DNA of 64,000 nucleotides from Candidatus Krumholzibacteriota bacterium (lineage in GTDB: Bacteria; Krumholzibacteriota; Krumholzibacteriia; JAJRXK01). The stretch covers positions 1 through 64,000 of the forward strand of contig JAJDAC010000002.1 in assembly GCA_029262065.1 (NCBI GenBank), written 5' to 3'. Below the pieces are notes generated by a model. It was given only the letters and a program-made list of their open reading frames with translations. It was not told where the DNA came from and ran no database searches. Shown here in pieces: positions 1-64,000 of this stretch. The translations under genes and the position numbers were made by a program. Numbering within the stretch: the first letter of the stretch is position 1; every line of letters begins with the position of its first letter.

Positions 1-347
1 CCCTCTACATAAGTTTCTTTTTCATGGGCATTTACGCGGGATTCATCCAGGCCGGAATGGGGTTTCTGCTGATCGCGGCGCTCTCTGGTCTGGGCGGATT
101 GGATCTTGTGCGCTCCAACGCCGTAAAAGTAGCGGTAGTGCTGGGGCTACAAATTGCGGCGTTGGCCGTATTTCAGTTCGCCGGCACGGTAGACTGGGCC
201 GCGGGCCTGGCCCTGGGCGCCGGCAGCATGACCGGGGCCTGGGCGGCAGCTCGTTGGCAGATGAAACACGGGGCCATTTGGGTGCGAAGATTGCTCATTG
301 TGCTTCTGATTGCGTTTGCGTTGCGCCTTCTTCAGCAGAGTTTCTGA
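1..347 (+). CDS. TauE/SafE-family sulfite/anion exporter, C-terminal part (5' truncated by window edge)
   Basis: The reading frame is open from base 3 through the first Met at 24 to the TGA at 345-347, so the gene enters from outside the window. About 114 residues are visible. They are strongly hydrophobic, with three to four membrane segments and a Gly-rich G-I-Y-A-G-F-I-Q-A-G-M-G-F stretch like the second repeat of TauE/SafE (DUF81) permeases. This family exports sulfite, sulfonates or other small anions across the inner membrane. The next gene starts two bases after the stop, suggesting co-transcription. Family assignment is fairly safe; the substrate cannot be told from this fragment. Confidence 0.75.
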   Translation, partial: LYISFFFMGIYAGFIQAGMGFLLIAALSGLGGLDLVRSNAVKVAVVLGLQIAALAVFQFAGTVDWAAGLALGAGSMTGAWAAARWQMKHGAIWVRRLLIVLLIAFALRLLQQSF

Positions 348-349
348 TC

Positions 350-2245
350 ATGGATCGAAAAGCTCAACAAGCGCGCCGCCCCGACCCGCTCGGGACGGCC
401 ATGTGGGTAGCGCTGGTCTGCGTGGCGAGCCCCGTTGCGGCCCACGGCCAAGCAACCTCCGATCACGGCAGCGCCAGCATCGAGACGGTTCTGGACTGGC
501 ACGCCGATGCGCATGGGTTTTCACGAACCACCGCCATGACTTCCGCTCTCTTCATCCGGGCCACGGTCGAGGCATTCGGCATGGAAGGCGAGCTCACCGC
601 CTGGACCGAAGCACCGTTGCGCCGATGGACCCGGTTGGAGCTGGGGGCCATGACCCTCGAAAGCGGCTTCGACGGCGAGACAGGGTGGATCCGGGATCGT
701 AATGGGGCCGTTCGCGCAACCGCGGGCGCCGAACACACCGGCATGTTGCTCGACGCGTTGGTGCATTCAGGCGAGTACGTACTACGCCAACCACCCGTCG
801 GCGTGAAGCGTCGACTGATGGAGGTCGACGGAAACCCGGAAACCCTGGAGCTGGTGGTCGAGCCCGCCGACGGTGATGCCGAGGTTCTGGTAATTGATCG
901 GGGCACGATGCGTCGGGTGGGAACGCTGTGGGATACCGGCAGCGCCACCGAACAAACCCGGTTTCACTCGTGGCAGTGGGTAGACGGTGTGCTGGTACCC
1001 GAGAGCTTCACGGTCAGTATGGCCGAGAACGCGGACCTTCATTTTCGGGTAGTCGAAGCCAGACACACTCCGCCGCGAGGCAAAGCTGCCTACCAACTGC
1101 CGCGCGACGTACCGCAAACCGTGGTGTTCCATCGCGGCGCGGATAGCGGATGGATTCCCATGTTGGGACAGGGCGATCACATTCTTCTGTATGGCGTGGT
1201 CAACGAAAACCGCGAGGGCGCGTTCTTGTTGGACACCGGGGCCAGCGGCAACGTGTTGGAGAGTTCACTCGTGGACGAACTGGGCCTGGTGGCCACCGGC
1301 CAGGTGGACGCCACCGGCGTAGCCGGAACCGCGACCGCGCGTTTCGTCGACGTCGAACACGTGGAGGTCGGCGGGAAGTTGGGTGGGCTGACACTGGTTC
1401 AGCAGAACTGGCTATCGCTCGACTTCAGCCAGATCGAACCGTTGCTGGGCCACGACGTGTTGGGTGTGCTGGGGTACGACCTATTGAGCCGCACGGTGCT
1501 GGAAGTCGACTATCTGACGCGGGAAGTGCGCTTTCGCTCACCCGACAGTTTCGAGCCCAGAAAAGGCGCGGTGCCGGTAAAGCTCAGGCTCGACCAGAAT
1601 GTGCCCACCGTGGCTATCAGCATAAATGGCCACGAAGGCTGGGTGCACGTGGACACCGGCAGCAACAACACCCTGGATCTGGCCGGCGCCTTCACGCGGC
1701 AGCATGATTTGTTGGCGACCCAGGACACGCTGCGCGACTCAGGCCTGGTGGGCCTCGGTGGCGAGCGTAGTTCGCTACGAGGAACCCTGGACCGCGTGGA
1801 GCTGGGCGGTTTCGAGTTCCACGAACTACCCGCCTACTTCCACGACACCGATGAAGGCGTGTTCGCGAGTCGGACGCTGGCCGGCGTCATGGGCGCGGGC
1901 GTGTTACGCCAATTCCACTGCGCCTTTGACTATTCCCAGCAGACGCTCTGGCTGTCGCCCACCATGAGGTACGTGCCCCCGTACCCCACCACGCTCAGCG
2001 GTATTGTTCTCCGGCGCGTGGACGGACAGTTCGAGGTCTACGACGTAACCATCGGCAGTCCCGCGGCCCGAGCTGGCGTTCGTCCTGGCGATCACATCAT
2101 CGGGCTGAATGACGACTCGTTGACGGCCGAAGATCTTCGCAAGTTGCGGGGAGCACTCGACGGTGAGGCCGCACCGAGAGTTTCGTTGCAGATCAAGCGC
2201 GAGGGAAAGAATCTGCGGCGTAGTTTTCGGATCGGGCGGGGCTAG
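350..2245 (+). CDS. Secreted retropepsin-like aspartyl protease (two domains) with C-terminal PDZ domain
   Basis: 631 residues from the ATG at 350, two bases after the preceding stop; the open frame reaches back to 254, but that would overlap the upstream gene. A basic N-terminus and hydrophobic stretch ending A-A-H-G-Q-A look like a signal peptide. Residues 40-230 resemble the LolA-like/outer-membrane sorting beta fold often found ahead of such proteases. Two retropepsin-like half domains follow, each with a D-T-G catalytic motif (D-T-G-A at residue 295, D-T-G-S at 435). From about 551 to the end is a PDZ domain with a G-S-P-A-A-R-A-G-V-R-P-G-D core. Bacterial retropepsins need two active-site Asp; here both half-sites lie in one chain, so it could form an internal dimer. 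Periplasmic or surface location is inferred. Natural substrate unknown. Confidence 0.8.
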   Translation: MDRKAQQARRPDPLGTAMWVALVCVASPVAAHGQATSDHGSASIETVLDWHADAHGFSRTTAMTSALFIRATVEAFGMEGELTAWTEAPLRRWTRLELGAMTLESGFDGETGWIRDRNGAVRATAGAEHTGMLLDALVHSGEYVLRQPPVGVKRRLMEVDGNPETLELVVEPADGDAEVLVIDRGTMRRVGTLWDTGSATEQTRFHSWQWVDGVLVPESFTVSMAENADLHFRVVEARHTPPRGKAAYQLPRDVPQTVVFHRGADSGWIPMLGQGDHILLYGVVNENREGAFLLDTGASGNVLESSLVDELGLVATGQVDATGVAGTATARFVDVEHVEVGGKLGGLTLVQQNWLSLDFSQIEPLLGHDVLGVLGYDLLSRTVLEVDYLTREVRFRSPDSFEPRKGAVPVKLRLDQNVPTVAISINGHEGWVHVDTGSNNTLDLAGAFTRQHDLLATQDTLRDSGLVGLGGERSSLRGTLDRVELGGFEFHELPAYFHDTDEGVFASRTLAGVMGAGVLRQFHCAFDYSQQTLWLSPTMRYVPPYPTTLSGIVLRRVDGQFEVYDVTIGSPAARAGVRPGDHIIGLNDDSLTAEDLRKLRGALDGEAAPRVSLQIKREGKNLRRSFRIGRG

Positions 2246-2252
2246 CCCGATC
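2230..2252. terminator. Hairpin between convergent genes
   Basis: A perfect 8-bp inverted repeat (GATCGGGC / GCCCGATC, 7-nt loop) spans the stop codon of the protease gene and touches the stop of the convergent gene at 2252. There is no strong T-run, so termination in both directions is plausible but not proven. Confidence 0.5.
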
Positions 2253-3541
2253 TATTTCACGAGCACCATCGATCGACTCTCGCCGCGGCCGAGAGCGTCC
2301 ACGCGATACAGGTAGACACCCGAAGCAACCGCCGCGCCGTGGTCGTCGCGTCCGTCCCACTGCACCGTGTGCTGCCCGGCGTCCTGCACCTCGTCGATCA
2401 ACGTGAACAGTTCCCGACCCAACCCATCGTAGATACGCACCCGCACCGAGCCCTGACGCGGAAGATCGTAGGAGATGGTGGTCTGCGCGTTGAACGGATT
2501 GGGGTGGCTGCTCAGCAAGAACGGCGAGGTCGAAACGTAGCTGGCCGGGACCACGGCCGTCGGTGTGCAATCACGTTTGTAGATGGTCGTTCCCGAGGCG
2601 TAGGAAAGATCCGGTGAAATGTAACGGAACCGATTCAGGGCGGAGCCCCAGGCCGCCGGTTGCCAGGTGAGCCCGCCGTCGGTGGTAAGTGACGTGGTGC
2701 CCCACCCTCCTACCCAACCTTCGGTCTCGTTGATGAATCCAACGCCCTGGATGTCGTCGTTGTTGGCTACGTCATACCGTTGCCAGGTCTGTCCGCCGTC
2801 GATGGTCTTCAGAATGGCCGCGTCGCTGAAGTTCTCCAACGAGACGAAACCAACGGACGGATTCACGAAGTGGATCTTCCAGCCCCATTCGCCCACCACG
2901 GTACCCGCCCAGCGTTCCTGCCAGGTCGCGCCGCCATCGATGGTTTCCAGCACCACGGGCTTCACACTGGGAAAGGTCCCGTCTTTGCCACCCACCATGA
3001 ATCCGTGATTCGCGTCGAAGAAATGGACGTCGACGAGCGTCTCGGCCTGCGGGCTCATTTCGAAGGAGTTCCAGGTGGTACCCCCGTCGGTTGTCTTGAT
3101 CCACCGCGCCGGCATGTTGTACGCGCCGCATCCGTACACCGTGTTGGCGTCGGCCACCGAAATACCGCAGATGCGAAACGGACGCGGGGGAACCCAACCC
3201 GTTACCACGGTCCACGTCGCGCCACCGTCATCCGTTTCGTACAGAAACGAACTGGGATTCAGCGTGCCCGCCCAACCGCGCGTCGGACTGGCGAAACCCA
3301 CCGCGCGGAAGTAGTCGAAATTCTGTAGCTGCATGTCCCATGTAGCTCCGCCGTCGTCGGTGTAGTGGATTTCACCCGAACTGGTGACGGCCCACCCCAT
3401 GTCCTGGTCGAGAAAGAAGATGTCATCGATGCGGGCGGCTACGGGCGCGCCGGGAATCGCTTGCCAGTTGCATTGGCCAAACGCCGAGCCAGCGACGAGA
3501 AGTAGTCCGAGAAACACCACGGTGCCAAGCCAGTTGCGCAT
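2252..3541 (-). CDS. Secreted YCF48/BNR-type beta-propeller with FlgD-like C-terminal sorting domain
   Basis: 429 residues from the ATG at 3541, which follows a GAGG-containing ribosome site and begins a clear signal peptide (M-R-N-W-L-G, hydrophobic core, A-F-G-Q). The longer open frame to 3637 lacks a signal at its start. The body has repeated D-D-G-G-A-T-W or D-G-G-x-T-W motifs about every 45-50 residues. These are the Asp-box/BNR blades seen in photosystem II assembly factor YCF48-like and sialidase-type propellers. The last 85 or so residues carry P-N-P-F-N and a FlgD-like Ig fold ending S-G-V-Y-L-Y-R, typical of C-terminal sorting domains in FCB-type bacteria. No catalytic residues can be assigned; it is probably a surface or secreted binding protein of unknown ligand. 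Confidence 0.75.
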   Translation of the reverse strand: MRNWLGTVVFLGLLLVAGSAFGQCNWQAIPGAPVAARIDDIFFLDQDMGWAVTSSGEIHYTDDGGATWDMQLQNFDYFRAVGFASPTRGWAGTLNPSSFLYETDDGGATWTVVTGWVPPRPFRICGISVADANTVYGCGAYNMPARWIKTTDGGTTWNSFEMSPQAETLVDVHFFDANHGFMVGGKDGTFPSVKPVVLETIDGGATWQERWAGTVVGEWGWKIHFVNPSVGFVSLENFSDAAILKTIDGGQTWQRYDVANNDDIQGVGFINETEGWVGGWGTTSLTTDGGLTWQPAAWGSALNRFRYISPDLSYASGTTIYKRDCTPTAVVPASYVSTSPFLLSSHPNPFNAQTTISYDLPRQGSVRVRIYDGLGRELFTLIDEVQDAGQHTVQWDGRDDHGAAVASGVYLYRVDALGRGESRSMVLVK

Positions 3542-3639
3542 GAACTTTCGCCTCGACGGGAAGATGAGATAAGCGGGGAGACTGTAAGTATACACCATGC
3601 AAAAGGTCGTTGCCCTTGCCGCCGGTATCGCGCGCATGT

Positions 3640-3805
3640 AGACTGCGGGCTAAGCGCCTGGTGGGACTTATTGGGAAGCTGGTGCAAGACCAGCGCGGCC
3701 CCGCCACTGTAACCGGTTACGGCCACTGCAATACGCCACTGAAGACGCGATCTTTGGGAAGGCGCAGATGGCCGGCTCGAGCCGGAAGCCAGGAGACCGA
3801 CCCCA
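3640..3805 (+). ncRNA. Cobalamin (adenosylcobalamin) riboswitch
   Basis: Conserved elements occur in the right order. A GGGAAGCTGGTGCAAGACC block at 3673-3691 is followed by GGCCCCGCCACTGT near 3698-3711. Further on come GCCACTGAAGAC near 3735-3746, TTGGGAAGG near 3754-3762, and the B12 box AAGCCAGGAGACCGACC at about 3786-3802. It sits directly upstream of a BtuB-like receptor gene, the classic target. B12 riboswitches bind the coenzyme and switch off uptake genes when cobalamin is plentiful. Boundaries are approximate because the outer stem was not folded. Confidence 0.93.
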
Positions 3806-3818
3806 GGCGATTCACCAA

Positions 3819-3834
3819 CCTTCGGGGGAAGGAA
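3819..3834 (+). promoter_or_regulatory. RBS-sequestering hairpin, riboswitch expression platform
   Basis: CCTTC-GGGG-GAAGG forms a perfect 5-bp hairpin at 3819-3832 whose 3' half contains the Shine-Dalgarno sequence, two bases before the ATG at 3835. It begins 17 nt after the B12 box. This suggests translational control, with ligand binding stabilising this hairpin or its loop contact with the aptamer. Confidence 0.65.
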
Positions 3835-5886
3835 ATGGTGGACGTATGCGCGCCTGTCGTGGGCGCGAGCCTGCTCTTGGCTCTTCTACAAACGCCGACC
3901 AACGCAACTTCTTCAACGGAAGCGACGCCCGATTCTGCTTCGGTCATTCTGGCCGATGCCAGCCTGGCGCTACCGTCCGTGGTCGCGCCCGTTCTCGAGG
4001 TGCGCGGTCGCCGAATCACACCCCAGGACCTCGTGGATCGCGCACCGGGATTCGGCTCGATCCTGCTGGCCAGCGACTGGACTTCGGACTCCACATCGGC
4101 GGCCGACGTGCTTTCCCGTGCGGTCGGTCTCACCGTGCGCGAGAGTGGCGGATTCGGAAGCTACAGCACCCTTAGCATCCGTGGGTCGACCAGCGCCCAG
4201 GTACCCGTGTTCTTTGATGGCGTGCCCCTGAACTCGCCCGGCCGTGGCGAGGTGAACCTGGCCGACATTTCCCTGGGCAGCCTCGATCGCATCGAAATCT
4301 ATCGCGGCGCCGCCCCACTCGATCGCGGGGGTGTATCCGCTGGCGGCGCCATCCACCTCTATTCGGCTCGAGACGCCGCTGCCTGGATTCGCATGGGTGC
4401 CGGGAGCTACAACACGCGCACCCTGGAAGGCGGCGGTGGCACAAGTGCAGGTGCCTGGAGGTTCAGCGCGCGTGCCCACTGGCGAGAAAGCCAGGGAGAT
4501 TGGGAATTCTTCGACGACAACGGTACGCGCTACAACCTGAACGATGACGCACGCGTCGAGCGGGTCAACAACGATGGAACCGCGGCAGGCACGTTCGTCA
4601 GCGCGCAGCGCCCGGCCGGCGCCTGGAACATCACGCTGAGCGAAGCCTTCGACCAACGCGAGCAAGGCATGCCCGGCTTCAGCGCCGCGCAGTCGGAACG
4701 TGCGCGTACGTCTTCGCTTACCCACCAGTTTCGAGTTGCGTTGCGGCGCCCACTGTCGGCCGCATCGCGCTGGCGCGAAGTGTCGCTGTTTCATCGCATC
4801 GACCGACAGGGCTTTCTGGATCCCGACGGTGACCTGGGCCTGGGCCGCAACGATCGGACCGACACCGTGCACGGCCTGGGCCTGGTCGCCGCGGGATCCT
4901 TGACTCCAGCCCGAGCCAACGCCTGGCGTACCGAGTTCCATTGGTCCCGCCTGAACAGCACCGACCGTTTGCAATCGCCCGACCAGGGCGAACCACAGAC
5001 GCGCGCTACCTGGGCCGCATCTCTGCAACCGTCGCTGCATTGGGAATTCGCCAAGGTCACGGCCCGGCCGGGCCTGAGGGCCGAGGTGCACTACGATCGG
5101 TTTCACGGCACGTTGCCGTTCGCGTCACTTCCGACGGGTCCACGTGAGTCAGCCACGACCTGGGCTCCCGCCGCGCAGTTTTCGCTGCAACGCCGGTTGA
5201 GCCCGAACACATTCGTGGAATCGAATTTCGCCTACACGCACCGGGTTCCCACCCTGCTCGAATCGTTCGGCGACCGGGGTACGGTAATTGGCAACCCGGA
5301 TCTCCAACCCGAAACATCAGTGAATCGCGACCTGGGAATCGTATGGACGCCCGCCGCCGGCCGGCGGTTCGCGCTGGCCATGTTCCAGAACGACGCATGG
5401 GATCTCATTTCATTCCAGTCGGTGAATGGCATGTCGGCGCGTGCATTCAACGTGGGCCGCGCCGAAATCGAGGGCATTGAAGTTGAAATGAACATGGGTC
5501 GCATGGGTGCCATGCATATGAACGCGAACTTCACCGCCATGAGTGCTCGTGACCGGACCGACCGTGCGGTGGCCGGCGGACACCCGCTGGTTGGACGCCC
5601 CGGCTACGAATTGCAAGTTCGCATGGGCGCCACGGTCCGTCGCGTTCTCCTTGAATACGAATTGGTGGCCATGGGTCAGAACTACCTGGAAACGGGACGG
5701 CGAACCCCCATTGACCCGCGCACCCTGCACAGCCTGCGCAGCCACATTGACCTGGGTCGTGCCCAACTCGACATCAACGTTCAGAACCTCGCCGATCGAG
5801 AAGTCTTCGATCTGTTGGGGCACCCACTTCCAGGGCGAACTCTTCGGATATCGCTCGGCCTAGGAGGCCAACGTGCACTTCGGTAA
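3835..5886 (+). CDS. btuB: BtuB-like TonB-dependent cobalamin receptor
   Basis: 683 residues from the ATG at 3835, immediately after GGGGGAAGGAA; the longer frame back to 3610 runs through the riboswitch and is not translated. A signal peptide is followed by a TonB-box-like L-E-V-R-G segment. The plug domain (about residues 70-185) holds S-I-R-G-S, F-F-D-G-V-P-L-N and I-E-I-Y-R-G-A, standard for TonB receptors. A roughly 480-residue beta-barrel ends in L-R-I-S-L-G-L. The length fits compact receptors such as BtuB. The cobalamin riboswitch just upstream is the main evidence for the ligand; the protein alone would only say TonB receptor. It acts in the outer membrane, bringing B12 into the periplasm with TonB energy. 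Confidence 0.85.
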   Translation: MVDVCAPVVGASLLLALLQTPTNATSSTEATPDSASVILADASLALPSVVAPVLEVRGRRITPQDLVDRAPGFGSILLASDWTSDSTSAADVLSRAVGLTVRESGGFGSYSTLSIRGSTSAQVPVFFDGVPLNSPGRGEVNLADISLGSLDRIEIYRGAAPLDRGGVSAGGAIHLYSARDAAAWIRMGAGSYNTRTLEGGGGTSAGAWRFSARAHWRESQGDWEFFDDNGTRYNLNDDARVERVNNDGTAAGTFVSAQRPAGAWNITLSEAFDQREQGMPGFSAAQSERARTSSLTHQFRVALRRPLSAASRWREVSLFHRIDRQGFLDPDGDLGLGRNDRTDTVHGLGLVAAGSLTPARANAWRTEFHWSRLNSTDRLQSPDQGEPQTRATWAASLQPSLHWEFAKVTARPGLRAEVHYDRFHGTLPFASLPTGPRESATTWAPAAQFSLQRRLSPNTFVESNFAYTHRVPTLLESFGDRGTVIGNPDLQPETSVNRDLGIVWTPAAGRRFALAMFQNDAWDLISFQSVNGMSARAFNVGRAEIEGIEVEMNMGRMGAMHMNANFTAMSARDRTDRAVAGGHPLVGRPGYELQVRMGATVRRVLLEYELVAMGQNYLETGRRTPIDPRTLHSLRSHIDLGRAQLDINVQNLADREVFDLLGHPLPGRTLRISLGLGGQRALR

Positions 5887-7270
5887 ATGCATCCATCCAT
5901 TGTTCAAGACCCTGGTTGCCTCCTTCACCCTGATGACGGTCGCATCACCTTTGTTGGCGCAGGACCTGTTCGTCTCCACGACCACGTTCGAACTCACTGG
6001 ATCCACGGCCATTCTCGATGCACAGGCGCCTTTCACGGGCATACTGGACCCGTACACCGTACACAGCGACGCGGTGGTGCGTACCGACGGCTGTCACGTG
6101 TATGTGATCAACCGGTTTCTCGTGGACAGCGTGCTGGTGCTGGACGCCTGTAATGGATACTCGGTGGTTACCGAGTTCAGCGTAGGCAACGGGTCGAATC
6201 CACGCGACATAGAGGTGGTTTCGCCCACCAAGGCCTACGTGACGCGGTACGAAGAAACCAGACTCTGGATCGTGAACCCCATCACCGGGACCATGCTGGG
6301 TGATATCGACCTGGCCGCGTTCGCCGACGCCGACGGAATTCCGGAAATGGATCAGATGGCCGTGGTAGGTGATCGTTTGTTCGTGGCCATCCAGCGGGTC
6401 GATCGTAACGGTGGTTTCGTACCGGCCGGTGGCTCCGCGCTGGTGGTCATCGACATCAACACCGACCAGGTGATCGACGCCGATCCAATTTCCGTTGGCA
6501 CCGTGGACCCGTTGCTCATGGCCACACAGAACCCCATCTGGCGGCTATCCTACGTGCCGGCGTTGCGCCGGCTGATGTCCGTAAACGTGGGGAACTTCGT
6601 GGACTTCGATGGTGGTGTCGAGGTCATCAACCCGTTCACCCTGATCAGCGAAGGCCTGTTGGTAGACGAAAGCACGTTGGGCGGCGACGTACTCGATGCC
6701 GTCATCGTTTCGGAAACATTGGGCTACGCCATCATCAGCGAGTTGGACTTCGACACGTGTGTAAAGTCGTTCAACCCCACCACGGGCCTGTTGGTGCAAA
6801 ACCCCGTGGCCTGCGCCGTGGGCTTCCAGTACAGCGACCTGGAACTGACCGAAGGAAAGCTCTTCGTGACCGATCGCACTCCCTCTGCCCCCGGCGTGTT
6901 GGTATTCGACGCGCTGACCGGCTCATCGTTGGCCGGGCCCATCAGCACGGGACTGCCGCCTTTCGACATGGTGCCCTTCGCGCCCGGCGCGACCGCGGCC
7001 CCACCCGCTTCCGTGGCGGCCACGCTGCGCGCGGTGCCCAACCCGTTCAATCCCCGAACGCGTTTCGAACTGTCGACCGACGGCCTGGCAGACGCCAGCG
7101 TGTCGATTTTCGACGTACGTGGTCGACTGGTAAACCGCCTGGAGGCGGGCGGTTCCGCCTTCGAGTGGGACGGCAACGACATGCAGGGGTCGCCCGTGGG
7201 TAGCGGCGTCTACCGCGCGGTGGTGGACCAGGCACCGTGGATCAGCGCCACCGCCACGCTCGTGCGCTGA
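5873..7270 (+). CDS. Secreted YncE-like beta-propeller with FlgD-like C-terminal domain, co-regulated with btuB
   Basis: 465 residues. The start is GTG at 5873, five bases after AGGAGG at 5862-5867, giving a 14-nt overlap with the end of btuB and implying translational coupling. A signal peptide is followed by a propeller with repeats of the form V-V-D-I-N-T, N-P-I-T-G and F-N-P-T-T-G, as in YncE/SMP-30-like surface propellers. The last 90 or so residues hold N-P-F-N-P and a FlgD-like Ig fold ending S-G-V-Y-R-A. Because it is under the B12 riboswitch, a role in cobalamin capture is a reasonable inference. In Bacteroides a surface propeller lipoprotein (BtuG) sits beside BtuB and binds B12 very tightly. 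Here there is no lipobox, so homology to BtuG is not claimed. Confidence 0.75.
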   Translation: MHFGKCIHPLFKTLVASFTLMTVASPLLAQDLFVSTTTFELTGSTAILDAQAPFTGILDPYTVHSDAVVRTDGCHVYVINRFLVDSVLVLDACNGYSVVTEFSVGNGSNPRDIEVVSPTKAYVTRYEETRLWIVNPITGTMLGDIDLAAFADADGIPEMDQMAVVGDRLFVAIQRVDRNGGFVPAGGSALVVIDINTDQVIDADPISVGTVDPLLMATQNPIWRLSYVPALRRLMSVNVGNFVDFDGGVEVINPFTLISEGLLVDESTLGGDVLDAVIVSETLGYAIISELDFDTCVKSFNPTTGLLVQNPVACAVGFQYSDLELTEGKLFVTDRTPSAPGVLVFDALTGSSLAGPISTGLPPFDMVPFAPGATAAPPASVAATLRAVPNPFNPRTRFELSTDGLADASVSIFDVRGRLVNRLEAGGSAFEWDGNDMQGSPVGSGVYRAVVDQAPWISATATLVR

Positions 7271-7278
7271 ACCCGGGC

Positions 7279-8448
7279 TCACAGAAACAGAGGAATCCCC
7301 GCCAGGTGGGGCAATTTGGGCCGGTACTCCTGGGCATCATAGTACCGGGCCACGTCGAGTTTGCGCGCGCCGAGCATGACGTCGGCCAATGGCGACGTGG
7401 CGTAGAGCCCGTTGCGAATGGCGGTCATGATTCCCGAATTGCCGTCGCGAAGACCCTCGTACGCCAGATGGGCGAAGTTCGTCGCCACCATCCGGTCGAC
7501 CGAATCGGGGCGACCCGAACGCATGAGGTAGGCCAGCCGTTGTACCAACGTGGCACGGCCGGTCCGGGCCTTGAGTTCAGCCCCCACCCAGTCACCCACC
7601 CCGCCCAGTTTTCGGTGACCGTACGCATCGGCTTCGCCCGACTCGTGCGCACCCCCACCTTCAGCGTGGGAACCCTCGCTGAGCACCAGGATGGCGTAGC
7701 TACTGGGGCTGCGATCCTGGTCGCGAGCCAGCTGCTCTCCCAGACGATCCAGGTCGAAGGGCACCTCAGCCACCAGCACCCGATCAGCCCCCGACAGGTA
7801 CCCCGCGTACAGGGCCGTGGCCCCCGAGTTGCGGCCGAACAGTTCGATCACCGCAATTCGCTCATGGCTCCCCGCCGGCGTACGAAGGTCGGTGATCATA
7901 TCGACGCTCCGCGTGACCGCGGTACTGAACCCAATACAGTAGTCCGTCCCCATGACGTCGTTGTCCATGGTCTTTGGAATACCCACGGTGGGGAAACCGG
8001 CCTGGTCCAACCGAGCCGCGTAGCCCAGGGTGTCGTCGCCTCCGGTCACGACCAGGGCGTCGATGCCCAGGGCCGCCAGATTACGACGGACCAGCCCCGT
8101 CAGATCGGAATTGCCACCGGCGTCCTGCGGGTAGTCCGCCGCATCCAGGTGGGGCGGGAGATCGCGGGTGGACACCGCTACCGGGTTCACGCGGGAGCTG
8201 TGGAGCATGGTGCCACCGGTACGATCCACGGTGCGCACGCGGTCAGCGGTCAGAGGTAAGATCACCTCCGCCACGCTGGCCGGGTCGTCGGGCCGGACCT
8301 CGACCAGACCACGCCAACCGCGTCGAATACCGAGCACATCGATGCCATCGGCCAGTGCGCGGTTTGCGGCGGTCTTGATGACGGAATTGAGCCCCGGCAC
8401 GTCTCCTCCACCGGTCAGTATCCCAATCCGTTTCAGCGACTGATTCAT
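7279..8448 (-). CDS. pfp: Phosphofructokinase, PPi-dependent type
   Basis: 389 residues from the ATG at 8448, which follows a GGAGG site; the open frame continues to 8778 into the divergent gene, so that extension is rejected. The fold signatures are G-I-L-T-G-G-G-D-V-P-G-L-N near residue 8, G-G-T-M-L-H-S-S-R near 78, G-G-D-D-T at 136-140 and P-K-T-M-D-N-D at 158-164. In ATP-dependent enzymes the corresponding motifs are G-G-D-G and P-G-T-I-D-N-D. Asp139 and Lys159 are the residues linked to pyrophosphate as phosphoryl donor. It converts fructose 6-phosphate to the 1,6-bisphosphate, reversibly in the PPi form, in the cytoplasm. The phosphoryl donor is predicted from these two positions only. 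Confidence 0.85.
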   Translation of the reverse strand: MNQSLKRIGILTGGGDVPGLNSVIKTAANRALADGIDVLGIRRGWRGLVEVRPDDPASVAEVILPLTADRVRTVDRTGGTMLHSSRVNPVAVSTRDLPPHLDAADYPQDAGGNSDLTGLVRRNLAALGIDALVVTGGDDTLGYAARLDQAGFPTVGIPKTMDNDVMGTDYCIGFSTAVTRSVDMITDLRTPAGSHERIAVIELFGRNSGATALYAGYLSGADRVLVAEVPFDLDRLGEQLARDQDRSPSSYAILVLSEGSHAEGGGAHESGEADAYGHRKLGGVGDWVGAELKARTGRATLVQRLAYLMRSGRPDSVDRMVATNFAHLAYEGLRDGNSGIMTAIRNGLYATSPLADVMLGARKLDVARYYDAQEYRPKLPHLAGIPLFL

Positions 8449-8489
8449 TTGTAGCCTCCGTGCGTGGTCTGCGCCAGAATGTCCAGTCA

Positions 8490-9683
8490 ATGAAGTTACT
8501 CCAGAGCACCAGCAGCGTCGCGGACTTCTGTGACCGCGCCCAGGCAGCCGGGCCCGTGGCCCTCGATATGGAATTCGAGCGCGAGCGGACCTATCGAGCC
8601 ATCCTCCAGTTGGTCCAGCTGGCCAGCGCCGACGGCGAGTTGGCCCTGGTTGATCCGCTGGCCATCGAGGACCTCTCGCCCCTGTGGAACATGGTGGCCG
8701 ACCCCGCCGTGGAGATCGTGATCCACGCCGGCACCCAGGACATGGAGATCTTCTACGACCACACCCAGACCGTGCCACACAACCTTTTCGATACCCAGAT
8801 CGCCTCGGCCATGCTTGGCCACGGAGAACAGCCTGGGTACGCGGACGTGGTGCGACGCGCCACGAACGTGAGACTCAAGAAGGGTGAACGCACCACCCAC
8901 TGGGACCGGCGTCCGCTGACGCCAGCCCAGACCGAATACGCGTTGGACGACGTACGTTATCTGCACGAAGTCCGGACCAAGCTGCGGCAAGAACTGGAGC
9001 AGCGTGGGCGACTGGAGTGGCTGCGCGAGGAACTCGCTTTCTACGAGACCACCGAACAATATGTAAAGGATCCGCGCCGGTTGTGGATGCGGGTATCCCG
9101 TCACCGTTCGTTGAACCTCCGCCAGCTGGGCATTCTGCGAGAACTGGCCCAGTGGCGCGAAGAAGAAGCGCAAGGCCGCAATGTCCCGCGTAACCGGGTC
9201 GTGGCCGACGACGTCTTGATCGACCTGGCGCGTCGGGCCCCGGACCAACTGTCGGATCTGGACGCCCTACGGCGCTTGCACCCCAAGGAAAAACAACGGG
9301 GTGGCGACGCCATCCTGGCCGCGGTAGCCCGCGGCAAGGCGTGCGACGACGACGATCTGCCGCGACTGCCCAAGGCTCGCGACGAAGACCGTGATCTGGA
9401 ACTCACGATCGATCTTCTGGCCCTCTACGTGCGCTTCCGGTCGCGATCGGCCAAGATGGCCGCCAGCTACCTGGCCACCAAGAAGGACCTTGCTCGGCTC
9501 GTCTACTCCCACTACCAGGAACCGGACCAGCCGGCCGACGTACGACTGTTGAATGGCTGGCGGTACGAGCTGATCGGCCAGGAGTTGGTGCGCCTGCTCG
9601 ACGGCAACCTGGGATTCACCGTACGAGGGGCCAACGGCCACCTCGAATTACTGGAGCCCGGCGACACGGTTGGCCAGGACTAG
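8490..9683 (+). CDS. rnd: Ribonuclease D
   Basis: 397 residues from the ATG at 8490; a GTG at 8460 in frame would add ten residues and neither start has a strong ribosome site. The DEDDy exonuclease domain occupies residues 1-180, with A-L-D-M-E-F-E (Exo I), H-A-G-T-Q-D-M (Exo II) and Y-A-L-D-D-V-R-Y-L (Exo III). An HRDC domain follows around 205-285, and a second HRDC-like helical region around 305-385. RNase D trims the 3' ends of tRNAs and other stable RNAs. It is divergent from pfp, separated by about 40 bases. Confidence 0.9.
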   Translation: MKLLQSTSSVADFCDRAQAAGPVALDMEFERERTYRAILQLVQLASADGELALVDPLAIEDLSPLWNMVADPAVEIVIHAGTQDMEIFYDHTQTVPHNLFDTQIASAMLGHGEQPGYADVVRRATNVRLKKGERTTHWDRRPLTPAQTEYALDDVRYLHEVRTKLRQELEQRGRLEWLREELAFYETTEQYVKDPRRLWMRVSRHRSLNLRQLGILRELAQWREEEAQGRNVPRNRVVADDVLIDLARRAPDQLSDLDALRRLHPKEKQRGGDAILAAVARGKACDDDDLPRLPKARDEDRDLELTIDLLALYVRFRSRSAKMAASYLATKKDLARLVYSHYQEPDQPADVRLLNGWRYELIGQELVRLLDGNLGFTVRGANGHLELLEPGDTVGQD

Positions 9684-9731
9684 AACTTTCCCGATGATGG
9701 CCGTGAAAGCGGGGCTCCCACGAGCCCTTGC

Positions 9732-9751
9732 GCGGGGTGTATACTCCCCGC
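9732..9751. repeat. Inverted repeat between rnd and the M16 genes
   Basis: GCGGGG-N8-CCCCGC is a perfect 6-bp dyad centred on TGTATACT, 48 bases after the rnd stop and 38 before the M16 start. It could be a weak terminator hairpin for rnd or an operator overlapping a TATACT -10 element. No T-run follows it. Confidence 0.35.
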
Positions 9752-9788
9752 CCGCCCCTAGACGATCTTTGAAAGGACCCAGAGACCA

Positions 9789-11201
9789 ATGATGCATCGA
9801 ATGGCCACTGGCCTGGCGCTGGTGCTGTTGGCGTTGAGCCAAAGTGCCGTCCCCGCCCTCGCGCAATCCGAAGTCGACGTATACCAAGGATTCTTTCCCT
9901 ACGAGGTGCACCGGCGCACCCTGGACAACGGACTGGACGTGCTGGTGATTCCCATGCCGGAGTTCAAGGATGTGTTGAGCTACAACACGCTGGTCATGGC
10001 CGGAGCACGTGACGAGATCGAACCGGGCAAGAGTGGCCTGGCTCACCTCTTCGAACACATCCTGTTTCGGCACCGCTTCGAGGGCGAGGTGAACGGATAC
10101 GACGAGGCCATTGGCAAGATGGGCGCGTTCAACAACGCCTACACGTGGTTCGACATCACGTACTACCACCCCACCACGTTCACCTCGAATCTCGAGGAAC
10201 TGGCCAAGTTGGAAGCCGAGCGGTTCCAGAACCTGGACATCACCGAGAAGATCTTCAAGACCGAAGCTGGCGCGGTCATGGGCGAGTACCGCAATGGAGC
10301 GGCCGACCCCGGGTTGCGCATGTCGGAAGTGCGCCTGAAGGCCATGTATGGCGACTACGGCTACGGCCATACCACGATCGGCTACCTCGAAGACGTCGAG
10401 GACATGCCCAACGAGTACGAGGCTGCTCGCAAGTTCTACGACGACTACTACCGACCCAACAATTGTGTGCTGCTGGTTGCCGGTGACGTGGAACCGGAAG
10501 AGATCTTCGCGCTGGCCCTCGATCAGTACGCCGACTGGAAGCCCCGGGACAAGCCCGATCCGGGCGAAGCACCTCCGGTCAACGGACCCAAGCGCGAACA
10601 CGTGAACTGGGCAACCGATGTACCACCGCGCGTACAGGTGAGCTATCGCATGGCCGCCCACGCCACGGGCACCAAGGCTACCGCGGTTGGCCAACTACTG
10701 CCCGAGCTGCTCACCGGCGACACGGCCCCGCTCTACCAGAAACTGCGTTCGGAAAAGCAGACCTGTTCGAGCGTGTACCTGGGCAACGCCCAGTACGAGA
10801 GTTTCGGACCGGGACCGTTCGTCCTGGGCGCCACCCTGTTCAAGGACAAGTACGAAGAGAAGGGTGAGCCCATGCTGGACGAGGTCATCGCCGACATGGA
10901 CACGGCAATCGAAGAGTTGAAGAACTTCTCGCAGATGCCCGGAGCCAGCGAAACCCTGGAGTCGTTGAAGAGCAAGTACCAGTACGACATGCTCTCAGGC
11001 ATCAATAGCCCGGCCGATGCCGCCGAGAACTTCTATTGGTACTACCGCTTCGAAAAAGACATCGACGTGTTCGACCAGATGGTCGAATCGGTGAAGGCCC
11101 TGACGCTGGCCGACATCGAGGCATTCGCCCGCGAAACCTTCGTACCCGAAAACCGGGTGGTGGTCACCTTGACCCATACTCCCGAAGAAGATGCCCGGTA
11201 G
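9789..11201 (+). CDS. M16-family zinc metallopeptidase, catalytic subunit
   Basis: 470 residues, with a signal peptide (hydrophobic core ending A-L-A-Q) and a GAAAGGA ribosome site. The inverted zinc motif H86-L-F-E89-H90 is present. The third ligand Glu166 lies 76 residues beyond His90, exactly the family spacing. The usual N-terminal peptidase half (to about 230) and C-terminal half (about 255-460) make this a short two-domain M16B form. It should act in the periplasm. Seventeen bases downstream begins a paralogue lacking the zinc motif, the arrangement seen for heterodimeric M16B peptidases in which one subunit is catalytic. Substrate unknown. Confidence 0.88.
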   Translation: MMHRMATGLALVLLALSQSAVPALAQSEVDVYQGFFPYEVHRRTLDNGLDVLVIPMPEFKDVLSYNTLVMAGARDEIEPGKSGLAHLFEHILFRHRFEGEVNGYDEAIGKMGAFNNAYTWFDITYYHPTTFTSNLEELAKLEAERFQNLDITEKIFKTEAGAVMGEYRNGAADPGLRMSEVRLKAMYGDYGYGHTTIGYLEDVEDMPNEYEAARKFYDDYYRPNNCVLLVAGDVEPEEIFALALDQYADWKPRDKPDPGEAPPVNGPKREHVNWATDVPPRVQVSYRMAAHATGTKATAVGQLLPELLTGDTAPLYQKLRSEKQTCSSVYLGNAQYESFGPGPFVLGATLFKDKYEEKGEPMLDEVIADMDTAIEELKNFSQMPGASETLESLKSKYQYDMLSGINSPADAAENFYWYYRFEKDIDVFDQMVESVKALTLADIEAFARETFVPENRVVVTLTHTPEEDAR

Positions 11202-11217
11202 GGTGAAGGAGAAACCA

Positions 11218-12873
11218 ATGAATAGATCCAAGAGTCTCCGCATCTTGTTTTCACTGGCGACCCTGGTGCTGGCCGTCGGCGGCATGCTGCCCTCGGTCGA
11301 TCAGGCCGTAGCCGGCCCCGAGGTGGTGACCCTCGACAGCGCATCACCACTGGTGCGCGTGCGCCTGATGGTCCGCGTGGGTTCGGCTGACGACCCCGCG
11401 GGGATGGAAGGCCTGGCCAACATCACCGCCAATGCAATCCTCCAGGGTGCGTTTGGGAATGCCGACGACCCGATCACCAAGGAACGCCTGGCCGAAATCA
11501 CACGCAGCTGGGGTGAAGGCGCCAGCCCGTCGGTTCGCGTGGCCAAAGAGGCAACAACCTTCTACATGACCATTCCCGCCGCCGTCATGGACGAGTACGT
11601 CTCGAAGGTACTGGCGCCAATGCTCTCCACGCCGCTCTTTCTGGAGTCCGAGGTCGACCGCCTGGTAAACGAATCCACCACGCGGCTCACCGGCTTCCTT
11701 CGCTACGAGAGCATTGAAATGCTGGGGCTGACGGCCATGGACAACTACCTGTTCGATGGCACTACGTACGGACACGCGGTTACGGGAAGCGTCGAGGGGC
11801 TGGGCAATATTGGCGTGAACCAGGTAAAGGGCTTCTTCAAGAAGCACTATCGCCCCGACAACCTGATCCTGGGTGTAAGCACCAACAACGCTGACATCCG
11901 CACCCAGTTGGAGTCGGCCGTCGCCGGACTGGGCAAGGTCCAGGGTGGAGCCACGCTACCAAAGGTTGTGCGGTCGGCCCCCGCGCCGGTAAACGGTCGT
12001 GAACTGACCGTGGTTGCCATGCCCAACTCTGGGGCCACGGGCGTTCACCTGGCGTATCCCATTGCCATCAACCGCACGCACCCCGACTACTGGCCTCTAT
12101 ACGTGGCCAACGTGTTCTTCGGAACCCACCGTGACGGCCACGGGGTGCTCTACCAGCGCATTCGCGAAGAGCGAGGCTACAACTACGGCGACTACTCGTA
12201 CGTGGAGCACTTTGCTGGTCGCCCGTACTCGCTGTTCCCGCCGTTCAACACGCCGCGGAAACACCAGTATTTCAGCATGTGGATCCGGCCCGTTGCCAAC
12301 GAACACGCCCACCATTTGTTGAAAGCCGCCGTATACGAACTGGAAAACCTGATTCGCACCGGCGTATCCGAGGCCGATGTAGCCAACTCGAAGAACAAGG
12401 CTCGCGTGTTGTACCTGAACCTGGCCGAAACCAGCTCACGACTACTGGGAGCCAAACTGGACGACGCGTTCTACGGCTTGGAAGACGGCTATCTGGAAAG
12501 CTATCTGGAGAAGATCGAGGCCGTGACCACCGAACAGGTAAACGCAGCCATCGCGAAGTATCTGCAATACGAGAATCTCAAGATCCTGGTGGTCACCGAG
12601 GCCGAGTTGGCCGAGCAGTTCGCCACCGATGTCCGGAACAACACCAACACGTGGGGCAAACAGCCCGCCGACTATCAGATTGCCAGCGAGTCTGAAGAAG
12701 GCGGCGAAACGTTCCTGAACGTACCCGAGGCCCGACTCGAGACGCTGCGACGCGACGCGGTCTGGGCCAACACCTGGCTGGACATTCCAAGCCAGCGTGT
12801 CCGCGTGGTCTCAGTTGAACAGATTTTCCAGAGCGGCGCATTCATCACCGAGTTGGACGACAGCGCTCGCTGA
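11218..12873 (+). CDS. M16-family peptidase-like, non-catalytic partner subunit
   Basis: 551 residues from the ATG at 11218, preceded by GAAGGAG; the open frame begins at 11191 but that start overlaps the upstream gene and lacks the signal peptide. The N-terminus (basic, hydrophobic, V-A-G-P) looks secreted. The M16 fold is recognisable, for example V-R-V-G-S-A-D-D-P-A-G-M-E-G-L-A-N-I-T-A-N and later R-E-E-R-G-Y-N-Y-G. Where the H-x-x-E-H zinc site should be, the sequence reads N-I-T-A-N, so metal binding is lost. It probably pairs with the upstream catalytic subunit, as in other two-gene M16B systems. About 80 residues at the C-terminus do not match the core family. Confidence 0.8.
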   Translation: MNRSKSLRILFSLATLVLAVGGMLPSVDQAVAGPEVVTLDSASPLVRVRLMVRVGSADDPAGMEGLANITANAILQGAFGNADDPITKERLAEITRSWGEGASPSVRVAKEATTFYMTIPAAVMDEYVSKVLAPMLSTPLFLESEVDRLVNESTTRLTGFLRYESIEMLGLTAMDNYLFDGTTYGHAVTGSVEGLGNIGVNQVKGFFKKHYRPDNLILGVSTNNADIRTQLESAVAGLGKVQGGATLPKVVRSAPAPVNGRELTVVAMPNSGATGVHLAYPIAINRTHPDYWPLYVANVFFGTHRDGHGVLYQRIREERGYNYGDYSYVEHFAGRPYSLFPPFNTPRKHQYFSMWIRPVANEHAHHLLKAAVYELENLIRTGVSEADVANSKNKARVLYLNLAETSSRLLGAKLDDAFYGLEDGYLESYLEKIEAVTTEQVNAAIAKYLQYENLKILVVTEAELAEQFATDVRNNTNTWGKQPADYQIASESEEGGETFLNVPEARLETLRRDAVWANTWLDIPSQRVRVVSVEQIFQSGAFITELDDSAR

Positions 12874-12922
12874 GTTCCATTTGGTGCGATTGGCTACCGG
12901 ACTGGATGGATGGAGAAACGAC

Positions 12923-13426
12923 ATGACGCTGAGCGAAATGCTCTTGCCCGAGTTCGCCCAGGAAATGACCTCCACTCGCAACGTGCTGGCCGTGGTACCG
13001 GCCGACAAGTTCGATTGGAAGCCGCACGACAAGTCCTGGACGTTGCAGGAATTGGCCACGCACGTGGCCACCATTCCTCATTGGGCCACCATGACCATCG
13101 AGAAGAATGAGTTCGACCTGGCGCCACCGGGCGGCGAATTGTTTCGCGTGGAGCCGGCGGCATCGGTCGAGGAACTGCTTACTCGGTTCGATGGCCACGT
13201 GGAGGAAGCTGGCGACGCCATCAAGGGCGCGTCGGATGAGCATCTGCACGAAACGTGGAGGCTACTGGTAGCCGGCAATGAACAGATGGCGATACCACGC
13301 ATGGCTTGCCTGCGCAGTTTCGTGATGAATCATCTGATTCACCACCGCGGACAGCTCAGCCTGTATCTGCGCATGTGCGATCAGAGGGTTCCGATGGTCT
13401 ACGGGCCCACCGCCGACGAGATGTAG
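12923..13426 (+). CDS. DinB/YfiT-fold putative metal-dependent protein
   Basis: 167 residues from the ATG at 12923; the frame is open further upstream into the preceding gene, which is unlikely to be translated. The four-helix DinB pattern is clear. It opens with L-L-P-E-F-A-Q-E-M, followed by the W-T-L-Q-E-L-A-T-H-V-A-T-I-P-H-W motif (His47 and His53). Late in the chain is N-H-L-I-H-H-R-G-Q-L-S-L-Y-L-R. The three conserved His positions are the usual divalent metal site. Members include thiol-dependent transferases, but most are uncharacterised, so no reaction is assigned. The protein is probably cytoplasmic. Confidence 0.8.
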   Translation: MTLSEMLLPEFAQEMTSTRNVLAVVPADKFDWKPHDKSWTLQELATHVATIPHWATMTIEKNEFDLAPPGGELFRVEPAASVEELLTRFDGHVEEAGDAIKGASDEHLHETWRLLVAGNEQMAIPRMACLRSFVMNHLIHHRGQLSLYLRMCDQRVPMVYGPTADEM

Positions 13427-13429
13427 GAG

Positions 13430-13460
13430 GCGGTAGCTCAGCCCAGTACTGGGCTACCGC
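13430..13460. terminator. Hairpin between convergent genes
   Basis: Outer arms GCGGTA/TACCGC enclose a 7-bp palindrome GCCCAGT/ACTGGGC. It lies four bases after the DinB-type stop codon and covers the stop of the convergent gene, so it could stop transcripts from both sides. Only a TTT follows on the plus strand. Confidence 0.55.
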
Positions 13461-13750
13461 TTTGCCTCTACGCTGCGCACCTTGTCTTCCATGGTCTGCG
13501 TGCGATCGGTACGGGTGCCCACCCGCAACGTGGTCGAAATTCGCGGCGCGCCCATGTCATGCACCACTTCGTGGCACCGCTTCACCGCCGCCATCACATC
13601 ATCCCAGTCACCCTCGATGTTCGTGCCATAGGCGTGGAGCTTCGAGGACAGCCCGGCCTTTTCAATTACGTCTGAGCACGCGGCCACGTAGCTCGATACA
13701 CTCGTACCAACCCCGATCGGAACCACACATAGATCTACGATCACTTTCAC
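13454..13750 (-). CDS. Thiamine-binding-type protein (UPF0045/MTH1187 family)
   Basis: 98 residues starting at the GTG at 13750, which has AGGAGG six bases upstream; the open frame to 13831 has no such site. The sequence begins V-K-V-I-V-D-L-C-V-V-P-I-G-V-G-T-S-V-S and continues with A-Y-G-T-N-I-E-G-D-W. Both match the small ferredoxin-like MTH1187/YkoF-related family, which forms tetramers and includes thiamine-binding proteins. Usual family length is 95-105. Cytoplasmic. It is divergent from the bicupin gene. The ligand is not proven by sequence. Confidence 0.82.
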   Translation of the reverse strand: MKVIVDLCVVPIGVGTSVSSYVAACSDVIEKAGLSSKLHAYGTNIEGDWDDVMAAVKRCHEVVHDMGAPRISTTLRVGTRTDRTQTMEDKVRSVEAKR

Positions 13751-13907
13751 TGTATCCTCCTGGTAACGGTTGAGCGAAATTGCGCTCGTCCCAACCCGAC
13801 AAATGTACGGACCCCGAGCCTCCCTGGCCAACGCACCCCACCCGCGTGGACCACGGGGTCAACCGAGCACTAGCGCGACTCGCTCGTCGCGCCACGGGGG
13901 AGGAACA

Positions 13908-14678
13908 TTGCCTATCAACCTCGAGGGCGGCTGCTTGGTCGTGAACACCCACGAAGTGCCCCCTGACACCGCCGGCACTGTTTCCGGGCGAACCGTTATT
14001 GGTCGCAAGGTGGGCGCCCACGCGATCTCCCTGCGCCAGCTTGAGTTCAAACCGGGGACGTCCCCCTGCCTTTGCACGGGCGATTGGGAAGAGACCTGGT
14101 TCGTTGTAGGCGGGCATGGCCATATGCGTTTGAACGAACACAGTTTTGATCTGGAACCCACGATCTCCGTCTACGTGCGACCGGATTCTCGACTCCAATG
14201 CACCGTGGATTCCTCAGAGCCTTTGCGCATCATGACATCACGGTGCCCGGAGCCGCCGAACACCTTGTTGCAGGACCAGATCGTGAATCAGGTCGATTGG
14301 CCAGAAGAATCGTTGGACGCCCCCGCTCCCCGTTCCCGCCTTGACGACGTCGCGGCGCAGACCAGTGGCGACCGCTGGTTTCGGGTGCTGGTAGACACCG
14401 ATATCGGCTGCCAGAACGTAACGCAATTCGTGGGATCAATCCCACCCAGCCGAGCCCCCAATCACTTCCACGAGTACGAAGAAGTCATCTACGTCCTCGA
14501 AGGCAACGGCTTCATGTGGGCAGGCGAAGCCAAAGCACCGATCGGTCCGGGAGACTGTGTGTTCCTACCGCGCGGCCAGGTGCACTGCGTAGAGAACAAG
14601 GACCCGGCCAGCCTGAAAGTGCTGGGGATGTTCTTTCCTTCGGGCAGCCCGGGCACTCACACGAAGATCGTGGACTAG
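13908..14678 (+). CDS. Bicupin (two cupin domains)
   Basis: 256 residues with a TTG start at 13908, chosen because GGGGGAGGAA lies just upstream and the sequence before it (Pro/Arg/Ser rich) is not cupin-like. Cupin 1 spans about residues 15-110 (E-E-T-W-F-V-V-G-G-H-G). Cupin 2 spans about 145-250, with the metal-binding pattern N-H-F-H-x4-E and late G-Q-V-H. The second domain keeps the two His and Glu ligands; the first looks degenerate. Bicupins include dioxygenases and sugar isomerases such as those acting on gentisate or 5-keto-uronates, but I cannot choose. Its TAG stop shares CTAG with the stop of the convergent oxygenase gene. Confidence 0.75.
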   Translation: MPINLEGGCLVVNTHEVPPDTAGTVSGRTVIGRKVGAHAISLRQLEFKPGTSPCLCTGDWEETWFVVGGHGHMRLNEHSFDLEPTISVYVRPDSRLQCTVDSSEPLRIMTSRCPEPPNTLLQDQIVNQVDWPEESLDAPAPRSRLDDVAAQTSGDRWFRVLVDTDIGCQNVTQFVGSIPPSRAPNHFHEYEEVIYVLEGNGFMWAGEAKAPIGPGDCVFLPRGQVHCVENKDPASLKVLGMFFPSGSPGTHTKIVD

Positions 14679-15793
14679 CTGTCTACCGCGTAGTCGTCGC
14701 CGTAGAACCTGGCCGTACTGGCCGTATGGAATTCCAACGCGGTCACCGGCGGATACCTGGGATCGGGAAGTTCAGGCAGCACCTCGAGCAGGTGTTCTTC
14801 CCACACATACACATTCATCGGTGTGGTAATACGAACGCGGGACTGCGCGGCCTGGTCGCGCGGCAACGCCACACGGTGCGTGGTACTGGGCAACCGGTCG
14901 TTGGTTATGCGTTGTACGTAGTCGCCGGTATTCAGAATGATGCTACCGGGTGGCGCCTGCAACCGGACCCACTTGCCGCTTTCGCGATGTAGTACCTGTA
15001 GACCTTCCATGTCGGGCGCCGGCAACAACGTGAACATGCCCACATCCTCGTGCCCCAACAGACGCCCCACGCCTCGCTCGGCCATGGCCGCGGAAACCGG
15101 CGGATAGTAGTTCAGGCGCAATCCGATATTCGGATTCACGAGTGCGGCGTCGTACCGATCCGTGTCGCATCCCAGGTATCGCAGGATGCTTCGCATGATG
15201 GGCCGAATCAGGGACTGATTCGCTTCACACAGTTCCCGTAAGGCAGGTTCCAACGAAACGTCCGGCCAGAACCGCGACAGATCGGTACACGGATCAGGCT
15301 CCATCTGGAAAGCCCGGCGGCAGAATACCCAGCCCTCGACCTGATCGGGGTGGATGCGGCTGGTCTCTTCCCGCGGAAAATACCCCTGGTTCACCGAACC
15401 GTGACGCCGGGCCCGGAACCCGAGCTTGGTGGACAACTCGTTCTGTTCGAACAGGCACCGCGCAGCCTGCTCGGCGCGGTCAAAGACCTCGGAAGCAATG
15501 CCATGCCCGGCGAGGACGGCGAACCCGATGTCCTCCAACGACTCGCCCAGCTCCTGGGCAAAGCCCTCGCGAGCATCCTGGTCGCCGCTCCACCACGCCT
15601 TCATGTCGCATACCCGAACCACGTTGTCATCGTCGTACTGTTCGTCTGGTTGCTCGCTCAGGCGATACTCATGCGGCTTGGCCACCTGATCGTAGGCGGC
15701 AAACTCCTGGCTCGATGCGCCGACACCCTGTTCGCGTCGATCCTCCTCGGTGGAAAACACCGAAGGCTGCGAAGGGGGTCGGCGATCAGCCAC
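14675..15793 (-). CDS. Fe(II)/2-oxoglutarate-dependent oxygenase, isopenicillin-N-synthase-like family
   Basis: 372 residues; the start is GTG at 15793, overlapping the stop of the upstream DUF819 gene by 8 bases. The DIOX_N-like region lies around residues 60-170, with D-I-G-F-A-V-L-A-G-H-G-I. The jelly-roll core has H-E-D (near 247-249) and a distal His in T-T-H-R-V (near 305), the three iron ligands. The co-substrate Arg appears to be in S-R-V-R-I-T. The first 55 residues are polar and not part of the fold, so a later start is possible. Substrate unknown; members hydroxylate or cyclise small molecules. It is co-transcribed with the DUF819 membrane protein. Confidence 0.8.
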   Translation of the reverse strand: MADRRPPSQPSVFSTEEDRREQGVGASSQEFAAYDQVAKPHEYRLSEQPDEQYDDDNVVRVCDMKAWWSGDQDAREGFAQELGESLEDIGFAVLAGHGIASEVFDRAEQAARCLFEQNELSTKLGFRARRHGSVNQGYFPREETSRIHPDQVEGWVFCRRAFQMEPDPCTDLSRFWPDVSLEPALRELCEANQSLIRPIMRSILRYLGCDTDRYDAALVNPNIGLRLNYYPPVSAAMAERGVGRLLGHEDVGMFTLLPAPDMEGLQVLHRESGKWVRLQAPPGSIILNTGDYVQRITNDRLPSTTHRVALPRDQAAQSRVRITTPMNVYVWEEHLLEVLPELPDPRYPPVTALEFHTASTARFYGDDYAVDS

Positions 15794-17042
15794 CTGATGC
15801 GATTCTCATGAACTGAGCGCAAACCCAGGCCATGTAGGTTCCCAAGGCGTACCCCAGCACGGCCAACAACACACCCACCGGGGCCAACGCCGGATGAAAC
15901 GCCGACGCCACAACGGGCGCAGAAGCCGCCCCGCCAACGTTGGCCTGGCTGCCGACGGCCAGGAAGAATACCGGGGCCTTGATGACCTTGGCGGTGATGA
16001 TCATCAGAATTCCGTGGAAAGCCAACCAGATGGCCCCCACCAGGAACAGCCACGGCGCATCCAGAATGGCCAGGATGTCCATCTTCATGCCGATGGTGGC
16101 CACGAGCACGTAGAGGAAGGCCGAGCCCAACCGCGAAGCACCCACGCCCTCGAGCTGGCGTGCGCGCGTGAACGAAAGGATGAGTCCGCCGGTAGTGGCA
16201 ATGACGATGAGCCAGAAGAACTTGCTGGTGAGGCTGAGTTTTTCCAGACCCGGCGCGTTTTCCTGTATGGCCGGACCGATGAAATCGGCGCCCAGATGGC
16301 CGAGGGCCGTAACCCCGAACCCCGCGAACAATACCCGCATGGTGTCGGCAAGCGTTGGAATACGAGAGATCTTGTTGGTGTAGGCCTCGACCTTGTCGCG
16401 CAGCGCGTCGATGGCCGTGGCATCGGCGCCGTTGCGCGCGTCGATTTCCTTCGAACGACCGGCCATGTAGAGCAACACCGCCATCCAGACATTCGCCACC
16501 AGCACGTCGACCGTGATCATCTGCGAGAACAGCCGATCGCCGACCTCGAAGACCTCCTTCATGGCCGCCTGGTTCGCGCCGCCGCCAATCCAACTCCCCG
16601 CCACCGTAGCCATTCCGCGCCAGATAGCATCGGGACCCTGTCCGCCCACCATTTCCGGATTCATCCAACCGACGATGGTCATGGCCACCGGTCCACCAAT
16701 GACGATACCCGCGGTGCCTGTGAAGAACATGATGAGGGCCTTCGGCCCCAACCGCTTGACGGCCGGCAGATCGATGCTCAGGGTAAGGAGCACCAATGTG
16801 GTGGGCAGCAGGTACCGCGACGCAACGAAGTAGAGTCGCGACGACTCGCCGGAAATGATGTTCAGCGTGTTGAAGATCGAGGGAATGAAGTAGCACAGCA
16901 ATAACGCCGGTACGTACTTGTAGAACCGCTTCCAGAACGGGTTCTCGCTGGAACTGGTGTGAAACACGAAGGCCAGAATGCCCATGAGCAGACCCAGTAC
17001 CACTGCGTCGTTCGTTATGAGGGGCGTTGCTGCTTCTTCCAT
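15786..17042 (-). CDS. DUF819 (YjcL-like) integral membrane protein
   Basis: 418 residues from the ATG at 17042, with GGAAGG just upstream; an upstream TTG at 17060 is less likely. About ten to twelve membrane helices are visible. Family hallmarks include L-T-L-S-I-D-L-P-A-V-K-R-L-G-P-K-A-L, then G-S-W-I-G-G-G-A-N-Q-A-A-M-K-E, and A-V-G-S-Q-A-N-V-G-G-A-A-S-A-P-V-V-A near the C-terminus. The function of this family is not established; two inverted halves suggest a transporter. It lies in the inner membrane. It lies 59 bases downstream of a hydrolase gene and overlaps the oxygenase gene. Confidence 0.85.
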   Translation of the reverse strand: MEEAATPLITNDAVVLGLLMGILAFVFHTSSSENPFWKRFYKYVPALLLCYFIPSIFNTLNIISGESSRLYFVASRYLLPTTLVLLTLSIDLPAVKRLGPKALIMFFTGTAGIVIGGPVAMTIVGWMNPEMVGGQGPDAIWRGMATVAGSWIGGGANQAAMKEVFEVGDRLFSQMITVDVLVANVWMAVLLYMAGRSKEIDARNGADATAIDALRDKVEAYTNKISRIPTLADTMRVLFAGFGVTALGHLGADFIGPAIQENAPGLEKLSLTSKFFWLIVIATTGGLILSFTRARQLEGVGASRLGSAFLYVLVATIGMKMDILAILDAPWLFLVGAIWLAFHGILMIITAKVIKAPVFFLAVGSQANVGGAASAPVVASAFHPALAPVGVLLAVLGYALGTYMAWVCAQFMRIASGG

Positions 17043-17101
17043 GAACCTTCCGTTTCGCAAGAGGAGATGGGAATCATACGCGGGCGGAGCAGGCCTGTCA
17101 G

Positions 17102-17983
17102 CTAACCTGTCGCACCTCCCGCCAGCCAGCCATCGATGGTTTCCACCAGGCTCCGCTGGGCCTGGATCAACGTGAATACATGATCGGTATTCTTCACTAC
17201 TTCGACGCGCAGGGGGCCCTGGCGGGCCAACGGGCTCACTTCGGCCTCATATCCCACCCGGAACAGGTCCCAGGCCGTACTGCCATCGGAGTAGATCATG
17301 AGAGTTCTTACGCCACGCTCCGTCAAGCGCGCCAGATCGGTACGCGGAATACCAGATGGTGAGGCTATCTTCTGAGGTCGTCGCACAACGCGTTGCACGG
17401 CGGATCGAATTGCCCCCAGATTGCTCTTGCCCGATACGACGCGGCGCCAACTCCTGGGGTCGAACATGCGAGTGACGTAGTACCGCATCTGCGTGCGAGC
17501 ATTGACGTACTCCAGCAATTGTTGGTCACGAGCGGCATCGAACGCGGGCTGACCCTCCTGACGCAGGCTCAGATCACCCGCGTTCACCAACACCAGGCCG
17601 GCCACGCGCTCATCGCGACTAGCTACCTGCAGGGCCACGTCTCCGCCCACGCACAGCCCCACTATGGTGAATCGGTCCAGTCGGTAGCGCGTCGCCATCC
17701 ATTCCATGGCCGCCTGGGTGTCGGCCACGGAGTGTTCATGGAACGGCATCCCATCGCGCCGCGGCGCGCTATCACCCACGCCCGCGAAGTCAAAGCGCAG
17801 ACCCACCAAACCGCGCAGGGCGAAGCGTCGAGCCAGGGTCACGTGCAGGCGATTGGGTCCAATCCGAGGCAACAGGCCGGCGTTGAGGAACAACACGCCT
17901 CCGGTGGGCTCTTGATCGGGGATCGTCGTCACGCCCACCAGGCCAGCCCCGAACTGGGCGATCTGTTCGCTCGGTCCACTCAT
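17102..17983 (-). CDS. Alpha/beta hydrolase, exosortase-A-associated hydrolase-1 type
   Basis: 293 residues; the ATG at 17983 overlaps the stop of the upstream hydrolase gene as ATGA. The fold shows G-V-L-F-L-N-A-G-L-L-P-R-I-G-P, R-F-D-F-A-G-V-G-D-S and the nucleophile elbow V-G-L-C-V-G-G, where Cys replaces the usual Ser. A late T-D-H-V-F supplies the catalytic His. A Cys elbow and this N-terminus are characteristic of hydrolases that sit in exosortase/EpsH-type exopolysaccharide loci. No exosortase gene is in the window. A role in processing or transferring acyl or glycan groups for surface polysaccharide is inferred from context only. Confidence 0.72.
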   Translation of the reverse strand: MSGPSEQIAQFGAGLVGVTTIPDQEPTGGVLFLNAGLLPRIGPNRLHVTLARRFALRGLVGLRFDFAGVGDSAPRRDGMPFHEHSVADTQAAMEWMATRYRLDRFTIVGLCVGGDVALQVASRDERVAGLVLVNAGDLSLRQEGQPAFDAARDQQLLEYVNARTQMRYYVTRMFDPRSWRRVVSGKSNLGAIRSAVQRVVRRPQKIASPSGIPRTDLARLTERGVRTLMIYSDGSTAWDLFRVGYEAEVSPLARQGPLRVEVVKNTDHVFTLIQAQRSLVETIDGWLAGGATG

Positions 17984-18798
17984 GATGACCCGGAAATCCA
18001 GTCGACCACGCTTTGGGCCACCGCGGGAGCAACCATTCCGCCACCGAACTCGTCCGCGCCTTTTTCTTTCGTCCAGACCGGCGCGGCGTCGTGCGACACA
18101 AACGTTGCTCCCCAGGATTCGGCCAGGCTCCGCCCCCTATTCCCGGTCCGGGACGCGTGCAACACGAGCACGCGCGGAGCCGGCGCAGCGTGCAGTTGGA
18201 GATCGACCGCGGATACCTGCTCGGCCAGGGTCGGGGGCCACGAGAATCCCAATATCTCGTCGGCGCCGAGATGGGCCGCATTTCGGGCGAAGGATCCCCG
18301 CAGCCATTCCTGGTGTTGGGCATGCAGTTGTTCCAGGTAGGCCGCGCCCGATATGACCGGATCCCAAAGCACGACAGCCGCCGCCTTCAATTCCGCGGCG
18401 GCGGCGCAGGCGAGGGATGCACCCAACCGCACGCCGCACAGAACGATGGATGAAGCCCCCGTGCCGCCAATCAGCTCGCGGCCCGCGCCAATCGTATCGT
18501 GCCGCCACTGGTCCCACGAAACCGCGTCCAGATCGCCCTGCGAGTCGCCGCAACCCGAGTAGTCGAAACGAAGCGAGGGGAAGCCAGCCTGGGCGAGCTG
18601 TTCAGCCAGCTTCAGGAGGGCCCGGTGCGACCGGATCGCCTCCTGGCCTACTGGCGGGCAGATCAATACGCCGGTATCTCGCGCGTCATGGGCGGGAGGA
18701 TGGTAGGCGCCGAACAAACGCCGCCCAGGATCGCCGAAGAAAAAGGGTTCCAAAACACCACCGGACGGTAGATGTGCCAAGGCAGGCGAGTGTATCAC
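17980..18798 (-). CDS. Alpha/beta hydrolase-fold protein, exosortase-A-associated hydrolase-2 type
   Basis: 272 residues from a GTG at 18798; the frame stays open to 18912, but that would overlap the start of the divergent glycosyltransferase. The N-terminus reads L-E-P-F-F-F-G-D-P-G-R-R-L-F-G-A-Y-H-P-P, typical of the exosortase-associated hydrolase 2 group. The elbow is C-G-V-R-L-G-A, with Arg where hydrolases have Ser, so a normal esterase mechanism is unlikely; this is a known oddity of the group. R-F-D-Y-S-G-C-G-D-S is the usual oxyanion-side strand. It pairs with hydrolase 1 through a 4-nt overlap. Cytoplasmic. The exact start is uncertain. Confidence 0.68.
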   Translation of the reverse strand: MIHSPALAHLPSGGVLEPFFFGDPGRRLFGAYHPPAHDARDTGVLICPPVGQEAIRSHRALLKLAEQLAQAGFPSLRFDYSGCGDSQGDLDAVSWDQWRHDTIGAGRELIGGTGASSIVLCGVRLGASLACAAAAELKAAAVVLWDPVISGAAYLEQLHAQHQEWLRGSFARNAAHLGADEILGFSWPPTLAEQVSAVDLQLHAAPAPRVLVLHASRTGNRGRSLAESWGATFVSHDAAPVWTKEKGADEFGGGMVAPAVAQSVVDWISGSS

Positions 18799-18906
18799 TC
18801 CGGCCCGGCCACCGCACCGTTCCTTCGGCCGCCGGGTCCATGCTACGCTGCGCGTTCGAACTCGAATCAAGTTCACGCCCATTCGAACAGCCAAGCACGA
18901 ACCGGC

Positions 18907-20037
18907 ATGCATATCGCGATCGACGGCACCATCTGGGGCGGTGAGGAAACCGGCGTGGCCGCCATTACCCGCCGATGGATCCAGAACCTCATCCCCCTAT
19001 TGGATGGGCACGAAGCCACCGTATTCGTGACGCGGGAATTTGCCGACAAACCCCCCGATATCTGGTCGCGCGTGAACCTCCAGGTGGTTCTGCGAAACTC
19101 CCACGCCACCGCGCGCGACCGCCTTCGACGCGTGGTTTGGCAACAGGCTCAATTGCCAGGACGGCTGAATCGCATTGGCGCCGATGTCGTGTACTGCCCG
19201 GCCTATACCATGCCCCTGGTCACATCGGTGCCCGCGGTCGTCACGGTGCACGACCTCATCGCCCTGCGAAGACCCGATCTTTGTACGTGGTCCAACGGAC
19301 TGCACCTGAGAACCCTCGTGCGCGCCACCGCACAGCGCGCCGCCGTGATCACCACGCCAACTCAGGTAGTGGCCCGCGACGTTCGACACGAGTTCCAGGT
19401 GGATGCGTCGCGCGTGGTGACCATTCCATGGTGGAGTGATCCGGAGATTCCCGGAGTCGACAGAAAGGAAGCCGGGACACTCCTGCGCGAGCGATGGCGA
19501 CTGGACCGCGACTTCGTTCTGTTCGTGGGCGCGATCGAAGCCAAGAAGAACCTGCCGCGGTTGATCGACGCGTGCGACCGCGCGGGGGCGCTCATGGTCA
19601 TGGTGGGTCCGAGTCGACAGTCGGAGCGCCTGGAACGCGCCGTCCACGCGGCGTTGCGACGAGGCGGCCACCGACATCTGGGTTTCGTTTCCCATCGGGA
19701 GCTTGGCGCGCTGTACGCCACGGCCAGGGCCTTGGCAATTCCGTCCCACATCGAGGGGTTCGGATTGCCGGCGCTGGAGGCCATGGCCGCGGGGTGCCCG
19801 GTCATCGCATCGAACGATGCCGCACTGCGCGAAGTCTGTGGCGATGGTGCCGTGTTGGTTCCGGCCGAAGACGTTGGCGCGCTGAGCCAGGCCATCGCTT
19901 CGGCGATGGCAAGCCCACCAGACGACACGTTGGCGGCCAGGAGGATCCAGAGAGCAGGTGCCTTCGACCAAGGTGATTCCGCCCTCGCTCTACTGAACGA
20001 ACTCGTGCGTGCGACGCAAGAGTCTCAGGCGTTGTAG
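18907..20037 (+). CDS. Glycosyltransferase family 4
   Basis: 376 residues from the ATG at 18907, where the protein begins M-H-I-A-I-D-G-T as GT4 enzymes do. The N-terminal Rossmann half ends near residue 180, with V-H-D-L-I-A-L-R. The C-terminal half holds V-L-F-V-G-A-I-E-A-K-K-N-L, H-L-G-F-V-S-H-R-E-L and the donor-binding H-I-E-G-F-G-L-P-A-L-E-A-M-A (E-x7-E intact). Retaining GT-B enzymes of this type transfer a sugar from a nucleotide donor during surface polysaccharide assembly on the cytoplasmic face. It faces away from the hydrolase pair and converges with the 997-residue gene. Sugar specificity unknown. Confidence 0.88.
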   Translation: MHIAIDGTIWGGEETGVAAITRRWIQNLIPLLDGHEATVFVTREFADKPPDIWSRVNLQVVLRNSHATARDRLRRVVWQQAQLPGRLNRIGADVVYCPAYTMPLVTSVPAVVTVHDLIALRRPDLCTWSNGLHLRTLVRATAQRAAVITTPTQVVARDVRHEFQVDASRVVTIPWWSDPEIPGVDRKEAGTLLRERWRLDRDFVLFVGAIEAKKNLPRLIDACDRAGALMVMVGPSRQSERLERAVHAALRRGGHRHLGFVSHRELGALYATARALAIPSHIEGFGLPALEAMAAGCPVIASNDAALREVCGDGAVLVPAEDVGALSQAIASAMASPPDDTLAARRIQRAGAFDQGDSALALLNELVRATQESQAL

Positions 20038-20060
20038 TACGCGCGGGGCCAGGGAGGTAC

Positions 20061-23054
20061 CTACGGCCGCGAACGCGCGAGGAACTCCAAACCATCTCTC
20101 AATCCCTGCGTAATCGCGTTCGCGGCGACCGGAGCGGGCCGCACCGACAACGCCTGCACGGCCAGTTCGTGCGATTCGTCGCCACGGAATTCCAGCCGGA
20201 TGCCGGTTATCAAACCGGCGGCCACCGTGGCCGCAATTTCCTGCCGGTGATCCACCGAAAGCCGCAGGCGATCGCCTTGCAGTACGGCTGTCACTGACGG
20301 CGAAGGCACGTTGGCTGGCCACTCACTCAACGAAGCCAATTTATCGTTCACGAATGCCTGGTACGAACCGGGCTGCGTCCACCGCACACCCATGCGCGAT
20401 TCCTGTCCATCGGCATGCTCGAAGACCAACGCGATCTCCTGATTGGGCTGAAAGAAACCCGCGCTGACCCGCAGTTCCACCGCCAGCGCTTCTTCGTTCA
20501 GCAAGGGTCGATACCGAAGTACCGCGGCTTCCGTGTCGCCGCTACCCATGTAGTAGCCGTTGATTCCCGACTCGTTCTCGTCGAAACGCCAATTCCCCGC
20601 GATCGCCTGCCATACCGCTGCACCGGCAAACACACCCAGCTCCGGATGGAAAACCCCCGACTCTTCCCAGCGCTGGCGCGGCCTCAAGTACGGCCCCGAC
20701 GCCGCAGGAACACCCTGAAGACCCGGAGCCGAAACAAAACCTTCACGTAGCGGTTGCGGATCGTAGTACGAGAACAGGATCTCCTCGCCCCGGTTCACCA
20801 CGATCGAATGACCGCGTTGGGTCACTCGCAGGTCAACCACGCGAGTGGCGGGGAGCGAGTACTCACCTGTTCCCAACGATTCTCCGTTGCGCCGGAACTC
20901 CAGCCGCTGGACCTGGGCATTCACCAACAGTTCGTAGCCACGACCTGGTTCGTCGCGATCGGCGTGGAATCGCACACCGAAGGTGTTTCGATCCGACGGT
21001 ACCGGCCCGGTCAGCTCGATCATTACATCGCCCGACAGTAGACGATCTTCGACGTCGCCCGCGGGCCAGCCGTAGCCCAGCGCGAAGAAATTCGAATCGC
21101 GGGGGAAGGTCGCGTAGCTCGTGCGGTTTTGAAACCTGATAGGATCGTCGCCAGCCACGAACACGTGTTCCATGTTGGCGAGCGGCCGGCCCTGCTCCAA
21201 TAGCAGGCTCTGGTTCCATATGAGACCAAACACGCCCTGGTCGAACACGGCCTGCAATGTGGATCCATTGGGAACGTCCACGTTCCACTGTCGTGGCCGG
21301 CCATTCTGGACCCAGCGCACGGTGTTGGGTTCGACCATCAACGTGTCCAGCACACCGTTGCGGTCTACATCGAACAACAGCCCCTGGGGCAAGACTGTGG
21401 GATCCACATAGGACGTAACCACACCGCCCGCGAAGGCCGGCGTATTCAATCGCCAACTCGTGCCTCGCTGGCCGCGAATCTGCACCGCCTGCTCGCCCCA
21501 GACGAACTCGGTTGGTCGTAGATCGAACTCGCCGAACAACGCCCGCGGATGCCCCAGATCAATGAGTCCCGCCAAGGTTTCGCGCGGGGCACTGACGCTG
21601 GCGAAGGCTTCACCGGCCACGCTGGCGGTGACCTTGCCGCCGCTCCAGTTCAATTGCAGGCTGGCGCGATCGTCAGCGTGAAAGACCCCCCATTTCCCTC
21701 CCACAACCTCCGGTCGGCGACCGGCATGGGCACGCACCAGCTCCACTCGCTTGGCGTGCTCGAATCGCTCTCCTACGTTCGCCCAACGCAGCAACAAAGC
21801 GTCGCCACGAGGAGAACCCACGCCCAATCCCGGCCAGCGGCGCGGACGGTCGATGGCCGATGGGAAATCGGCCAAGGTAACCGCATCATTCTCGCGCGTA
21901 CGCCAGTCGACGAACGCCTCGGCCGGACGCAACACCGCGTCGGTCGCATCTACATACAGTCCGGTTCCACCGCTCGACCAGCCCGAGCGTTCGGGCCAGT
22001 TCGCAAACAATGTTTCCCCGGTGGCCAGCTTCGCCTGCACGGAAATGGACGTGAACTGCACCGTGATCCGTTGCCACTGCCCTGCGTTGACATGCTCACG
22101 CAGCGGCACCGACTGAAGAATGCGCGCAGTGTCGCCTTCCATACGTACCAACTGGAACGTCGCCCCACCCTCTTCCACATGCGCCCCTACCAGACGGGCT
22201 ACCACGTAGCCGGTCTCGTCACGACCGAAGAATACGCCTGCCCGACCGCGCGGGTGTAGCAGAAGACTGGCCTGCATCCAGGCGGCATCCACATCGGAGG
22301 CACGCGCCTGCGCCAGCGAGATTCCCGGAGCCACGGGAGCCACCGCGCTGAGCCCCGGGGACCGCATCACGCGCCACTCGTCGCCCGACAACAACCAGCG
22401 ATCGCCCATGGGGCTTACCTGGTCGCTGGCCGCCGTGAAGTTGTCTGAGAACGCCAGTGCACGCCGCGTGGCCGCTTGCTCCGTTGAGAAATCGCCGGAA
22501 TTCTGATCGGTCGGGAGGAAGTTCTCTTGGGGTGAGAACAACACGCAGTCGACGGCCGCGTTGGCCTCGCGCGTGCCAACGTGTAGAACGTGATCACCCG
22601 CCGCCAGAGCTACGCGCGGGCCACGCACCCAGTGCCAACGCCGGAACGATGGATCGTTTCCTACCAGATTGCGCGCTGCATTCGCATCGAGTGAAGCGCC
22701 ACCGGGCGACACGGCCAGGGTAATGCTGTTGGAACACGTGCCCCGCCAGCGCACGCGGGCCCACACCCAGTAGTCACCAGCCGCCTCGACGCGAATCGGG
22801 TACGAGGTTTCGCCCACCACGGTACGACCGTACTGCGGCGCGGTGGCCTCCCACCCCTCGATGGTGACGAACCCTCCGGCCGAAGTATCGCTCGATACGC
22901 GCGGGTGGGTTCGCTCGGCGAACTGTGCATTGCGCTCGAGCTCCACCAGTACCAGCTGCTCGGGATCCACCGCGACGGGGCGCCGGCCCACGGTGTCGCT
23001 GGCCACGCCCACCGCCGCCAACACCACGCACAGGATTTTCCAGATTCGGCTCAC
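20061..23054 (-). CDS. Large secreted multidomain protein with CBM-like and LamG-like modules, in the exopolysaccharide operon
   Basis: 997 residues; the GTG start overlaps the stop of the polymerase gene as GTGA. A signal peptide is present (I-L-C-V-V-L-A-A-V-G-V-A). Residues 60-175 look like a carbohydrate-binding beta-sandwich (Y-P-I-R-V-E-A-A-G-D-Y-W-V-W-A-R-V-R-W-R-G). After it come several jelly-roll segments of LamG/DUF1080 style, roughly 200-375, 400-540, 610-790 and 800-980. They share patterns such as G-V-F-F-G-R-D-E-T-G-Y and G-V-R-F-H-A-D-R-D-E-P-G-R-G-Y-E-L-L-V-N. No catalytic motif is evident. Position at the end of the operon suggests binding or organising the exported polysaccharide. 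I recognise no named family over the full length. Confidence 0.6.
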   Translation of the reverse strand: MSRIWKILCVVLAAVGVASDTVGRRPVAVDPEQLVLVELERNAQFAERTHPRVSSDTSAGGFVTIEGWEATAPQYGRTVVGETSYPIRVEAAGDYWVWARVRWRGTCSNSITLAVSPGGASLDANAARNLVGNDPSFRRWHWVRGPRVALAAGDHVLHVGTREANAAVDCVLFSPQENFLPTDQNSGDFSTEQAATRRALAFSDNFTAASDQVSPMGDRWLLSGDEWRVMRSPGLSAVAPVAPGISLAQARASDVDAAWMQASLLLHPRGRAGVFFGRDETGYVVARLVGAHVEEGGATFQLVRMEGDTARILQSVPLREHVNAGQWQRITVQFTSISVQAKLATGETLFANWPERSGWSSGGTGLYVDATDAVLRPAEAFVDWRTRENDAVTLADFPSAIDRPRRWPGLGVGSPRGDALLLRWANVGERFEHAKRVELVRAHAGRRPEVVGGKWGVFHADDRASLQLNWSGGKVTASVAGEAFASVSAPRETLAGLIDLGHPRALFGEFDLRPTEFVWGEQAVQIRGQRGTSWRLNTPAFAGGVVTSYVDPTVLPQGLLFDVDRNGVLDTLMVEPNTVRWVQNGRPRQWNVDVPNGSTLQAVFDQGVFGLIWNQSLLLEQGRPLANMEHVFVAGDDPIRFQNRTSYATFPRDSNFFALGYGWPAGDVEDRLLSGDVMIELTGPVPSDRNTFGVRFHADRDEPGRGYELLVNAQVQRLEFRRNGESLGTGEYSLPATRVVDLRVTQRGHSIVVNRGEEILFSYYDPQPLREGFVSAPGLQGVPAASGPYLRPRQRWEESGVFHPELGVFAGAAVWQAIAGNWRFDENESGINGYYMGSGDTEAAVLRYRPLLNEEALAVELRVSAGFFQPNQEIALVFEHADGQESRMGVRWTQPGSYQAFVNDKLASLSEWPANVPSPSVTAVLQGDRLRLSVDHRQEIAATVAAGLITGIRLEFRGDESHELAVQALSVRPAPVAANAITQGLRDGLEFLARSRP

Positions 23055-24748
23055 GCCGCACCTCCCTGACGACTAGCCGCCACCGCGACAAATGCCATGG
23101 CCACTGATGTCGTGGCCACCGGGCAGAACAACATGGCTATCGCCGCGGCCACCAGGGAGCCCCGCGCAATACGGGAAGCGCCGCGAAACGCGGCCACCCA
23201 GGCCCCCAACCACGCCAACAGGCCCAACCACCCCACGGTAACGCCCAGCAGGAGATACCCGTTGTATACGTTGGGAAATGTGGTTCCCGTGCGCTCCAAC
23301 GTGCCGTAGCCCGTGCCAATGACGCGCTGCCATCCGCCCAACCCGGCCCCCAGTAACGGTTGCGAACCCATGAGACGCAATGCCGCCCAATTCTGGGAAA
23401 AGTATTCCGGCGCAACCACGGTAGGCGTCTCCACCGACGGCGCCCCGAACTCACCGCTGGTGCGCGCGAAGTCCAGGCAGTCCAGACCCAGAAACACCTG
23501 ACGCGCTCCCAGCGGAAACGTGATCTGCGCCGGTGCGGGCAACGCGGCGCGGCGCGCGTGCAAGACCTGGGCTCGGCGTAGTTCCAGCGGTACTCCTACA
23601 ACGTTGGGAATCTCGCTTCGCATGGCATCGCGCACCGACGACGAACCCAATACCAGCGGCAACAACCCCGCCCCAAGCACGATTCCCGCGAGTCCGAGCG
23701 AGCGGCCGCGCGCGGAGAAAACCACGGTGATGGCCACCAGCGCCGTGGCGAGCAGAGACGCGAAGCCGGCCACGGCCAGGAGGACAGGGGCCAACATCCA
23801 CCGGCCGCCGGTTCGCACGCACCACGGAGCCACTATGATGACCGTGGCGACCAACGCGCTCCGATCGGCGAACACGCCGCTGATCAGGTGATGCGGCTCG
23901 CCGGCGATCAACTGATACAGCGTGGAAAGGCCCGCCAGGGCGCAGATCGCGCCACCGACCAGGGCAAACCACTGAGCGTCGAAGAGCCGGCGACGGAACA
24001 GCCAGAACGCCAATACGTAGGTATCCACCACCTGAATCGCATCGGCCAGCGATCCGCGGGAAACCGCCCAGGATCCCAACACCACCACCACGAAGAACCA
24101 GAACGGGTTGGCCAACGAGCGCCGCAACTCGGAAACCAGGCTCGCCGGCGACCGCACCAACAATACGGCGATCTCGACGGCAACCGCGAACCACAGCAAG
24201 AGGTCGGTCCACGGAAGACGAACCGCCGCTACGGTACGACCGGGTTCCGCGAGCTCCAGATTCAACGAGAAGGGAATACTCACCAGCACCAAGGCGGCCA
24301 GCGCACGGGAAAGTCGATCAGCCTTGTCCACAACGGCATCGAGATTCTCGCTCAACGCGAGCGGCGGCGACAGCAGCACCAGTACCAGAAACGCCTCGGC
24401 GGCGCGAACCAACAACGTCGACAACAGGCGGACCCACGACGCGCCCAACGTGGCGCCCAACACCAACGGGCTCGCAGCCGCGGCCCCCAGGACGACCACG
24501 GCCCCCAGGTAGAGCGCCGCGCGCTTGTCGCCAACGGTCCAGTGGATCGGCACGCGTCGTAGGATGACGACGGCAATGGCCGCCAGGACCAACGCAAGCC
24601 GGGCCGGGGCCACGTTCCATTCGCCGGCCAGCGTGATTGTCTTGGCCGAAACCACCGCGTACACCAACACGGCGGCCCACGCCAACAGGCCGCGAACCGC
24701 GATCGGTATCCGTGCCCGATCGGACCTGGGTGCGGGGGTGTCCGCCAA
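23051..24748 (-). CDS. O-antigen ligase/polymerase-like membrane protein
   Basis: 565 residues from a TTG at 24748, with GGAG about 12 bases upstream and 17 bases after the previous stop. At least ten hydrophobic helices are present. The C-terminal region has a long periplasmic loop (about residues 400-490) with the pattern S-Q-P-L-L-G-A-G-L-G-G-W-Q, then N-V-Y-N-G-Y-L-L-L-G-V-T-V-G-W-L-G. These are typical of Wzy/WaaL-type (PF04932-like) proteins, which polymerise or ligate lipid-linked glycans at the periplasmic face. Neighbouring GT4 genes support exopolysaccharide polymerisation. Confidence 0.78.
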   Translation of the reverse strand: MADTPAPRSDRARIPIAVRGLLAWAAVLVYAVVSAKTITLAGEWNVAPARLALVLAAIAVVILRRVPIHWTVGDKRAALYLGAVVVLGAAAASPLVLGATLGASWVRLLSTLLVRAAEAFLVLVLLSPPLALSENLDAVVDKADRLSRALAALVLVSIPFSLNLELAEPGRTVAAVRLPWTDLLLWFAVAVEIAVLLVRSPASLVSELRRSLANPFWFFVVVVLGSWAVSRGSLADAIQVVDTYVLAFWLFRRRLFDAQWFALVGGAICALAGLSTLYQLIAGEPHHLISGVFADRSALVATVIIVAPWCVRTGGRWMLAPVLLAVAGFASLLATALVAITVVFSARGRSLGLAGIVLGAGLLPLVLGSSSVRDAMRSEIPNVVGVPLELRRAQVLHARRAALPAPAQITFPLGARQVFLGLDCLDFARTSGEFGAPSVETPTVVAPEYFSQNWAALRLMGSQPLLGAGLGGWQRVIGTGYGTLERTGTTFPNVYNGYLLLGVTVGWLGLLAWLGAWVAAFRGASRIARGSLVAAAIAMLFCPVATTSVAMAFVAVAASRQGGAA

Positions 24749-24765
24749 TTTCTGTGGAGTCTCCG

Positions 24766-25893
24766 TCAGAGGGATGTGAGTTCCCGGTAGACAGACAGTA
24801 TTTCACCGGCCACGCGCGGGATCAAGTACGCGACTTCAACGCGCTCCCGCCCCGCCAAACCCAAATCCCTGGCCCATTGCGGTTGCTCGGCGAGCTGGGC
24901 CATCCCACGGGCCCATAGATCGGGGCGACCGGCGGGTACCAGCAATCCGGTGACACCCGGGACCACGATCTCGGCCAACCCGCCGGTGGCCGAGGCCACG
25001 ACGGGCCGCGCCAACGCCATGGCCTCAACCGCTACCCGGCCAAAAGGCTCTTCCAAGGAAGGAACCGCGACCACGTGGGCGACCGAAAACAACTCAGCCA
25101 CATCGTCCTGCGGTGGTACCAGATCGACACGCGCCCGGCCCCATCTCGCGGCCAGGTCGATCAGCTCGCGTTGGTGCGAAGTAGCAGTTACATCGAAGGT
25201 GTTCAACGCGAGCAACAAGTGAGGTCGCAGACCCGCGCCGGCCAACTCATGCACGGCGGCGATCAACGTGGAGAAGCCCTTCCGCGGAAGAGCCTGTCCG
25301 GCCGCCGCTACGACGAATTCATCGGGTTGTACATTCCACCTGGCCCGCGCTGCCTCCAGACGGGACCTCGACGGCGCATGCAGTGGCGCGATTCCGTTGT
25401 TCACCAATCGCAGCCGCTGGGCCGACCCAAGCTGTTTGCGGGCAAACTCGAATACCGCCGACGAGATCGGAACCGAGAACCCACTTCCGCGACCCAGTAT
25501 CCTGGCCAGCCAGGGCCGATGGTAGAAATCACGCCAGTGCCACACCCACGGCGTGTTGGATCGATCAATCGCCCAAGCGCTCCACAACTGAGCCTGGGTA
25601 CTGTTGGTGTGGACCAGGTCGTGGCGGGCCATCAGTCGGCCAAGGTCTTGCGTTGCCGCCACCATGCCTGGTATCGCCGCGACCGAACGGGGCCGCCAAC
25701 GGATCGTGTGCATTGGAACCTGGTACCAGTCGATACCCACCGCCTGGCTCCGGTGAGCAAGCTCCCCTTCCGGGCAGGCGAGAGCCGGCTCGACGTTGGA
25801 ACCCGCCAACTCGCGCATCGCGACCATGAGCTCCAGCAGGCTCCGTTCGGCCCCACCCAATTCGGCCCGGTGGGATACATACAGGACCTTCAT
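24766..25893 (-). CDS. Glycosyltransferase family 4
   Basis: 375 residues. The ATG at 25893 overlaps the upstream GT stop as ATGA. The N-terminus M-K-V-L-Y-V-S-H-R-A-E-L-G-G-A-E-R-S-L is the standard acceptor-side GT4 start. In the C-terminal half are V-V-A-A-A-G-Q-A-L-P-R-K-G-F, V-A-V-P-S-L-E-E-P-F-G-R-V-A-V-E-A-M-A (E-x7-E intact) and G-V-T-G-L-L-V-P-A-G. It is a cytoplasmic or membrane-associated retaining transferase, third in the five-gene polysaccharide operon. Sugar unknown. Confidence 0.87.
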   Translation of the reverse strand: MKVLYVSHRAELGGAERSLLELMVAMRELAGSNVEPALACPEGELAHRSQAVGIDWYQVPMHTIRWRPRSVAAIPGMVAATQDLGRLMARHDLVHTNSTQAQLWSAWAIDRSNTPWVWHWRDFYHRPWLARILGRGSGFSVPISSAVFEFARKQLGSAQRLRLVNNGIAPLHAPSRSRLEAARARWNVQPDEFVVAAAGQALPRKGFSTLIAAVHELAGAGLRPHLLLALNTFDVTATSHQRELIDLAARWGRARVDLVPPQDDVAELFSVAHVVAVPSLEEPFGRVAVEAMALARPVVASATGGLAEIVVPGVTGLLVPAGRPDLWARGMAQLAEQPQWARDLGLAGRERVEVAYLIPRVAGEILSVYRELTSL

Positions 25894-27035
25894 GGGCCAA
25901 ACCCGTCGCGCAACATTCGCTGGTAGGTGGTCACCAACTCGTCCATCTGGGATTCACGTCGAAACATCGCGGCTACGCGGGCACGACCCTGCAAGCCCAG
26001 GCGTTTGCGCTCCGCCGCGTTGCCCGCCAACCCGTGGAGCCGCTCGGCCAATTGGTCGCTGCGATCGAAGGGAACGAGCACTCCGGTCACGCCATCGTCC
26101 ACGCAGTCACAGATGCCGGGCACCTCGAAACCCGCAACCGGCAACGAGCGCGCCATGGCATCGAGCACTGCATATGGCAAACCCTCGTAGCGAGAGGTCG
26201 TCACGAATACGTCCATTCGGGAATAGAAGGGTTCCACGTCGCGGGCGGCCGGGAGCAACCTCACCACGTCTTCGAGCCCCATGGTGCGCACGCGCTGTTC
26301 CATCGGTTCTCGCAGCGAACCGTCGCCCATGATGGTCAGATTGAAATCGATCGCCCGCGTTCGCAATGCACCGGCCAATTCCAACAACCGCAGCGGTTCC
26401 TTCTGCGCTTCCAGTCGACCCAGAAACCCCAATCGCAACGGTCCATGTTCGTCAATGGCGGACAGATGATCACGATATCCGGTGGGCAAATCCACGCCGT
26501 TCGCAACTACCGCGATTCGGCGCGGCGACACAAGGTGTCGTTCCACGGCCACTTGCGCTTCGCTGGGTGACACGGCGATCAGACAATCGGTCCAGAACGC
26601 CAACGCTTTCTCGATCAAGGCATACATCCCGGTGCGCAACCGCGGTTCTTCCTGGAGAAACGCAAATGCGTGCGGCGAGTAGGCCACGCGCCCGGGCGCA
26701 CCCCAGGCGCGGGCCAATCGACCCAACGCCCCGGCCTTGGAACTGTGGAGATGAACCACGTCGGGCTGGAGGCGACGAAGGATTCCGCGCAACGTCCACG
26801 CCAACCGAAGGTCTACGACCGGCGATACCGCTCGCACCATGGGAAGCTCGACCACTTCACAGCCCAACTGCGACAAGTCACGCAGAACAAAACGGAAATG
26901 CGGGTCCCGTTCGCAAGAAGCTATGATCGCGGGAGTCAGTCCTCGGTCCACCAGCCCACGGGCAACGGACTCGAGATGGCGAGCCGTGCCGCCGGCCGTG
27001 GCCTCCATGACCAGGGCCACTCGCGGCAGAATCAA
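25890..27035 (-). CDS. Glycosyltransferase family 4
   Basis: 381 residues from a TTG at 27035 that overlaps the upstream stop as TTGA with GGAGA seven bases ahead; a GTG at 27074 would add 13 residues but lacks a ribosome site. GT4 features are M-E-A-T-A-G-G-T-A-R-H-L, D-V-V-H-L-H-S-S-K-A-G, G-F-L-G-R-L-E-A-Q-K-E and S-R-Y-E-G-L-P-Y-A-V-L-D-A-M-A. In the last motif the second Glu of E-x7-E is Asp, a tolerated change. It resembles capsular and lipopolysaccharide transferases acting on lipid-linked glycans. Second gene of the operon. Confidence 0.85.
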   Translation of the reverse strand: MILPRVALVMEATAGGTARHLESVARGLVDRGLTPAIIASCERDPHFRFVLRDLSQLGCEVVELPMVRAVSPVVDLRLAWTLRGILRRLQPDVVHLHSSKAGALGRLARAWGAPGRVAYSPHAFAFLQEEPRLRTGMYALIEKALAFWTDCLIAVSPSEAQVAVERHLVSPRRIAVVANGVDLPTGYRDHLSAIDEHGPLRLGFLGRLEAQKEPLRLLELAGALRTRAIDFNLTIMGDGSLREPMEQRVRTMGLEDVVRLLPAARDVEPFYSRMDVFVTTSRYEGLPYAVLDAMARSLPVAGFEVPGICDCVDDGVTGVLVPFDRSDQLAERLHGLAGNAAERKRLGLQGRARVAAMFRRESQMDELVTTYQRMLRDGFGP

Positions 27036-28267
27036 TCGGGCTCTCCGAACTTGGCGAGTCGACGCTGAAGACACTCGGATCCGTCGAATTTCGATTCCAG
27101 ACGCGCCCGGGCGGCCGTTCTGCGCCCCGTCCAGTCATCGATGTCGGCGACGATGCTCTCGAGCGCGTCCGCCAACTCTTCGCCCGAGCAATGCTCGGCC
27201 GGCCACGCGGTCTCTTCGTCGACGACCTCACCCACGCCGCCAGCCACACTGGTGCAAACCGGCAACCCGCAGGCCATGGCCTCCAGGATCACGTTGGGAA
27301 TTCCGTCGCGGTCGCCGTCGTCAGCCACGCGACAGCCCAAGAGAAAAGCATCGGAGTCGGCGAACCACTCCACCACTTCCGCACTGGAAGCGGTCCGACG
27401 ATGATCGAGCGCGATCCCCAGCGACTGGGCCCGCGCCAGCAGCCACACGGTCAGAGGTCCGTCGCTGATCATGCGATAGCGAATGGTCCAACCCCGATGG
27501 CGCAACAACGCGACCGCCTCGAGACAGATCTCCAATCCCTTCTTTTCGACCGAACGGGCCACGGTGATCAGGCTGAGTTCGCGCTCGGAGGGGAACGCGC
27601 GCGAATCCTGCCAGGCGAATTTCTGCAGATCGACACCATGTGGCACCAGATGCAGATGACGTCTCCGCACTCCGCGCCGAAGCAACTCTTCATGCGCCGC
27701 CCGCGAGCAGGTCATGACGGTTTCCATGGTGCGCGTGAGAGCCCCTATGCGCACCGCCGGCACGAACACGTCGCGTCCATGGCCAGCGCCGCTCACCGAC
27801 AATCCGTGGAAATGCGCCAGCGCGACCGCCACCAACGACGGCAGGTTCAGAAAGTGCGCGTGGACGTGGCGGGTTCCAATGTCATTCAATGCGTCCAGGT
27901 AGCCCAGAGCCAGCCACACCGCCTTCAGCACCAACCAGCCGCCGCGTACCGTCGGGCGCACGAACGTCGCGACCTCGCCCAGGACCTTGAATAGGCGTCC
28001 CGGTCGCCGGACGAGTTCACGCGCCAGCACGCGCCAGCGACGCGCGGCCGAGGGGCCCTCCATGACCCGGACCCGGGGTCCGTACCCTGATTGGTCGGCA
28101 AACGATGGGACACAGGGGAGAACCCAGGGTTGCCACCCGGCTTGGGCCAACGCATCGATCTCGTCGCGAATGAAGGTTTCGGACGGGCGCGGGTAGCGCT
28201 CGACCACGATGGCCATGGCGCGATTGCCGCCAGGCGATGGGCTGGCTAGAATGGTTTGATCGGTCAT
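27032..28267 (-). CDS. Glycosyltransferase family 4 (colanic-acid-type)
   Basis: 411 residues from the ATG at 28267; the frame is open to 28393, but upstream sequence belongs to the divergent gene. The N-terminus V-V-E-R-Y-P-R-P-S-E-T-F-I-R-D-E-I is characteristic of the WcaL/AmsK-like GT4 group. The sequence V-H-A-H-F-L-N-L-P-S-L-V-A follows, then T-V-A-R-S-V-E-K-K-G-L and D-R-D-G-I-P-N-V-I-L-E-A-M-A, where the first Glu of the motif is Asp. First gene of the exopolysaccharide operon, divergent from the flippase gene at 28339 with about 70 bases between them, which should contain both promoters. Confidence 0.86.
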   Translation of the reverse strand: MTDQTILASPSPGGNRAMAIVVERYPRPSETFIRDEIDALAQAGWQPWVLPCVPSFADQSGYGPRVRVMEGPSAARRWRVLARELVRRPGRLFKVLGEVATFVRPTVRGGWLVLKAVWLALGYLDALNDIGTRHVHAHFLNLPSLVAVALAHFHGLSVSGAGHGRDVFVPAVRIGALTRTMETVMTCSRAAHEELLRRGVRRRHLHLVPHGVDLQKFAWQDSRAFPSERELSLITVARSVEKKGLEICLEAVALLRHRGWTIRYRMISDGPLTVWLLARAQSLGIALDHRRTASSAEVVEWFADSDAFLLGCRVADDGDRDGIPNVILEAMACGLPVCTSVAGGVGEVVDEETAWPAEHCSGEELADALESIVADIDDWTGRRTAARARLESKFDGSECLQRRLAKFGEPD

Positions 28268-28338
28268 CGGCCCAGCCTGCCACAAGCCCAAGTCGACAAC
28301 AAGACAAGGGTTTGTCCTTCCGGAGCGTCTCCATACCC

Positions 28339-29904
28339 ATGAATTCGGCATCCCGCGCCCCAATTGTTGGCCCTGGTGCGCCATGGCGGGCATTCGTGGG
28401 AGCGGTCACGGTCGTCACGCTGCTGAACCTCGTGGGCAAGTTGTTCGGTTTCGCCGAAAAGTTGCTGCTGGCCTACTACGAAGGCACCTCGGCCGCGGTG
28501 GACTCGTATTTCACCGCGGTGGGCCTCGGTGTCTTTTTCTTCATCCTGACCGACGATATCCTGGTGCCCGTGTTCCTGGCCCAGTACGTAGCGCTACGCG
28601 AGGCAGTGGGTCAGGGCACCGCCACCGCGTTGTTCCGGCGTGTCACTGCGTGGACCGCCTTGGTCCTGGTGGTGCTTTCGGGGCTGGCCCAGATCTTCCC
28701 CTCGCAGTTCGTTCAACTGGTGGCGCCGGGGTTCAGCCCCGAACAGGTGCAGAGTACCATCGGTATGCTCCGGTATACGCTGATCGGAGGCGTGCTGTTG
28801 GGATTGGGTGGCGTACTCTACGTACTCCTGAACGCCCACGGCCGGTTTGCCTGGCCGGCGCTGGCCGGGGTGGCCCACAAGGCTCTCATCCCGCTGACCA
28901 TCGCCGCGCTGTATCCCATGGTGGGAATGACCGGGGCGGCGATTGCGCTGGTCGTCGCCGCCTCGGGCCAGCTGCTGCTCCTGGTAGTGGGAGTCCGGAA
29001 GTGGATCCCCAAAGCTGAACCCCAGCCACTGGAGTCTGGTTTCGCCCGCAACTTCCTGTGGCTCATGGTTCCACTCGCAGTGGGCACGATAGCCGCGCAA
29101 AGCGGCCTGTTCGTAGACAACGCCATGGGGTCCATTCTCGAGTCGGGGTCGATCGCCGCCCTCTCGTTCAGTCGAAGATTGGTAGAACTGCCCGTGGTTC
29201 TGCTGCCCACGGCGCTGGGCGTCGTTGCCTTTCCCCAGCTCGCCCGACTGGCCGCCGCCGGCCAACCCGGCGAGATGATGCAACGACTGGCCGCCATCAT
29301 GCGCTTCTCGGTGCTGGTATTCCTTCCACTGACCGCCGTGTTTCTGTTGGCCTCGGAAGAATTGGTGTACGTGGTGTTCGCGCGTGGTGAATTCGACGCC
29401 AGCTCGGTGGACATCACCGCGCAGGTGGCCCGCTTCTACTGCCTGGGGCTGGTGGCGTTTGCTCTGGAGATCCTGGTGCTACGGGCCTTCTACGCCACGC
29501 TGGACACCCGAACGCCCATCCTGGTGGGACTGGTGTTCCTGGCCCTGAACATCACGGCCACGCTCACGCTTACCCCGAAACTGGGCCTGCTGGTCATTCC
29601 GGTGGCGCTGGCCGCGCAGAAGACAGCCAAGACCGCGGTTCTCGCCTGGATCCTGGCGCGACGACATTCGAGCCGGTGGATTTCACCATTGACGCAGTTC
29701 GTGGTGCGCGCGAGCCTGGCCGCGGGTGGGTTTGCGATCGTATTCGCGCAGCACCGTTGGTTGGCGGGGCACGTGTACGGGGGGCATCTGGCTGAATTGG
29801 CGATCGCGGGAACCGTGGCGGGTCTGTTGTATCTGATCGCATTGTCGCGGCTGGGCCTTCTGGACGTCAGGGCCGTGAGACATCTGCTTTCGGAGTCGAC
29901 ATGA
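28339..29904 (+). CDS. murJ: MurJ/MviN-family lipid flippase
   Basis: 521 residues from the ATG at 28339. Around 13-14 helices are visible, with MviN signatures. These include L-L-N-L-V-G-K-L-F-G-F-A-E-K near the N-terminus, then D-D-I-L-V-P-V-F-L, G-F-S-P-E-Q, and the late F-A-R-G-E-F-D-A-S-S-V and A-F-Y-A-T-L-D-T-R-T-P. MurJ flips lipid II for peptidoglycan synthesis; family members in polysaccharide loci may flip other undecaprenyl-linked glycans. Its place beside the GT4 operon leaves both roles open. The stop codon overlaps the next start as ATGA. Confidence 0.83.
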   Translation: MNSASRAPIVGPGAPWRAFVGAVTVVTLLNLVGKLFGFAEKLLLAYYEGTSAAVDSYFTAVGLGVFFFILTDDILVPVFLAQYVALREAVGQGTATALFRRVTAWTALVLVVLSGLAQIFPSQFVQLVAPGFSPEQVQSTIGMLRYTLIGGVLLGLGGVLYVLLNAHGRFAWPALAGVAHKALIPLTIAALYPMVGMTGAAIALVVAASGQLLLLVVGVRKWIPKAEPQPLESGFARNFLWLMVPLAVGTIAAQSGLFVDNAMGSILESGSIAALSFSRRLVELPVVLLPTALGVVAFPQLARLAAAGQPGEMMQRLAAIMRFSVLVFLPLTAVFLLASEELVYVVFARGEFDASSVDITAQVARFYCLGLVAFALEILVLRAFYATLDTRTPILVGLVFLALNITATLTLTPKLGLLVIPVALAAQKTAKTAVLAWILARRHSSRWISPLTQFVVRASLAAGGFAIVFAQHRWLAGHVYGGHLAELAIAGTVAGLLYLIALSRLGLLDVRAVRHLLSEST

Positions 29905-30902
29905 TGCCGATCGACTCAAACCAACCTCGGTTGAGGATCCGCCAGGTTTCGAAACACTTCGGCAGTCGTGGATTCCGACAGTTGTTGCGCCGAAGCTCGC
30001 GTGAGATCACAGCGCTGGCCGGCGTGGACCTTGAGCTGGCCGCCGGGGAGATCACCGCGCTGTTGGGTCCCAATGGAGCGGGCAAGACCACCCTCATGGC
30101 CATCTGTTGCGACATCGTACGCGCCGACACCGGCACCGTGGTCGTAGACGGATTCGATACGGTGGCGAACGGCCGCAAGGCTCGACGTCGAATAGGCCTG
30201 GTGACGACCGACGACCGCAGTTTCTTCTGGCGACTGTCGGCGCGCGAAAACCTCCAGTTCTTCGCGGCACTACAGGGCCTTGACCGCGGCGAGGCCAAAC
30301 GTCGAAGCGAAGATTTTCTGGAACGTTTCGGACTGAAGGCCCACGCCGATCGTCGCTTCGCCACCTATTCCACGGGCATGAAGAAACGGCTATCGCTGGC
30401 ACGGGCCCTCTTGCACAAGCCATCGGTGCTGTTGCTTGATGAGGCAACCAACGGGCTGGACGTAGAGGGAACCGACGTACTGCTGGATCTGGTGAAGCAC
30501 GAAGCCACGCGAGAAGGTGCCGCCGTGCTATGGGCCACGCATCGCGCCGAAGAGCTGGCCGCGCTCTGCGACCGTGTGACGGTACTGGTCGGCGGCCAAC
30601 TAAGGTACGACGGACGCATCGACGAGTTTCTCGAATTCCAACGTCAACGCACCCACTACCGAATCGAAGTGGCCGGCGAAGCCACCGGCAACGAGGCGTT
30701 GGAGTCGATGGCACGCGCCATGGGCCTGACGGTCCAGGGCACCGGACATCGCACCCGCCTGACCGGGGATGCATCGGTGTCGCTGGCCGACGTGGTGGCC
30801 CAGCTGGCCGCCGGTGGATTCCACGTGCGGGGCGTGGAACAACCCCCCACCACCCTGGCCCAGCTGTTTACCGACCTGGCCCCCGATCGTGAGACATCGT
30901 GA
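29901..30902 (+). CDS. ABC transporter ATP-binding protein (ABC-2 exporter type)
   Basis: 333 residues, translationally coupled to the preceding gene. Walker A is G-P-N-G-A-G-K-T-T near residue 54, the signature is Y-S-T-G-M-K-K-R-L-S-L-A-R-A near 155, and Walker B is V-L-L-L-D-E-A-T near 177. The switch His lies in A-T-H-R-A-E-E-L. About 90 extra residues after the ATPase core resemble the regulatory tail of drug and polysaccharide exporters of the CcmA/NodI group. It works with the permease encoded next. The cargo could be a glycan or the NRPS product from the convergent cluster. Confidence 0.88.
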   Translation: MMPIDSNQPRLRIRQVSKHFGSRGFRQLLRRSSREITALAGVDLELAAGEITALLGPNGAGKTTLMAICCDIVRADTGTVVVDGFDTVANGRKARRRIGLVTTDDRSFFWRLSARENLQFFAALQGLDRGEAKRRSEDFLERFGLKAHADRRFATYSTGMKKRLSLARALLHKPSVLLLDEATNGLDVEGTDVLLDLVKHEATREGAAVLWATHRAEELAALCDRVTVLVGGQLRYDGRIDEFLEFQRQRTHYRIEVAGEATGNEALESMARAMGLTVQGTGHRTRLTGDASVSLADVVAQLAAGGFHVRGVEQPPTTLAQLFTDLAPDRETS

Positions 30903-31717
30903 CCGGGTTCTTCGCCATTCTGGCCGCCTTCCTTCGGCGCGAGTTCCGTATTGCGACGAGCTACAAATTCCAGTTCGTATTCCAACTGGTCAATTCGTTC
31001 TTCGCCGTGGCCATCTTCTACTTTCTGTCGCAGCTCATGGGCGAAAAGGCCGCCGCGGCCATCGGCCAGAAGTATGACGTGGGGTACTTCGCGTTCATAT
31101 TGGTGGGAGTCGCCGGCACGACATTCGTGGAAACCGCCATGTCGGGTTTCACGGTACGGCTACGTCAAACCATGACCGAAGGCTCACTCGAGGCCATGTT
31201 CGCCACCGGCGTTCGCCCCCTCTACATTCTGGCCATGCCATCGGTCTGGAGCTTTCTGTTCGATGGCGCACGAGCGTTGGGCATTCTGATGGTGGGCGCC
31301 TGGATATTCGGCGCCGACCTGTCGCACGCCAACTGGCTTTCGTGGACGGTGGTGGTGTTGGCCGCCGCGGCCGCCTACAGCGTGTTCGGTTTGTTGTCGC
31401 TGGTGTTCATCATGACGCTGAAGCGGGGCGACCCGGTTACGTGGGCCGTAACGCAAGCCACCGCGGTCGTGGGGGGCGCATACTTTCCCCTGAGTCTATT
31501 GCCCGACTGGCTGGAAACGGCGGCGCGGCTGTTGCCCATGACCTACGCTTTCGAAGCAATGCGGGGCGCGCTGCTGGCGGGTGCCCCGGTGGGTGCGCTG
31601 CAACGCGAGTTGATTACCCTCGTTGCATTCGCAGTCGTGGGACTTCCCATTGCTGTGTGGTTGTGTCATCGAGCCGTGGACCGGGCCAAGCGCGACGGGA
31701 GCCTGGGCACCTTCTAG
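30899..31717 (+). CDS. ABC-2 type transporter permease
   Basis: 272 residues starting with GTG at 30899, overlapping the ATPase stop as GTGA. Six membrane helices are apparent. The signature near residue 200 (G-G-A-Y-F-P-L-S-L-L-P-D-W-L-E) and the M-T-Y-A-F-E-A-M-R-G motif are those of ABC-2 permeases (NodJ/drug-exporter type). It ends 13 bases before the MbtH-like gene on the opposite strand, so the exporter pair and the biosynthetic operon converge. Confidence 0.86.
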   Translation: MTGFFAILAAFLRREFRIATSYKFQFVFQLVNSFFAVAIFYFLSQLMGEKAAAAIGQKYDVGYFAFILVGVAGTTFVETAMSGFTVRLRQTMTEGSLEAMFATGVRPLYILAMPSVWSFLFDGARALGILMVGAWIFGADLSHANWLSWTVVVLAAAAAYSVFGLLSLVFIMTLKRGDPVTWAVTQATAVVGGAYFPLSLLPDWLETAARLLPMTYAFEAMRGALLAGAPVGALQRELITLVAFAVVGLPIAVWLCHRAVDRAKRDGSLGTF

Positions 31718-31730
31718 CGATCCAGCGCGC

Positions 31731-31940
31731 TTACTGGGCCGAGTCCATGCGCTTGCGCAGGCTGGCCGGACGCATGTCGGTCCATACCTCGTCGATGTAG
31801 GCCAGGCACTCGTCCTTGGTGCCCGATTTCCCCACTTCGTTCCAGCCCATGGGAATTTCCTCGCCCGCCAGCCAGATTGAGTACTGCTCTTCGTGGTTCA
31901 TGACCACGGTGTAGGTGCGGTCGTCGTGTTCGTCGTTCAT
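31731..31940 (-). CDS. MbtH-like NRPS accessory protein
   Basis: 69 residues from the ATG at 31940 (AAAGGAA about 11 bases upstream); an ATG at 31982 would add 14 residues without a ribosome site. The family core is present: [33 protein letters not shown]. MbtH-like proteins bind adenylation domains in the cytoplasm and support their folding and activity. It is the last gene of the operon, 60 bases after the type II thioesterase. It may serve any of the six A domains. Confidence 0.93.
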
Positions 31941-32000
31941 CGCCAGGAATTTCCTTTTGCTGGGGCAATCGCTGTACGGCATGAACTGTACAGCATCTAC

Positions 32001-32738
32001 CTATAGGTCGTGCAACCAGCGTTCGAGCTGATGCGAAAGATGATGTCCGAACTGAGCCTGGGTTACATAGAAGTGTCCACCGGAAACGTCGTGGCGGTCG
32101 AAACTGGCCGAGGTGAGCTGGCGCCACGCCGTGGCGGCCTCGACGCTCACCACCGGATCGTTCGGGTCCAGAAACGATACCACGGGACACGCCAGACGCT
32201 GCGATCCATCGCACTCGTAGGTCTCGATGACCTGGAAATCGGCGCGCAGCGTGGGTAGCATGATCCCCAACAGTTCTTCGTGCTGAAGCACCTCTTCGGG
32301 TGTCCCACCCAAGGCGCGTAAACGCCTCAGGAAAGTCGCGTCGTCTTCGGTATGCATGGGAGGCCGTTCGGGGCCAAAATGCGGTGCCGGCGAGGCCGAC
32401 ACGAAGACGCGGCGCGGTGCCTCGGCCCCCGACTCCATTCGCCGCCGCGCCCACTCGTAGGCCACCACAGCTCCCATGCTGTGGCCGAAGAACGCGAACG
32501 GTCGATCCAGCGTGGCGGCGGCGTCCAGGTGCGCGGCCAACTCCACGGCACTACCCACCGGCGCATCGCCCAGGCGCCGCTCACGTCCGGGCAATTGCAC
32601 CAGAGCCAACTCGACTTCGTGTGGCATCTGGTCGAGCCAAGCCTGAAAGATCCAGGTTCCGCCCCCGGCGTAGGGCAGGCAGAACACCCGGGCCCGGGCG
32701 TCGGGACGCGGACGCGGCACGGTGAACCAGGCGCTCAT
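32001..32738 (-). CDS. Type II thioesterase of the NRPS/PKS cluster
   Basis: 245 residues; the ATG at 32738 overlaps the NRPS stop as ATGA. The alpha/beta-hydrolase pattern of GrsT/SrfAD-type enzymes is complete. It includes F-C-L-P-Y-A-G-G-G near residue 20, F-F-G-H-S-M-G-A (Ser near 88), D-P-N-D-P-V for the acidic residue, and G-G-H-F-Y for His. These enzymes remove wrongly loaded or stalled acyl groups from carrier proteins. Since no terminal thioesterase domain is visible in the assembly line, it might also take part in product release, but that is inference. Confidence 0.92.
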   Translation of the reverse strand: MSAWFTVPRPRPDARARVFCLPYAGGGTWIFQAWLDQMPHEVELALVQLPGRERRLGDAPVGSAVELAAHLDAAATLDRPFAFFGHSMGAVVAYEWARRRMESGAEAPRRVFVSASPAPHFGPERPPMHTEDDATFLRRLRALGGTPEEVLQHEELLGIMLPTLRADFQVIETYECDGSQRLACPVVSFLDPNDPVVSVEAATAWRQLTSASFDRHDVSGGHFYVTQAQFGHHLSHQLERWLHDL

Positions 32739-35700
32739 ACCGAAGTTCCTTCGTGCGAACCGGCGTCACCAATCGTCGACGCCAGCTGTGCCAACGAGTT
32801 GGCAAAGACTTCGCGCAGGCTCAACTGATGCCCGATCTTCTCTTCGACCCGGGCAATCATGCGAATCGCCAAGAGCGAATGTCCTCCCAGGTCGAGGAAT
32901 GTGTCGCGGCGACCGACCCGGTCGATCGAAAGCAACTCGCACCAGACCTCGGCGATCGCGCTCTCGGCGCCCGGGAAGGGCGCTTCGAATTCGGCGCTGG
33001 CCCAGGCGTGTGCGTCCTGGCCCAACGGTGGCAGCTCATCCAACTGTTGTACATGGGCGGGCACGGCGGCTAGACCCATCTTCTGACGGAGATGACCGCG
33101 AATGGCGAGCGTCGATTGGGTGGCATCGCCAACCAGCGAAACCACAAGGCGGGGCGGTTCTCCCTGCATCTCCGCGCGCGCCTGGCGAACGCCCGCCATG
33201 GCCAGCAGCACTATTTCGACCTGGGACAGATCCAGCGAAGTACCGTCGATGGAGACCACCCGGGACGTTGAGTCCGCCGGCTCATTGACCGTGGGATCGG
33301 GCAAGGCCCGCCGATTCAACTTGCCGTGCGGCGTACGCGGAACTTCTTCGATACGCACGAAGACCGAAGGCACCATGCTCAGCGGCAATTCCGCGCGAAG
33401 GTGCTCGCGCAACCGACGCTTATCAAGCTCCGCAGGTGAGACCACATAGGCCACCAGGCGTTGATCATCGGGGCCAAATTCGTGCACCACGACCACGGCC
33501 GCACCCACACTGTCGTGGCGCAACAGGGCCCCTTCGATCTCGCCGGGTTCGATGCGCATGCCCCGCAAACTGATCTGTGCGTCGGCCCGGCCCATGAACA
33601 CCAGCTCACCATTGGCTCGCCAACGAACCAGATCTCCGGTGCGATACATGCGCTCACCCGGCCGGCGTGAAAACGGATCGGGAACGAAACGTTCGGCGGT
33701 TGAACCCGGACGACGCACGTACCCGCGGGCAACCGCTCCGCCGCCGATATAGAGTTCGCCGGCCACGCCCACGGGGACCGGCTGCAACGCGGCGTCCAAC
33801 ACATAGGCTCGGCTATGGTCGAAAACACGCCCCAGGGAGACAGGCGAAACGACATTCGACTGCGCCGAGACCTCATGCGCGCAAACGCCCACGGTGGTCT
33901 CGGTCGGACCGTAGTGATTGAACACGGTCAGGTCGGGGCGTGCGGCCATGATGGCACCGAGAAATTCAGCGCCTGGTTCCTCCCCGCCCACGATCAGCAC
34001 GCGACGCGGAAGTGCACACCAGGTTGGGTCTCCGGCCGTAAGTACATGCAAGTGCGACGGCGCAATCTTGAGCACATCGGGCCTACGGGCTTCGAATGAT
34101 TCGCGGACCCGGGCCGCCGACGCCGACGCGTCGGGCGAGAGTATGCGCAGCTCGCCGCCCCCCATGAGCGGCGGAAACACCGTGGTGACCGACGAATCGA
34201 CCGTCAACGGCTGCAACATGGCGAAGCGGCCGTCGGTAGCCAGCTTCAGCCGATCCACGACATCAACAACGTACGTGTAGAGCTGACTGTGTTCCACCGC
34301 GACACCCTTGGGCCGGCCGGTAGAACCCGACGTAAACAACGTGTAGGCCAGGTTGGACGGTTTCAAATCCACGCGTGGAGGATCATCCCGCCCTTCTTCC
34401 CCGGTGGGCATCTGGATGTGCTTACGCCCTGGGGCCACCGATGGGTCCCAATCCGATCCAACCACCACGACCGAGACACCGGCGTCTTCGAGAACCTGTT
34501 CTTGCCGCGCCGCCGGATGCGCCGCGTCCAATGGAACGTAACCGCCGCCCGACTTGAGCACCCCGAGCAACGCAATCACGAGGTCCGGCCCACGGTCCAG
34601 CCACAGTCCCACGGAAGTCTCGGGGCCCACGCCGGCGTCGCTTAACGATTGCGCCAACGCGTTCGATCGCCGATCCATCTCGCGGTAACTGATCTCCCGG
34701 TCCCCGAACGATATCGCCACCGCATCAGGGGTGCGCTGCGACTGCTCCCGGATGCATTCGTGCACCAACCGCAGCGGCGGCGTGGATTCGTCAGACCGAT
34801 TCCATTCGAGCACTCGGTGTCGCTCCCAGGGCGACGTAAGCCGGGCGCAGCCGATTTCAATGTTGGGCTGGGCCACGAGCGAGCCCAGCAGATTCACGAA
34901 ATGACTCCCCATGCGGCGCACGGTGACCTCGTCGAAGAGATCGCGGTTGTACTCCAGCTCGGCATCGAACCCCGCGTCGGCCCGCGCGATGAGCCGCAAC
35001 GTAACGTCTTGCTTCGCACTGCCGGTATCCGGCGGAAGCGGACGCAGAGGGCGACCCGCGAAGTTGGAAAGGTCGAGCGGCATGTTCTGGAGAACCAGCA
35101 CCGCCTGGAAGATCGGCGTGTGCGCCAGGTCGCGCTGAGGCTGCAGCTCTTCCACCAGGCGCTCGAACGGAATGTCCTGGTGGTCGAACGCTTCGCGCGC
35201 TACCTGTCCCACACGATCGAGCAGTTCCTCGAACGATGGCGACCCGGCCAGATCCACGCGCAACGCCAACGTGTTGATGAGCGGTCCGACCACGCCTTCG
35301 CTGGACAATCGATTGCGGTTGGCCACCGGAGTGCCCACGACGATCTCGTCCTGATGCGCGTAGCGGTGCAGAAGCGTCGCGAACGCCCCCACCAGGAGCA
35401 TGAATTCGGTAACCTGGTGCTGCTTCGCCACCGATGCGATTCCAGCACCGAGGGTCGCATCGATCGAGAAGCCGGTCGTGGCGCCGGCAAACGTTTGCGT
35501 CAGCGGGCGCGGTCGGTCGGTGGGCAGCTGAAGTACGGAGAGCGGCGGTGCCAGCTGCTGCTTCCAGTAGGACAACTGCTCGTCGAACTCGCCACCGTCG
35601 AGACGTTGGTTCTGCCAGCGAGCGAAGTCTCGAAACTGGAGCGGCGGCGGCGGCAGGGCCAAGGTCGAGTCCGAACGTTCCTCGGCCGCCACCAACTTGC

Positions 35701-38700
35701 CAAGCTCGTCCAGGAGAATGGCCAGTGACCATCCATCGCACACAATGTGGTGGAGGCAAAGCGCCAGGATGCACTCGTCTGGGCTCAACTGGGCCAGCGC
35801 CAAACGCACCAACGGTCCTTTTTCGAGATCGAACGGTCGCTGCACGAAATCGCCCAACCACGCATCGAGACCATCGAGACTTTCATTCGTGGAATCGGGA
35901 GCTTCCACGGTTCCCTCGAACGCCGCCACGACGCGTTGCCGAGGCTCACCGTCAACCAATGTGAATACCGTGCGCAGGATCTCGTGTCGTTGAGCCAGCC
36001 GCATCATGGCTGCGAGAAGGTCCCGCGGCCGTACGGCCCCCTCCAGGTGAAGCAACAGCGGAACGTGGTAGAACGCGCTATCGGGCTCCCACTGCCGCAA
36101 GAACCACATGCGCTTCTGGGCAAACGAGACCGGGTAGGTCTGATCCAACTGCAACCGCGTGGCTTCAGGAACGGTTGCCGTGGACGTCGACCCTCGAGCC
36201 GCTTCGATCCTTTGGGCCAGCGCCGCCACGGTGGGCCGGGCAAAAAATTCTCGCAGGGGCAAATCAACACCCCACCGAGCTTCCACGCGCGACACCACGC
36301 GCGTGGCCAATAGCGAATGCCCACCCAATTGGGCGAAGAAGTCGTCCTCGGCGCCCACGCGTTCCACCGAAAGCAATTCACTCCACAGCGACGCCAGTTC
36401 AACCTGGGTCTCTCCCGCCGGCGCCACGTACACCCGCGGCTGGTCTTCGGGGTCGGGAAGCGCCATGCGATCGACCTTGCCCCGCGATGTCAACGGGAAG
36501 TCCTCCAACTCAACCCACGCCGAAGGCACCATGGCCGAAGGGAGCCGGTCGGACGTGAAGCGTCGGAGCTCCTTGACATCAAGGTCGTGGCCCGTCCGGG
36601 TCGTGAAGTAGGCCAGGATTCGCCGCTCGTCCGCCAACTCACCTTGAGCAACTACCAAACTCTGGAGAACCGCGGGGTGTGCTGAAAGAACGGCTTCGAT
36701 CTCCCCCAACTCGATGCGGTGGCCACGCACCTTGACCTGGTTGTCGCCGCGTCCCAGGAACTGCAGCGTTCCGTCACCAACCCACCGAACCCGGTCCCCG
36801 GTGGAATACAAGCGCTGACCCGGCGACGATGCGAAGGGGTCGGGAATGAATCGATCTGCCGTGGCCGCGGCCGCGCGCCAATACCCTCGGGCCAGCCCAT
36901 CACCGGCCACGTACAGTTCACCCACTACCTGGGGCGGTACCGGCTGCAGGCGCGAATCGAGTACATACACGCGTGCGTTCGGAACCGGGCGGCCGATGGG
37001 TACCGGCACATCAACGTTCTCGCCCACGACATGACAGGTACTGAAGGTCGTGCCCTCGGTCGGCCCGTACCCATTCACAATGACCAGCGCGGGAAAGCGC
37101 CGTCGCAGCGCAGCCACGTGCGTCGGGGACACGACGTCGCCGCCGGCCAACACCTGTTTCACGTGCGCGAAGGCATCGATCTGATCGTCGATCATTTGAT
37201 GAAAGAGTCCGGCGGTGAGCCACAGCGTGTCCACGCGATGGCGCTGAATTGTTTGCGCCAACTCGGCCAGCGAAGCAGGACCAGGCGGCGCCACCACCAG
37301 CTGACCACCGTGCAGCAACGGCGCCCACAACTCGAAGGTCGAGGCATCGAATGCCAATGGGGCATACATCAACACCCGACATTCGGGACCCAGATCGACG
37401 TAGTCGGGGGTGTGGACCAACCGGACCACATTGCGATGGGTAACCGCGACCCCCTTGGGAAACCCCGTAGAACCCGACGTATACGAAATGTACGCCAGAT
37501 TCCCGGCCGACAGTTCCGCCGGAACATCATCGACCGGAGTCAGAGATGCCATATCTTCCAGCAACGCGCATGACGCGCCAATGGAAAGAATCTTCTGCTC
37601 GTACCTCTTTTCCGTGAGAACCAGGCTCGCTCCCGTGTCGTCGTGGATGAATCGCAACCGCGCGGCCGGCAGTTCGGGATCGAGGGGTACGTAGCAACCG
37701 CCCGCCATCAGCACCGCCAGGACCGCGACTACCATGTCTTCGGAGCGTTCCAGGCAAACGCCTACGGGTGACTCTATCGACACACCACGCTCGCGCAAAC
37801 CCGCCGCCACCGAAGCCACGCGGGACGCCAGTACGCCGTAGCTCATGGGACCGGCGTTGGTAACCACGGCCGTGCGCTCTGGGGTTTTCGCGGCAACCTG
37901 CAGAAACAGGCCAACGATGGTGGCGTCACGCGGATAGTCGCGAATCGTCTGGTTCCACTGCGTGGTAACGAGTTCGCGTTCCTGCGGCAAGAGCAGCGTG
38001 GCGTCGCCAACGGCCGCGTCCGGGTTTGCGGTCAACTGGTCCAGCAACGAACAGAACCGGCGAGATGACGCCTCAGCCGTGGCCTGATCGAACACGTCGG
38101 TGTCGTACTCCCACCGCACGCCCATCGTCGACTCGCGTTCCTGTACGTGAAGCGTCAGGTCGAACTTGGCCACACCCGCATCCAACAGCACTTCCTCCAC
38201 CTTCAGCCCGTTCAGAGCGAAGGCTCCTTCCGCCACGTTCTGCATGGCCAACATCACGCGGAAAAATGGCGTTCGCCCCGCCCCCCGTTCGGGCCGGAGA
38301 ATCTCGACCAGCCGATCGAAGGGTAGTTCCTGATGGCCCAGATTGTTCAGCGACTCCGATTGCGCCTGCGCCACCAGATCGGCAAACGTGGCGTCCCGCT
38401 CGACATGCCCCCGGGCTACCAACGTATTCACGAAGAAACCCACCAGTCCCGACAGCTCGGGCGAAGTGCGGCCGGCCACCGGATAGCCCAGGGCCACATC
38501 GTGGTTGTCCGTGGCGCGAAACAAGTACGCCCACAACGCGGCCATCAACACCGACGGCACCGAGGCCCGAACGCGCCGCGCAACCAGGCGGATGTTGGCC
38601 GTGGTCGAAGGACCGAGGGTCACCGAAAACGTACGGCCATGCCCGGCAGCCCGAACCGAAGGGCCCTCGCCAGACAGGTCGCCGGACGGGCTCAAGTGGG

Positions 38701-39391
38701 CCAGGTGAGCCTTCCAGTACTCAACCTCATGTTCGAGAGCGCCGCCGTCCAGTCGCTGGTTTTGCCAAGCCGCATAGTCTACGTAGCGAACATCCGGCGC
38801 TGCCGGCAGCTCCTGGCCCGCATACGCGGCGGCCAGCTCCTGCCATAGGATGCCCAGCGACCAACCGTCGCAGACGATGTGGTGCGCCACCAGGTAGAAC
38901 AGGTACTCGGCGTCGCCCGTGCGAACCAGAGCCGTGCGCAACAGTGGCCCCGTGGCAAGATCGAACGCACCGGTGGCTTGCTCGCGATGAATGTCGTCCA
39001 CGCGCGCCGCCCGTGATGAGTCATCGAGATTTCTCAGGTCCTCGATTTCAAACGCGGCCGGCCCCGCCGGCGCGATCACCTGCACGGGCCCATCTTCGAC
39101 TACGGGGAACGTGGTTCGGAGGACTTCATGGCGCGATACCAAGGTGTCCAAGGCCATCCGCAGTCGATTCGCGTCGAGTGGCCCAGTGACCCTGAGCGCC
39201 AGCGGCACGTTGTACAGCGGGGTTCCTGGCTGGAATCGTTCGAGAAACCATAGCCGCCGCTGGGCCGACGACAACTCGTACCACGGCGCGTCCCCGGTTC
39301 GCACCACGGCGTGGGAGTCTGAATCTACCTGTGACTTCTGCCGCAATCGGAGGGCAAGCAGCGCACGCTTCTGGCGCGTCAGCGGATCCAT
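32735..39391 (-). CDS. NRPS, two modules: C-A-T-C-A-(A-sub remnant)-T, predicted Val-like and Asp-like
   Basis: 2218 residues, starting five bases after the upstream NRPS. It opens with an L-T-R-Q-K-R-A-L-L-A-L-R-L-R docking-like helix. C1 has intact H-H-I-V-C-D-G near residue 170. A1 core T-S-G-S-T-G-F-P-K-G is near 640; its code read by eye is DAFWLGGTFK, close to Val. T1 G-G-H-S-L is near 1020 and C2 H-H-I-V-C-D-G near 1215. A2 core is near 1690, with code DSTKIGHVGK, close to Asp codes apart from Ser at the second position. Between A2 and the final T (G-G-H-S-L near 2167) lies an extra segment at about 2045-2130 that looks like a decayed adenylation C-terminal subdomain. There is no terminal TE, R or C domain. 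Confidence 0.93.
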   Translation of the reverse strand: MDPLTRQKRALLALRLRQKSQVDSDSHAVVRTGDAPWYELSSAQRRLWFLERFQPGTPLYNVPLALRVTGPLDANRLRMALDTLVSRHEVLRTTFPVVEDGPVQVIAPAGPAAFEIEDLRNLDDSSRAARVDDIHREQATGAFDLATGPLLRTALVRTGDAEYLFYLVAHHIVCDGWSLGILWQELAAAYAGQELPAAPDVRYVDYAAWQNQRLDGGALEHEVEYWKAHLAHLSPSGDLSGEGPSVRAAGHGRTFSVTLGPSTTANIRLVARRVRASVPSVLMAALWAYLFRATDNHDVALGYPVAGRTSPELSGLVGFFVNTLVARGHVERDATFADLVAQAQSESLNNLGHQELPFDRLVEILRPERGAGRTPFFRVMLAMQNVAEGAFALNGLKVEEVLLDAGVAKFDLTLHVQERESTMGVRWEYDTDVFDQATAEASSRRFCSLLDQLTANPDAAVGDATLLLPQERELVTTQWNQTIRDYPRDATIVGLFLQVAAKTPERTAVVTNAGPMSYGVLASRVASVAAGLRERGVSIESPVGVCLERSEDMVVAVLAVLMAGGCYVPLDPELPAARLRFIHDDTGASLVLTEKRYEQKILSIGASCALLEDMASLTPVDDVPAELSAGNLAYISYTSGSTGFPKGVAVTHRNVVRLVHTPDYVDLGPECRVLMYAPLAFDASTFELWAPLLHGGQLVVAPPGPASLAELAQTIQRHRVDTLWLTAGLFHQMIDDQIDAFAHVKQVLAGGDVVSPTHVAALRRRFPALVIVNGYGPTEGTTFSTCHVVGENVDVPVPIGRPVPNARVYVLDSRLQPVPPQVVGELYVAGDGLARGYWRAAAATADRFIPDPFASSPGQRLYSTGDRVRWVGDGTLQFLGRGDNQVKVRGHRIELGEIEAVLSAHPAVLQSLVVAQGELADERRILAYFTTRTGHDLDVKELRRFTSDRLPSAMVPSAWVELEDFPLTSRGKVDRMALPDPEDQPRVYVAPAGETQVELASLWSELLSVERVGAEDDFFAQLGGHSLLATRVVSRVEARWGVDLPLREFFARPTVAALAQRIEAARGSTSTATVPEATRLQLDQTYPVSFAQKRMWFLRQWEPDSAFYHVPLLLHLEGAVRPRDLLAAMMRLAQRHEILRTVFTLVDGEPRQRVVAAFEGTVEAPDSTNESLDGLDAWLGDFVQRPFDLEKGPLVRLALAQLSPDECILALCLHHIVCDGWSLAILLDELGKLVAAEERSDSTLALPPPPLQFRDFARWQNQRLDGGEFDEQLSYWKQQLAPPLSVLQLPTDRPRPLTQTFAGATTGFSIDATLGAGIASVAKQHQVTEFMLLVGAFATLLHRYAHQDEIVVGTPVANRNRLSSEGVVGPLINTLALRVDLAGSPSFEELLDRVGQVAREAFDHQDIPFERLVEELQPQRDLAHTPIFQAVLVLQNMPLDLSNFAGRPLRPLPPDTGSAKQDVTLRLIARADAGFDAELEYNRDLFDEVTVRRMGSHFVNLLGSLVAQPNIEIGCARLTSPWERHRVLEWNRSDESTPPLRLVHECIREQSQRTPDAVAISFGDREISYREMDRRSNALAQSLSDAGVGPETSVGLWLDRGPDLVIALLGVLKSGGGYVPLDAAHPAARQEQVLEDAGVSVVVVGSDWDPSVAPGRKHIQMPTGEEGRDDPPRVDLKPSNLAYTLFTSGSTGRPKGVAVEHSQLYTYVVDVVDRLKLATDGRFAMLQPLTVDSSVTTVFPPLMGGGELRILSPDASASAARVRESFEARRPDVLKIAPSHLHVLTAGDPTWCALPRRVLIVGGEEPGAEFLGAIMAARPDLTVFNHYGPTETTVGVCAHEVSAQSNVVSPVSLGRVFDHSRAYVLDAALQPVPVGVAGELYIGGGAVARGYVRRPGSTAERFVPDPFSRRPGERMYRTGDLVRWRANGELVFMGRADAQISLRGMRIEPGEIEGALLRHDSVGAAVVVVHEFGPDDQRLVAYVVSPAELDKRRLREHLRAELPLSMVPSVFVRIEEVPRTPHGKLNRRALPDPTVNEPADSTSRVVSIDGTSLDLSQVEIVLLAMAGVRQARAEMQGEPPRLVVSLVGDATQSTLAIRGHLRQKMGLAAVPAHVQQLDELPPLGQDAHAWASAEFEAPFPGAESAIAEVWCELLSIDRVGRRDTFLDLGGHSLLAIRMIARVEEKIGHQLSLREVFANSLAQLASTIGDAGSHEGTSV

Positions 39392-39396
39392 GGGAT

Positions 39397-42300
39397 CTAC
39401 GAAGGGCCTTCGCCCGGCGCCGCCGACTCTTCGTCGAGCAACGCCTGGATCTGCTCTTCGGACAATCCCTCCAGCTCGGCCATGGCCGCCGCCAGTTCGT
39501 CGGGATCGGCGTTCTCGATTTCGAACTCGGTCAACGCATCAGCCATGCCGGCCACCGTGGGTGACATGAACAATCGCAGCATGGGAATGTCCACCTCCAT
39601 CCTACGTCGTACGCTGGCAATGACCTGGGTCAACAGGAGCGAGTGCCCGCCCAGCTCGTAGAAATCGTCGTGAATCCCAATCTGGTCGACCGGTAGCGTC
39701 TCTTTCCATACTTCAACGAGAAGCTCTTCGGTCGGTGTACGCGGAGCCACGTAGGCTCGGGCACTGCGCCCATCGGGCATGGGCAACGAAGAACGATCGA
39801 CCTTGCCGGACGAGTTCAGCACCAACCGATCCACGGGTACGAAGACGGTGGGCACCATGTAAGCGGGAAGCCTGGCCTGCAGGAACGCGCGAAGGTCATC
39901 GCCGCTCGCCGAGCCCTCGATATAGGCCACGAGCAGGGTGCTGCCCGGCGCATCTTCGTGCAAAATCACGACGGTTCGTTCGACGCCGGAATGCGTCAAC
40001 AGGACAGCTTCTATTTCGCCCAGTTCAATGCGGTAACCCCGCATCTTGACCTGGTGATCCCGGCGGCCCACGAACTCCAGGTTGCCGTCGTGGTCCATCT
40101 TCACCAGGTCACCCGAGGCATACAAACGCGATCCCGGTTGGCTGGAGAACGGATCGGGACGAAAGCTCGCCGCGGTAAGATCGCCTCGGCCTTGATATCC
40201 GTGGGCCAAGCCGGCCCCGCCGATGAACAATTCGCCTACCACGCCCGCGGGGGTGGGTTGCAGGCGCGAGTCCAGCACGTGGACCGTGGTGTTGGTCAGG
40301 GGGCGGCCAATGGGTATGGCATGGGCAGAGGCCGGCACCGTTGCCACGGAATAGAACGTGGTGAACGTCGTACTCTCGGTGGGTCCGTAGACGTTGATGA
40401 GGGATGCTCCCGTACCCGCGCGGCAATTCCGCACGGCATCGGGATCGGCGGCTTCGCCACCGAACACCACCATGCGCAGCGTCGAGAACGCCGCGGGGCG
40501 CTCGTTCACCACGGCGTTGAACAAGGACGTGGTAAGGAGCGTTACCGTGACTCCTTGTTTGACCAGTGCGCTTTCGAACGCCTCGGGCGACAGCACGACT
40601 TCGCGCGAAATACCCACGAGGCAAGCCCCGTTGGTCAGGGCGCTCCAGATCTCGAACAGCGACGCATCGAATGTCAATGCGGCTACCTGGGCCACGCGAT
40701 CCTCGGGGCGTACCTCAACCAGGTTGTTGGGTGACGCGGTCCGCTGAATGGCCCGGTGCGGGACCACCACACCCTTGGGCGTGCCGGTGGAACCCGACGT
40801 ATACAGCACGGCCGCAGCCTGCTCGGGATCGACCGGAACATTCAGGTTGGCCGTGGACTGACGTGCCATGACGGCGGCGTCTTGATCGATGAGAATGGCC
40901 GAAACGCCGACCAGACGGCGAGCGATCTGAGCATGGGTAACCACGAACCGGCACGGCGTATCCCGCACCAGGGTCTGCAGACGCTCGTCGGGGTGGTCGG
41001 GATCCAGCGGGACGTACGCGGCCCCTGCTTTCAAGATGGCGAGCATGCCCACGATAGCGGCCGCCGAACGTTCCAGCGCGAGGCCTACCCGATCTTCCGA
41101 ACGCACGCCCCGAGCCACCAGGGTTCGCGCGATCTGGTTGGCCGTGGCGTTCAACTCGCCGTAGGAAAGCGACGTGTCACCAACCATCAATGCCAGGCGA
41201 TCGGGATGAGCCGACGCGAAGGCTTCGAAACTCACGTGCAAAGGCTGGTTGGCGAAAGGCCGTTCGGTTGCGTTCCACTCGTGTTGAAACCGGTCGCGCT
41301 CGAATACGGGCACCAGGTTCAGGTCACCCACGCGTTGATGAGGATCTTCAGCGATGGACTCGAGCAACGCGCCCAGATGATCCACCATTCGTGCCATGGT
41401 CTCGGGCGAAAACAGATCGCTGCTGTACTCGAAGAATCCCGTGAGGCCCTCGCGCGCCTCCCAGATGGCCAGGGTCAGATCGAATCGCGAGCCTTCGTTG
41501 TTTACCTGGAGCGGTTCCACTTCGATCCCACTCAGATCCAGGTCCGGTTCGGATTCATCCAGATACACCAGGGAGACCTGGAATACCGGGTTTCGGCTGG
41601 CATCGCGCTTGGGGTCGAGCGTCTCCACCAACTTGCCCATGGGCATGTCCTGGTGCGCGTACGCCCCCAGCGATGCCTCGCGGGCGCGACGCAACAACTC
41701 GGTGAACGTTGGGTTGCCGCTCACATCGATGTAGACGCCCAGGATGTTCAGCAGATAGCCAATCAGCTCCTGCGTTTCCACGCGCTGCCGGTTGGCGATG
41801 GGAATCCCAAGTACCACGTCATCCTGATGACAGTAGCGGTGCATGAGTGCGGCGGTGGCGGCCAGGTAGAGCATGAAAGGGCTGGCACCCTCGCTCTGCG
41901 CCCACCGTTTCAGACGATCGTGCAGCGCCCGTGGATAGGACAGGTTGTAGCGCTCACCGCGAAACGACTGGTACGGCGGGCGAGGCCGGTCGGTCGGCAG
42001 GTCCATGATGAGCGACGCCGGAGCCAGATGATCCGACCAATAGTCGACCAAACGGTCGAGCGTTTCGCCCTGCAGGAAGTCACGCTGCCAGACCGCGAAG
42101 TCGGCGTACTGGATGGGAAGCGGCGCGAACGGCGAGGGTTCGCCGCGCGAGAACGCCGAATAGTTTCCGGTGATTTCCTTTTCGACCAGAGCGAAGCTCA
42201 CACGATCGGTCGCGATATGATGAATCGACACGACCATTACGTGGTCGGCGTCGCCAAGCTCCACCAGATGAGCGCGGACGACGGGGCCCTTGCGCAGGTC

Positions 42301-42762
42301 GAACGGGAGGTCGGCAATTTCCTGCAGACGCTGATCCAGCGCGGCTTGCCCTTCGCTCGAAGTCAGATCCAGGTGCCTCAGGCTTTCCACCGCGAGCGTG
42401 ATGGCCATTCGTTCATGGATCACCTGCCGCGGTCGACCGGCCACTTCGGCGTAGGTGGTACGCAGGCTCTCGTGCCGCTGAATGACCGCGTTGACCGAGC
42501 GCTCGATCAGATCGTGGTCGAGCGCTCCGCGCAGACGAACTCCCCAGTTGATGTTGTACACCGAAAGGCCGGGAGCCATGCGATCGATGATCCACAGGCG
42601 CTCTTGATCGAAAGAGAGCGGCGCGTCGCTCAGGTCGTGCCGGCGTTGGATGCCCTGGCCACCGGCGTCACGCAGCCCACGTTGGCGACGGCGCAGCTCG
42701 AACAGAGCGCGCTGCTCGGGGGTAAGTGCGGCCAATCGCTCGGCGTAATCTTTGGGACTCAT
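39397..42762 (-). CDS. NRPS, single module: C-A-T, predicted Ile/Val-like
   Basis: 1121 residues from the ATG at 42762, five bases after the monooxygenase stop; the frame stays open to 42918 inside the previous gene. The N-terminus M-S-P-K-D-Y-A-E-R-L-A-A-L-T-P-E-Q-R is docking-like. The C domain (about 50-490) has H-H-I-A-T-D-R instead of H-H-x-x-x-D-G, with the His pair and Asp kept. The A domain core T-S-G-S-T-G-T-P-K-G is near 655; the code by eye is DAFLVGVTFK, nearest to Ile-type aliphatic pockets. T has G-G-H-S-L near 1036. The tail L-E-G-L-S-E-E-Q-I-Q-A-L-L is a typical acidic docking motif for the next subunit. As the first NRPS after the PKS it should condense a ketide intermediate onto its amino acid. 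Confidence 0.92.
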   Translation of the reverse strand: MSPKDYAERLAALTPEQRALFELRRRQRGLRDAGGQGIQRRHDLSDAPLSFDQERLWIIDRMAPGLSVYNINWGVRLRGALDHDLIERSVNAVIQRHESLRTTYAEVAGRPRQVIHERMAITLAVESLRHLDLTSSEGQAALDQRLQEIADLPFDLRKGPVVRAHLVELGDADHVMVVSIHHIATDRVSFALVEKEITGNYSAFSRGEPSPFAPLPIQYADFAVWQRDFLQGETLDRLVDYWSDHLAPASLIMDLPTDRPRPPYQSFRGERYNLSYPRALHDRLKRWAQSEGASPFMLYLAATAALMHRYCHQDDVVLGIPIANRQRVETQELIGYLLNILGVYIDVSGNPTFTELLRRAREASLGAYAHQDMPMGKLVETLDPKRDASRNPVFQVSLVYLDESEPDLDLSGIEVEPLQVNNEGSRFDLTLAIWEAREGLTGFFEYSSDLFSPETMARMVDHLGALLESIAEDPHQRVGDLNLVPVFERDRFQHEWNATERPFANQPLHVSFEAFASAHPDRLALMVGDTSLSYGELNATANQIARTLVARGVRSEDRVGLALERSAAAIVGMLAILKAGAAYVPLDPDHPDERLQTLVRDTPCRFVVTHAQIARRLVGVSAILIDQDAAVMARQSTANLNVPVDPEQAAAVLYTSGSTGTPKGVVVPHRAIQRTASPNNLVEVRPEDRVAQVAALTFDASLFEIWSALTNGACLVGISREVVLSPEAFESALVKQGVTVTLLTTSLFNAVVNERPAAFSTLRMVVFGGEAADPDAVRNCRAGTGASLINVYGPTESTTFTTFYSVATVPASAHAIPIGRPLTNTTVHVLDSRLQPTPAGVVGELFIGGAGLAHGYQGRGDLTAASFRPDPFSSQPGSRLYASGDLVKMDHDGNLEFVGRRDHQVKMRGYRIELGEIEAVLLTHSGVERTVVILHEDAPGSTLLVAYIEGSASGDDLRAFLQARLPAYMVPTVFVPVDRLVLNSSGKVDRSSLPMPDGRSARAYVAPRTPTEELLVEVWKETLPVDQIGIHDDFYELGGHSLLLTQVIASVRRRMEVDIPMLRLFMSPTVAGMADALTEFEIENADPDELAAAMAELEGLSEEQIQALLDEESAAPGEGPS

Positions 42763-42767
42763 ACCAC

Positions 42768-43952
42768 TCACCGCGACTCTCGCCGCCTGTACCTTCGCCG
42801 CAGATCGTTGAGGTAGGGAAGCCCTCGCAGGACGGTCTCGCGGTCGAGGCCGAAATCCACGAGACAGGCGATTTCGGTCACTCCCATGCCCACAAGCCGT
42901 TCGGTCAAAGCGTAGCACCGGTCGACGGTGCCGAACAAGGCGCTGCTCTGGAAGAACTGCTCGAAAGCATGCTCCATGATCGCGTCGCGATCAGCCGGGT
43001 CGATGGACGCCAGATCTTCGGAACCCGAACTGGACAATATTCCCTCGTGCTGTTGGAAGAACGTGCGCAGATAGTCGGTCATGGGTCCCCGCACCAGGGC
43101 CCGCACCTCGGCGTCACTCTCCCCCACGAAGGTGTGAAGCATGATCGTAACGGTTTTCGCCGTCACGTCGTGGCCCGACTCGCGCAGCGCTTCCTGATAG
43201 GACGTGATCTTTTGCTGGAGATCGTCGAACGGTTGATTGACCAGGGTGCTCAAAACGTTCAGCCCCTGGCGACCGGCTTCGATCCAGGATTCCGGATTGC
43301 CCGAAATAGCCAACCATATTGGCAACTCGGATTGGATGGGCCGTGGGAAGATCCGCACCTCGTGCCTGCTTCCGTCGCGCGCCTCGAACGTCTCCGACTC
43401 CCCCGCCCACAGGCGTCGCAGCGTCTGCAGCGACCGGTAGGTCGTCTGCTTTCGCGTCGCGTGCTCACCCGGCGATAGGATGAAGTCCTGCGGATGCCAC
43501 CCCGTGGCCACCGAAATGGCGGCCCGCCCGTTGCTCAGATTGTCGACGACGGCCCATTCTTCGGCCACCCGCACCGGGTGATGTAGGGGAAGCGCCACAC
43601 TGCCCGCCCGTATTCCTATCCGGCGCGTAGTCACGGCCAGCGCTGAGGCCAGCAACGACGGATTGGGGTACAGGCCACCGAAGTCCTGGAAATGTCGTTC
43701 GGGCGTCCACACCGCGCAAAAATCGTGTTTGTCGGCGAAACGCGCGGCTTCGAGCACGAGCGCATACTTTCCCCCGCCCATGATCGATCCATCGTCGGAA
43801 AAGAAGAACAGACCGAAATCCAACTCGCTCCCGGTGGCCGGCGGCTCCGCGGTTTCGTCATCCTGCGACTTGGCCCGCCGCACGCGTTGGGCCAGCAGCT
43901 CGCGCTGCTTCGGAGTGAGCCCCGAGGGAGAACGATCGCCCGGATCAGCCAT
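42768..43952 (-). CDS. Free-standing luciferase-like flavin monooxygenase with NRPS-style N-terminal docking segment
   Basis: 394 residues; ATG at 43952 overlaps the PKS stop by 8 bases. Residues 46-370 form the bacterial-luciferase-like TIM barrel of the natural-product type. Motifs are L-D-F-G-L-F-F-F-S, A-V-W-T-P-E-R-H-F near 85, Y-P-N-P-S, S-V-A-L-P-L-H-H-P near 130 and S-V-A-T-G-W-H-P-Q-D-F near 165. Such enzymes use reduced flavin and O2; in assembly lines they usually occur as built-in domains. Here it is separate, but the first 30 residues (L-T-P-K-Q-R-E-L-L-A-Q-R-V-R-R) look like the docking helix of the neighbouring NRPS subunits. It probably acts on the PKS-bound intermediate; hydroxylation or oxygen insertion are options. 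Confidence 0.88.
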   Translation of the reverse strand: MADPGDRSPSGLTPKQRELLAQRVRRAKSQDDETAEPPATGSELDFGLFFFSDDGSIMGGGKYALVLEAARFADKHDFCAVWTPERHFQDFGGLYPNPSLLASALAVTTRRIGIRAGSVALPLHHPVRVAEEWAVVDNLSNGRAAISVATGWHPQDFILSPGEHATRKQTTYRSLQTLRRLWAGESETFEARDGSRHEVRIFPRPIQSELPIWLAISGNPESWIEAGRQGLNVLSTLVNQPFDDLQQKITSYQEALRESGHDVTAKTVTIMLHTFVGESDAEVRALVRGPMTDYLRTFFQQHEGILSSSGSEDLASIDPADRDAIMEHAFEQFFQSSALFGTVDRCYALTERLVGMGVTEIACLVDFGLDRETVLRGLPYLNDLRRRYRRRESR

Positions 43953-46900
43953 CGGCTTCGTTTACCTCGCCCGGCGTTTCCATTTCCAGGAAATTGCGGG
44001 CCTCATCGGGTGAGAGCAGTTCGATATCGCCGAGCAGCGTTTCAAGCTCGGCGATTTCGTCATCGGGGACGGAATCCTTCTCGATACGAGAAGCCAACTG
44101 GGCCACGGTAGGTGCCTCAAACAGCACGCTCAATGCGAGCTCTACCTGGAACTGCTTGCGCAGGCGTGACACAAGCTGGATGGCCAGCAACGAGTTGCCA
44201 CCCAGATCGAAGAAGTTCTCTTCGCGCCCAATGGGCGCAATGCCAAACAGGTCTTCCCAGACGCTGGCGATTGCGCGTTCGCGTTCGTCTTCGGCCAACA
44301 CCACGTCGCGATCGGACATGCCCACGTTCGAGGACTTGTCGAGCTCCTGCAGGAATCGATCGGCGCTGAACGCCGTGGGCTGCTCCACCAGAACATTGAA
44401 GTCGTGCGTGGACACGATGACCTGCGGCAACGCCGCGCCCAGGACACGCTCGAGCGCATCGATCCCCTCGCCGGTATCCAGGCCGTATTTGTCGCGCATC
44501 TCGGCCACCAACGATTGCATCTGGGGGCTGGCTTCCTTCAGCGCGGGGTCGTCGGCCTGTCGCCAAGGAGACCAGTCGATCGATATCACCCGCTCGCCGA
44601 CCAACGTGGCCGATTGCGCCACGGCATCCAGGTAGGCGTTGGCGGCGCAGGCATCGACCTGACCGAACGCCCCCGTGATCGATACGGTCGACGAAAACAG
44701 CACCAGGAAATCCAGATTCTCCCCGTCGAGAACTCCCAACAACGTGCGCGTTGCATCAACTTTGGGAGCAAACACCGCCGCAACCATCTCGTCGGTCTTC
44801 AACTGTATGAGTCCCTGCCCCAAGCCCTCGGCCGCGTGTATGACGCCGTGCAGTCCACCGTGCGAAACGCGCGCCGCACGAACCGCACCCTGAACCGACG
44901 ACGCATCGGACCAGCGCACGTGGTGGATCGAGACCGAACAGCCACGCTGCTCCACCGCCTGCAGTCTCTTGATCTGGGCCTGTCGCGCCGGATCCAAGCC
45001 GGCCTCCGACCAGTTCTCGCGGATCGGAACCTCACCGGATTCAAGCCACGCGATCGATGCGGCGCCGCGGGCCGCAAGCTGCTCGATGACCGCCAGCACC
45101 GGATCGCGTGGCGAACCGGTAACCAGATAGCTGCCCCCCGCACGCACCACCGCACGGTCCGACGGTTCCAGCGGCGCGGGCTCGTAGGTCGGCCGCCAGC
45201 GCTGTCCGTGGCGGAAGGCCCAGGTTTCCGACGCCGCCGGCAATCGAAGCTGCGCCAACACCAGCTCCTGGCGGTGCGAATCGGTCATGTCCAGATCAAG
45301 AACCCGGCACATCACATTCGCGGTTTCCTGCGGCAATACCTTGCACGGACCCAACAGCGTGGACCGGGACGGTGTGAGCTCTTCGTGGCCCAACACCGAG
45401 TACAGGCCGCGGGTAACCACTTCGACGCGTACGGTCTGATCGTCGGTCAGGTCCGCCAATACCTGTCCCAATTTCAACAGGCTTCCAAAGCCACGCCTTT
45501 GCAGCAGGGCGTGGTCGAGGTCGTCCCCCATCGACCACAAATGGACGATGGCCCGGGGAAGCTCGCCAGCCTGATCGAACACGCGCTGCAGGTGATCCCG
45601 ATCGTCGCAGGTGACCGTGAAGTCGTCGTCACCGCGCCGATCGAAACGCGCCCCGGCCTGAACCACCAAAACGCGCCGTGCGCGCGTGCGAAGATCCTCT
45701 ACGATCGCCCGCCCCATTTCGGACCCGTCGTCCAGTACCATCCAGCAATCCGGCGGTGTCGGATCGGCGGCGGCCTGCGATGGAGGCACACCGCGTTGCC
45801 AACTTGGTACATAGAACCAATCGCGCGGCTCGGCGCGCGGCGAGAAGTCCACCGGCCCCGCTTGCAGTTCCGCACGCTCGATCCAATACCGTTTGTGTTG
45901 AAACGGATAGGTGGGGACCGAAGCCAACCGTCGCCCATTGCCCGCACCGAATTTTCCGAGTTCCATAGGGACACCGTTGGCCCACAATTGGCCCATGGCT
46001 TCGTTCAGTACCCGAACGTCGTCGTCGTCGCGGCGAGGATGGCGCATCGTGGAAACGGCCGGTGCAGCCAGCCTTTCGGTGGGCCATTGACCCAGCAACG
46101 AAGTCAGGGACTCGCCGGGCCCGACTTCCAATGCAATCAGGTCGCCTTCGTCCAGCAGCAGATCCACGCCCTGCCGGAAGCGAACCCCTTGGCGTAGGTG
46201 CTGAGCCCAATAGTCGGGATCCATCGCCTCGGCGTCGGTAATCCAGGTGCCGGTGACGTTCGAGACGAATCGCTGCCGCGGTCGTGAACGTGCTGCCGCT
46301 GACACTTTCTGGCGAAACGGATCCAGAATAGGATCCATCATGGCCGTGTGGAACGCGTGCGAAGTGTGCAGCGGACGCGTCTCGATACCCGCCTCACCCA
46401 ATCGCTGCTCCAATCGGCCAACGGCCTCGGTCGCTCCGGCCACGGCGCACAGTTCGGGCGAGTTGTAACTGGCAATGGCGACCGAATCGTCCAGGTGCGT
46501 GACCAGCTCGGACTCGCTGAGAGGCACCGCCAACATCCGGCCGGGCGGCATACTTTGCATGAGTCGCCCACGCTCGGCCACCAGAACCAAGGCGTCTTCC
46601 AGCGAGAACACGCCCGCCAGGCACGCGGCCACGTACTCACCAATCGAATGCCCCAGCATGGCATGCGGTTCGAGCCCGGCGTCCAACAGCAGGCGAGCCA
46701 TCGCATACTCCACGGCGAACAACGCCGGCTGCGTGTACTGCGTTTGGCGCAGCCGGTCCGTATCCTCACCGTTGGAAGCCAGTACCAGTTCTTGCAGATC
46801 TACGTCGAGGTGAGGCCGCAGGATCTCGCGGCAGTCCTGAAACGTGCGGTCGAAGGCGGGCACGCGCTCGATCAACGATCGCGCCATCCCCGCGTATTGC

Positions 46901-48513
46901 GCTCCCTGACCGGGAAAGAGGAAGGCCAACCGCGGCGAAGACAACCGGCGGCGAATGCGTGGACGCCCAGACAGCCGCTTGACGGCATCCTGCGTATCGG
47001 TGGCGGCGATGGCGGCGCCATGCGACAACCAGGTGCGCCCGTCGCGCAAGGTCGTGGCTACATCGGCCAGTGATGACGTGGCACCCTCACCCTCCAGGAA
47101 CGCAGCCAACTGCACCGCCGATGCGTTGACCGCGTCGACGGTCGCGCCCGACAACAACAGTACTTCGGGAGCCGCGGTATCCACACGATGCGACGAGGCT
47201 GCCGCAGCAGGCGGGCCTTCAATGACGACGTGGGCGTTCGTGCCGCCCATACCAAAGCTACTGATACCCGCCCGACGTGGGTGGTCGGTCCAATCACGTA
47301 GTTGGGTGTTCACGTAGAAGGGACTGTTGGCAAAGTCGATTTCGGCGTTCGGGGTTTCGTAGTGCAAACTGGGCGGAATCTCGCCGTGCTGCACGGCGAG
47401 CACGGCCTTGATGAATCCCGTGACGCCGGCGGCGGCATCCAGATGCCCCAGGTTGGTCTTCACCGAACCCAACGCGCAGTACTGGGTTCGCGAGGTATCA
47501 AAAGCCTGCTTCAGCGCCGCCACCTCGATGGGATCGCCCAGCGCGGTGCCGGTACCGTGCGCCTCGATCATGCCCACGGTATCGGCATCCACATCGGCCA
47601 GAGCGAGGGCCTCGGCGATGACTTCGGCCTGCCCGTCGACACTGGGAGCGGTGAAACCCACTTTGTTGGAGCCATCGTTGTTGATGGCGCTTCCCCGCAC
47701 TATCGCCAGAATGGGATCCTCCTCGGCCTGGGCATCTTCCAGGCGGCGAAGTACCACAACTCCCACTCCACTGCCGTTCAGTGTCCCCTGCGCGTTGGCA
47801 TCGAAGGCGCGGCACGTTCCATCGGGCGAGGTGATGCCGCCCTCCACGTATTGGTACCCATCGACCTCGGGCACGCGTACCGAAACACCGCCAGCCAGCG
47901 CTACATCACACTCCTGCGACAGCAGGCTCTGCACCGCCAGGTGAATGGACACCAGTGAAGTGGAACACGCCGTTTGAACGTCGAAGCTGGGACCGCGCAG
48001 GTTCAACTTGTAGGACACCATCGTGGTCAGGAAATCGGCCTCGTTGCCCAGATCAAGCGCCAGCCCACCCATGGTCTGCGACAGATCGGGTTGCGAGCGA
48101 AGATTCCGGGCCAGGTAGCTATTGGGTCGGGACCCCGCGAACACGCCGATGCGGCCGTCGAAACGCTGGGGATCGAGGGCCGCCGATTCCAGTGCCGCCC
48201 ACGCCGACTCCAGGAACAGGCGATGCTGGGGATCCATGAGCTCGGCTTCGCGCGGCGTGAAACCAAAGAGCTTGGCATCGAATTCCTCGGTTCCCTCGAG
48301 AAATCCGCGCGCCTTGACGTAGTCGGATTCGCGCAGGAGTCCGGGCGAAACCCCAGCCGCGATCAGCTCATCGTCCTCGAAGTGACGGATGGACTCGACC
48401 GCCGAGCGCAGGTTGGCCCAGAGCTCGGCCACCGACGCGGCGCCAGGAAAGCGCCCCGCCATACCCACTACGGCGATGCAACCGACACCTTCGGGAGATT
48501 CCACGTCGCTCAT
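43945..48513 (-). CDS. Type I PKS module: KS-AT-(inactive KR)-ACP, malonyl type
   Basis: 1522 residues; ATG at 48513 overlaps the NRPS stop as ATGA. KS spans about 10-430, with Cys in T-A-C-S-T-S near 181, E-A-H-G-T-G-T and K-T-N-L-G-H all intact. AT covers about 530-830, with G-H-S-I-G-E-Y near 622 and H-A-F-H near 720, the malonyl-CoA signature. A KR-like region lies at about 1110-1350. Its NADPH loop reads V-T-G-S-P-R-D-P and the active-site Tyr is replaced: G-Q-V-D-A-C-A-A-N stands where G-Q-x-x-Y-A-A-A-N is expected. It is therefore predicted inactive, leaving a beta-keto group. ACP has D-L-G-G-N-S-L near 1436. The tail L-L-S-P-D-E-A-R-N-F-L-E looks like a docking element. Confidence 0.93.
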   Translation of the reverse strand: MSDVESPEGVGCIAVVGMAGRFPGAASVAELWANLRSAVESIRHFEDDELIAAGVSPGLLRESDYVKARGFLEGTEEFDAKLFGFTPREAELMDPQHRLFLESAWAALESAALDPQRFDGRIGVFAGSRPNSYLARNLRSQPDLSQTMGGLALDLGNEADFLTTMVSYKLNLRGPSFDVQTACSTSLVSIHLAVQSLLSQECDVALAGGVSVRVPEVDGYQYVEGGITSPDGTCRAFDANAQGTLNGSGVGVVVLRRLEDAQAEEDPILAIVRGSAINNDGSNKVGFTAPSVDGQAEVIAEALALADVDADTVGMIEAHGTGTALGDPIEVAALKQAFDTSRTQYCALGSVKTNLGHLDAAAGVTGFIKAVLAVQHGEIPPSLHYETPNAEIDFANSPFYVNTQLRDWTDHPRRAGISSFGMGGTNAHVVIEGPPAAAASSHRVDTAAPEVLLLSGATVDAVNASAVQLAAFLEGEGATSSLADVATTLRDGRTWLSHGAAIAATDTQDAVKRLSGRPRIRRRLSSPRLAFLFPGQGAQYAGMARSLIERVPAFDRTFQDCREILRPHLDVDLQELVLASNGEDTDRLRQTQYTQPALFAVEYAMARLLLDAGLEPHAMLGHSIGEYVAACLAGVFSLEDALVLVAERGRLMQSMPPGRMLAVPLSESELVTHLDDSVAIASYNSPELCAVAGATEAVGRLEQRLGEAGIETRPLHTSHAFHTAMMDPILDPFRQKVSAAARSRPRQRFVSNVTGTWITDAEAMDPDYWAQHLRQGVRFRQGVDLLLDEGDLIALEVGPGESLTSLLGQWPTERLAAPAVSTMRHPRRDDDDVRVLNEAMGQLWANGVPMELGKFGAGNGRRLASVPTYPFQHKRYWIERAELQAGPVDFSPRAEPRDWFYVPSWQRGVPPSQAAADPTPPDCWMVLDDGSEMGRAIVEDLRTRARRVLVVQAGARFDRRGDDDFTVTCDDRDHLQRVFDQAGELPRAIVHLWSMGDDLDHALLQRRGFGSLLKLGQVLADLTDDQTVRVEVVTRGLYSVLGHEELTPSRSTLLGPCKVLPQETANVMCRVLDLDMTDSHRQELVLAQLRLPAASETWAFRHGQRWRPTYEPAPLEPSDRAVVRAGGSYLVTGSPRDPVLAVIEQLAARGAASIAWLESGEVPIRENWSEAGLDPARQAQIKRLQAVEQRGCSVSIHHVRWSDASSVQGAVRAARVSHGGLHGVIHAAEGLGQGLIQLKTDEMVAAVFAPKVDATRTLLGVLDGENLDFLVLFSSTVSITGAFGQVDACAANAYLDAVAQSATLVGERVISIDWSPWRQADDPALKEASPQMQSLVAEMRDKYGLDTGEGIDALERVLGAALPQVIVSTHDFNVLVEQPTAFSADRFLQELDKSSNVGMSDRDVVLAEDERERAIASVWEDLFGIAPIGREENFFDLGGNSLLAIQLVSRLRKQFQVELALSVLFEAPTVAQLASRIEKDSVPDDEIAELETLLGDIELLSPDEARNFLEMETPGEVNEADG

Positions 48514-51500
48514 TCGGATTCCACGGAGTCCTTGGGGCCACGGCGGCCACCGCCCCGCCGTCGCAGAAGGGCGCGGCGGGCCGCGCCCCGGTCACGTCCG
48601 ACGCTGGCGGCCCGACCCGTATCCACCGCCTGGTCAAGGCGTCGGGCCAACGACCGTATCGTCGGAAACTGAAACAATTCTACCACGGACAGTTCCCTGG
48701 CAAAGGCCTCAGCCAAACGCGCCTGCGCCTGGATCATGAGCAGGGAGTTTCCGCCCAGATCGAAGAAGTTGTCCTTGGCACCAATCTCGGCCACTCCGAG
48801 CAGATCCCGCCATACCGCGGCGATTGTCTGCTCCGTGACATTGGATACCGCGACATATTCCGCGGTCGCCAGTGCACGATCCTCGGGCGGGCGCGGCAAC
48901 GCCTGGCGGTCGAGTTTGCCGTTGGGGTCAAGCGGCAGACGCTCCAGCTCAACAATGTGGCCCGGCACCAGGAAGTCCGGCAGCTCGCCGGCCAGACGCT
49001 GCCGCACGTCGGCCATGGTCGAAGCCGGATGGCTGGCATCGGCCACCACGTACGCCACCAGGCCGCGGCCGGCGGCAAGGTCCGACCTGACCACTACCGC
49101 ACACGACTTTATGGCCGGATCATTCAACAGCACCGACTCGACCTCCCCCGGCTCGATCCGGAATCCCCGTACCTTCACCTGACGGTCGGAGCGTCCCAGG
49201 AATTCGAGGGTACGGTCGCCGCGCCAGCGCACGCGATCCCCGGTACGGTAGCGACGGCCGCCGGGCACGGTGGGGTCGGGGACGAATCGCTCAGCCGTCA
49301 GACCGGCCTGGCCCAGGTAGCCTCGGGCCACACCGGGGCCACCTATATATAGTTCGCCCGGAACACCAACCGGGACGGGGCTGCCGATCGCGTCCAGGAC
49401 GGCCACATGCGTGTGAGCGATCGGACGGCCGATGGGCACCGGGCGCGTAACGGCGTCAACACTGTCCATTCGATGGCACACGGCAAATGTCGTGGTTTCG
49501 GTGGGACCGTATCCATTGATCACCGAGCAACCAGGCACCTCAAGCAGCACCCGTTCGACGCGGTCGGCCGACAACACGTCGCCACCGGCCAGCACCTGTC
49601 GCACTCCGCGCAGAACCTGAGGGTCGTGGTCGACCACTTCGTGGAACAGCCCGGCCGTGAGCCAGAGCGTGGAGACCGTGTGGTCTTTGAGAACCCGGCG
49701 CAGGCCGGTTGGCGTTGCCATCTCGTCGGGGTAGATCACCAGGGCGGCACCGTTCAACAGTGGTGCCCACAGCTCGAAGGTGGAGCCGTCGAACGAAGTT
49801 GGCGCGAGCAACAGGACCCGCTCGTGCTCGGCCAGACTGAAATAGTCGTTCTTGGCCACCAACCGCACGACCGACTGCTGCGCCGTGGCCGTACCCTTGG
49901 GTCGACCGGTCGAACCCGACGTGAACATGACGTAGGCCAGATCAAGACCGGTGGTGGTCACGGCAGGACGGGTGGCCGGCGTACCGACCGGCGCCGTATC
50001 GGAGATGGACAGAGTAGGTATGACGTGGGGCAGCTCGATGGCCTTCGTCGACGCGTCCACGATCACCAGGTCCAGCGGAACGTCCTGTATCATGGCCGAC
50101 AGTCGCGCCACGGGGTACGTCGCGTCCAAGGGCACGTAGGCGGCTCCGGCCTTGAGTACCGCCAGGACGGCCACCACGAACTCGCGCGAACGCGGCAGGC
50201 AGATTCCCACCTTTGAACCACGAACCACCCCGCTGGAAATCAACGCATGCGCCCACGCATTCGCCCGTTCATCCAACTGCTGGTAACTGAGCGTTCCCCG
50301 TGCGTCGACGATCGCAGTGGTAAGCGGCGCGGCATCCACCTGCGCCTGGAACCGTGCGACCAGGCCCACTTCGAAATCCAACGGCGGTAGTGCACCCTGC
50401 CCGTCGACCACGGTAGCCGCAATCTGCTGGGTCGGGGCCATCGCAATCGAACCCAAGGGTTCGTAGGGCGACTGCGCAATGTTCCTGGCCATGGTTGTCA
50501 AGAACGAGCCCCAGCGTTCAACCGTGGCGCGTTCGAACAGGTTTCGATCGAACTCCAGGCGCCCGGGCCAGGTGCTGCCGCCACCGCGATCCAGGCTGAA
50601 CACCAGATCGAACTTCGAGCTGTCGGTATCGAGGAAACGAGCGGTAACGGTGGAGTCGCCCAATTTGCGTTTGCCCAGCGGGGCATCCTGCAGCGTGAAC
50701 ATCACCTGGGCCAACGGAGGCCGACTGGTATCCCGATCGGGCTCTTGCTGATCGACTACCTCCGAGAAGGGAAGATCCTGGTGGGCGAGCGCATCGAGCA
50801 CCGCCCGTCGGGTCCTGGCCAGATTCTCGAGAAACGGTTGCGTCGGGTCGACGCTGGATCGAATCGCCGCCGTATTCAGAATACAACCCACCATGCGTTC
50901 CAGTTCGGGCCGGTCGCGTCGCACCACGGGTATCCCCACGGCAAAGTCATCCTGATCGGCAAGACGCTGTAGCAACGCCCGAAATACGGTGAGGAACACC
51001 ATGAACGGAGTGGCATCAACATCGCGACCCAACGCTTCCAACGCACGGGCCGCAATTGGTTGCAGTTCGAATTCCACGACGTCGCCCTCGAAACCCTGGA
51101 CGGCGGGGCGAGGGAAATCCACCGGCAGATTCAGCGGCGCCAGTCCGGCCAGCGCCTGGGCCCAGTAGTTTCGTTGTCCATCCAATGACTGTGATCGCAG
51201 CCAGAATGAATAGTCCGAATACTGAACCGGTGGTATCGGCGGAGCATCGCGTCCCGCGATCTGCGATTCCAACGTAGTCAGAAGGTCATCGTAGAGGATG
51301 TCGACCGAGGACAGGTCCGCCACGATATGATGTAGCAGAATCAGAACGTATAGGTGCGCATCACTACGGGCGACGGCCACGCGTACGGGCACTTCAGAGT
51401 CGAGCTGGAACGGTTCCCGGGCCATGGCCCGAAACCGGGCCAGAACCTGCTGCGCATCGCCCGCCGCACACCACTGCCATGAAATTCTCGATGCGTCGTC

Positions 51501-54500
51501 CACCTCGATCCGAGGTTCTCCACCTACCGCCGGCATCCTGGTGCGAAGAACTTCGTGCATGCCAAATACGTGCAGCAACGCGCGGTGAATCTGATCGTCT
51601 TCGATATGGCTCGGCAACTCCACCAGCAACGGCACGTTGTAGGCGGGGTTGTCGGGTTGCCAGCGCTGCAGGAACCACAATCGCTCCTGCAACGGCGACA
51701 ACTCCCGCGCGCTGTCAGCATCGCGAGCCATGATGGAACTGGGAGCCGCATGTGCCGAACGTACACGAGCCGCGAGCTCTTCCACCGTGGGCGCGGCGAA
51801 GAATTCAGGCAACGTCACCTCAACGGCGTGCAACGCTCGTAAATGGGCCAAGAGCCGCGTGGCCAGCAAGGAGTGACCGCCCAGATCGAAGAAATCGTCC
51901 AGAGGACCCACGTGGTCCACCGAAAGCAACTCCTGCCACTGCTCGCGGATCGAGGCTTCCACTTGGTCACGCGGCTGGGTGACGTCGACCGCCGTAGCCG
52001 GCCGCGGATCGGGCAGTGCGTTGCGGGCTACCTTGCCGTTGGGATCCAGCGGTAGGGAGTCCATGGGGACCCACAGCGTGGGTATGAGGTAGCGAGGTAG
52101 GATGGTCGCGAGCGCCGCGCGATGTTTGGCGCCGCCGTCACCTGAATCCGGTGTTACATAGGCGACCAGTTGCTTCGTGCCGGTGGCATCGTCACGGGCG
52201 ACAACCACGGCCTGATCAACGAAGTCCAACTGGCGTAGAACGACCTCGACCTCACCGGGCTCTACCCGAAAGCCCCGGATCTTGACCTGATGGTCCGATC
52301 GGCCGAGAAACTCGAGGCTTCCGTCGGCACGGAATCGCGCTCGATCGCCAGTATCATATAAGCGTCCACCCGGACGATCAGCGTAGGGATTGGGCACGAA
52401 CCGGGCGGCCGTAAGTCGTGCATCGCGGGGGTACCCACGGGAAATTCCGTCACCGGCAACGTAGAGACGGCCCGCCAGCCCGACCGGCAGCGGGCGTAGC
52501 GCATCGTCGAGGACGTAGGCCTGACTGTTGCTGATGGGTCGGCCGATGGACACGGGATCGGTCACGTCTTCCAGTACCCGCATCACATGACAGCAACTGA
52601 AGGTGGTGTTCTCGGTGGGTCCATAGCCATTGATTACGGTGATGCCAGGTATGGCCGAGAGCACGCGCCGAACCGCGGCCGGTGACAACACGTCACCGCC
52701 GGCCAGAACCGTGCGCAGCGAGGCCAACGCCTGCACGTCTTCCTCGACGATCTGGTGGAACAACCCAGCGGTGAGCCACACGCTATCCACGTTGAACTGG
52801 GCGATGTGCCGAGCCAGACCCATGGCCGTGGGAACGTTTTCGGGGTGCACGACCAACCGGGCACCGTGCAGTAACGCGCCCCAGATCTCCAGGGTAGACG
52901 CGTCGAACGAGACCGGCGCCATGAACAACCAGGTCCGATCGATTCCGAAGTCGAGATAGTTGGCCCCATGCACCAGTCGCGTGACCGCGCGATGCGGCAC
53001 GGCCACACCCTTGGGCTGACCGGTCGAGCCCGACGTGAACATGATGTAGGCCAGCCGCTCAGGATGGACACGCGGTGCCACAAACTCCTGGCCGTGGAGC
53101 GATCGGGGCTGGCCCAGATCGAGCCAATGACAGGCATGGCGCAGCTCATGAACCAGCGGCGACGCTCGATGGATTCCGTGCCCCACCTGGGCATCGGCCA
53201 ACATCAGGGTCAGCCGTTCGCTTGGATAGGCCGGGTCGAGCGGCACGTAGCATCCACCGGCCTCGAGAACCGCCAACGCCGACACGACGAAATCTGCCGA
53301 CCGTGGCAGGAGCAGCGCCACACGATCTTCCGGCCCCAAACCCGCGGCTTGAAGCGACGTAGCCAGCTCCCGCACCTGCTGACGCAGCTCGCGGTACGTA
53401 ATCGTGGTTCCATCGGGCTCCACCACGGCCACACGCTGGGCATGGTCGCGGGCGACGGCGTCGAACTGCGCATGCAACGGCCGACCCGGTATCTCGCGAC
53501 GCGTTTGGTTCCATTGAACCAGCTGCTGCTTGCGCTCGGCTGATGTCGCCAGAGGAAATCCAAAGACACGCTGATTTTCCTCGCACACCAGCGTAGTCAG
53601 GGTTCGCAGGATCACATCGGCCCACCGCGCGGCCGTGTCGGCACGAAACAAGTCCGTGCAGAATTCCAGCGTGCCCGCGATCGAATCATCACGCTCGTCC
53701 AGGGAAAGCAATAGGTCGAACTTCGATGTTTCGTTGGTCACGAAACAACCGCTCATCCGCACGTTGCCCCGCTCACGTTCTTCCATGGGCACAGGTTGCA
53801 TGGTGAACATGGTCTGGAACAGCGGTGTGGCCGACGGATTGCGGCGGGGCTGGATGCGTTCGACCAGTACTTCCAGCGGAACATCAGCGTGCTCCATGGC
53901 GTCCAGTACGCGTCGCTTCACGCGGGCGGCGACGTTGGACAACGTAGGATCACCGGCCAGGTCGGTGCGAATCGCCAACGAGTTGAGAACCGGCCCCACT
54001 ACGTCGCGCATCTGCGACGATCGTCCTCCGGCGGCGGGAATGCCCACGGCGAAGTCGCGTTGCCCGCCAATTCTGGCCAACGCCACCTGGAACGCGGCGA
54101 GCACCGCCATGAACGCGGTGATTTCGTTGCGTTGACACCAGGCGCGCAACTCGCGGGTCAGTTCAGGTCCCAGGTCCACGCCGACTACGTCACCGCGGTG
54201 GCTTTGGATGGGTGGCCGTGGAAAGTCGCAGGGAAGCTCGAGCACGGGCAGACCCGTCAGTGCCTTGATCCAGTGACGCGCGGAAACATCCAGCAACCCG
54301 TCCCGCAACAGGCTTCTCTGCCACTCGACAAAGTCCGAGTACGCCAGCTCCGGAGACGCCGGCCGCGAAGAGCCCGACAAGGTGCCCAACAGGTCATCAA
54401 GAATCAAGTCCATCGACTGCAGATCGACCGCGATGTGATGCACGACGAGCAACAGATGATAGCGGTCGGGAGCCCGGAACAGGGTCACCCGCACGGGGGC

Positions 54501-57500
54501 CGACGCTTCCAGGTCGAACGGCATCCGCGCGCGCGCCAGCAACTGAGCATCCAGGTCGTGATGTTGACCACCGAGGTCCACGACTTCGCAGTCCGACGAT
54601 GCCTCGGTCTGAACTCGCGCCACCGGCGCGCCGTCGACTTCCTCGTAGCGGGTGCGTAGAACCTCGTGACGGCCGAGCAGCTCATCCACCGCCGCCACGA
54701 TGGTCTCCGCCGGCACCGGACCCTCGATCTCGATGTGGGCGCTTACGTTGTAGGCGGCACTGTCGGGCTTCCAGCGCTGAAGAAACCACAGTCGCTCCTG
54801 CAGCGACGACACCACGCCCGCCGTCGATCCGGCGCGAACGACCGGAAGCCCCGCGCGGACGTTGTTCGCGAGAACCCGCTCGACCGCGGTTGCCAATTCG
54901 GCCACGGTCGAATGCACGAACAGATCCCGCAACGGAAGCTCAATTTCGTAGATCTGCCGGAGTCGGGTAACCAGACGCGTAGCCACCAGCGAATGTCCGC
55001 CCAATTCGAAGAACCCGTCGTCGCGCCCCACGCGGTCCAACTCCAGCAGCTCCATGAACAGATCGGCCACCGTCCGCTCTATCGGCGTTTGCGGCGGCAC
55101 CGCGCCCTTCGACACGAGGGCGTCGTAGGTACGGGGATCGGGAAGGGCCTGGCGATCCAACTTGCCGTTGGGCGTCAGGGGAAATCGTTCAACGCCGATG
55201 ACCACCGAGGGAATCATGTACGCCGGAAGCGTGGACCGCAGTTGCTCACGAAGGTCGGCCGGTGCGCTGCCTCGAACGTACGCCACGAGACTGGTGCTTC
55301 CTCCAACGCTCCGATGCTCACCAAACGGAATTACGCGAACCCCGGTTACCCCGGGCAGCGCCCCAATGGCCGCTTCTACTTCGGCCGGTTCGACCCGGAA
55401 GCCGCGAACCTGCACCTGCTGATCCGCGCGGCCCAGATACTCCAGGTCACCATTGGCAGCGAGTCGGCCGCGATCGCCACTGCGGTACAGGCGTTCACCC
55501 GGGTCGGCCGCAAAGGGGTGGGGCACGAAACGGCTGGCCGTCAGACCAGCCTGGCCGACGTAACCCCGCGCCACACCGGCGCCACCCACGTAGATCTCGC
55601 CCGCGACGCCGAATGGCACCGGACAGAGGGCGTCGTCGAGTACATAGAGTTCAAGATCAGGAAGCGCGTGGCCCACGAAGCTGGGGCCGCCTACATCGTC
55701 GACCAAAACCTCGCGAAACGTAACGTGAACCGTGGTTTCGGTGATGCCGTACATGTTGATCATGCGCGGATGGTCATCGCCGTGTCGTTCGAACCATGAA
55801 CGCAACATGCGGAAGTCGAGCGCCTCGCCGCCAAATACCACCGTGGCCAGATCGGGCCAGGTCGCCTGCGCATCGACCGCGTCCAGTAGCGCCGCAAAGG
55901 CCGACGGAGTCTGGCTGAGCATGGTGATGCGTTCTTCACGCAACCAGCGCGCGAACGCCTGTGAGTCGCGCGCAAGATCGGACGAGGCAAGGACCGCCGT
56001 ACCCCCGTGCAGCAACGCGCCCCACAGCTCCCATACCGAGAAATCAAACGAGAACGAATGGAACACCGACCACCGTTGTCTTGCGTCGTAGGCAAACAGC
56101 TCGCCGCTCTCACGAAACAATCGAGCCACGTTGGCATGACTGACCGCCACGCCCTTGGGCCGTCCCGTCGAGCCCGATGTAAACAACACGTAGGCCAGTT
56201 GTTGCGGACTCACGTCGACGGCGACCGAGAGCGGTTCGTGAGCTTCGCAGGTCGTCAGTGCCCAGCACGGCACGCCCGAATCAACCAGGCTCTCCCCGGT
56301 CGCATCGATCACACCCGCCGCGTCCGCGTCGGCCAGAAACCCGCGCAAGCGTGACGAGGGTAACTGGGGATCGAGCGGCAGGTAGGCGGCTCCGGCCTTC
56401 AACACGCCCAGCAAGGCCACCACGAAGTCCAACGACCGCTCGAGGTGGAGCCCTACGATCGCCTCCGCTCGCACACCGCGCTCGACCAGGGCACCGGCTA
56501 CGCGGTCCGCTCTGCGTTGCAGTTCCAGATAGGTCAGCTCGTGGGCGCCATGACTCAGGGCCACCGCATCCGGTGTCGCCCAGGCCACTTCGTCGAATCG
56601 GGCCGGAAGGGCCCGGACCACGGGACGCCGGGCGCGATCGTGGCCCCGCTGCGCAGCCAGGACACGTTCCCGCTCATCGCGTCCCAACACGGAGATGCGA
56701 TCGACGGGATCGTTGCCGGCCACCGCCAGTTGCCCGAGAACCATTTCCAGTTGACGCGACACACGCTCCACCGTCGCCAACGAGAATCGGCGGGGGTCGT
56801 AGCCCAGAACCCAACTCAGCCGGCTTCCCTGGCTGACGACCAGAGTCAGCGGAACGTCGGTCTGAAATCGCATGCGTCCCTCGGCACCGGATACCACGCC
56901 ATCGCCGGCCGCCAACGATTCACCCCAATCGTCACCCTCGAACACATACAGCGTATGAAACAGCGGTGCGTGTTCATCGCGGCGAGCTTTGGCTTGGATA
57001 TCGGTCAGCGGAGTCTGTTCATAGGGACGCATGTCGATCCAGCGCGCCCGAAGACCACGCATCCAATCGTGCAGTCCGTCATCATGCGACCAGCGAGCGC
57101 GCACCGGCACCGTGTTGATGCACAGCCCCACCAGGTCGTCAGACGCCGTGGGTGCCCCCTTGCGACCGGCCCGCGTGGCACCGAACACCACGTCGTTGCG
57201 GCCGGTCCATTTGCCCAACACGATGGCCCACGCCGCCATGGCCAAGGTGTTCATGGTTACGCCGATGTCCTGCGTCGCTTTCATCAACGCGGAGAGGTCG
57301 GCATCTCCCGTTGCTCCTCGATACTCGGCATACCCCGGAGTAGCTGTCGTGGAATCGAAGGGGATGGGCGTGGGAAGAGCCGCCCCGGCCAGCACACCGC
57401 GCCAGTAGGCGCGGTGCGGCGCGCGCGCCTGGGTTCGGGTCCACTGTGCGAACGGAAAGAAGGACATGGGCGTGGCGTCGAAGCCCGCCCCCACATCGCG

Positions 57501-58025
57501 TCCATCCACCAGGTTCTGGTAGGCCGCGAAGACTTCCGTCAGCAACAGTCGGAAGGAGCGACCGTCGAGCACGGCGTGGTGCCAGGTCCACACCAGTTCC
57601 CAGTCGTCGTCACCAAACTGTAGTAACCCGACCCGCGCCAGACCCGCGCGGGCCAGATCGAAACCACGCCGTCGCTCGTCCTGCGCAAACGCGTCCCAGC
57701 GCCGGCCGCGATCATCGGGGCCGTCAACCAAGGCACGCAAATCGCGATGAACGAATTCCAGATCCACCCGCGGCTCTACGACCTGTACGGGCTCGGCCCG
57801 GTCGTGCCACTCGAAACGAACGCGCAAGACTTCGTGTCGATCGGTGAGCCACTGCCACGCCTGCACCATGGCGGGCACCTGCACCGGCTGGCGCAGCCGA
57901 ATCAGGATCTGCTGAACGTTGACTCCAGGATCACTCGAGTACAAGGCACGAAAAAGCATCCCCTCCTGCAGAGGAGACAACGCGTGCGCGGAGGTAGGAA
58001 GGGAAACGGGGTCGTTGGAAGTCAT
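48510..58025 (-). CDS. NRPS, three modules: C-A-T-C-A-T-C-A-T, predicted Thr, Val-like, aliphatic
   Basis: 3171 residues from the ATG at 58025; the open frame runs to 58229, but that extension is low-complexity and overlaps the leader hairpin. C1 (L-S-P-L-Q-E-G-M-L-F, H-H-A-V-L-D-G near 149) stands at the very start of the line, so it may add a starter acyl group. A1 core is near 617, code DFWSVGMVHK, matching Thr. T1 is near 1008. C2 has H-H-I-A-V-D-L near 1197. A2 code DALWLGGTFK is Val-like and T2 is near 2050. C3 has H-H-I-V-A-D-L near 2233. A3 code DGFWLGGTFK is aliphatic-like but with an unusual Gly. T3 is G-G-N-S-L near 3090. No epimerisation domains are seen. The last 45 residues are rich in Arg, unlike usual docking tails. 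Confidence 0.94.
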   Translation of the reverse strand: MTSNDPVSLPTSAHALSPLQEGMLFRALYSSDPGVNVQQILIRLRQPVQVPAMVQAWQWLTDRHEVLRVRFEWHDRAEPVQVVEPRVDLEFVHRDLRALVDGPDDRGRRWDAFAQDERRRGFDLARAGLARVGLLQFGDDDWELVWTWHHAVLDGRSFRLLLTEVFAAYQNLVDGRDVGAGFDATPMSFFPFAQWTRTQARAPHRAYWRGVLAGAALPTPIPFDSTTATPGYAEYRGATGDADLSALMKATQDIGVTMNTLAMAAWAIVLGKWTGRNDVVFGATRAGRKGAPTASDDLVGLCINTVPVRARWSHDDGLHDWMRGLRARWIDMRPYEQTPLTDIQAKARRDEHAPLFHTLYVFEGDDWGESLAAGDGVVSGAEGRMRFQTDVPLTLVVSQGSRLSWVLGYDPRRFSLATVERVSRQLEMVLGQLAVAGNDPVDRISVLGRDERERVLAAQRGHDRARRPVVRALPARFDEVAWATPDAVALSHGAHELTYLELQRRADRVAGALVERGVRAEAIVGLHLERSLDFVVALLGVLKAGAAYLPLDPQLPSSRLRGFLADADAAGVIDATGESLVDSGVPCWALTTCEAHEPLSVAVDVSPQQLAYVLFTSGSTGRPKGVAVSHANVARLFRESGELFAYDARQRWSVFHSFSFDFSVWELWGALLHGGTAVLASSDLARDSQAFARWLREERITMLSQTPSAFAALLDAVDAQATWPDLATVVFGGEALDFRMLRSWFERHGDDHPRMINMYGITETTVHVTFREVLVDDVGGPSFVGHALPDLELYVLDDALCPVPFGVAGEIYVGGAGVARGYVGQAGLTASRFVPHPFAADPGERLYRSGDRGRLAANGDLEYLGRADQQVQVRGFRVEPAEVEAAIGALPGVTGVRVIPFGEHRSVGGSTSLVAYVRGSAPADLREQLRSTLPAYMIPSVVIGVERFPLTPNGKLDRQALPDPRTYDALVSKGAVPPQTPIERTVADLFMELLELDRVGRDDGFFELGGHSLVATRLVTRLRQIYEIELPLRDLFVHSTVAELATAVERVLANNVRAGLPVVRAGSTAGVVSSLQERLWFLQRWKPDSAAYNVSAHIEIEGPVPAETIVAAVDELLGRHEVLRTRYEEVDGAPVARVQTEASSDCEVVDLGGQHHDLDAQLLARARMPFDLEASAPVRVTLFRAPDRYHLLLVVHHIAVDLQSMDLILDDLLGTLSGSSRPASPELAYSDFVEWQRSLLRDGLLDVSARHWIKALTGLPVLELPCDFPRPPIQSHRGDVVGVDLGPELTRELRAWCQRNEITAFMAVLAAFQVALARIGGQRDFAVGIPAAGGRSSQMRDVVGPVLNSLAIRTDLAGDPTLSNVAARVKRRVLDAMEHADVPLEVLVERIQPRRNPSATPLFQTMFTMQPVPMEERERGNVRMSGCFVTNETSKFDLLLSLDERDDSIAGTLEFCTDLFRADTAARWADVILRTLTTLVCEENQRVFGFPLATSAERKQQLVQWNQTRREIPGRPLHAQFDAVARDHAQRVAVVEPDGTTITYRELRQQVRELATSLQAAGLGPEDRVALLLPRSADFVVSALAVLEAGGCYVPLDPAYPSERLTLMLADAQVGHGIHRASPLVHELRHACHWLDLGQPRSLHGQEFVAPRVHPERLAYIMFTSGSTGQPKGVAVPHRAVTRLVHGANYLDFGIDRTWLFMAPVSFDASTLEIWGALLHGARLVVHPENVPTAMGLARHIAQFNVDSVWLTAGLFHQIVEEDVQALASLRTVLAGGDVLSPAAVRRVLSAIPGITVINGYGPTENTTFSCCHVMRVLEDVTDPVSIGRPISNSQAYVLDDALRPLPVGLAGRLYVAGDGISRGYPRDARLTAARFVPNPYADRPGGRLYDTGDRARFRADGSLEFLGRSDHQVKIRGFRVEPGEVEVVLRQLDFVDQAVVVARDDATGTKQLVAYVTPDSGDGGAKHRAALATILPRYLIPTLWVPMDSLPLDPNGKVARNALPDPRPATAVDVTQPRDQVEASIREQWQELLSVDHVGPLDDFFDLGGHSLLATRLLAHLRALHAVEVTLPEFFAAPTVEELAARVRSAHAAPSSIMARDADSARELSPLQERLWFLQRWQPDNPAYNVPLLVELPSHIEDDQIHRALLHVFGMHEVLRTRMPAVGGEPRIEVDDASRISWQWCAAGDAQQVLARFRAMAREPFQLDSEVPVRVAVARSDAHLYVLILLHHIVADLSSVDILYDDLLTTLESQIAGRDAPPIPPVQYSDYSFWLRSQSLDGQRNYWAQALAGLAPLNLPVDFPRPAVQGFEGDVVEFELQPIAARALEALGRDVDATPFMVFLTVFRALLQRLADQDDFAVGIPVVRRDRPELERMVGCILNTAAIRSSVDPTQPFLENLARTRRAVLDALAHQDLPFSEVVDQQEPDRDTSRPPLAQVMFTLQDAPLGKRKLGDSTVTARFLDTDSSKFDLVFSLDRGGGSTWPGRLEFDRNLFERATVERWGSFLTTMARNIAQSPYEPLGSIAMAPTQQIAATVVDGQGALPPLDFEVGLVARFQAQVDAAPLTTAIVDARGTLSYQQLDERANAWAHALISSGVVRGSKVGICLPRSREFVVAVLAVLKAGAAYVPLDATYPVARLSAMIQDVPLDLVIVDASTKAIELPHVIPTLSISDTAPVGTPATRPAVTTTGLDLAYVMFTSGSTGRPKGTATAQQSVVRLVAKNDYFSLAEHERVLLLAPTSFDGSTFELWAPLLNGAALVIYPDEMATPTGLRRVLKDHTVSTLWLTAGLFHEVVDHDPQVLRGVRQVLAGGDVLSADRVERVLLEVPGCSVINGYGPTETTTFAVCHRMDSVDAVTRPVPIGRPIAHTHVAVLDAIGSPVPVGVPGELYIGGPGVARGYLGQAGLTAERFVPDPTVPGGRRYRTGDRVRWRGDRTLEFLGRSDRQVKVRGFRIEPGEVESVLLNDPAIKSCAVVVRSDLAAGRGLVAYVVADASHPASTMADVRQRLAGELPDFLVPGHIVELERLPLDPNGKLDRQALPRPPEDRALATAEYVAVSNVTEQTIAAVWRDLLGVAEIGAKDNFFDLGGNSLLMIQAQARLAEAFARELSVVELFQFPTIRSLARRLDQAVDTGRAASVGRDRGAARRALLRRRGGGRRGPKDSVESE

Positions 58026-58092
58026 GATCGCCGACAGTGTACCCCACCATCGGCGGGGAATCAGCGCCGGGACGTACCGACGGGGGGAACAG

Positions 58093-58175
58093 ACATGGCT
58101 GCCTCCATCCTGCAGACGCAGAGTATTGGATACTTCCAGAGCAGAAGTGTGTGCCGGCAGTGGAAGCAGCCATGT
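58093..58175 (-). promoter_or_regulatory. Long imperfect inverted repeat in the NRPS operon leader
   Basis: 15-base arms at 58093-58107 and 58161-58175 (ACATGGCTGCCTCCA against its complement) pair with one mismatch around a 53-base loop. Inside, CTGC/GCAG and AGTAT/ATACT can pair further. It lies 68 bases upstream of the NRPS start codon. A structured 5' leader, a transcription attenuator or a protein-binding site are possible; nothing in it matches a known riboswitch. Confidence 0.55.
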
Positions 58176-58264
58176 CGACTGGCGCGACCGCGATCTCCGC
58201 AACCTCTCGCAGCTCGCGACGACTCGCACCAGAATCGAAGGGGGTGGAACCTCAGGGAGTCTCC

Positions 58265-58293
58265 CCCCGCCTTCTAATACGAAAACGGCGGGG
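58265..58293. terminator. GC-rich hairpin between glgC and the NRPS operon
   Basis: CCCCGCC and GGCGGGG (7 bp, 15-base loop) lie 33 bases beyond the glgC stop. No T-run follows on either strand, although a T-rich tract precedes it in the glgC direction. It may weaken read-through from glgC into the biosynthetic operon. The rest of 58026-58326 has no gene; it should hold the operon promoter, which I could not place. Confidence 0.4.
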
Positions 58294-58326
58294 TAGAGCG
58301 GACCGAACAGAAAAAAGAAAAAAAGA

Positions 58327-59592
58327 TCAGATCACGGTGCCCGGCTCGAGGGTGGTCCCCTTGGGGATCACGATGATGCCACCGCGAATCGCGTAATTGG
58401 GCCCGTCGGCTTCGCTTACGCCATCTGCGTTGGTCAGGGAGCAACCCTCGCCAATGCGGGTATCCAGGTCCAGGATGGCCCGGCGGATGGTGCAATTCGG
58501 CCCCACGCCCAGGGGCAGCTCGCCCTCGGATTCGTAGTGCGAGGCGCCCATCATGACGGTTTCCTCGATCACCGACCCCGTTCGAATCACGGCTCGGATG
58601 CCGACGATGGAATCCGCGACCCGAGCCGCCGACAGAATGCTTCCCTCGCACAGCACCGAGCGCTGGACGTCGCAGTGATTGATCTTGGTGCCGGGTAGGA
58701 ACCGCGGGTGCGTGTAGATCGGCCGCTCGGGATGATAGAGATTCAGCGGAGGCATGTCCGAAGTGAGCTCGATGCTCGCCCGGTGGAACGCTGGGATGGT
58801 TCCGATGTCTTCCCAGTAGCCGTCGTATGGAAACGCGAAGGTACGACCGGCGCTGATGGCCTGGGGTACGACCTCGCGCCCGAAATCGGTCGACGACGTA
58901 TTCCCAAGCAAGCGCTCCAGCACTTCCGTTTCGAACACGTACATGCCCATGCTGGCCAGCAGGCTTCCCTCGTCGGCCTTCAGACCCAGCTTGTGGAAAC
59001 TTTCCGGAGGTGGGGTCAGCCGGTCCAATTCAGCCGGGTCCGTGGGTTTTTCCACGAAATCCACGATGCGGCCGGTCTCATCCACCTGCAGGATTCCGAA
59101 CGCGCTCGCCTCATCACGCGGCACCGGCTGCACCGCGATGGTCAGGTCGGCCTCGTCGTTCACGTGCTTGCGAAGGAACATGCCCAGATCCAGCAGATAC
59201 AGCTGATCACCCGAAAGCACGACCACCTGGGTGGGGTCGGTGCTGGTAAGCCGGTGTAGATTCTGACGCACCGCATCGGCCGTTCCCTGGTACCAGTCCC
59301 GGTTGCGCATGGACTGCTCGGCGGCCAGGATGTTCACGAAGCCCCGACTGAATACGTCGAAGCGGTAGGTCTGTGCGATGTGGCGGTGGAGACTGGCCGT
59401 ATTGAACTGCGTCAGAACGTAGATCTGGTCAAGACCCGCATGCAAGGCGTTGCTTATGGGAACGTCGATGAGCCGGAATTTCCCGCCCAAGGGCACGGCG
59501 GGCTTGGCCCGCAGCTCAGTCAGCGGCCAAAGCCGAGCTCCCTGGCCGCCTCCCAGAATGGCGGTGACTACACTCGTTGGACCTCGCCGCAC
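58327..59592 (-). CDS. glgC: Glucose-1-phosphate adenylyltransferase (ADP-glucose pyrophosphorylase)
   Basis: 421 residues with a GTG start at 59592, six bases after GGGAGGGGAA. The catalytic domain has A-I-L-G-G-G-Q-G-A-R-L-W-P-L-T near residue 10, K-P-A-V-P-L-G-G-K-F-R-L-I-D-V-P-I-S-N and the W-Y-Q-G-T-A-D-A-V-R-Q-N motif near 100. Later come V-E-K-P and G-Y-W-E-D-I-G-T. A left-handed beta-helix follows from about 295 to the end. It makes ADP-glucose from ATP and glucose 1-phosphate for glycogen synthesis in the cytoplasm. Length and motifs are complete, so it is likely functional. It has no obvious tie to the NRPS operon beyond position. Confidence 0.93.
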   Translation of the reverse strand: MRRGPTSVVTAILGGGQGARLWPLTELRAKPAVPLGGKFRLIDVPISNALHAGLDQIYVLTQFNTASLHRHIAQTYRFDVFSRGFVNILAAEQSMRNRDWYQGTADAVRQNLHRLTSTDPTQVVVLSGDQLYLLDLGMFLRKHVNDEADLTIAVQPVPRDEASAFGILQVDETGRIVDFVEKPTDPAELDRLTPPPESFHKLGLKADEGSLLASMGMYVFETEVLERLLGNTSSTDFGREVVPQAISAGRTFAFPYDGYWEDIGTIPAFHRASIELTSDMPPLNLYHPERPIYTHPRFLPGTKINHCDVQRSVLCEGSILSAARVADSIVGIRAVIRTGSVIEETVMMGASHYESEGELPLGVGPNCTIRRAILDLDTRIGEGCSLTNADGVSEADGPNYAIRGGIIVIPKGTTLEPGTVI

Positions 59593-59619
59593 ACCGTTCC
59601 CCTCCCAGTCGAGTCGTCA

Positions 59620-59648
59620 TTGCGTGTTTCCCATTGTCGCACACGCAA
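59620..59648. promoter_or_regulatory. Inverted repeat upstream of glgC
   Basis: TTGCGTGT-N13-ACACGCAA is a perfect 8-bp dyad located 28 bases before the glgC start codon and directly after the terminator at 59650-59677. It could be an operator or a 5'-UTR hairpin of glgC. Confidence 0.45.
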
Positions 59649-59649
59649 G

Positions 59650-59677
59650 AAAAAACCGCCTCAGGATCCCGAGGCGG
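59650..59677 (-). terminator. Intrinsic (Rho-independent) terminator, minus strand
   Basis: Stem CCGCCTC/GAGGCGG with an 8-base loop is followed, reading the minus strand, by six T residues. This is the best terminator in the window. It ends transcripts arriving from the regulator gene at 60032-60682 or from an unannotated RNA in the spacer, and separates them from glgC. Confidence 0.85.
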
Positions 59678-60031
59678 CGTGCAACTCAATTGGTAGATTG
59701 GGGGCCGACGATGACGATCAGCAATACGCGGGCGCCAACGGGTTGGGTTTTGTCCCGTTCTCCCAACCCAACACACCTACGGCGACTATGAGCGGTCGGG
59801 CAGGGGCTCCCATCCCCACCTTGACCATCGCACGTTACGCATCGCTTGAAGACCGCTAGCGCCGACCCCCCAACCCAGGAATGGCTCAAAATTCTCGACT
59901 CCAATGTTCTAGCGCATATGATCTCGTACGCTATAGCAAAACAACGGAGTTATTCCTGATTTTAAGGTTCCGAATCGGCCTAGGGGGAGGCCCTATCGGA
60001 ATAGACCGGGGAACATCGTGCGGAGGTAGAG
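59678..60031. other. 354-base spacer without a recognisable gene
   Basis: Short frames here (for example 59686-59904, minus) show no family features. The stretch 59880-59975 is visibly richer in A and T than its surroundings. At 59979-59994 is GGCCT-N6-AGGCC, a small hairpin. A minus-strand transcript starting in the AT-rich part would end at the terminator at 59650-59677, so a small RNA is possible but unproven. Confidence 0.4.
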
Positions 60032-60682
60032 CTAGAAATCCAGCGCGGCCAGGCCCGATCGCACGGCGTAACGGGTCAAACCAGCCACACCCGTCTGGCC
60101 CAGTTTCTCCATGAGAACGCGTCGATGAGTCTCGATGGTCTTGGTGGAAACGTTCAAGTCAAACGCGATCTCTTTTGTCGAACCGCCGCGGGCGATACTC
60201 GTCAGCACTTCGGTTTCGCGCTCGGTCAGAGAAACGGGCGGGGTCGATCTTGGTTTGCCGAGTAAACGGGCAAACTCGCCCAACACCGTTCTCGTTATTT
60301 CGGGACTCAGATAAACGCCGCCCGTGGACACGGCGCGCACGGCGGCCACGAACTCTTCCGCGCCCGTGTCACGCGAGAGATGACCGCTAGCGCCAGCTTG
60401 TACCAGGCCACAAGTCGCTTGATCTGGCCGCAGGGAAATCGCCAGAACGGGCACGCCATGACCTGTGACCAAATTGGCCGTGCATTCCAAGGCTCGGCGT
60501 TGGTCGTCGGCCTGAACACCCAAAACCACCACGTCGGGTCGAAGACGATCGACCGACGCGAGCGCCTCGTCGCAGTCGTGGAATTCTCCGACGACGAGCA
60601 GATCGCTTTCGCCGTCCAGCAGCGCGAGTAGGCCCTCGCGCAGGATGCGATGATCATCGACCAACAGAATGCGGGTGGGCAT
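60032..60682 (-). CDS. LuxR/NarL-family response regulator with degenerate receiver
   Basis: 216 residues from the ATG at 60682. The receiver begins R-I-L-L-V-D-D-H-R-I-L-R-E-G, so the acidic pocket is kept. The expected phospho-acceptor position reads D-V-V-V-L-G, with Gly55 where Asp should be, and the later Lys is Arg (G-H-L-S-R-D). The output domain (about 150-216) is a full LuxR helix-turn-helix: L-T-E-R-E-T-E-V-L, G-G-S-T-K-E-I-A-F-D-L-N-V-S-T-K-T-I-E-T-H. It should bind DNA but not be switched by phosphorylation in the normal way. No kinase gene is adjacent. It is divergent from an M23 peptidase gene, with a 117-base region between them that carries symmetric repeats. Confidence 0.88.
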   Translation of the reverse strand: MPTRILLVDDHRILREGLLALLDGESDLLVVGEFHDCDEALASVDRLRPDVVVLGVQADDQRRALECTANLVTGHGVPVLAISLRPDQATCGLVQAGASGHLSRDTGAEEFVAAVRAVSTGGVYLSPEITRTVLGEFARLLGKPRSTPPVSLTERETEVLTSIARGGSTKEIAFDLNVSTKTIETHRRVLMEKLGQTGVAGLTRYAVRSGLAALDF

Positions 60683-60691
60683 GATGGGACC

Positions 60692-60797
60692 ATCATTTCA
60701 CTAGGGACAGTGACCCGACGCTCACTGTGCGGTAGCGAATGGCTGCAAGTCAAGTGCATCGGTTGACCGTGTCCTGAGCCGGAGTATCATTTCACTA
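60692..60797. repeat. 12-base direct repeat flanking the divergent intergenic region
   Basis: ATCATTTCACTA occurs at 60692-60703 and again at 60786-60797, start to start 94 bases apart, close to nine helical turns. One copy lies just upstream of the regulator start, the other just upstream of the M23 peptidase start. A paired operator is a natural reading. Confidence 0.55.
60707..60728. promoter_or_regulatory. 22-base dyad, candidate LuxR-type operator
   Basis: ACAGTGA-N8-TCACTGT is a perfect 7-bp inverted repeat, the size and symmetry expected of a LuxR-family dimer site, lying 24 bases upstream of the regulator's start codon. Autoregulation is inferred. Confidence 0.5.
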
Positions 60798-60799
60798 CC

Positions 60800-62149
60800 A
60801 TGAATGGAAACCGATCGTGTCTGCTTGTACCCCTTCTGACTCTGGCGTTGGTCATTGCGACCAGCGTGCTGCTGGTGGTCCGCCAACGGACTGCCCGTCC
60901 AACGGCCCAGCTTTCACCGGAACTCCAATCGGTGGGGGCCAACACCGTGCTGGGATTCGATCTGGAGGCCCCGCGTGGCAAACTGGACACGGTGGAACTT
61001 GCCGTGCGGCAGGGAGATCGACGCGTCGTAGTGATCACGGAATCGCTCGGTGCCACCGACGCCTCGATGGGATGGGGCGCCACGATGGCCGCCGACTCGC
61101 TGGGGCTGGCCGAAGGGCCGGCAACTCTGGAACTCGTGGTGCGGGACGCATTCTGGCGGCCGCTGGGACCCGGCGATGAACCCACTCTCACCTGGCCCAT
61201 CGTGCTCGATTTCTCCGCGCCGGCCCTGGCGGTGTCAGGAGCCAGCCGCTACCCGCAGCAGGGCGGCGCCGGCATTGCCATCCTGACCAGCGAACCCGAC
61301 GCGCGAGTCGAGGTCATCTGCGGCGACCAGACGTTCGTGGCCCTGGCCGAAGCCAACAGTGGGCGTCACGTCGCGGTGTTCACGCTTCGTCACGACCATC
61401 CGGTCGACCTGCTCCTACTGGCGCGCGCCACCGACGCGGCCGGTAACGTGTCGCAACGCGAGCTGCCGTCGGTGATCCGGCGCGGGGAGTTCAAGACGGG
61501 GCAGGTAACCCTGAAGCAGGAGTTCCTCGAACGCAAGCTACCCGAACTCCTGCCCAATACACCCGACCTGAACCGCAGCCAATTGGCCGACGCCTTTCTG
61601 CGCGTGAACCGGGACCTACGGCAACAAGCGGCTGGCAAGAAGCACGAGCTGGCGCGTCAAACCACCGCGCACCCACAATGGCGCGGCGCCTTCGTACAGC
61701 CCCGCAACACGCAGGTGTTCTCGAACTACGCCGAAACCCGCGACTACCGATTCGACGGCGACACGCTCGATACCCAGGTCCACCTGGGATTCGATCTGGC
61801 GTCGACGCGGCAGGCCCCCGTGCCCTCGGCCCAGGCCGGCACCGTCGTGCACGCGGGACCGCTGACCATATACGGCAATACCGTGGTCGTTGACCACGGC
61901 CTGGGCGTGCAGACTCTCTACGCGCACCTTTCGAGTTTCGCGGTCGAAACCGGAGCCCAGGTGGGGCGCGGCACCGTGCTGGGCCGCACCGGCACCACCG
62001 GTCTCGCCGTGGGCGATCATCTGCACTATGAGGTACTGGTGCAGGGCTATCCCACGAATCCACTGCAGTGGTGGGACGGCCGTTGGATGCGGGATCACCT
62101 GGATGGACCACTCGTCGACGCGAACTCCACGTACCGCGTGGCGGATTGA
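60800..62149 (+). CDS. M23 (LytM/lysostaphin-type) peptidoglycan metallopeptidase
   Basis: 449 residues from the ATG at 60800. An N-terminal membrane anchor or signal (L-L-T-L-A-L-V-I-A-T-S-V-L-L-V-V) is followed by about 280 residues of beta-rich, Ig-like sequence. The C-terminal M23 domain (about 325-425) has H-L-G-F-D for the first two zinc ligands and G-D-H-L-H-Y-E for the H-x-H motif. Two further family patterns are P-V-P-S-A-Q-A-G-T-V and T-L-Y-A-H-L-S. All catalytic residues are present, so it likely cleaves peptide cross-links in the periplasm. Two bases separate its stop from the next start. Confidence 0.88.
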   Translation: MNGNRSCLLVPLLTLALVIATSVLLVVRQRTARPTAQLSPELQSVGANTVLGFDLEAPRGKLDTVELAVRQGDRRVVVITESLGATDASMGWGATMAADSLGLAEGPATLELVVRDAFWRPLGPGDEPTLTWPIVLDFSAPALAVSGASRYPQQGGAGIAILTSEPDARVEVICGDQTFVALAEANSGRHVAVFTLRHDHPVDLLLLARATDAAGNVSQRELPSVIRRGEFKTGQVTLKQEFLERKLPELLPNTPDLNRSQLADAFLRVNRDLRQQAAGKKHELARQTTAHPQWRGAFVQPRNTQVFSNYAETRDYRFDGDTLDTQVHLGFDLASTRQAPVPSAQAGTVVHAGPLTIYGNTVVVDHGLGVQTLYAHLSSFAVETGAQVGRGTVLGRTGTTGLAVGDHLHYEVLVQGYPTNPLQWWDGRWMRDHLDGPLVDANSTYRVAD

Positions 62150-62151
62150 TC

Positions 62152-63111
62152 ATGAGGTTTCACAGCCAGCGATGTTGTTTCATTTCCAGTCTGCTGCTCG
62201 CGATTCTCGTTGGGTGCGATGAGGACGGTGCGCCGCTCGACGACGGCACTCCCGAAACATGCGAGCCGGCGTTCGAAACCATCACGCCACTGGGACGCGT
62301 GGCCGTTCCCTATTCGTTCACACTGGACCCGGGCTGCGACTGTCCCGCCGCCACCATTGTCTTGTCGGCCGGCGAGCTCCCGCCCGGCCTGGACTTCGAC
62401 GGCACCATGATCGCCGGCACGCCGGAAGCGGCCGGCTTCTACGACGCGTCGTTCGTCTACAACGCGCCGTGTGACGCGGTAAGCGACGCCACCCTCGACC
62501 TTCAGTTCGATGTACTGGGTCCGGTGGCGTGTGAAGAGCTCGAACTGGTCGAATCGCTGCCCCGAGGCCTGGTAGGGTCAGCGTACACGGTGAATCTGTT
62601 CCAGGACATCGGCGGCGGACCCCGCGACGGTGAAGGAATGACGACCCTTGCCCTGACCGGCGATCTCCCCGATGGGCTCGTCTTCGATGCTTCGGCCGGC
62701 ACCATTTCTGGTACGCCCACCGCCGTCGATAGCGCGCAACTGACCCTGGATGCGAGTGACGAGTGCCCGCCGCTTCGAAATGGTCCGCAAACCCAGCAGC
62801 GGATCTACACCCTCGAAGTGGTCGATACCTGTCCGGCCATGGAGTTCAACACCGCGCGGCGATTACCGCAGGGCGCGGCCTCGCAATTCTACGGGCCCGT
62901 GGATCTGGTGATCGAAGGCACGCCGCCGTACGCAGTGACCCTCGTCACGGGCACGTTGCCGCAGGGCATCGGCCTGAATTCCATGCTGGCGCGACTGAGC
63001 GGGACCCCGTCGACCCCGGGCACCAGCGTTTTCACCCTGGAAATCCGCGACTCGTGTCCCGTGCCTGTGGTCCTCCAACGCGAGTACACGCTGCAGGTCA
63101 ATCCGTTCTGA
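62152..63111 (+). CDS. Lipoprotein with He_PIG-type Ig-like repeats
   Basis: 319 residues from the ATG at 62152. The signal ends in a lipobox (L-A-I-L-V-G-C near residue 22). Three repeats of about 90 residues follow, each with the signature L-P-x-G-L-x-F/L-x... then I-S/A-G-T-P. Examples are G-E-L-P-P-G-L-D-F, G-D-L-P-D-G-L-V-F and G-T-L-P-Q-G-I-G-L, with partners I-A-G-T-P, I-S-G-T-P and L-S-G-T-P. Paired Cys residues recur in each repeat. Such putative Ig domains are structural or adhesive modules at the cell surface. It is probably co-transcribed with the M23 gene. No enzyme activity is expected. Confidence 0.8.
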   Translation: MRFHSQRCCFISSLLLAILVGCDEDGAPLDDGTPETCEPAFETITPLGRVAVPYSFTLDPGCDCPAATIVLSAGELPPGLDFDGTMIAGTPEAAGFYDASFVYNAPCDAVSDATLDLQFDVLGPVACEELELVESLPRGLVGSAYTVNLFQDIGGGPRDGEGMTTLALTGDLPDGLVFDASAGTISGTPTAVDSAQLTLDASDECPPLRNGPQTQQRIYTLEVVDTCPAMEFNTARRLPQGAASQFYGPVDLVIEGTPPYAVTLVTGTLPQGIGLNSMLARLSGTPSTPGTSVFTLEIRDSCPVPVVLQREYTLQVNPF

Positions 63112-63124
63112 AAAGGGAACCGCC

Positions 63125-63838
63125 ATGCGAATCGCAATCCATCCGTTGAGGTCCAGACTCCGAGCGAACACGATGCTGGTACTTCTGACCGCTACCCTGG
63201 CTTCGGTGGGTTGCTCCAAGACCGATCAGCCGCGCGAGGAATCGTCCGCTTCGGAAAAGCAAGCAACTGAGACACCGAGCACATCTGACTCCTCGACCTC
63301 GGTGCTGGCGCGCCTGCGCAAGGGCGGCCTGATCCTGGCGTTTCGTCACTTTCAGACCGACCAAAGCCAAACCGACACGTACGATCGAGGAACCCACACG
63401 GGAACCTGGGACGACTGCGATCAGCAACGCAACCTATCGGCCGAGGGCCGCGCCACCGCCACGAAGGTGGGAGAAACAATACGTGGCCTGGAAATCCCCA
63501 TTGCCAGTGTGATTACCAGCCCCATGTGCCGCACGCGTGAATCAGCGAACCTGGCCTTCGGCAACGCAACAATTTCCGAGGACCTCGTGGGACGGGGTGC
63601 AGCCAAGGAGCAGGCATTGGTCAGCCTCATGACGCCCGCGCGCACCGGCGAGGAACACGCCGGGAACCGGGTGTTGATGACCCACGGTGATAACCTGATC
63701 GCCATAACCGACCTGACCAAGAAACAAGTCGTGGAAGGATGTGCGCTGGTCATCGAACCGGGCGACGGTGAATTCAAGGTGGTAGCCGTGGTACGCCCGG
63801 AGGACTGGGCGCCCATGGCCAAGCGAACGACGCGCTAG
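63125..63838 (+). CDS. Histidine-phosphatase-superfamily lipoprotein
   Basis: 237 residues from the ATG at 63125, with AAAAGGGAA upstream. A lipobox (L-A-S-V-G-C near residue 30) is followed by a Ser/Thr/Glu-rich linker of about 30 residues. The phosphatase core has L-I-L-A-F-R-H-F, where R-H-F stands for the usual R-H-G. Then come N-L-S-A-E-G-R-A-T-A, S-P-M-C-R-T-R-E-S-A and the second catalytic His in L-M-T-H-G-D-N-L. All core residues (R-H, R, H) are present, so activity is possible; R-H-F variants are common in periplasmic members. Substrate unknown. Third gene of the plus-strand group starting at 60800. Confidence 0.82.
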   Translation: MRIAIHPLRSRLRANTMLVLLTATLASVGCSKTDQPREESSASEKQATETPSTSDSSTSVLARLRKGGLILAFRHFQTDQSQTDTYDRGTHTGTWDDCDQQRNLSAEGRATATKVGETIRGLEIPIASVITSPMCRTRESANLAFGNATISEDLVGRGAAKEQALVSLMTPARTGEEHAGNRVLMTHGDNLIAITDLTKKQVVEGCALVIEPGDGEFKVVAVVRPEDWAPMAKRTTR

Positions 63839-63855
63839 CACTTTTCCGCCAGCGG

Positions 63856-64000
63856 TCAATCGATGTAGCCAAGCGAACGCAGGCGATCGCGCAACTCGGG
63901 GTCCACCTCGAATATCCCGGCGCCAGTACCCTCGACCAATGCCGTATCGATCATGACCTGCATGCGGGCCACACGGTCGCGGTCTCGGGTCGCCAGGTTG
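63856..64000 (-). CDS. Sulfatase-like hydrolase, C-terminal end (truncated by window edge)
   Basis: On the minus strand an open frame enters from base 64000 and stops with TGA at 63856-63858. The 47 visible residues read N-L-A-T-R-D-R-D-R-V-A-R-M at the start and D-P-E-L-R-D-R-L-R-S-L-G-Y-I-D at the end. An L-R-x-L-G-Y-I-D ending after an N-L-A segment is the usual C-terminus of sulfatase/alkaline-phosphatase-fold proteins. The catalytic part lies outside the window, so the assignment rests on this tail alone. Confidence 0.55.
   Translation of the reverse strand, partial: NLATRDRDRVARMQVMIDTALVEGTGAGIFEVDPELRDRLRSLGYID

Follow-up and report, generated by a model that had tools for sequence, protein, structure and literature searches.

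Statine-type units of NRPS-PKS assembly lines combine an amino acid with a malonate and use a ketoreductase (KR) to form a gamma-amino acid, with a reduced beta-carbon and no oxygen on the alpha-carbon. In the mupirocin pathway, the alpha-carbon is hydroxylated by MupA, a free-standing, FMN-dependent luciferase-like monooxygenase (LLM) that works at a subunit junction. As described in the accessible part of one report, MupA hydroxylated a beta-keto-ACP in vitro and not a beta-hydroxy-ACP, and it belongs to a trans-AT PKS whose receiving side has a KS0 and whose KR acts once the hydroxylation is done (PMC10952193). In the puwainaphycin pathway, PuwE is an oxygenase between PKS and NRPS modules and is credited with the 2-hydroxy group of the product (PMC4219810, accessible part). 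We set aside PlyE from polyoxypeptin biosynthesis as another analogue, as the accessible part of its description proposes that it is an FAD-dependent N-hydroxylase.

Here we analyze a cluster within a 64,000-nt stretch of DNA (the window) from an uncultivated bacterium. Like statine-type units, it should join an amino acid and one malonate into a gamma-amino acid, but it differs in having a degenerate KR together with a predicted alpha-oxygenase. It shares with mupirocin a free-standing FMN-dependent LLM at a subunit junction, from NCBIfam's MupA/Atu3671 family; in contrast to mupirocin, the receiver is the condensation (C) domain of an NRPS, the PKS contains an AT of its own, and its KR is degenerate. 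Unlike this LLM, PuwE is part of a single polypeptide that also includes a PKS module, an aminotransferase, and an NRPS module, and it acts on a fatty-acyl-derived chain that becomes a 3-amino-2-hydroxy acid (PMC4219810, in the part available). On its own, an orphan NRPS-PKS cluster is nothing unusual; the part of interest is the cassette formed by the PKS, the LLM, and the next NRPS.

The NRPS-PKS locus and its reading frames

Positions 31731-58025 of the window encode, on the minus strand, six C-A-T NRPS modules, one KS-AT-KR-ACP module, the LLM, a type II thioesterase, and an MbtH-like protein. All seven co-directional genes of the initial annotation were located on the minus strand at its coordinates, and a domain map from Pfam and motifs reproduced its tally of six NRPS modules, one PKS module, and three accessory proteins. 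The features are:

48510..58025, minus strand: NRPS1, C-A(Thr)-T-C-A(Val)-T-C-A(aliphatic)-T, residues as predicted (Pfam, domain map, start codon, codes)
C1 56664-57998, A1 55107-56621, T1 54873-55088, minus strand: NRPS1 module 1 (domain map)
C2 53526-54830, A2 51981-53489, T2 51753-51968, minus strand: NRPS1 module 2 (domain map)
C3 50415-51719, A3 48861-50375, T3 48627-48842, minus strand: NRPS1 module 3 (domain map)
43945..48513, minus strand: PKS, KS-AT-KR-ACP (domain searches, domain map)
KS 47209-48486, malonyl-type AT (HAFH) 46069-46932, ACP 44074-44289, minus strand: PKS domains (domain map)
44554..45156, minus strand: degenerate KR, with NADPH motif TGSPRDPV (45097-45120) and catalytic Tyr replaced by Ala (codon 44650-44652) (alignment, domain map)
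44020..44049, minus strand: PKS C-terminal tag ELETLLGDIE, putative donor docking element (sequence)
42768..43952, minus strand: LLM, FMN monooxygenase of the MupA/Atu3671 family (TIGR04020)
43866..43913, minus strand: N-terminal helix of the LLM (residues 14-29), putative NRPS-type acceptor docking tag (sequence, tag model)
39397..42762, minus strand: NRPS2, C-A(Ile-like)-T, residue as predicted (Pfam, codes, domain map)
42676..42738, minus strand: NRPS2 N-terminal tag RLAALTPEQRALFELRRRQRG, of the same type as the LLM tag (sequence, tag model)
C4 41290-42636, A4 39751-41256, T4 39523-39738, minus strand: NRPS2 domains (domain map)
42202..42222, minus strand: C4 active-site motif HHIATDR (usual form HHxxxDG), a cassette signature (motif reading)
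32735..39391, minus strand: NRPS3, C-A(Val)-T-C-A(Asp-like)-T, residues as predicted (Pfam, codes, domain map)
C5 37970-39292, A5 36428-37930, T5 36197-36415, minus strand: NRPS3 module 1 (domain map)
C6 34814-36148, A6 33272-34777, T6 32762-32974, minus strand: NRPS3 module 2 (domain map)
32975..33271, minus strand: stretch between A6 and T6 in which the C-terminal subdomain of an A domain is present once more, in decayed form (sequence)
32001..32738, minus strand: discrete (type II) thioesterase with a GHSMG motif, which may serve in release or editing (domain search)
31731..31982, minus strand: MbtH-like protein (domain search)

Neighboring genes overlap or are separated by 5-18 bases, and NRPS1 starts at an ATG at 58025, inside an ORF that is open to 58229. 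HHxxxD is retained in all six C domains, and the seven carrier proteins (with LGG[HN]S) and the KS and AT motifs lie in open frames with zero stops. The possibility of frameshifts had been raised; all seven frames are intact, which rules out a frameshifted or decayed assembly line. With its successive C-A-T and KS-AT-ACP modules and their catalytic motifs, the locus is an intact, co-directional type I modular NRPS-PKS hybrid.

By alignment, the A-domain codes are DFWSVGMVHK, DALWLGGTFK, and DGFWLGGTFK (NRPS1), DAFLVGVTFK (NRPS2), and DAFWLGGTFK and DSTKIGHVGK (NRPS3), in agreement with the residue codes and specificity calls made earlier. In order, we take these codes to fit Thr, Val, aliphatic, Ile-like, Val, and Asp-like.

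The ketoreductase, the monooxygenase, and the predicted product

The KR spans the full Pfam length and retains its Lys, Ser, and Asn, but the catalytic position is Ala instead of the Tyr in the four solved KRs that we aligned, and the NADPH glycine motif is lost. We rejected a sequencing error as the cause, since a Tyr codon cannot become GCC by fewer than two substitutions and the glycine motif differs as well. The KR looks dead, and no second KR was found in a domain scan of the window. Given both losses, the malonate unit should stay beta-keto, and by sequence there is no functional KR after the amino-acid-loading NRPS module, as statine formation would require. The KR domain and its degeneracy are absent from the initial annotation.

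The LLM scores 464.5 bits against TIGR04020 (curated cut-off 244.45), so it is a MupA/Atu3671-family enzyme. PuwE (6KET) is its nearest solved structure, both in sequence and when the predicted model is compared by fold. Because MupA takes beta-keto and not beta-hydroxy ACP substrates, our best prediction for the product of the LLM is an alpha-hydroxy-beta-keto-gamma-amino acid. The malonate unit proposed earlier is probably not a plain two-carbon insertion, since the KR is degenerate and the name-giver of the monooxygenase family oxidizes the alpha-carbon of a beta-keto-ACP. As the module on the receiving side is a C-A-T module of an NRPS instead of one with a non-elongating KS0, the cluster may work like a mupirocin-type alpha-hydroxylation bimodule but is not one.

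We consider it fairly probable that the line makes (starter?)-Thr-Val-X*-Ile-Val-Asp, where X* is an aliphatic amino acid plus one malonate, kept beta-keto and alpha-hydroxylated by the LLM. NRPS1 ends in the aliphatic module, and an elongating-type PKS module comes next. With catalytic residues of the KR lost, the chain would remain a beta-keto-acyl-ACP. Family and context suggest that the free-standing LLM would then dock at the PKS C-terminus via its own NRPS-like N-terminal helix and hydroxylate the alpha-carbon; its reduced FMN would come from a reductase that is not linked to the cluster. NRPS2, which has the same acceptor tag and an HHxxxDR C domain, would take the alpha-hydroxy-beta-keto chain, and from gene order NRPS3 would add Val and then Asp.

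The PKS-LLM-NRPS cassette in other bacteria

A scan of genome contigs matched 594 stretches, including 583 relatives; we compared 80 of the 583, and A codes for 16 of those 80. Besides the window's lineage, at least five named phyla have the inner PKS-LLM-NRPS cassette. (Phyla are named as in the record titles, and L053, L054, L056, and L061 come from metagenome bins.) Among the matches listed, the LLM tree has a clade of 11 with support of 0.975, and a PKS and the next NRPS flank the LLM in nine of these. A KR with an intact glycine motif and Tyr is found in none of eight KRs in the clade (including L061), versus 42/46 outside it, among the matches listed (Fisher value 2e-6, computed with 0/7 and ignoring relatedness). 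Loss of the Tyr is not a universal rule: six cassette-type loci keep it (L053, L056, L061, L142, L144, and L145). All six are missing a single glycine of the motif, although this is no proof that the KR is inactive.

The C domains that follow the PKS form a clade of 8 (support 0.98) within the tree and a clade of 10 (0.914); the latter corresponds to the LLM-clade loci minus L057. HHxxxDR is present in 8/10 C domains from the clade versus 1/82 others, among the matches listed (Fisher value 4e-9, ignoring relatedness). It is absent from L054, L055, L145, and L166, so we rejected a strict four-signature cassette; in L053 and L065 the first His is replaced. The KS and AT trees do not recover a cassette clade, and we rejected a definition by either phylogeny.

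All 11 LLMs in the clade carry the N-terminal tag, at 14.1-49.8 bits, versus 12.2 for the best of 1,100 shuffles, among the matches listed. The tag model was built from 13 NRPS N-termini with a tag visible by pattern and zero LLM sequences, and hence is biased to that tag. The window's LLM scores 17.4 bits, the second lowest of the 11. Using a pattern drawn up after inspecting the tails, the PKS C-terminal tag is found in the window and 8/9 clade PKSs versus 1/43 others, among the matches listed. We infer that the LLM helix is a docking tag for the PKS.

The held-out set had 16 loci after removal of L167 (identical to L060), and half of these (8/16) have 93-94% DNA identity to loci already used. 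In the six distant ones, the KR is broken (Tyr or glycine motif) in 6/6 and HHxxxDR is present in 4/6; Tyr losses among held-out loci all come from one order. The window, which is among the loci that define the signatures, has all four. From these sequences, the signatures appear to be linked: the LLMs form a single clade and carry an NRPS-type tag, the KR is broken or missing, and the next C domain often has HHxxxDR. Two Paenibacillus loci (L058 from P. ihumii and L059 from P. elgii) have the same order of C-A-T, KS-AT-KR(Tyr lost)-T, LLM, and C-A-T, with the tag and HHxxxDR; unlike the cluster, they have three NRPS modules, an epimerase-like domain, and other A-domain codes. A literature search that covered few subscription journals found no publications on the cassette.

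The cassette probably builds an oxidized (hydroxy-keto) residue into the peptide chain. More tentatively, and with some doubt, we suggest that a horizontally spread cassette, with the KR lost, a tagged LLM, and an HHxxxDR C domain, makes and gates alpha-hydroxy-beta-keto-gamma-amino residues in six phyla. The LLM would have taken the acceptor tag of an NRPS subunit; one PKS tail would therefore recruit the oxygenase and then the next synthetase, whose C domain would admit only the oxidized chain. If true, the cassette is a genome-mining signature for an oxidized, probably electrophilic residue, which a domain-order reading would call a plain or reduced malonate unit. Its docking tag would also be a portable means of bringing a stand-alone oxygenase to an assembly line, and the question of how free-standing tailoring enzymes recognize their carrier protein would become testable on a 16-residue helix.

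Other outcomes have to be weighed. The LLM might perform a Baeyer-Villiger-type insertion, or hydroxylation with cleavage, to give a glycolate ester (a depsipeptide) or a shortened chain. Type II Baeyer-Villiger enzymes share the LLM fold (3,6-diketocamphane monooxygenase is among the fold matches of the model), such a reaction would likewise require an unreduced beta-ketone, and accessible parts of two reports propose chain cleavage by the related PKS oxygenases CalD and MndB (PMC8739492) and by a mandelalide oxygenase domain (PMC5698493). However, the diketocamphane enzymes are only 18-19% identical to the LLM, MupA is an alpha-hydroxylase (PMC10952193, accessible part), and the nearest solved relative, PuwE, is credited with a hydroxylation (PMC4219810, accessible part). 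We consider this outcome unlikely.

It is quite improbable that the KR is active, or that another KR acts in trans after hydroxylation, to yield an alpha,beta-dihydroxy-gamma-amino acid (hydroxystatine). Mupirocin's reduction does follow hydroxylation (PMC10952193, accessible part), and the domain keeps its length, Lys, Ser, and Asn, but the Tyr and glycine motif are gone and the window has no further KR in the domain scan. Least probable is that the LLM is inactive or hydroxylates another carrier-bound residue. LLMs are a broad superfamily, none of the seven cluster genes encodes a reductase, and the 95.6% complete genome has no flavin reductase of family PF01613, which is present in 13/14 control genomes. 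Yet the LLM's conserved place beside the PKS and the next NRPS, the docking tag common to LLM and NRPS, and the match between the C-domain and LLM clades all argue for action on the PKS unit. We continue to favor alpha-hydroxylation of the beta-keto chain.

Initiation, release, and genome surroundings

The cluster had been described as complete, but in a domain scan of the cluster C1 is not preceded by a loading domain, and the last carrier protein is not followed by a terminal TE, R, or C domain. Many genuine lines have no dedicated initiation or no dedicated release, so this bears on the completeness of the line and not on its kind. The discrete thioesterase is the sole release candidate in the cluster. 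It is possible, though we doubt it, that C1 is fed by another subunit, in which case the cluster would account for only part of the product. C1 opens with SPLQEGMLF and groups (0.909) both with C domains that come after epimerase-like domains and with those at protein N-termini. Among solved structures it matches McyB and PvdL best, and the genome has a second NRPS, on contig C56. Against this, we found no link between the C56 NRPS and the cluster and rejected it as part of the line, and a fatty acid could be attached to Thr by C1. Because the closest four C domains (0.951) are N-terminal, a domain of the C1 type may stand at the start of a protein or of a line.

The suggestion that the cluster is novel holds in that no equal cluster was found in the genomes and contigs searched, but the PKS-LLM-NRPS core is not unique, as several phyla have it. 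The whole cluster is a fresh example of a familiar type; the cassette is worth testing. Among the matches listed, the best identity of the LLM is 55%. At E <= 1e-30, the LLM has matches in 5/387 genomes: its own and four that are related only at the level of domain. None of the 79 genomes from the same family or class has a match at this threshold (20 are listed as matchless and the other 59 are absent from the matches), and we rejected the idea that the cluster is common to close relatives. In line with the candidate-phylum style initially seen in the flanking genes, few close relatives of the host are among the genomes searched, with 3 same-family and 76 same-class genomes and only same-domain genomes beyond these, and the flanking genes encode a TonB receptor and FlgD-Ig proteins.

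A MurJ gene in the window was considered as a sign of self-resistance and rejected, as two further strong MurJ-family matches (171.5 and 93.3 bits), along with two weak matches, occur in the genome. Because the window's copy adjoins glycosyltransferases and the genome has other copies, a role in polysaccharide is as likely as self-resistance.

The assembly line and its search for equals

Seven co-directional NRPS-PKS-monooxygenase genes with overlaps or very short gaps had been described in the initial annotation, and the Pfam domains and gene spacing confirm this:

58025 down to 31731, minus strand: seven-gene cluster; neighboring genes overlap or lie 5-18 bases apart
NRPS1, minus strand: three C-A-T modules (Pfam)
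PKS, next after NRPS1, minus strand: KS-AT-KR-ACP protein (Pfam)
LLM, next after the PKS, minus strand: luciferase-like monooxygenase (Pfam)
NRPS2, next after the LLM, minus strand: C-A-T (Pfam)
NRPS3, next after NRPS2, minus strand: C-A-T-C-A-T (Pfam)
Discrete thioesterase, then MbtH protein, minus strand: last two cluster genes (Pfam)
58327-59592: glgC, upstream of the cluster
28237-31717, plus strand: overlapping run of MurJ-like flippase, ABC ATPase (DrrA-like) and ABC-2 permease, downstream and converging on the cluster

By alignment, the A-domain codes are DFWSVGMVHK, DALWLGGTFK and DGFWLGGTFK in NRPS1, DAFLVGVTFK in NRPS2, and DAFWLGGTFK and DSTKIGHVGK in NRPS3. Reference codes are DFWNIGMVHK for Thr, DAFWIGGTFK for Val, DAFFLGVTFK for Ile and DLTKIGHVGK for Asp. 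Compared with these, the aligned codes reproduce the order proposed earlier (Thr, Val, aliphatic, malonate, Ile-like, Val, Asp-like). The AT of the PKS carries HAFH, the motif of malonyl-type AT domains. Pfam and domain scans found no epimerase-like domain in the cluster; an A domain follows each C-type domain. Between the sixth A domain and the last carrier protein (32975-33271) lies an additional, decayed copy of the A-domain C-terminal subdomain, which is perhaps a scar of module recombination; the two A-domain-tail fragments are 14/41 identical by BLASTP (E = 2e-6).

The assembly line had also been called apparently novel, and we found no equal of the whole cluster among the genomes and loci searched (which are not a census). 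Searching 387 genomes around the host for the LLM gave five matches at E <= 1e-30, from the host's own genome and four labeled "same domain"; the matches listed include none from the 79 genomes of the same family or class (20 are explicitly without a match). For the PKS, the best match in 98 genomes, short stretches aside, was 49% identical over KS-AT, in two class-mates. LLM identity reached 52% among the 80 loci listed from a scan of named species genomes, and 55% across all searches. The window's A-code order was repeated in none of the 16 loci with codes read, among the 80 listed, and the module content of five extended clusters differs from the window's. But the PKS-LLM-C cassette also occurs in other phyla. 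As an orphan assembly line, the cluster is of a known type; what is new is the PKS-LLM-C cassette with its tag, an eroding ketoreductase (KR), and frequent HHxxxDR, a variant of the usual C-domain motif HHxxxDG.

The cassette and its tags

Of 84 LLMs placed in a tree, the window's belongs to a clade of 11 (support 0.975); by record titles, the others are from Chloroflexota, Acidobacteriota (two), Bacillota (five), Gemmatimonadetes and Streptomyces. We will call these loci, with the window, the group. Nine of the 11 LLM genes lie directly between PKS and NRPS genes, and in L055 and L057 the LLM comes after both. A tree of 92 C domains has a matching clade, formed by the first C domain after the clade PKS (eight members with support 0.98, or ten in a wider clade with support 0.914; L057 is outside). 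DR closes the active-site motif in 8 of these 10 domains, versus 1 of 82 others; L053 and L065 have another residue for the first His. The sole DR domain outside the clade (near 7948 of L076, from Komarekiella) opens an LLM-containing protein, and judging by these sequences, HHxxxDR may mark LLM-processed chains beyond the cassette clade. The KS and AT trees lack a cassette clade, so parts of the PKS may have recombined.

Each of the 11 clade LLMs begins with a sequence of the type found at the start of the downstream NRPS subunit, for example RLAALSPEQRALLERRLKQQG. With a tag model built from 13 NRPS N-termini only, the LLM N-termini scored 14.1-49.8 bits (17.4 for the window; L065 was lowest), and the maximum for 1,100 shuffles was 12.2 bits. 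Among eight other stand-alone LLMs, four scored at most 1.0 bits, three were left unscored (N-termini of three residues or fewer), and one score was not reported. In the predicted model of the window's LLM, the tag is an isolated helix (residues 14-29) ahead of the barrel. An acidic C-terminal tag (ExExLLxEIE-like) is found in the window's PKS, in 8 of the 9 clade PKSs read, and in 1 of 43 others, using a pattern composed after inspecting the tails. This one other locus (L101) has both the PKS and NRPS tags, and its LLM is untagged and outside the clade, which suggests that the tags are the usual docking pair between PKS and NRPS, with its acceptor half duplicated on the clade LLMs. Within the reach of a term search, a docking review lacks "trans-acting", "tailoring" and "monooxygenase". 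L133, on a Pantoea stewartii plasmid, is an annotated relative of the cassette: a single run of KS-AT-T without a KR, a stand-alone LLM (weak tag, 8.5 bits) and two NRPS genes.

Ketoreductases and the monooxygenase step

The window's KR scores 120.9 bits across the full Pfam length, with TGSPRDPV for the expected NADPH motif TGGxGxxG and Ala at the position of Tyr in the four solved KRs compared. Our survey covered 61 KRs from fetched neighborhoods, 53 of them readable at all checked positions. The glycine motif and Tyr are both kept in 42/46 readable KRs outside the group and in 0/7 within it (window included). Tyr is lost in five of these seven, three of which are from Paenibacillus; an eighth group KR (L061) has TGGAGELE and retains Tyr. 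A KR was not seen in three group members (L054, L055, L057).

Two further searches, centered on an acidobacterial and a Paenibacillus cassette member, matched 9 of 396 and 27 of 392 genomes. The 42 loci obtained comprise 3 from genomes used before, 12 fused LLMs, 10 stand-alone untagged LLMs and 17 tagged LLMs. L167 was left out (identical to L060), and of the remaining 16 tagged held-out loci, neighbors were readable in 14; the short flanks of L154 and L155 showed neither neighbor. DR is present in 12/14 (lacking in L145 and L166), and the KR Tyr is replaced by Gln or Leu in 11/14 (kept in L142, L144 and L145). All 11 losses stem from the Paenibacillus-centered search, and eight of these loci share 93-94% DNA identity with previously used loci and so add little. 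Six loci are distant (L142, L144, L145, L162, L166 and L181, with no DNA match to earlier loci above 74%). Four have DR and three have lost Tyr; the three that keep Tyr have Glu, Glu and Ser for the last motif glycine. By one change or the other, the KR is broken in 6/6. The 10 untagged LLMs (L153, L170-L173, L175-L179) have flanks without an upstream KR or a downstream C domain. Glu for the last glycine of TGGxGxxG, with Tyr retained, is seen in L056, L061, L142 and L144, and could mark a second route to KR loss.

NCBIfam assigns the LLM to TIGR04020, the MupA/Atu3671 family (score 464.5 bits; cut-off 244.45). Among solved structures, PuwE is closest to it by sequence (6KET, E = 3.2e-97) and is also the best structural match to the predicted model (mean pLDDT 81.8). 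MupA acted on beta-keto-acyl-ACP, without turnover of the beta-hydroxy form, and its hydroxylated product proved unstable (PMC10952193); the role of PuwE in a 3-amino-2-hydroxy acid was assigned from the product (PMC4219810). The main rival is that the LLM cleaves the chain by Baeyer-Villiger chemistry, as has been proposed for related oxygenases (PMC8739492, PMC5698493). A degenerate KR ahead of a MupA-family LLM is as expected if the ketone is retained. Throughout, we infer the chemistry of the LLM step in this cluster. Flavin reductase PF01613 was not found in the 95.6% complete genome and is present in 13/14 control genomes.

Start, release and genomic setting

The earlier overall interpretation is partly supported: it stands for the module set and residue order, but "complete" is too strong for a line without a loading domain or a terminal release domain. 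The first C domain clusters both with C domains located downstream of epimerase-like domains and with N-terminal ones (best solved matches McyB and PvdL). Because of this grouping, it is possible, going by sequence, that it receives a starter or an upstream partner's chain. The discrete thioesterase could release the product. Two PPTase-family hits occur in the genome, in open frames of 309 and 146 aa. The genome also carries a second, smaller NRPS on contig C56 (L046:12190-19845; codes DLTKIGEVGN, Asn-like, and DSALIAEVWR), which adjoins ornithine cyclodeaminase-like, acyl-CoA dehydrogenase and AMP-ligase genes.

The window covers the opening 64 kb of a contig of 359,043 bases, part of a 5.77 Mb draft genome. 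G+C is 0.62-0.66 inside the cluster versus 0.60-0.66 in the rest of the window, so there is no compositional sign of recent import. The run at 28237-31717 is possibly an exporter, or it belongs to the adjoining polysaccharide genes; the MurJ family has two further strong hits elsewhere in the genome. At 18772-28393, which looks like a polysaccharide locus, four glycosyltransferases flank two large proteins of 997 and 565 aa (20061-24748), for which Pfam gave no match at E 0.001. At a distance from the NRPS genes, 14675-15793 encodes a 2-oxoglutarate/Fe(II) oxygenase-family protein (DIOX_N and 2OG-FeII_Oxy). Finally, 254-7270 encodes a retropepsin-like/PDZ protein, FlgD-Ig proteins and a TonB receptor, a gene style that we take to be that of uncultivated FCB-like lineages.

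Follow-up and report, generated by a model that had tools for sequence, protein, structure and literature searches.

A separate luciferase-like monooxygenase encoded between PKS and NRPS genes carries a docking-type helix resembling that of the next NRPS

We describe a separate luciferase-like monooxygenase (LLM) in an antibiotic-type assembly line of Candidatus Krumholzibacteriota; the enzyme begins with a short basic helix resembling the N-terminus of the NRPS encoded directly after it, and it follows a PKS with an acidic C-terminal tail and a degenerate ketoreductase (KR). The reading we favour, to which we give a probability of roughly 0.6, is that this helix docks the LLM on the PKS tail, where the enzyme oxidises the beta-ketoacyl-ACP (probably at C2), and that the next NRPS then condenses the chain.

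Results

Gene organisation of the assembly line

The window, by which we mean the whole stretch analysed, comprises positions 1 to 64,000 of contig JAJDAC010000002.1 (assembly GCA_029262065.1). The assembly line is encoded on the minus strand and consists, in order, of NRPS1 (48510..58229, an ORF of three modules with three C domains, upstream of the PKS), a PKS module of 1522 aa with the Pfam domains KS-AT-KR-ACP (43945..48513), the LLM (42768..43952), NRPS2 (C-A-PCP by Pfam, 39397..42762), NRPS3 (C-A-PCP-C-A-PCP by Pfam, 32735..39391) and a separate thioesterase (32001..32738; PF00975, E 3e-45), which overlaps the end of NRPS3. Neighbouring genes of the line overlap or lie a few bases apart, and the PKS (48513-43945), the LLM and NRPS2 are tightly coupled. 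The LLM ORF of 394 aa opens with an ATG at 43952, and its stop ends at 42768; its first 8 bp are shared with the end of the PKS ORF, and 5 nt separate its end from the NRPS2 ATG at 42762. We thereby confirmed the preliminary description of the LLM as a separate protein encoded exactly between the PKS and the next NRPS. NRPS2 starts with MSPKDYAERL at 42762 and not with the GTG at 42918.

The G+C content of the assembly line is the same as that of its flanks (0.62-0.64), and a TIGR04020 protein was found in only one of the 80 genomes sampled from the phylum, namely the source genome. Beside the assembly line, at 18772-31717, lie glycosyltransferases, a MurJ-like flippase and an ABC transporter pair, which resemble a polysaccharide locus or export genes. 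In the C-terminal part of NRPS3 (32735-33500), the final adenylation domain and the final PCP are separated by an additional stretch that by eye resembles a second, partial AMP-binding C-terminal domain. Elsewhere in the same genome (L201, G000:C56) a second NRPS was seen, a 2656-aa frame with two condensation domains and, by eye, a methyltransferase-like C-terminal end.

The LLM is a full member of the TIGR04020 family

The LLM matched TIGR04020 ('MupA/Atu3671 family FMN-dependent luciferase-like monooxygenase') over model positions 1-341 of 341 with 464.5 bits, against a cut-off of 244.45, and PF00296 with an E-value of 8e-52. Sequence and fold comparisons agreed on 6KET, the OX domain of the puwainaphycin synthetase PuwE (43% identity), as its closest solved structure, with which it shares the luciferase-type TIM-barrel fold (Foldseek E 1.6e-37, TM 0.79/0.90). 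By score and fold the LLM is thus a full TIGR04020 member, and an FMN-dependent monooxygenase activity on carrier-bound chains is predicted for it.

The preliminary description held that this enzyme type is usually an internal domain, which agrees with a survey of 141 distinct family domains: by an approximate classification with regular expressions, 93 lie within an NRPS adenylation domain, 26 stand on their own or almost so, and 22 occur in other contexts. Separate LLMs are nevertheless not rare and have been annotated before; ichD of the ichizinone cluster, for instance, is a separate LLM between NRPS genes (PMC12144821). Among the places above the cut-off listed for samples of three phyla, open frames shorter than 600 aa accounted for 1 of 7 in Acidobacteriota, 3 of 16 in Chloroflexota and 6 of 13 in Actinomycetota, a rule that undercounts separate LLMs because two such proteins of Acidobacteriota (L119 and L121, both bearing the helix described below) sit in longer open frames.

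The gene order itself also has a precedent, as the Agrobacterium Atu3671-type trios (L004, L199) likewise run PKS, separate LLM, NRPS. The LLM of L004, however, begins directly at the barrel, without the docking-type helix of the window LLM. The family, separate LLMs between PKS and NRPS (Atu3671-type, Agrobacterium) and, in principle, docking elements on tailoring enzymes are therefore already known. The window LLM is like the rest of TIGR04020 in its full-length match, fold and conserved core, and it differs in its N-terminal helix and in belonging to a sub-clade with mostly Gln or Glu, not His, after the ERHF motif.

The N-terminus of the LLM matches that of the next NRPS

The N-terminal helix noted earlier, LTPKQRELLAQRVRR, is present in the LLM, and its docking-type core spans residues 12-29 (LTPKQRELLAQRVRRAKS; 43866..43919, minus strand). 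In the AlphaFold model, residues 14-29 are helical, and residues 30-41 form a linker of low confidence that leads to the barrel; residues 11-30 carry a net charge of +5. A profile built from eight NRPS N-termini and no LLM was run over 220 N-terminal stretches. It matched the split LLMs of L006-L013, L119 and L121 with E-values of 1e-16 to 5e-7, the window LLM at 4.1e-5 and that of L017 at 8e-3, and none of the internal LLMs. In a regular-expression scan of the collected loci, the motif occurred only at LLM or NRPS starts.

Scores were also computed with profiles that excluded every window sequence, with 3000 shuffles as control. The LLM N-terminus scored 15.1 bits (best shuffle 5.8), and the N-terminal segment of NRPS2 (MSPKDYAERLAALTPEQRALFELRRRQRGL; 42673..42762, minus strand) scored 50.6 bits; in the whole source genome the NRPS2 segment is the best match of the profile, which in that search includes the segment itself. 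The weaker helix at the N-terminus of NRPS3 (MDPLTRQKRALLALRLRQK) reached 9.8 bits against a best shuffle of 8.3 and is borderline. The resemblance to both downstream NRPSs that had been suggested for the LLM is thus beyond chance and clear for NRPS2, while for NRPS3 it is marginal. The profile detected no such helix at the N-termini of NRPS1 and the PKS. Taken together, these comparisons identify the N-terminal segment of the LLM, at the level of sequence, as the same module as the N-terminus of the next NRPS.

As proposed beforehand, homologues were surveyed for the segment, and it was confined to split versions: all 12 distinct LLMs that carry it (hereafter tag-bearing LLMs) are separate proteins, and internal carriers numbered zero. 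About 15 other split LLMs lack the helix, including those of PKS, LLM and NRPS trios in Agrobacterium (L004, L199), Flavobacterium (L033) and Streptomyces (L034, L054), which shows that the helix is not required for being split. Such helix-free enzymes lend some weight to the explanation that the segment does not serve docking at all, being a generic amphipathic helix or a leftover of gene fission, and that the enzyme acts in trans by free diffusion. Two further observations point the same way. In the window LLM, the stretch that reads xDLxxRLAA in relatives, the first half of the segment, is absent or has diverged, so that this LLM may dock weakly. In addition, a protein of the same genome that by eye resembles a polysaccharide-export protein (L200) carries a look-alike, NDD-like segment (LLERVENLSPAQRALLMERLRG, E 6e-5; G000:C21:44593-44664) near its N-terminus, behind a likely signal peptide; it is either a chance match or another use for such a helix, and its occurrence in an unrelated protein means that the short motif by itself is no proof of docking. 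We nevertheless consider a non-docking role improbable, as the segment is recognisable across five named phyla, with profile E-values down to 1e-16, where the PKS has an acidic tail. A fission remnant of the internal architecture is further contradicted by the fact that the segment is unlike anything in internal LLMs.

Tag-bearing LLMs form essentially one clade

The 12 tag-bearing LLMs come from Bacillota, Acidobacteriota, Chloroflexota, Gemmatimonadota, Actinomycetota and the source genome; one of them, in L011, belongs to Paenibacillus elgii, which can be cultivated. When 81 domains were placed in a maximum-likelihood tree, these proteins grouped essentially as one clade (two label changes compared to 11.4 in shuffles), which also includes one untagged long-branch member (L198) and is nested in a wider group of split LLMs, away from the adenylation-domain inserts. 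At the position after the invariant ERHF (residue 89 in the window LLM), where most other family members have His, the clade has mostly Gln or Glu: Gln in the window LLM and in L006, L007, L008, L010, L013, L119 and L121, Glu in L011 and L012, and Val in L017. This residue, near the active site, may be the signature of a subfamily.

The Bacillales loci L008 and L010 have a different gene order, namely a PKS with the tail, a small gene that by eye is acetyltransferase-like, an NRPS without the helix and then the LLM with it. As the LLM is tagged and the intervening NRPS is not, this arrangement counts against a purely positional effect; the helix in these loci would link the LLM to the PKS across an untagged NRPS.

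The PKS ends in an acidic two-helix tail

The PKS tail reported earlier (IELLSPDEARNFLEME) was found as well. The last 42 residues are acidic, with a net charge of -13, and form a putative docking element (43948..44073, minus strand), for which AlphaFold predicted two helices at residues 133-147 and 151-160 of an ACP-tail fragment with moderate confidence (pLDDT about 65-70). The tail had been described as ending in LSPDEAR; its acidic character is upheld, but LSPDEAR starts the second predicted helix and is not the extreme C-terminus. With all window sequences left out of the profile, the tail scored 27.5 bits (best of 3000 shuffles 8.8), and alignment of the window PKS with nine partner tails gave the common pattern xELExLLxEIExLSxDE. 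The tail profile also found L119, L121 and L008, none of which was in the seed (E 3e-10, 1e-8 and 5e-4, respectively). Overall, the partner PKS of all 12 tag-bearing LLMs has an acidic two-helix tail, which is weak in one of them (L010, E 1.7).

Within the window, acidic tails thus stand at the ends of the PKS and NRPS2, and basic helices at the starts of the LLM, NRPS2 and, weakly, NRPS3. The C-terminal tail of NRPS2 (39400..39534, minus strand) scored 12.5 bits without window sequences in the profile, compared to 10.5 for the best shuffle. This related tail, together with an acidic tail on the NRPS that follows the LLM in L013, would allow the helix to dock the LLM elsewhere than on the PKS, for example on NRPS2, where the oxygenase would act on the NRPS2-bound peptide. 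We regard this as very improbable, because the PKS tail scores far higher, because the tail is found on a PKS in every tag-bearing locus (weakly in L010) and because the KR has been lost in the PKSs adjoining tag-bearing LLMs (see below). A natural fusion argues in the same direction: in L157 (Chloroflexota; G080, contig C50), an ACP, the same acidic tail and the LLM share one reading frame. The LLM frame of this fusion is interrupted partway by a frame change, and the next NRPS carries the helix.

By profile, NRPS1 has no acidic tail; its C-terminus is basic instead (RAARRALLRRRGGGRRG, 48510-48630). Arg-rich tails also end the LLM-bearing NRPS of L002 and the LLM protein of L108, and at NRPS-to-PKS junctions such tails may constitute another kind of docking element, with the charge reversed.

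Comparison with known docking pairs

The combination of a short basic N-terminal helix with a helical tail behind a carrier is likewise found in PAX-type pairs, such as the PaxB/PaxC three-helix bundle and the pairing of the PaxA T-domain tail with the PaxB N-terminus; PaxB also has a proline-kinked helix (PMC9113145, PMC8251938). The window shows the single helix on the LLM and the two-helix tail on the PKS (AlphaFold, the tail with moderate confidence), and the opposite charges (+5 for LLM residues 11-30, -13 for the PKS tail). Unlike in PAX, it is a tailoring oxygenase that bears the helix in the window; PAX-type elements have been predicted on oxidoreductases (PMC9113145). Searches of the PDB with the helix and tail profiles, which cover very short segments, matched no solved docking pair (PaxA/B/C), and searches with single tails and helices returned chance matches only.

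In SLiM/beta-hairpin docking, one carrier tail can recruit more than one protein, and docking domains occur on halogenases and methyltransferases (PMC9113145). The partner there is a larger alpha-beta-beta-alpha-alpha N-terminal domain, whereas the window LLM has a single helix, which in the AlphaFold model leads into the low-confidence linker without a beta-hairpin domain.

The ketoreductase of the partner PKS has decayed

The state of the KR was read by alignment. In the window KR (44560..45135, minus strand), TGSPRDPV stands in place of the NADPH motif TGGxGxxG, and the catalytic Tyr is replaced by Ala at position 1288. The NADPH glycine motif is degenerate in nine of nine distinct partner PKSs with a KR, compared to 2 of 44 other KRs with a readable motif (Fisher p 1.2e-8, a value that overstates the case because the loci are related and not phylogenetically independent). 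In the PKS of L007 the AT runs straight into the ACP with no KR, and in those of L008 and L010 a KR was not detected at the threshold used. With a degenerate KR in the module, a 3-oxoacyl (beta-keto) thioester is expected on the ACP (44083..44274, minus strand; PF00550, E 2e-17), which we propose as the carrier of the LLM substrate.

A precedent comes from the closest solved relative. The PuwE module lacks a KR and combines a PKS, an aminotransferase and this monooxygenase domain, which by proposal acts on the chain of the KR-less module; the proposed product is a 3-amino-2-hydroxy acyl chain (PMC4219810). In PuwE, the OX domain is internal to a PKS-aminotransferase-OX-NRPS protein, whereas the window LLM is separate, and a scan of window ORFs revealed no aminotransferase.

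The substrate expected for the window LLM leaves room for another chemistry, in which the LLM docks as proposed, yet carries out a Baeyer-Villiger reaction or oxidative cleavage of the beta-ketoacyl-ACP, so that the chain is shortened or rearranged. The expected substrate is a ketone, the fold search also returned type II Baeyer-Villiger monooxygenases (18-19% identity), and this reaction has been credited to other LLMs (PMC8739492), which makes such cleavage the main chemical rival. We consider it unlikely, as the PuwE OX domain, at 43% identity the closest structural relative, is proposed to yield a 2-hydroxy acyl unit.

Discussion

The LLM would, on our preferred reading, act as a separate tailoring station whose basic N-terminal helix is the docking module of NRPS condensation proteins. 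Since the helix is the same module as that of the NRPS, the LLM could occupy the acidic two-helix PKS tail beside the ACP. The degenerate KR would leave a 3-oxoacyl thioester on the PKS carrier, and the FMN-dependent LLM would hydroxylate this 3-oxoacyl-ACP, most likely at the activated C2, giving a 2-hydroxy-3-oxo chain. NRPS2, with the same helix type, would then take the same PKS tail and condense the chain. The shared module, the conserved tail, the clade and the KR decay can be read from the sequences; from these we infer that the LLM touches the PKS tail, that the two clients use this one tail in the order given, and that C2 is hydroxylated, the last being the most likely outcome by analogy with family precedents that are mostly proposals themselves.

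The relatives suggest a broader and more tentative picture, which we put at slightly under even odds: a clade of tailoring oxygenases would have taken over the docking helix found on the downstream NRPS, allowing a single PKS tail to receive two interchangeable partners one after the other, the oxygenase before the condensation protein, and this acquisition would have accompanied the loss of KR function that leaves a beta-keto substrate on the carrier. In a search of the literature, we did not find docking elements of LLMs described, nor, in open-access papers, a docking-tagged LLM clade that combines the helix of the next NRPS with KR-dead PKS modules.

The helix could serve as a compact and portable address that directs a tailoring enzyme to a chosen carrier protein, and the family offers a natural test series of tag-bearing split, untagged split, internal and, in one case, fused LLMs. 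Owing to the linked KR decay, genome data also allow the substrate to be predicted as a beta-ketoacyl-ACP. If the docking holds true, a tail that binds one partner after the other would illustrate clearly how their order is maintained at a common docking site.
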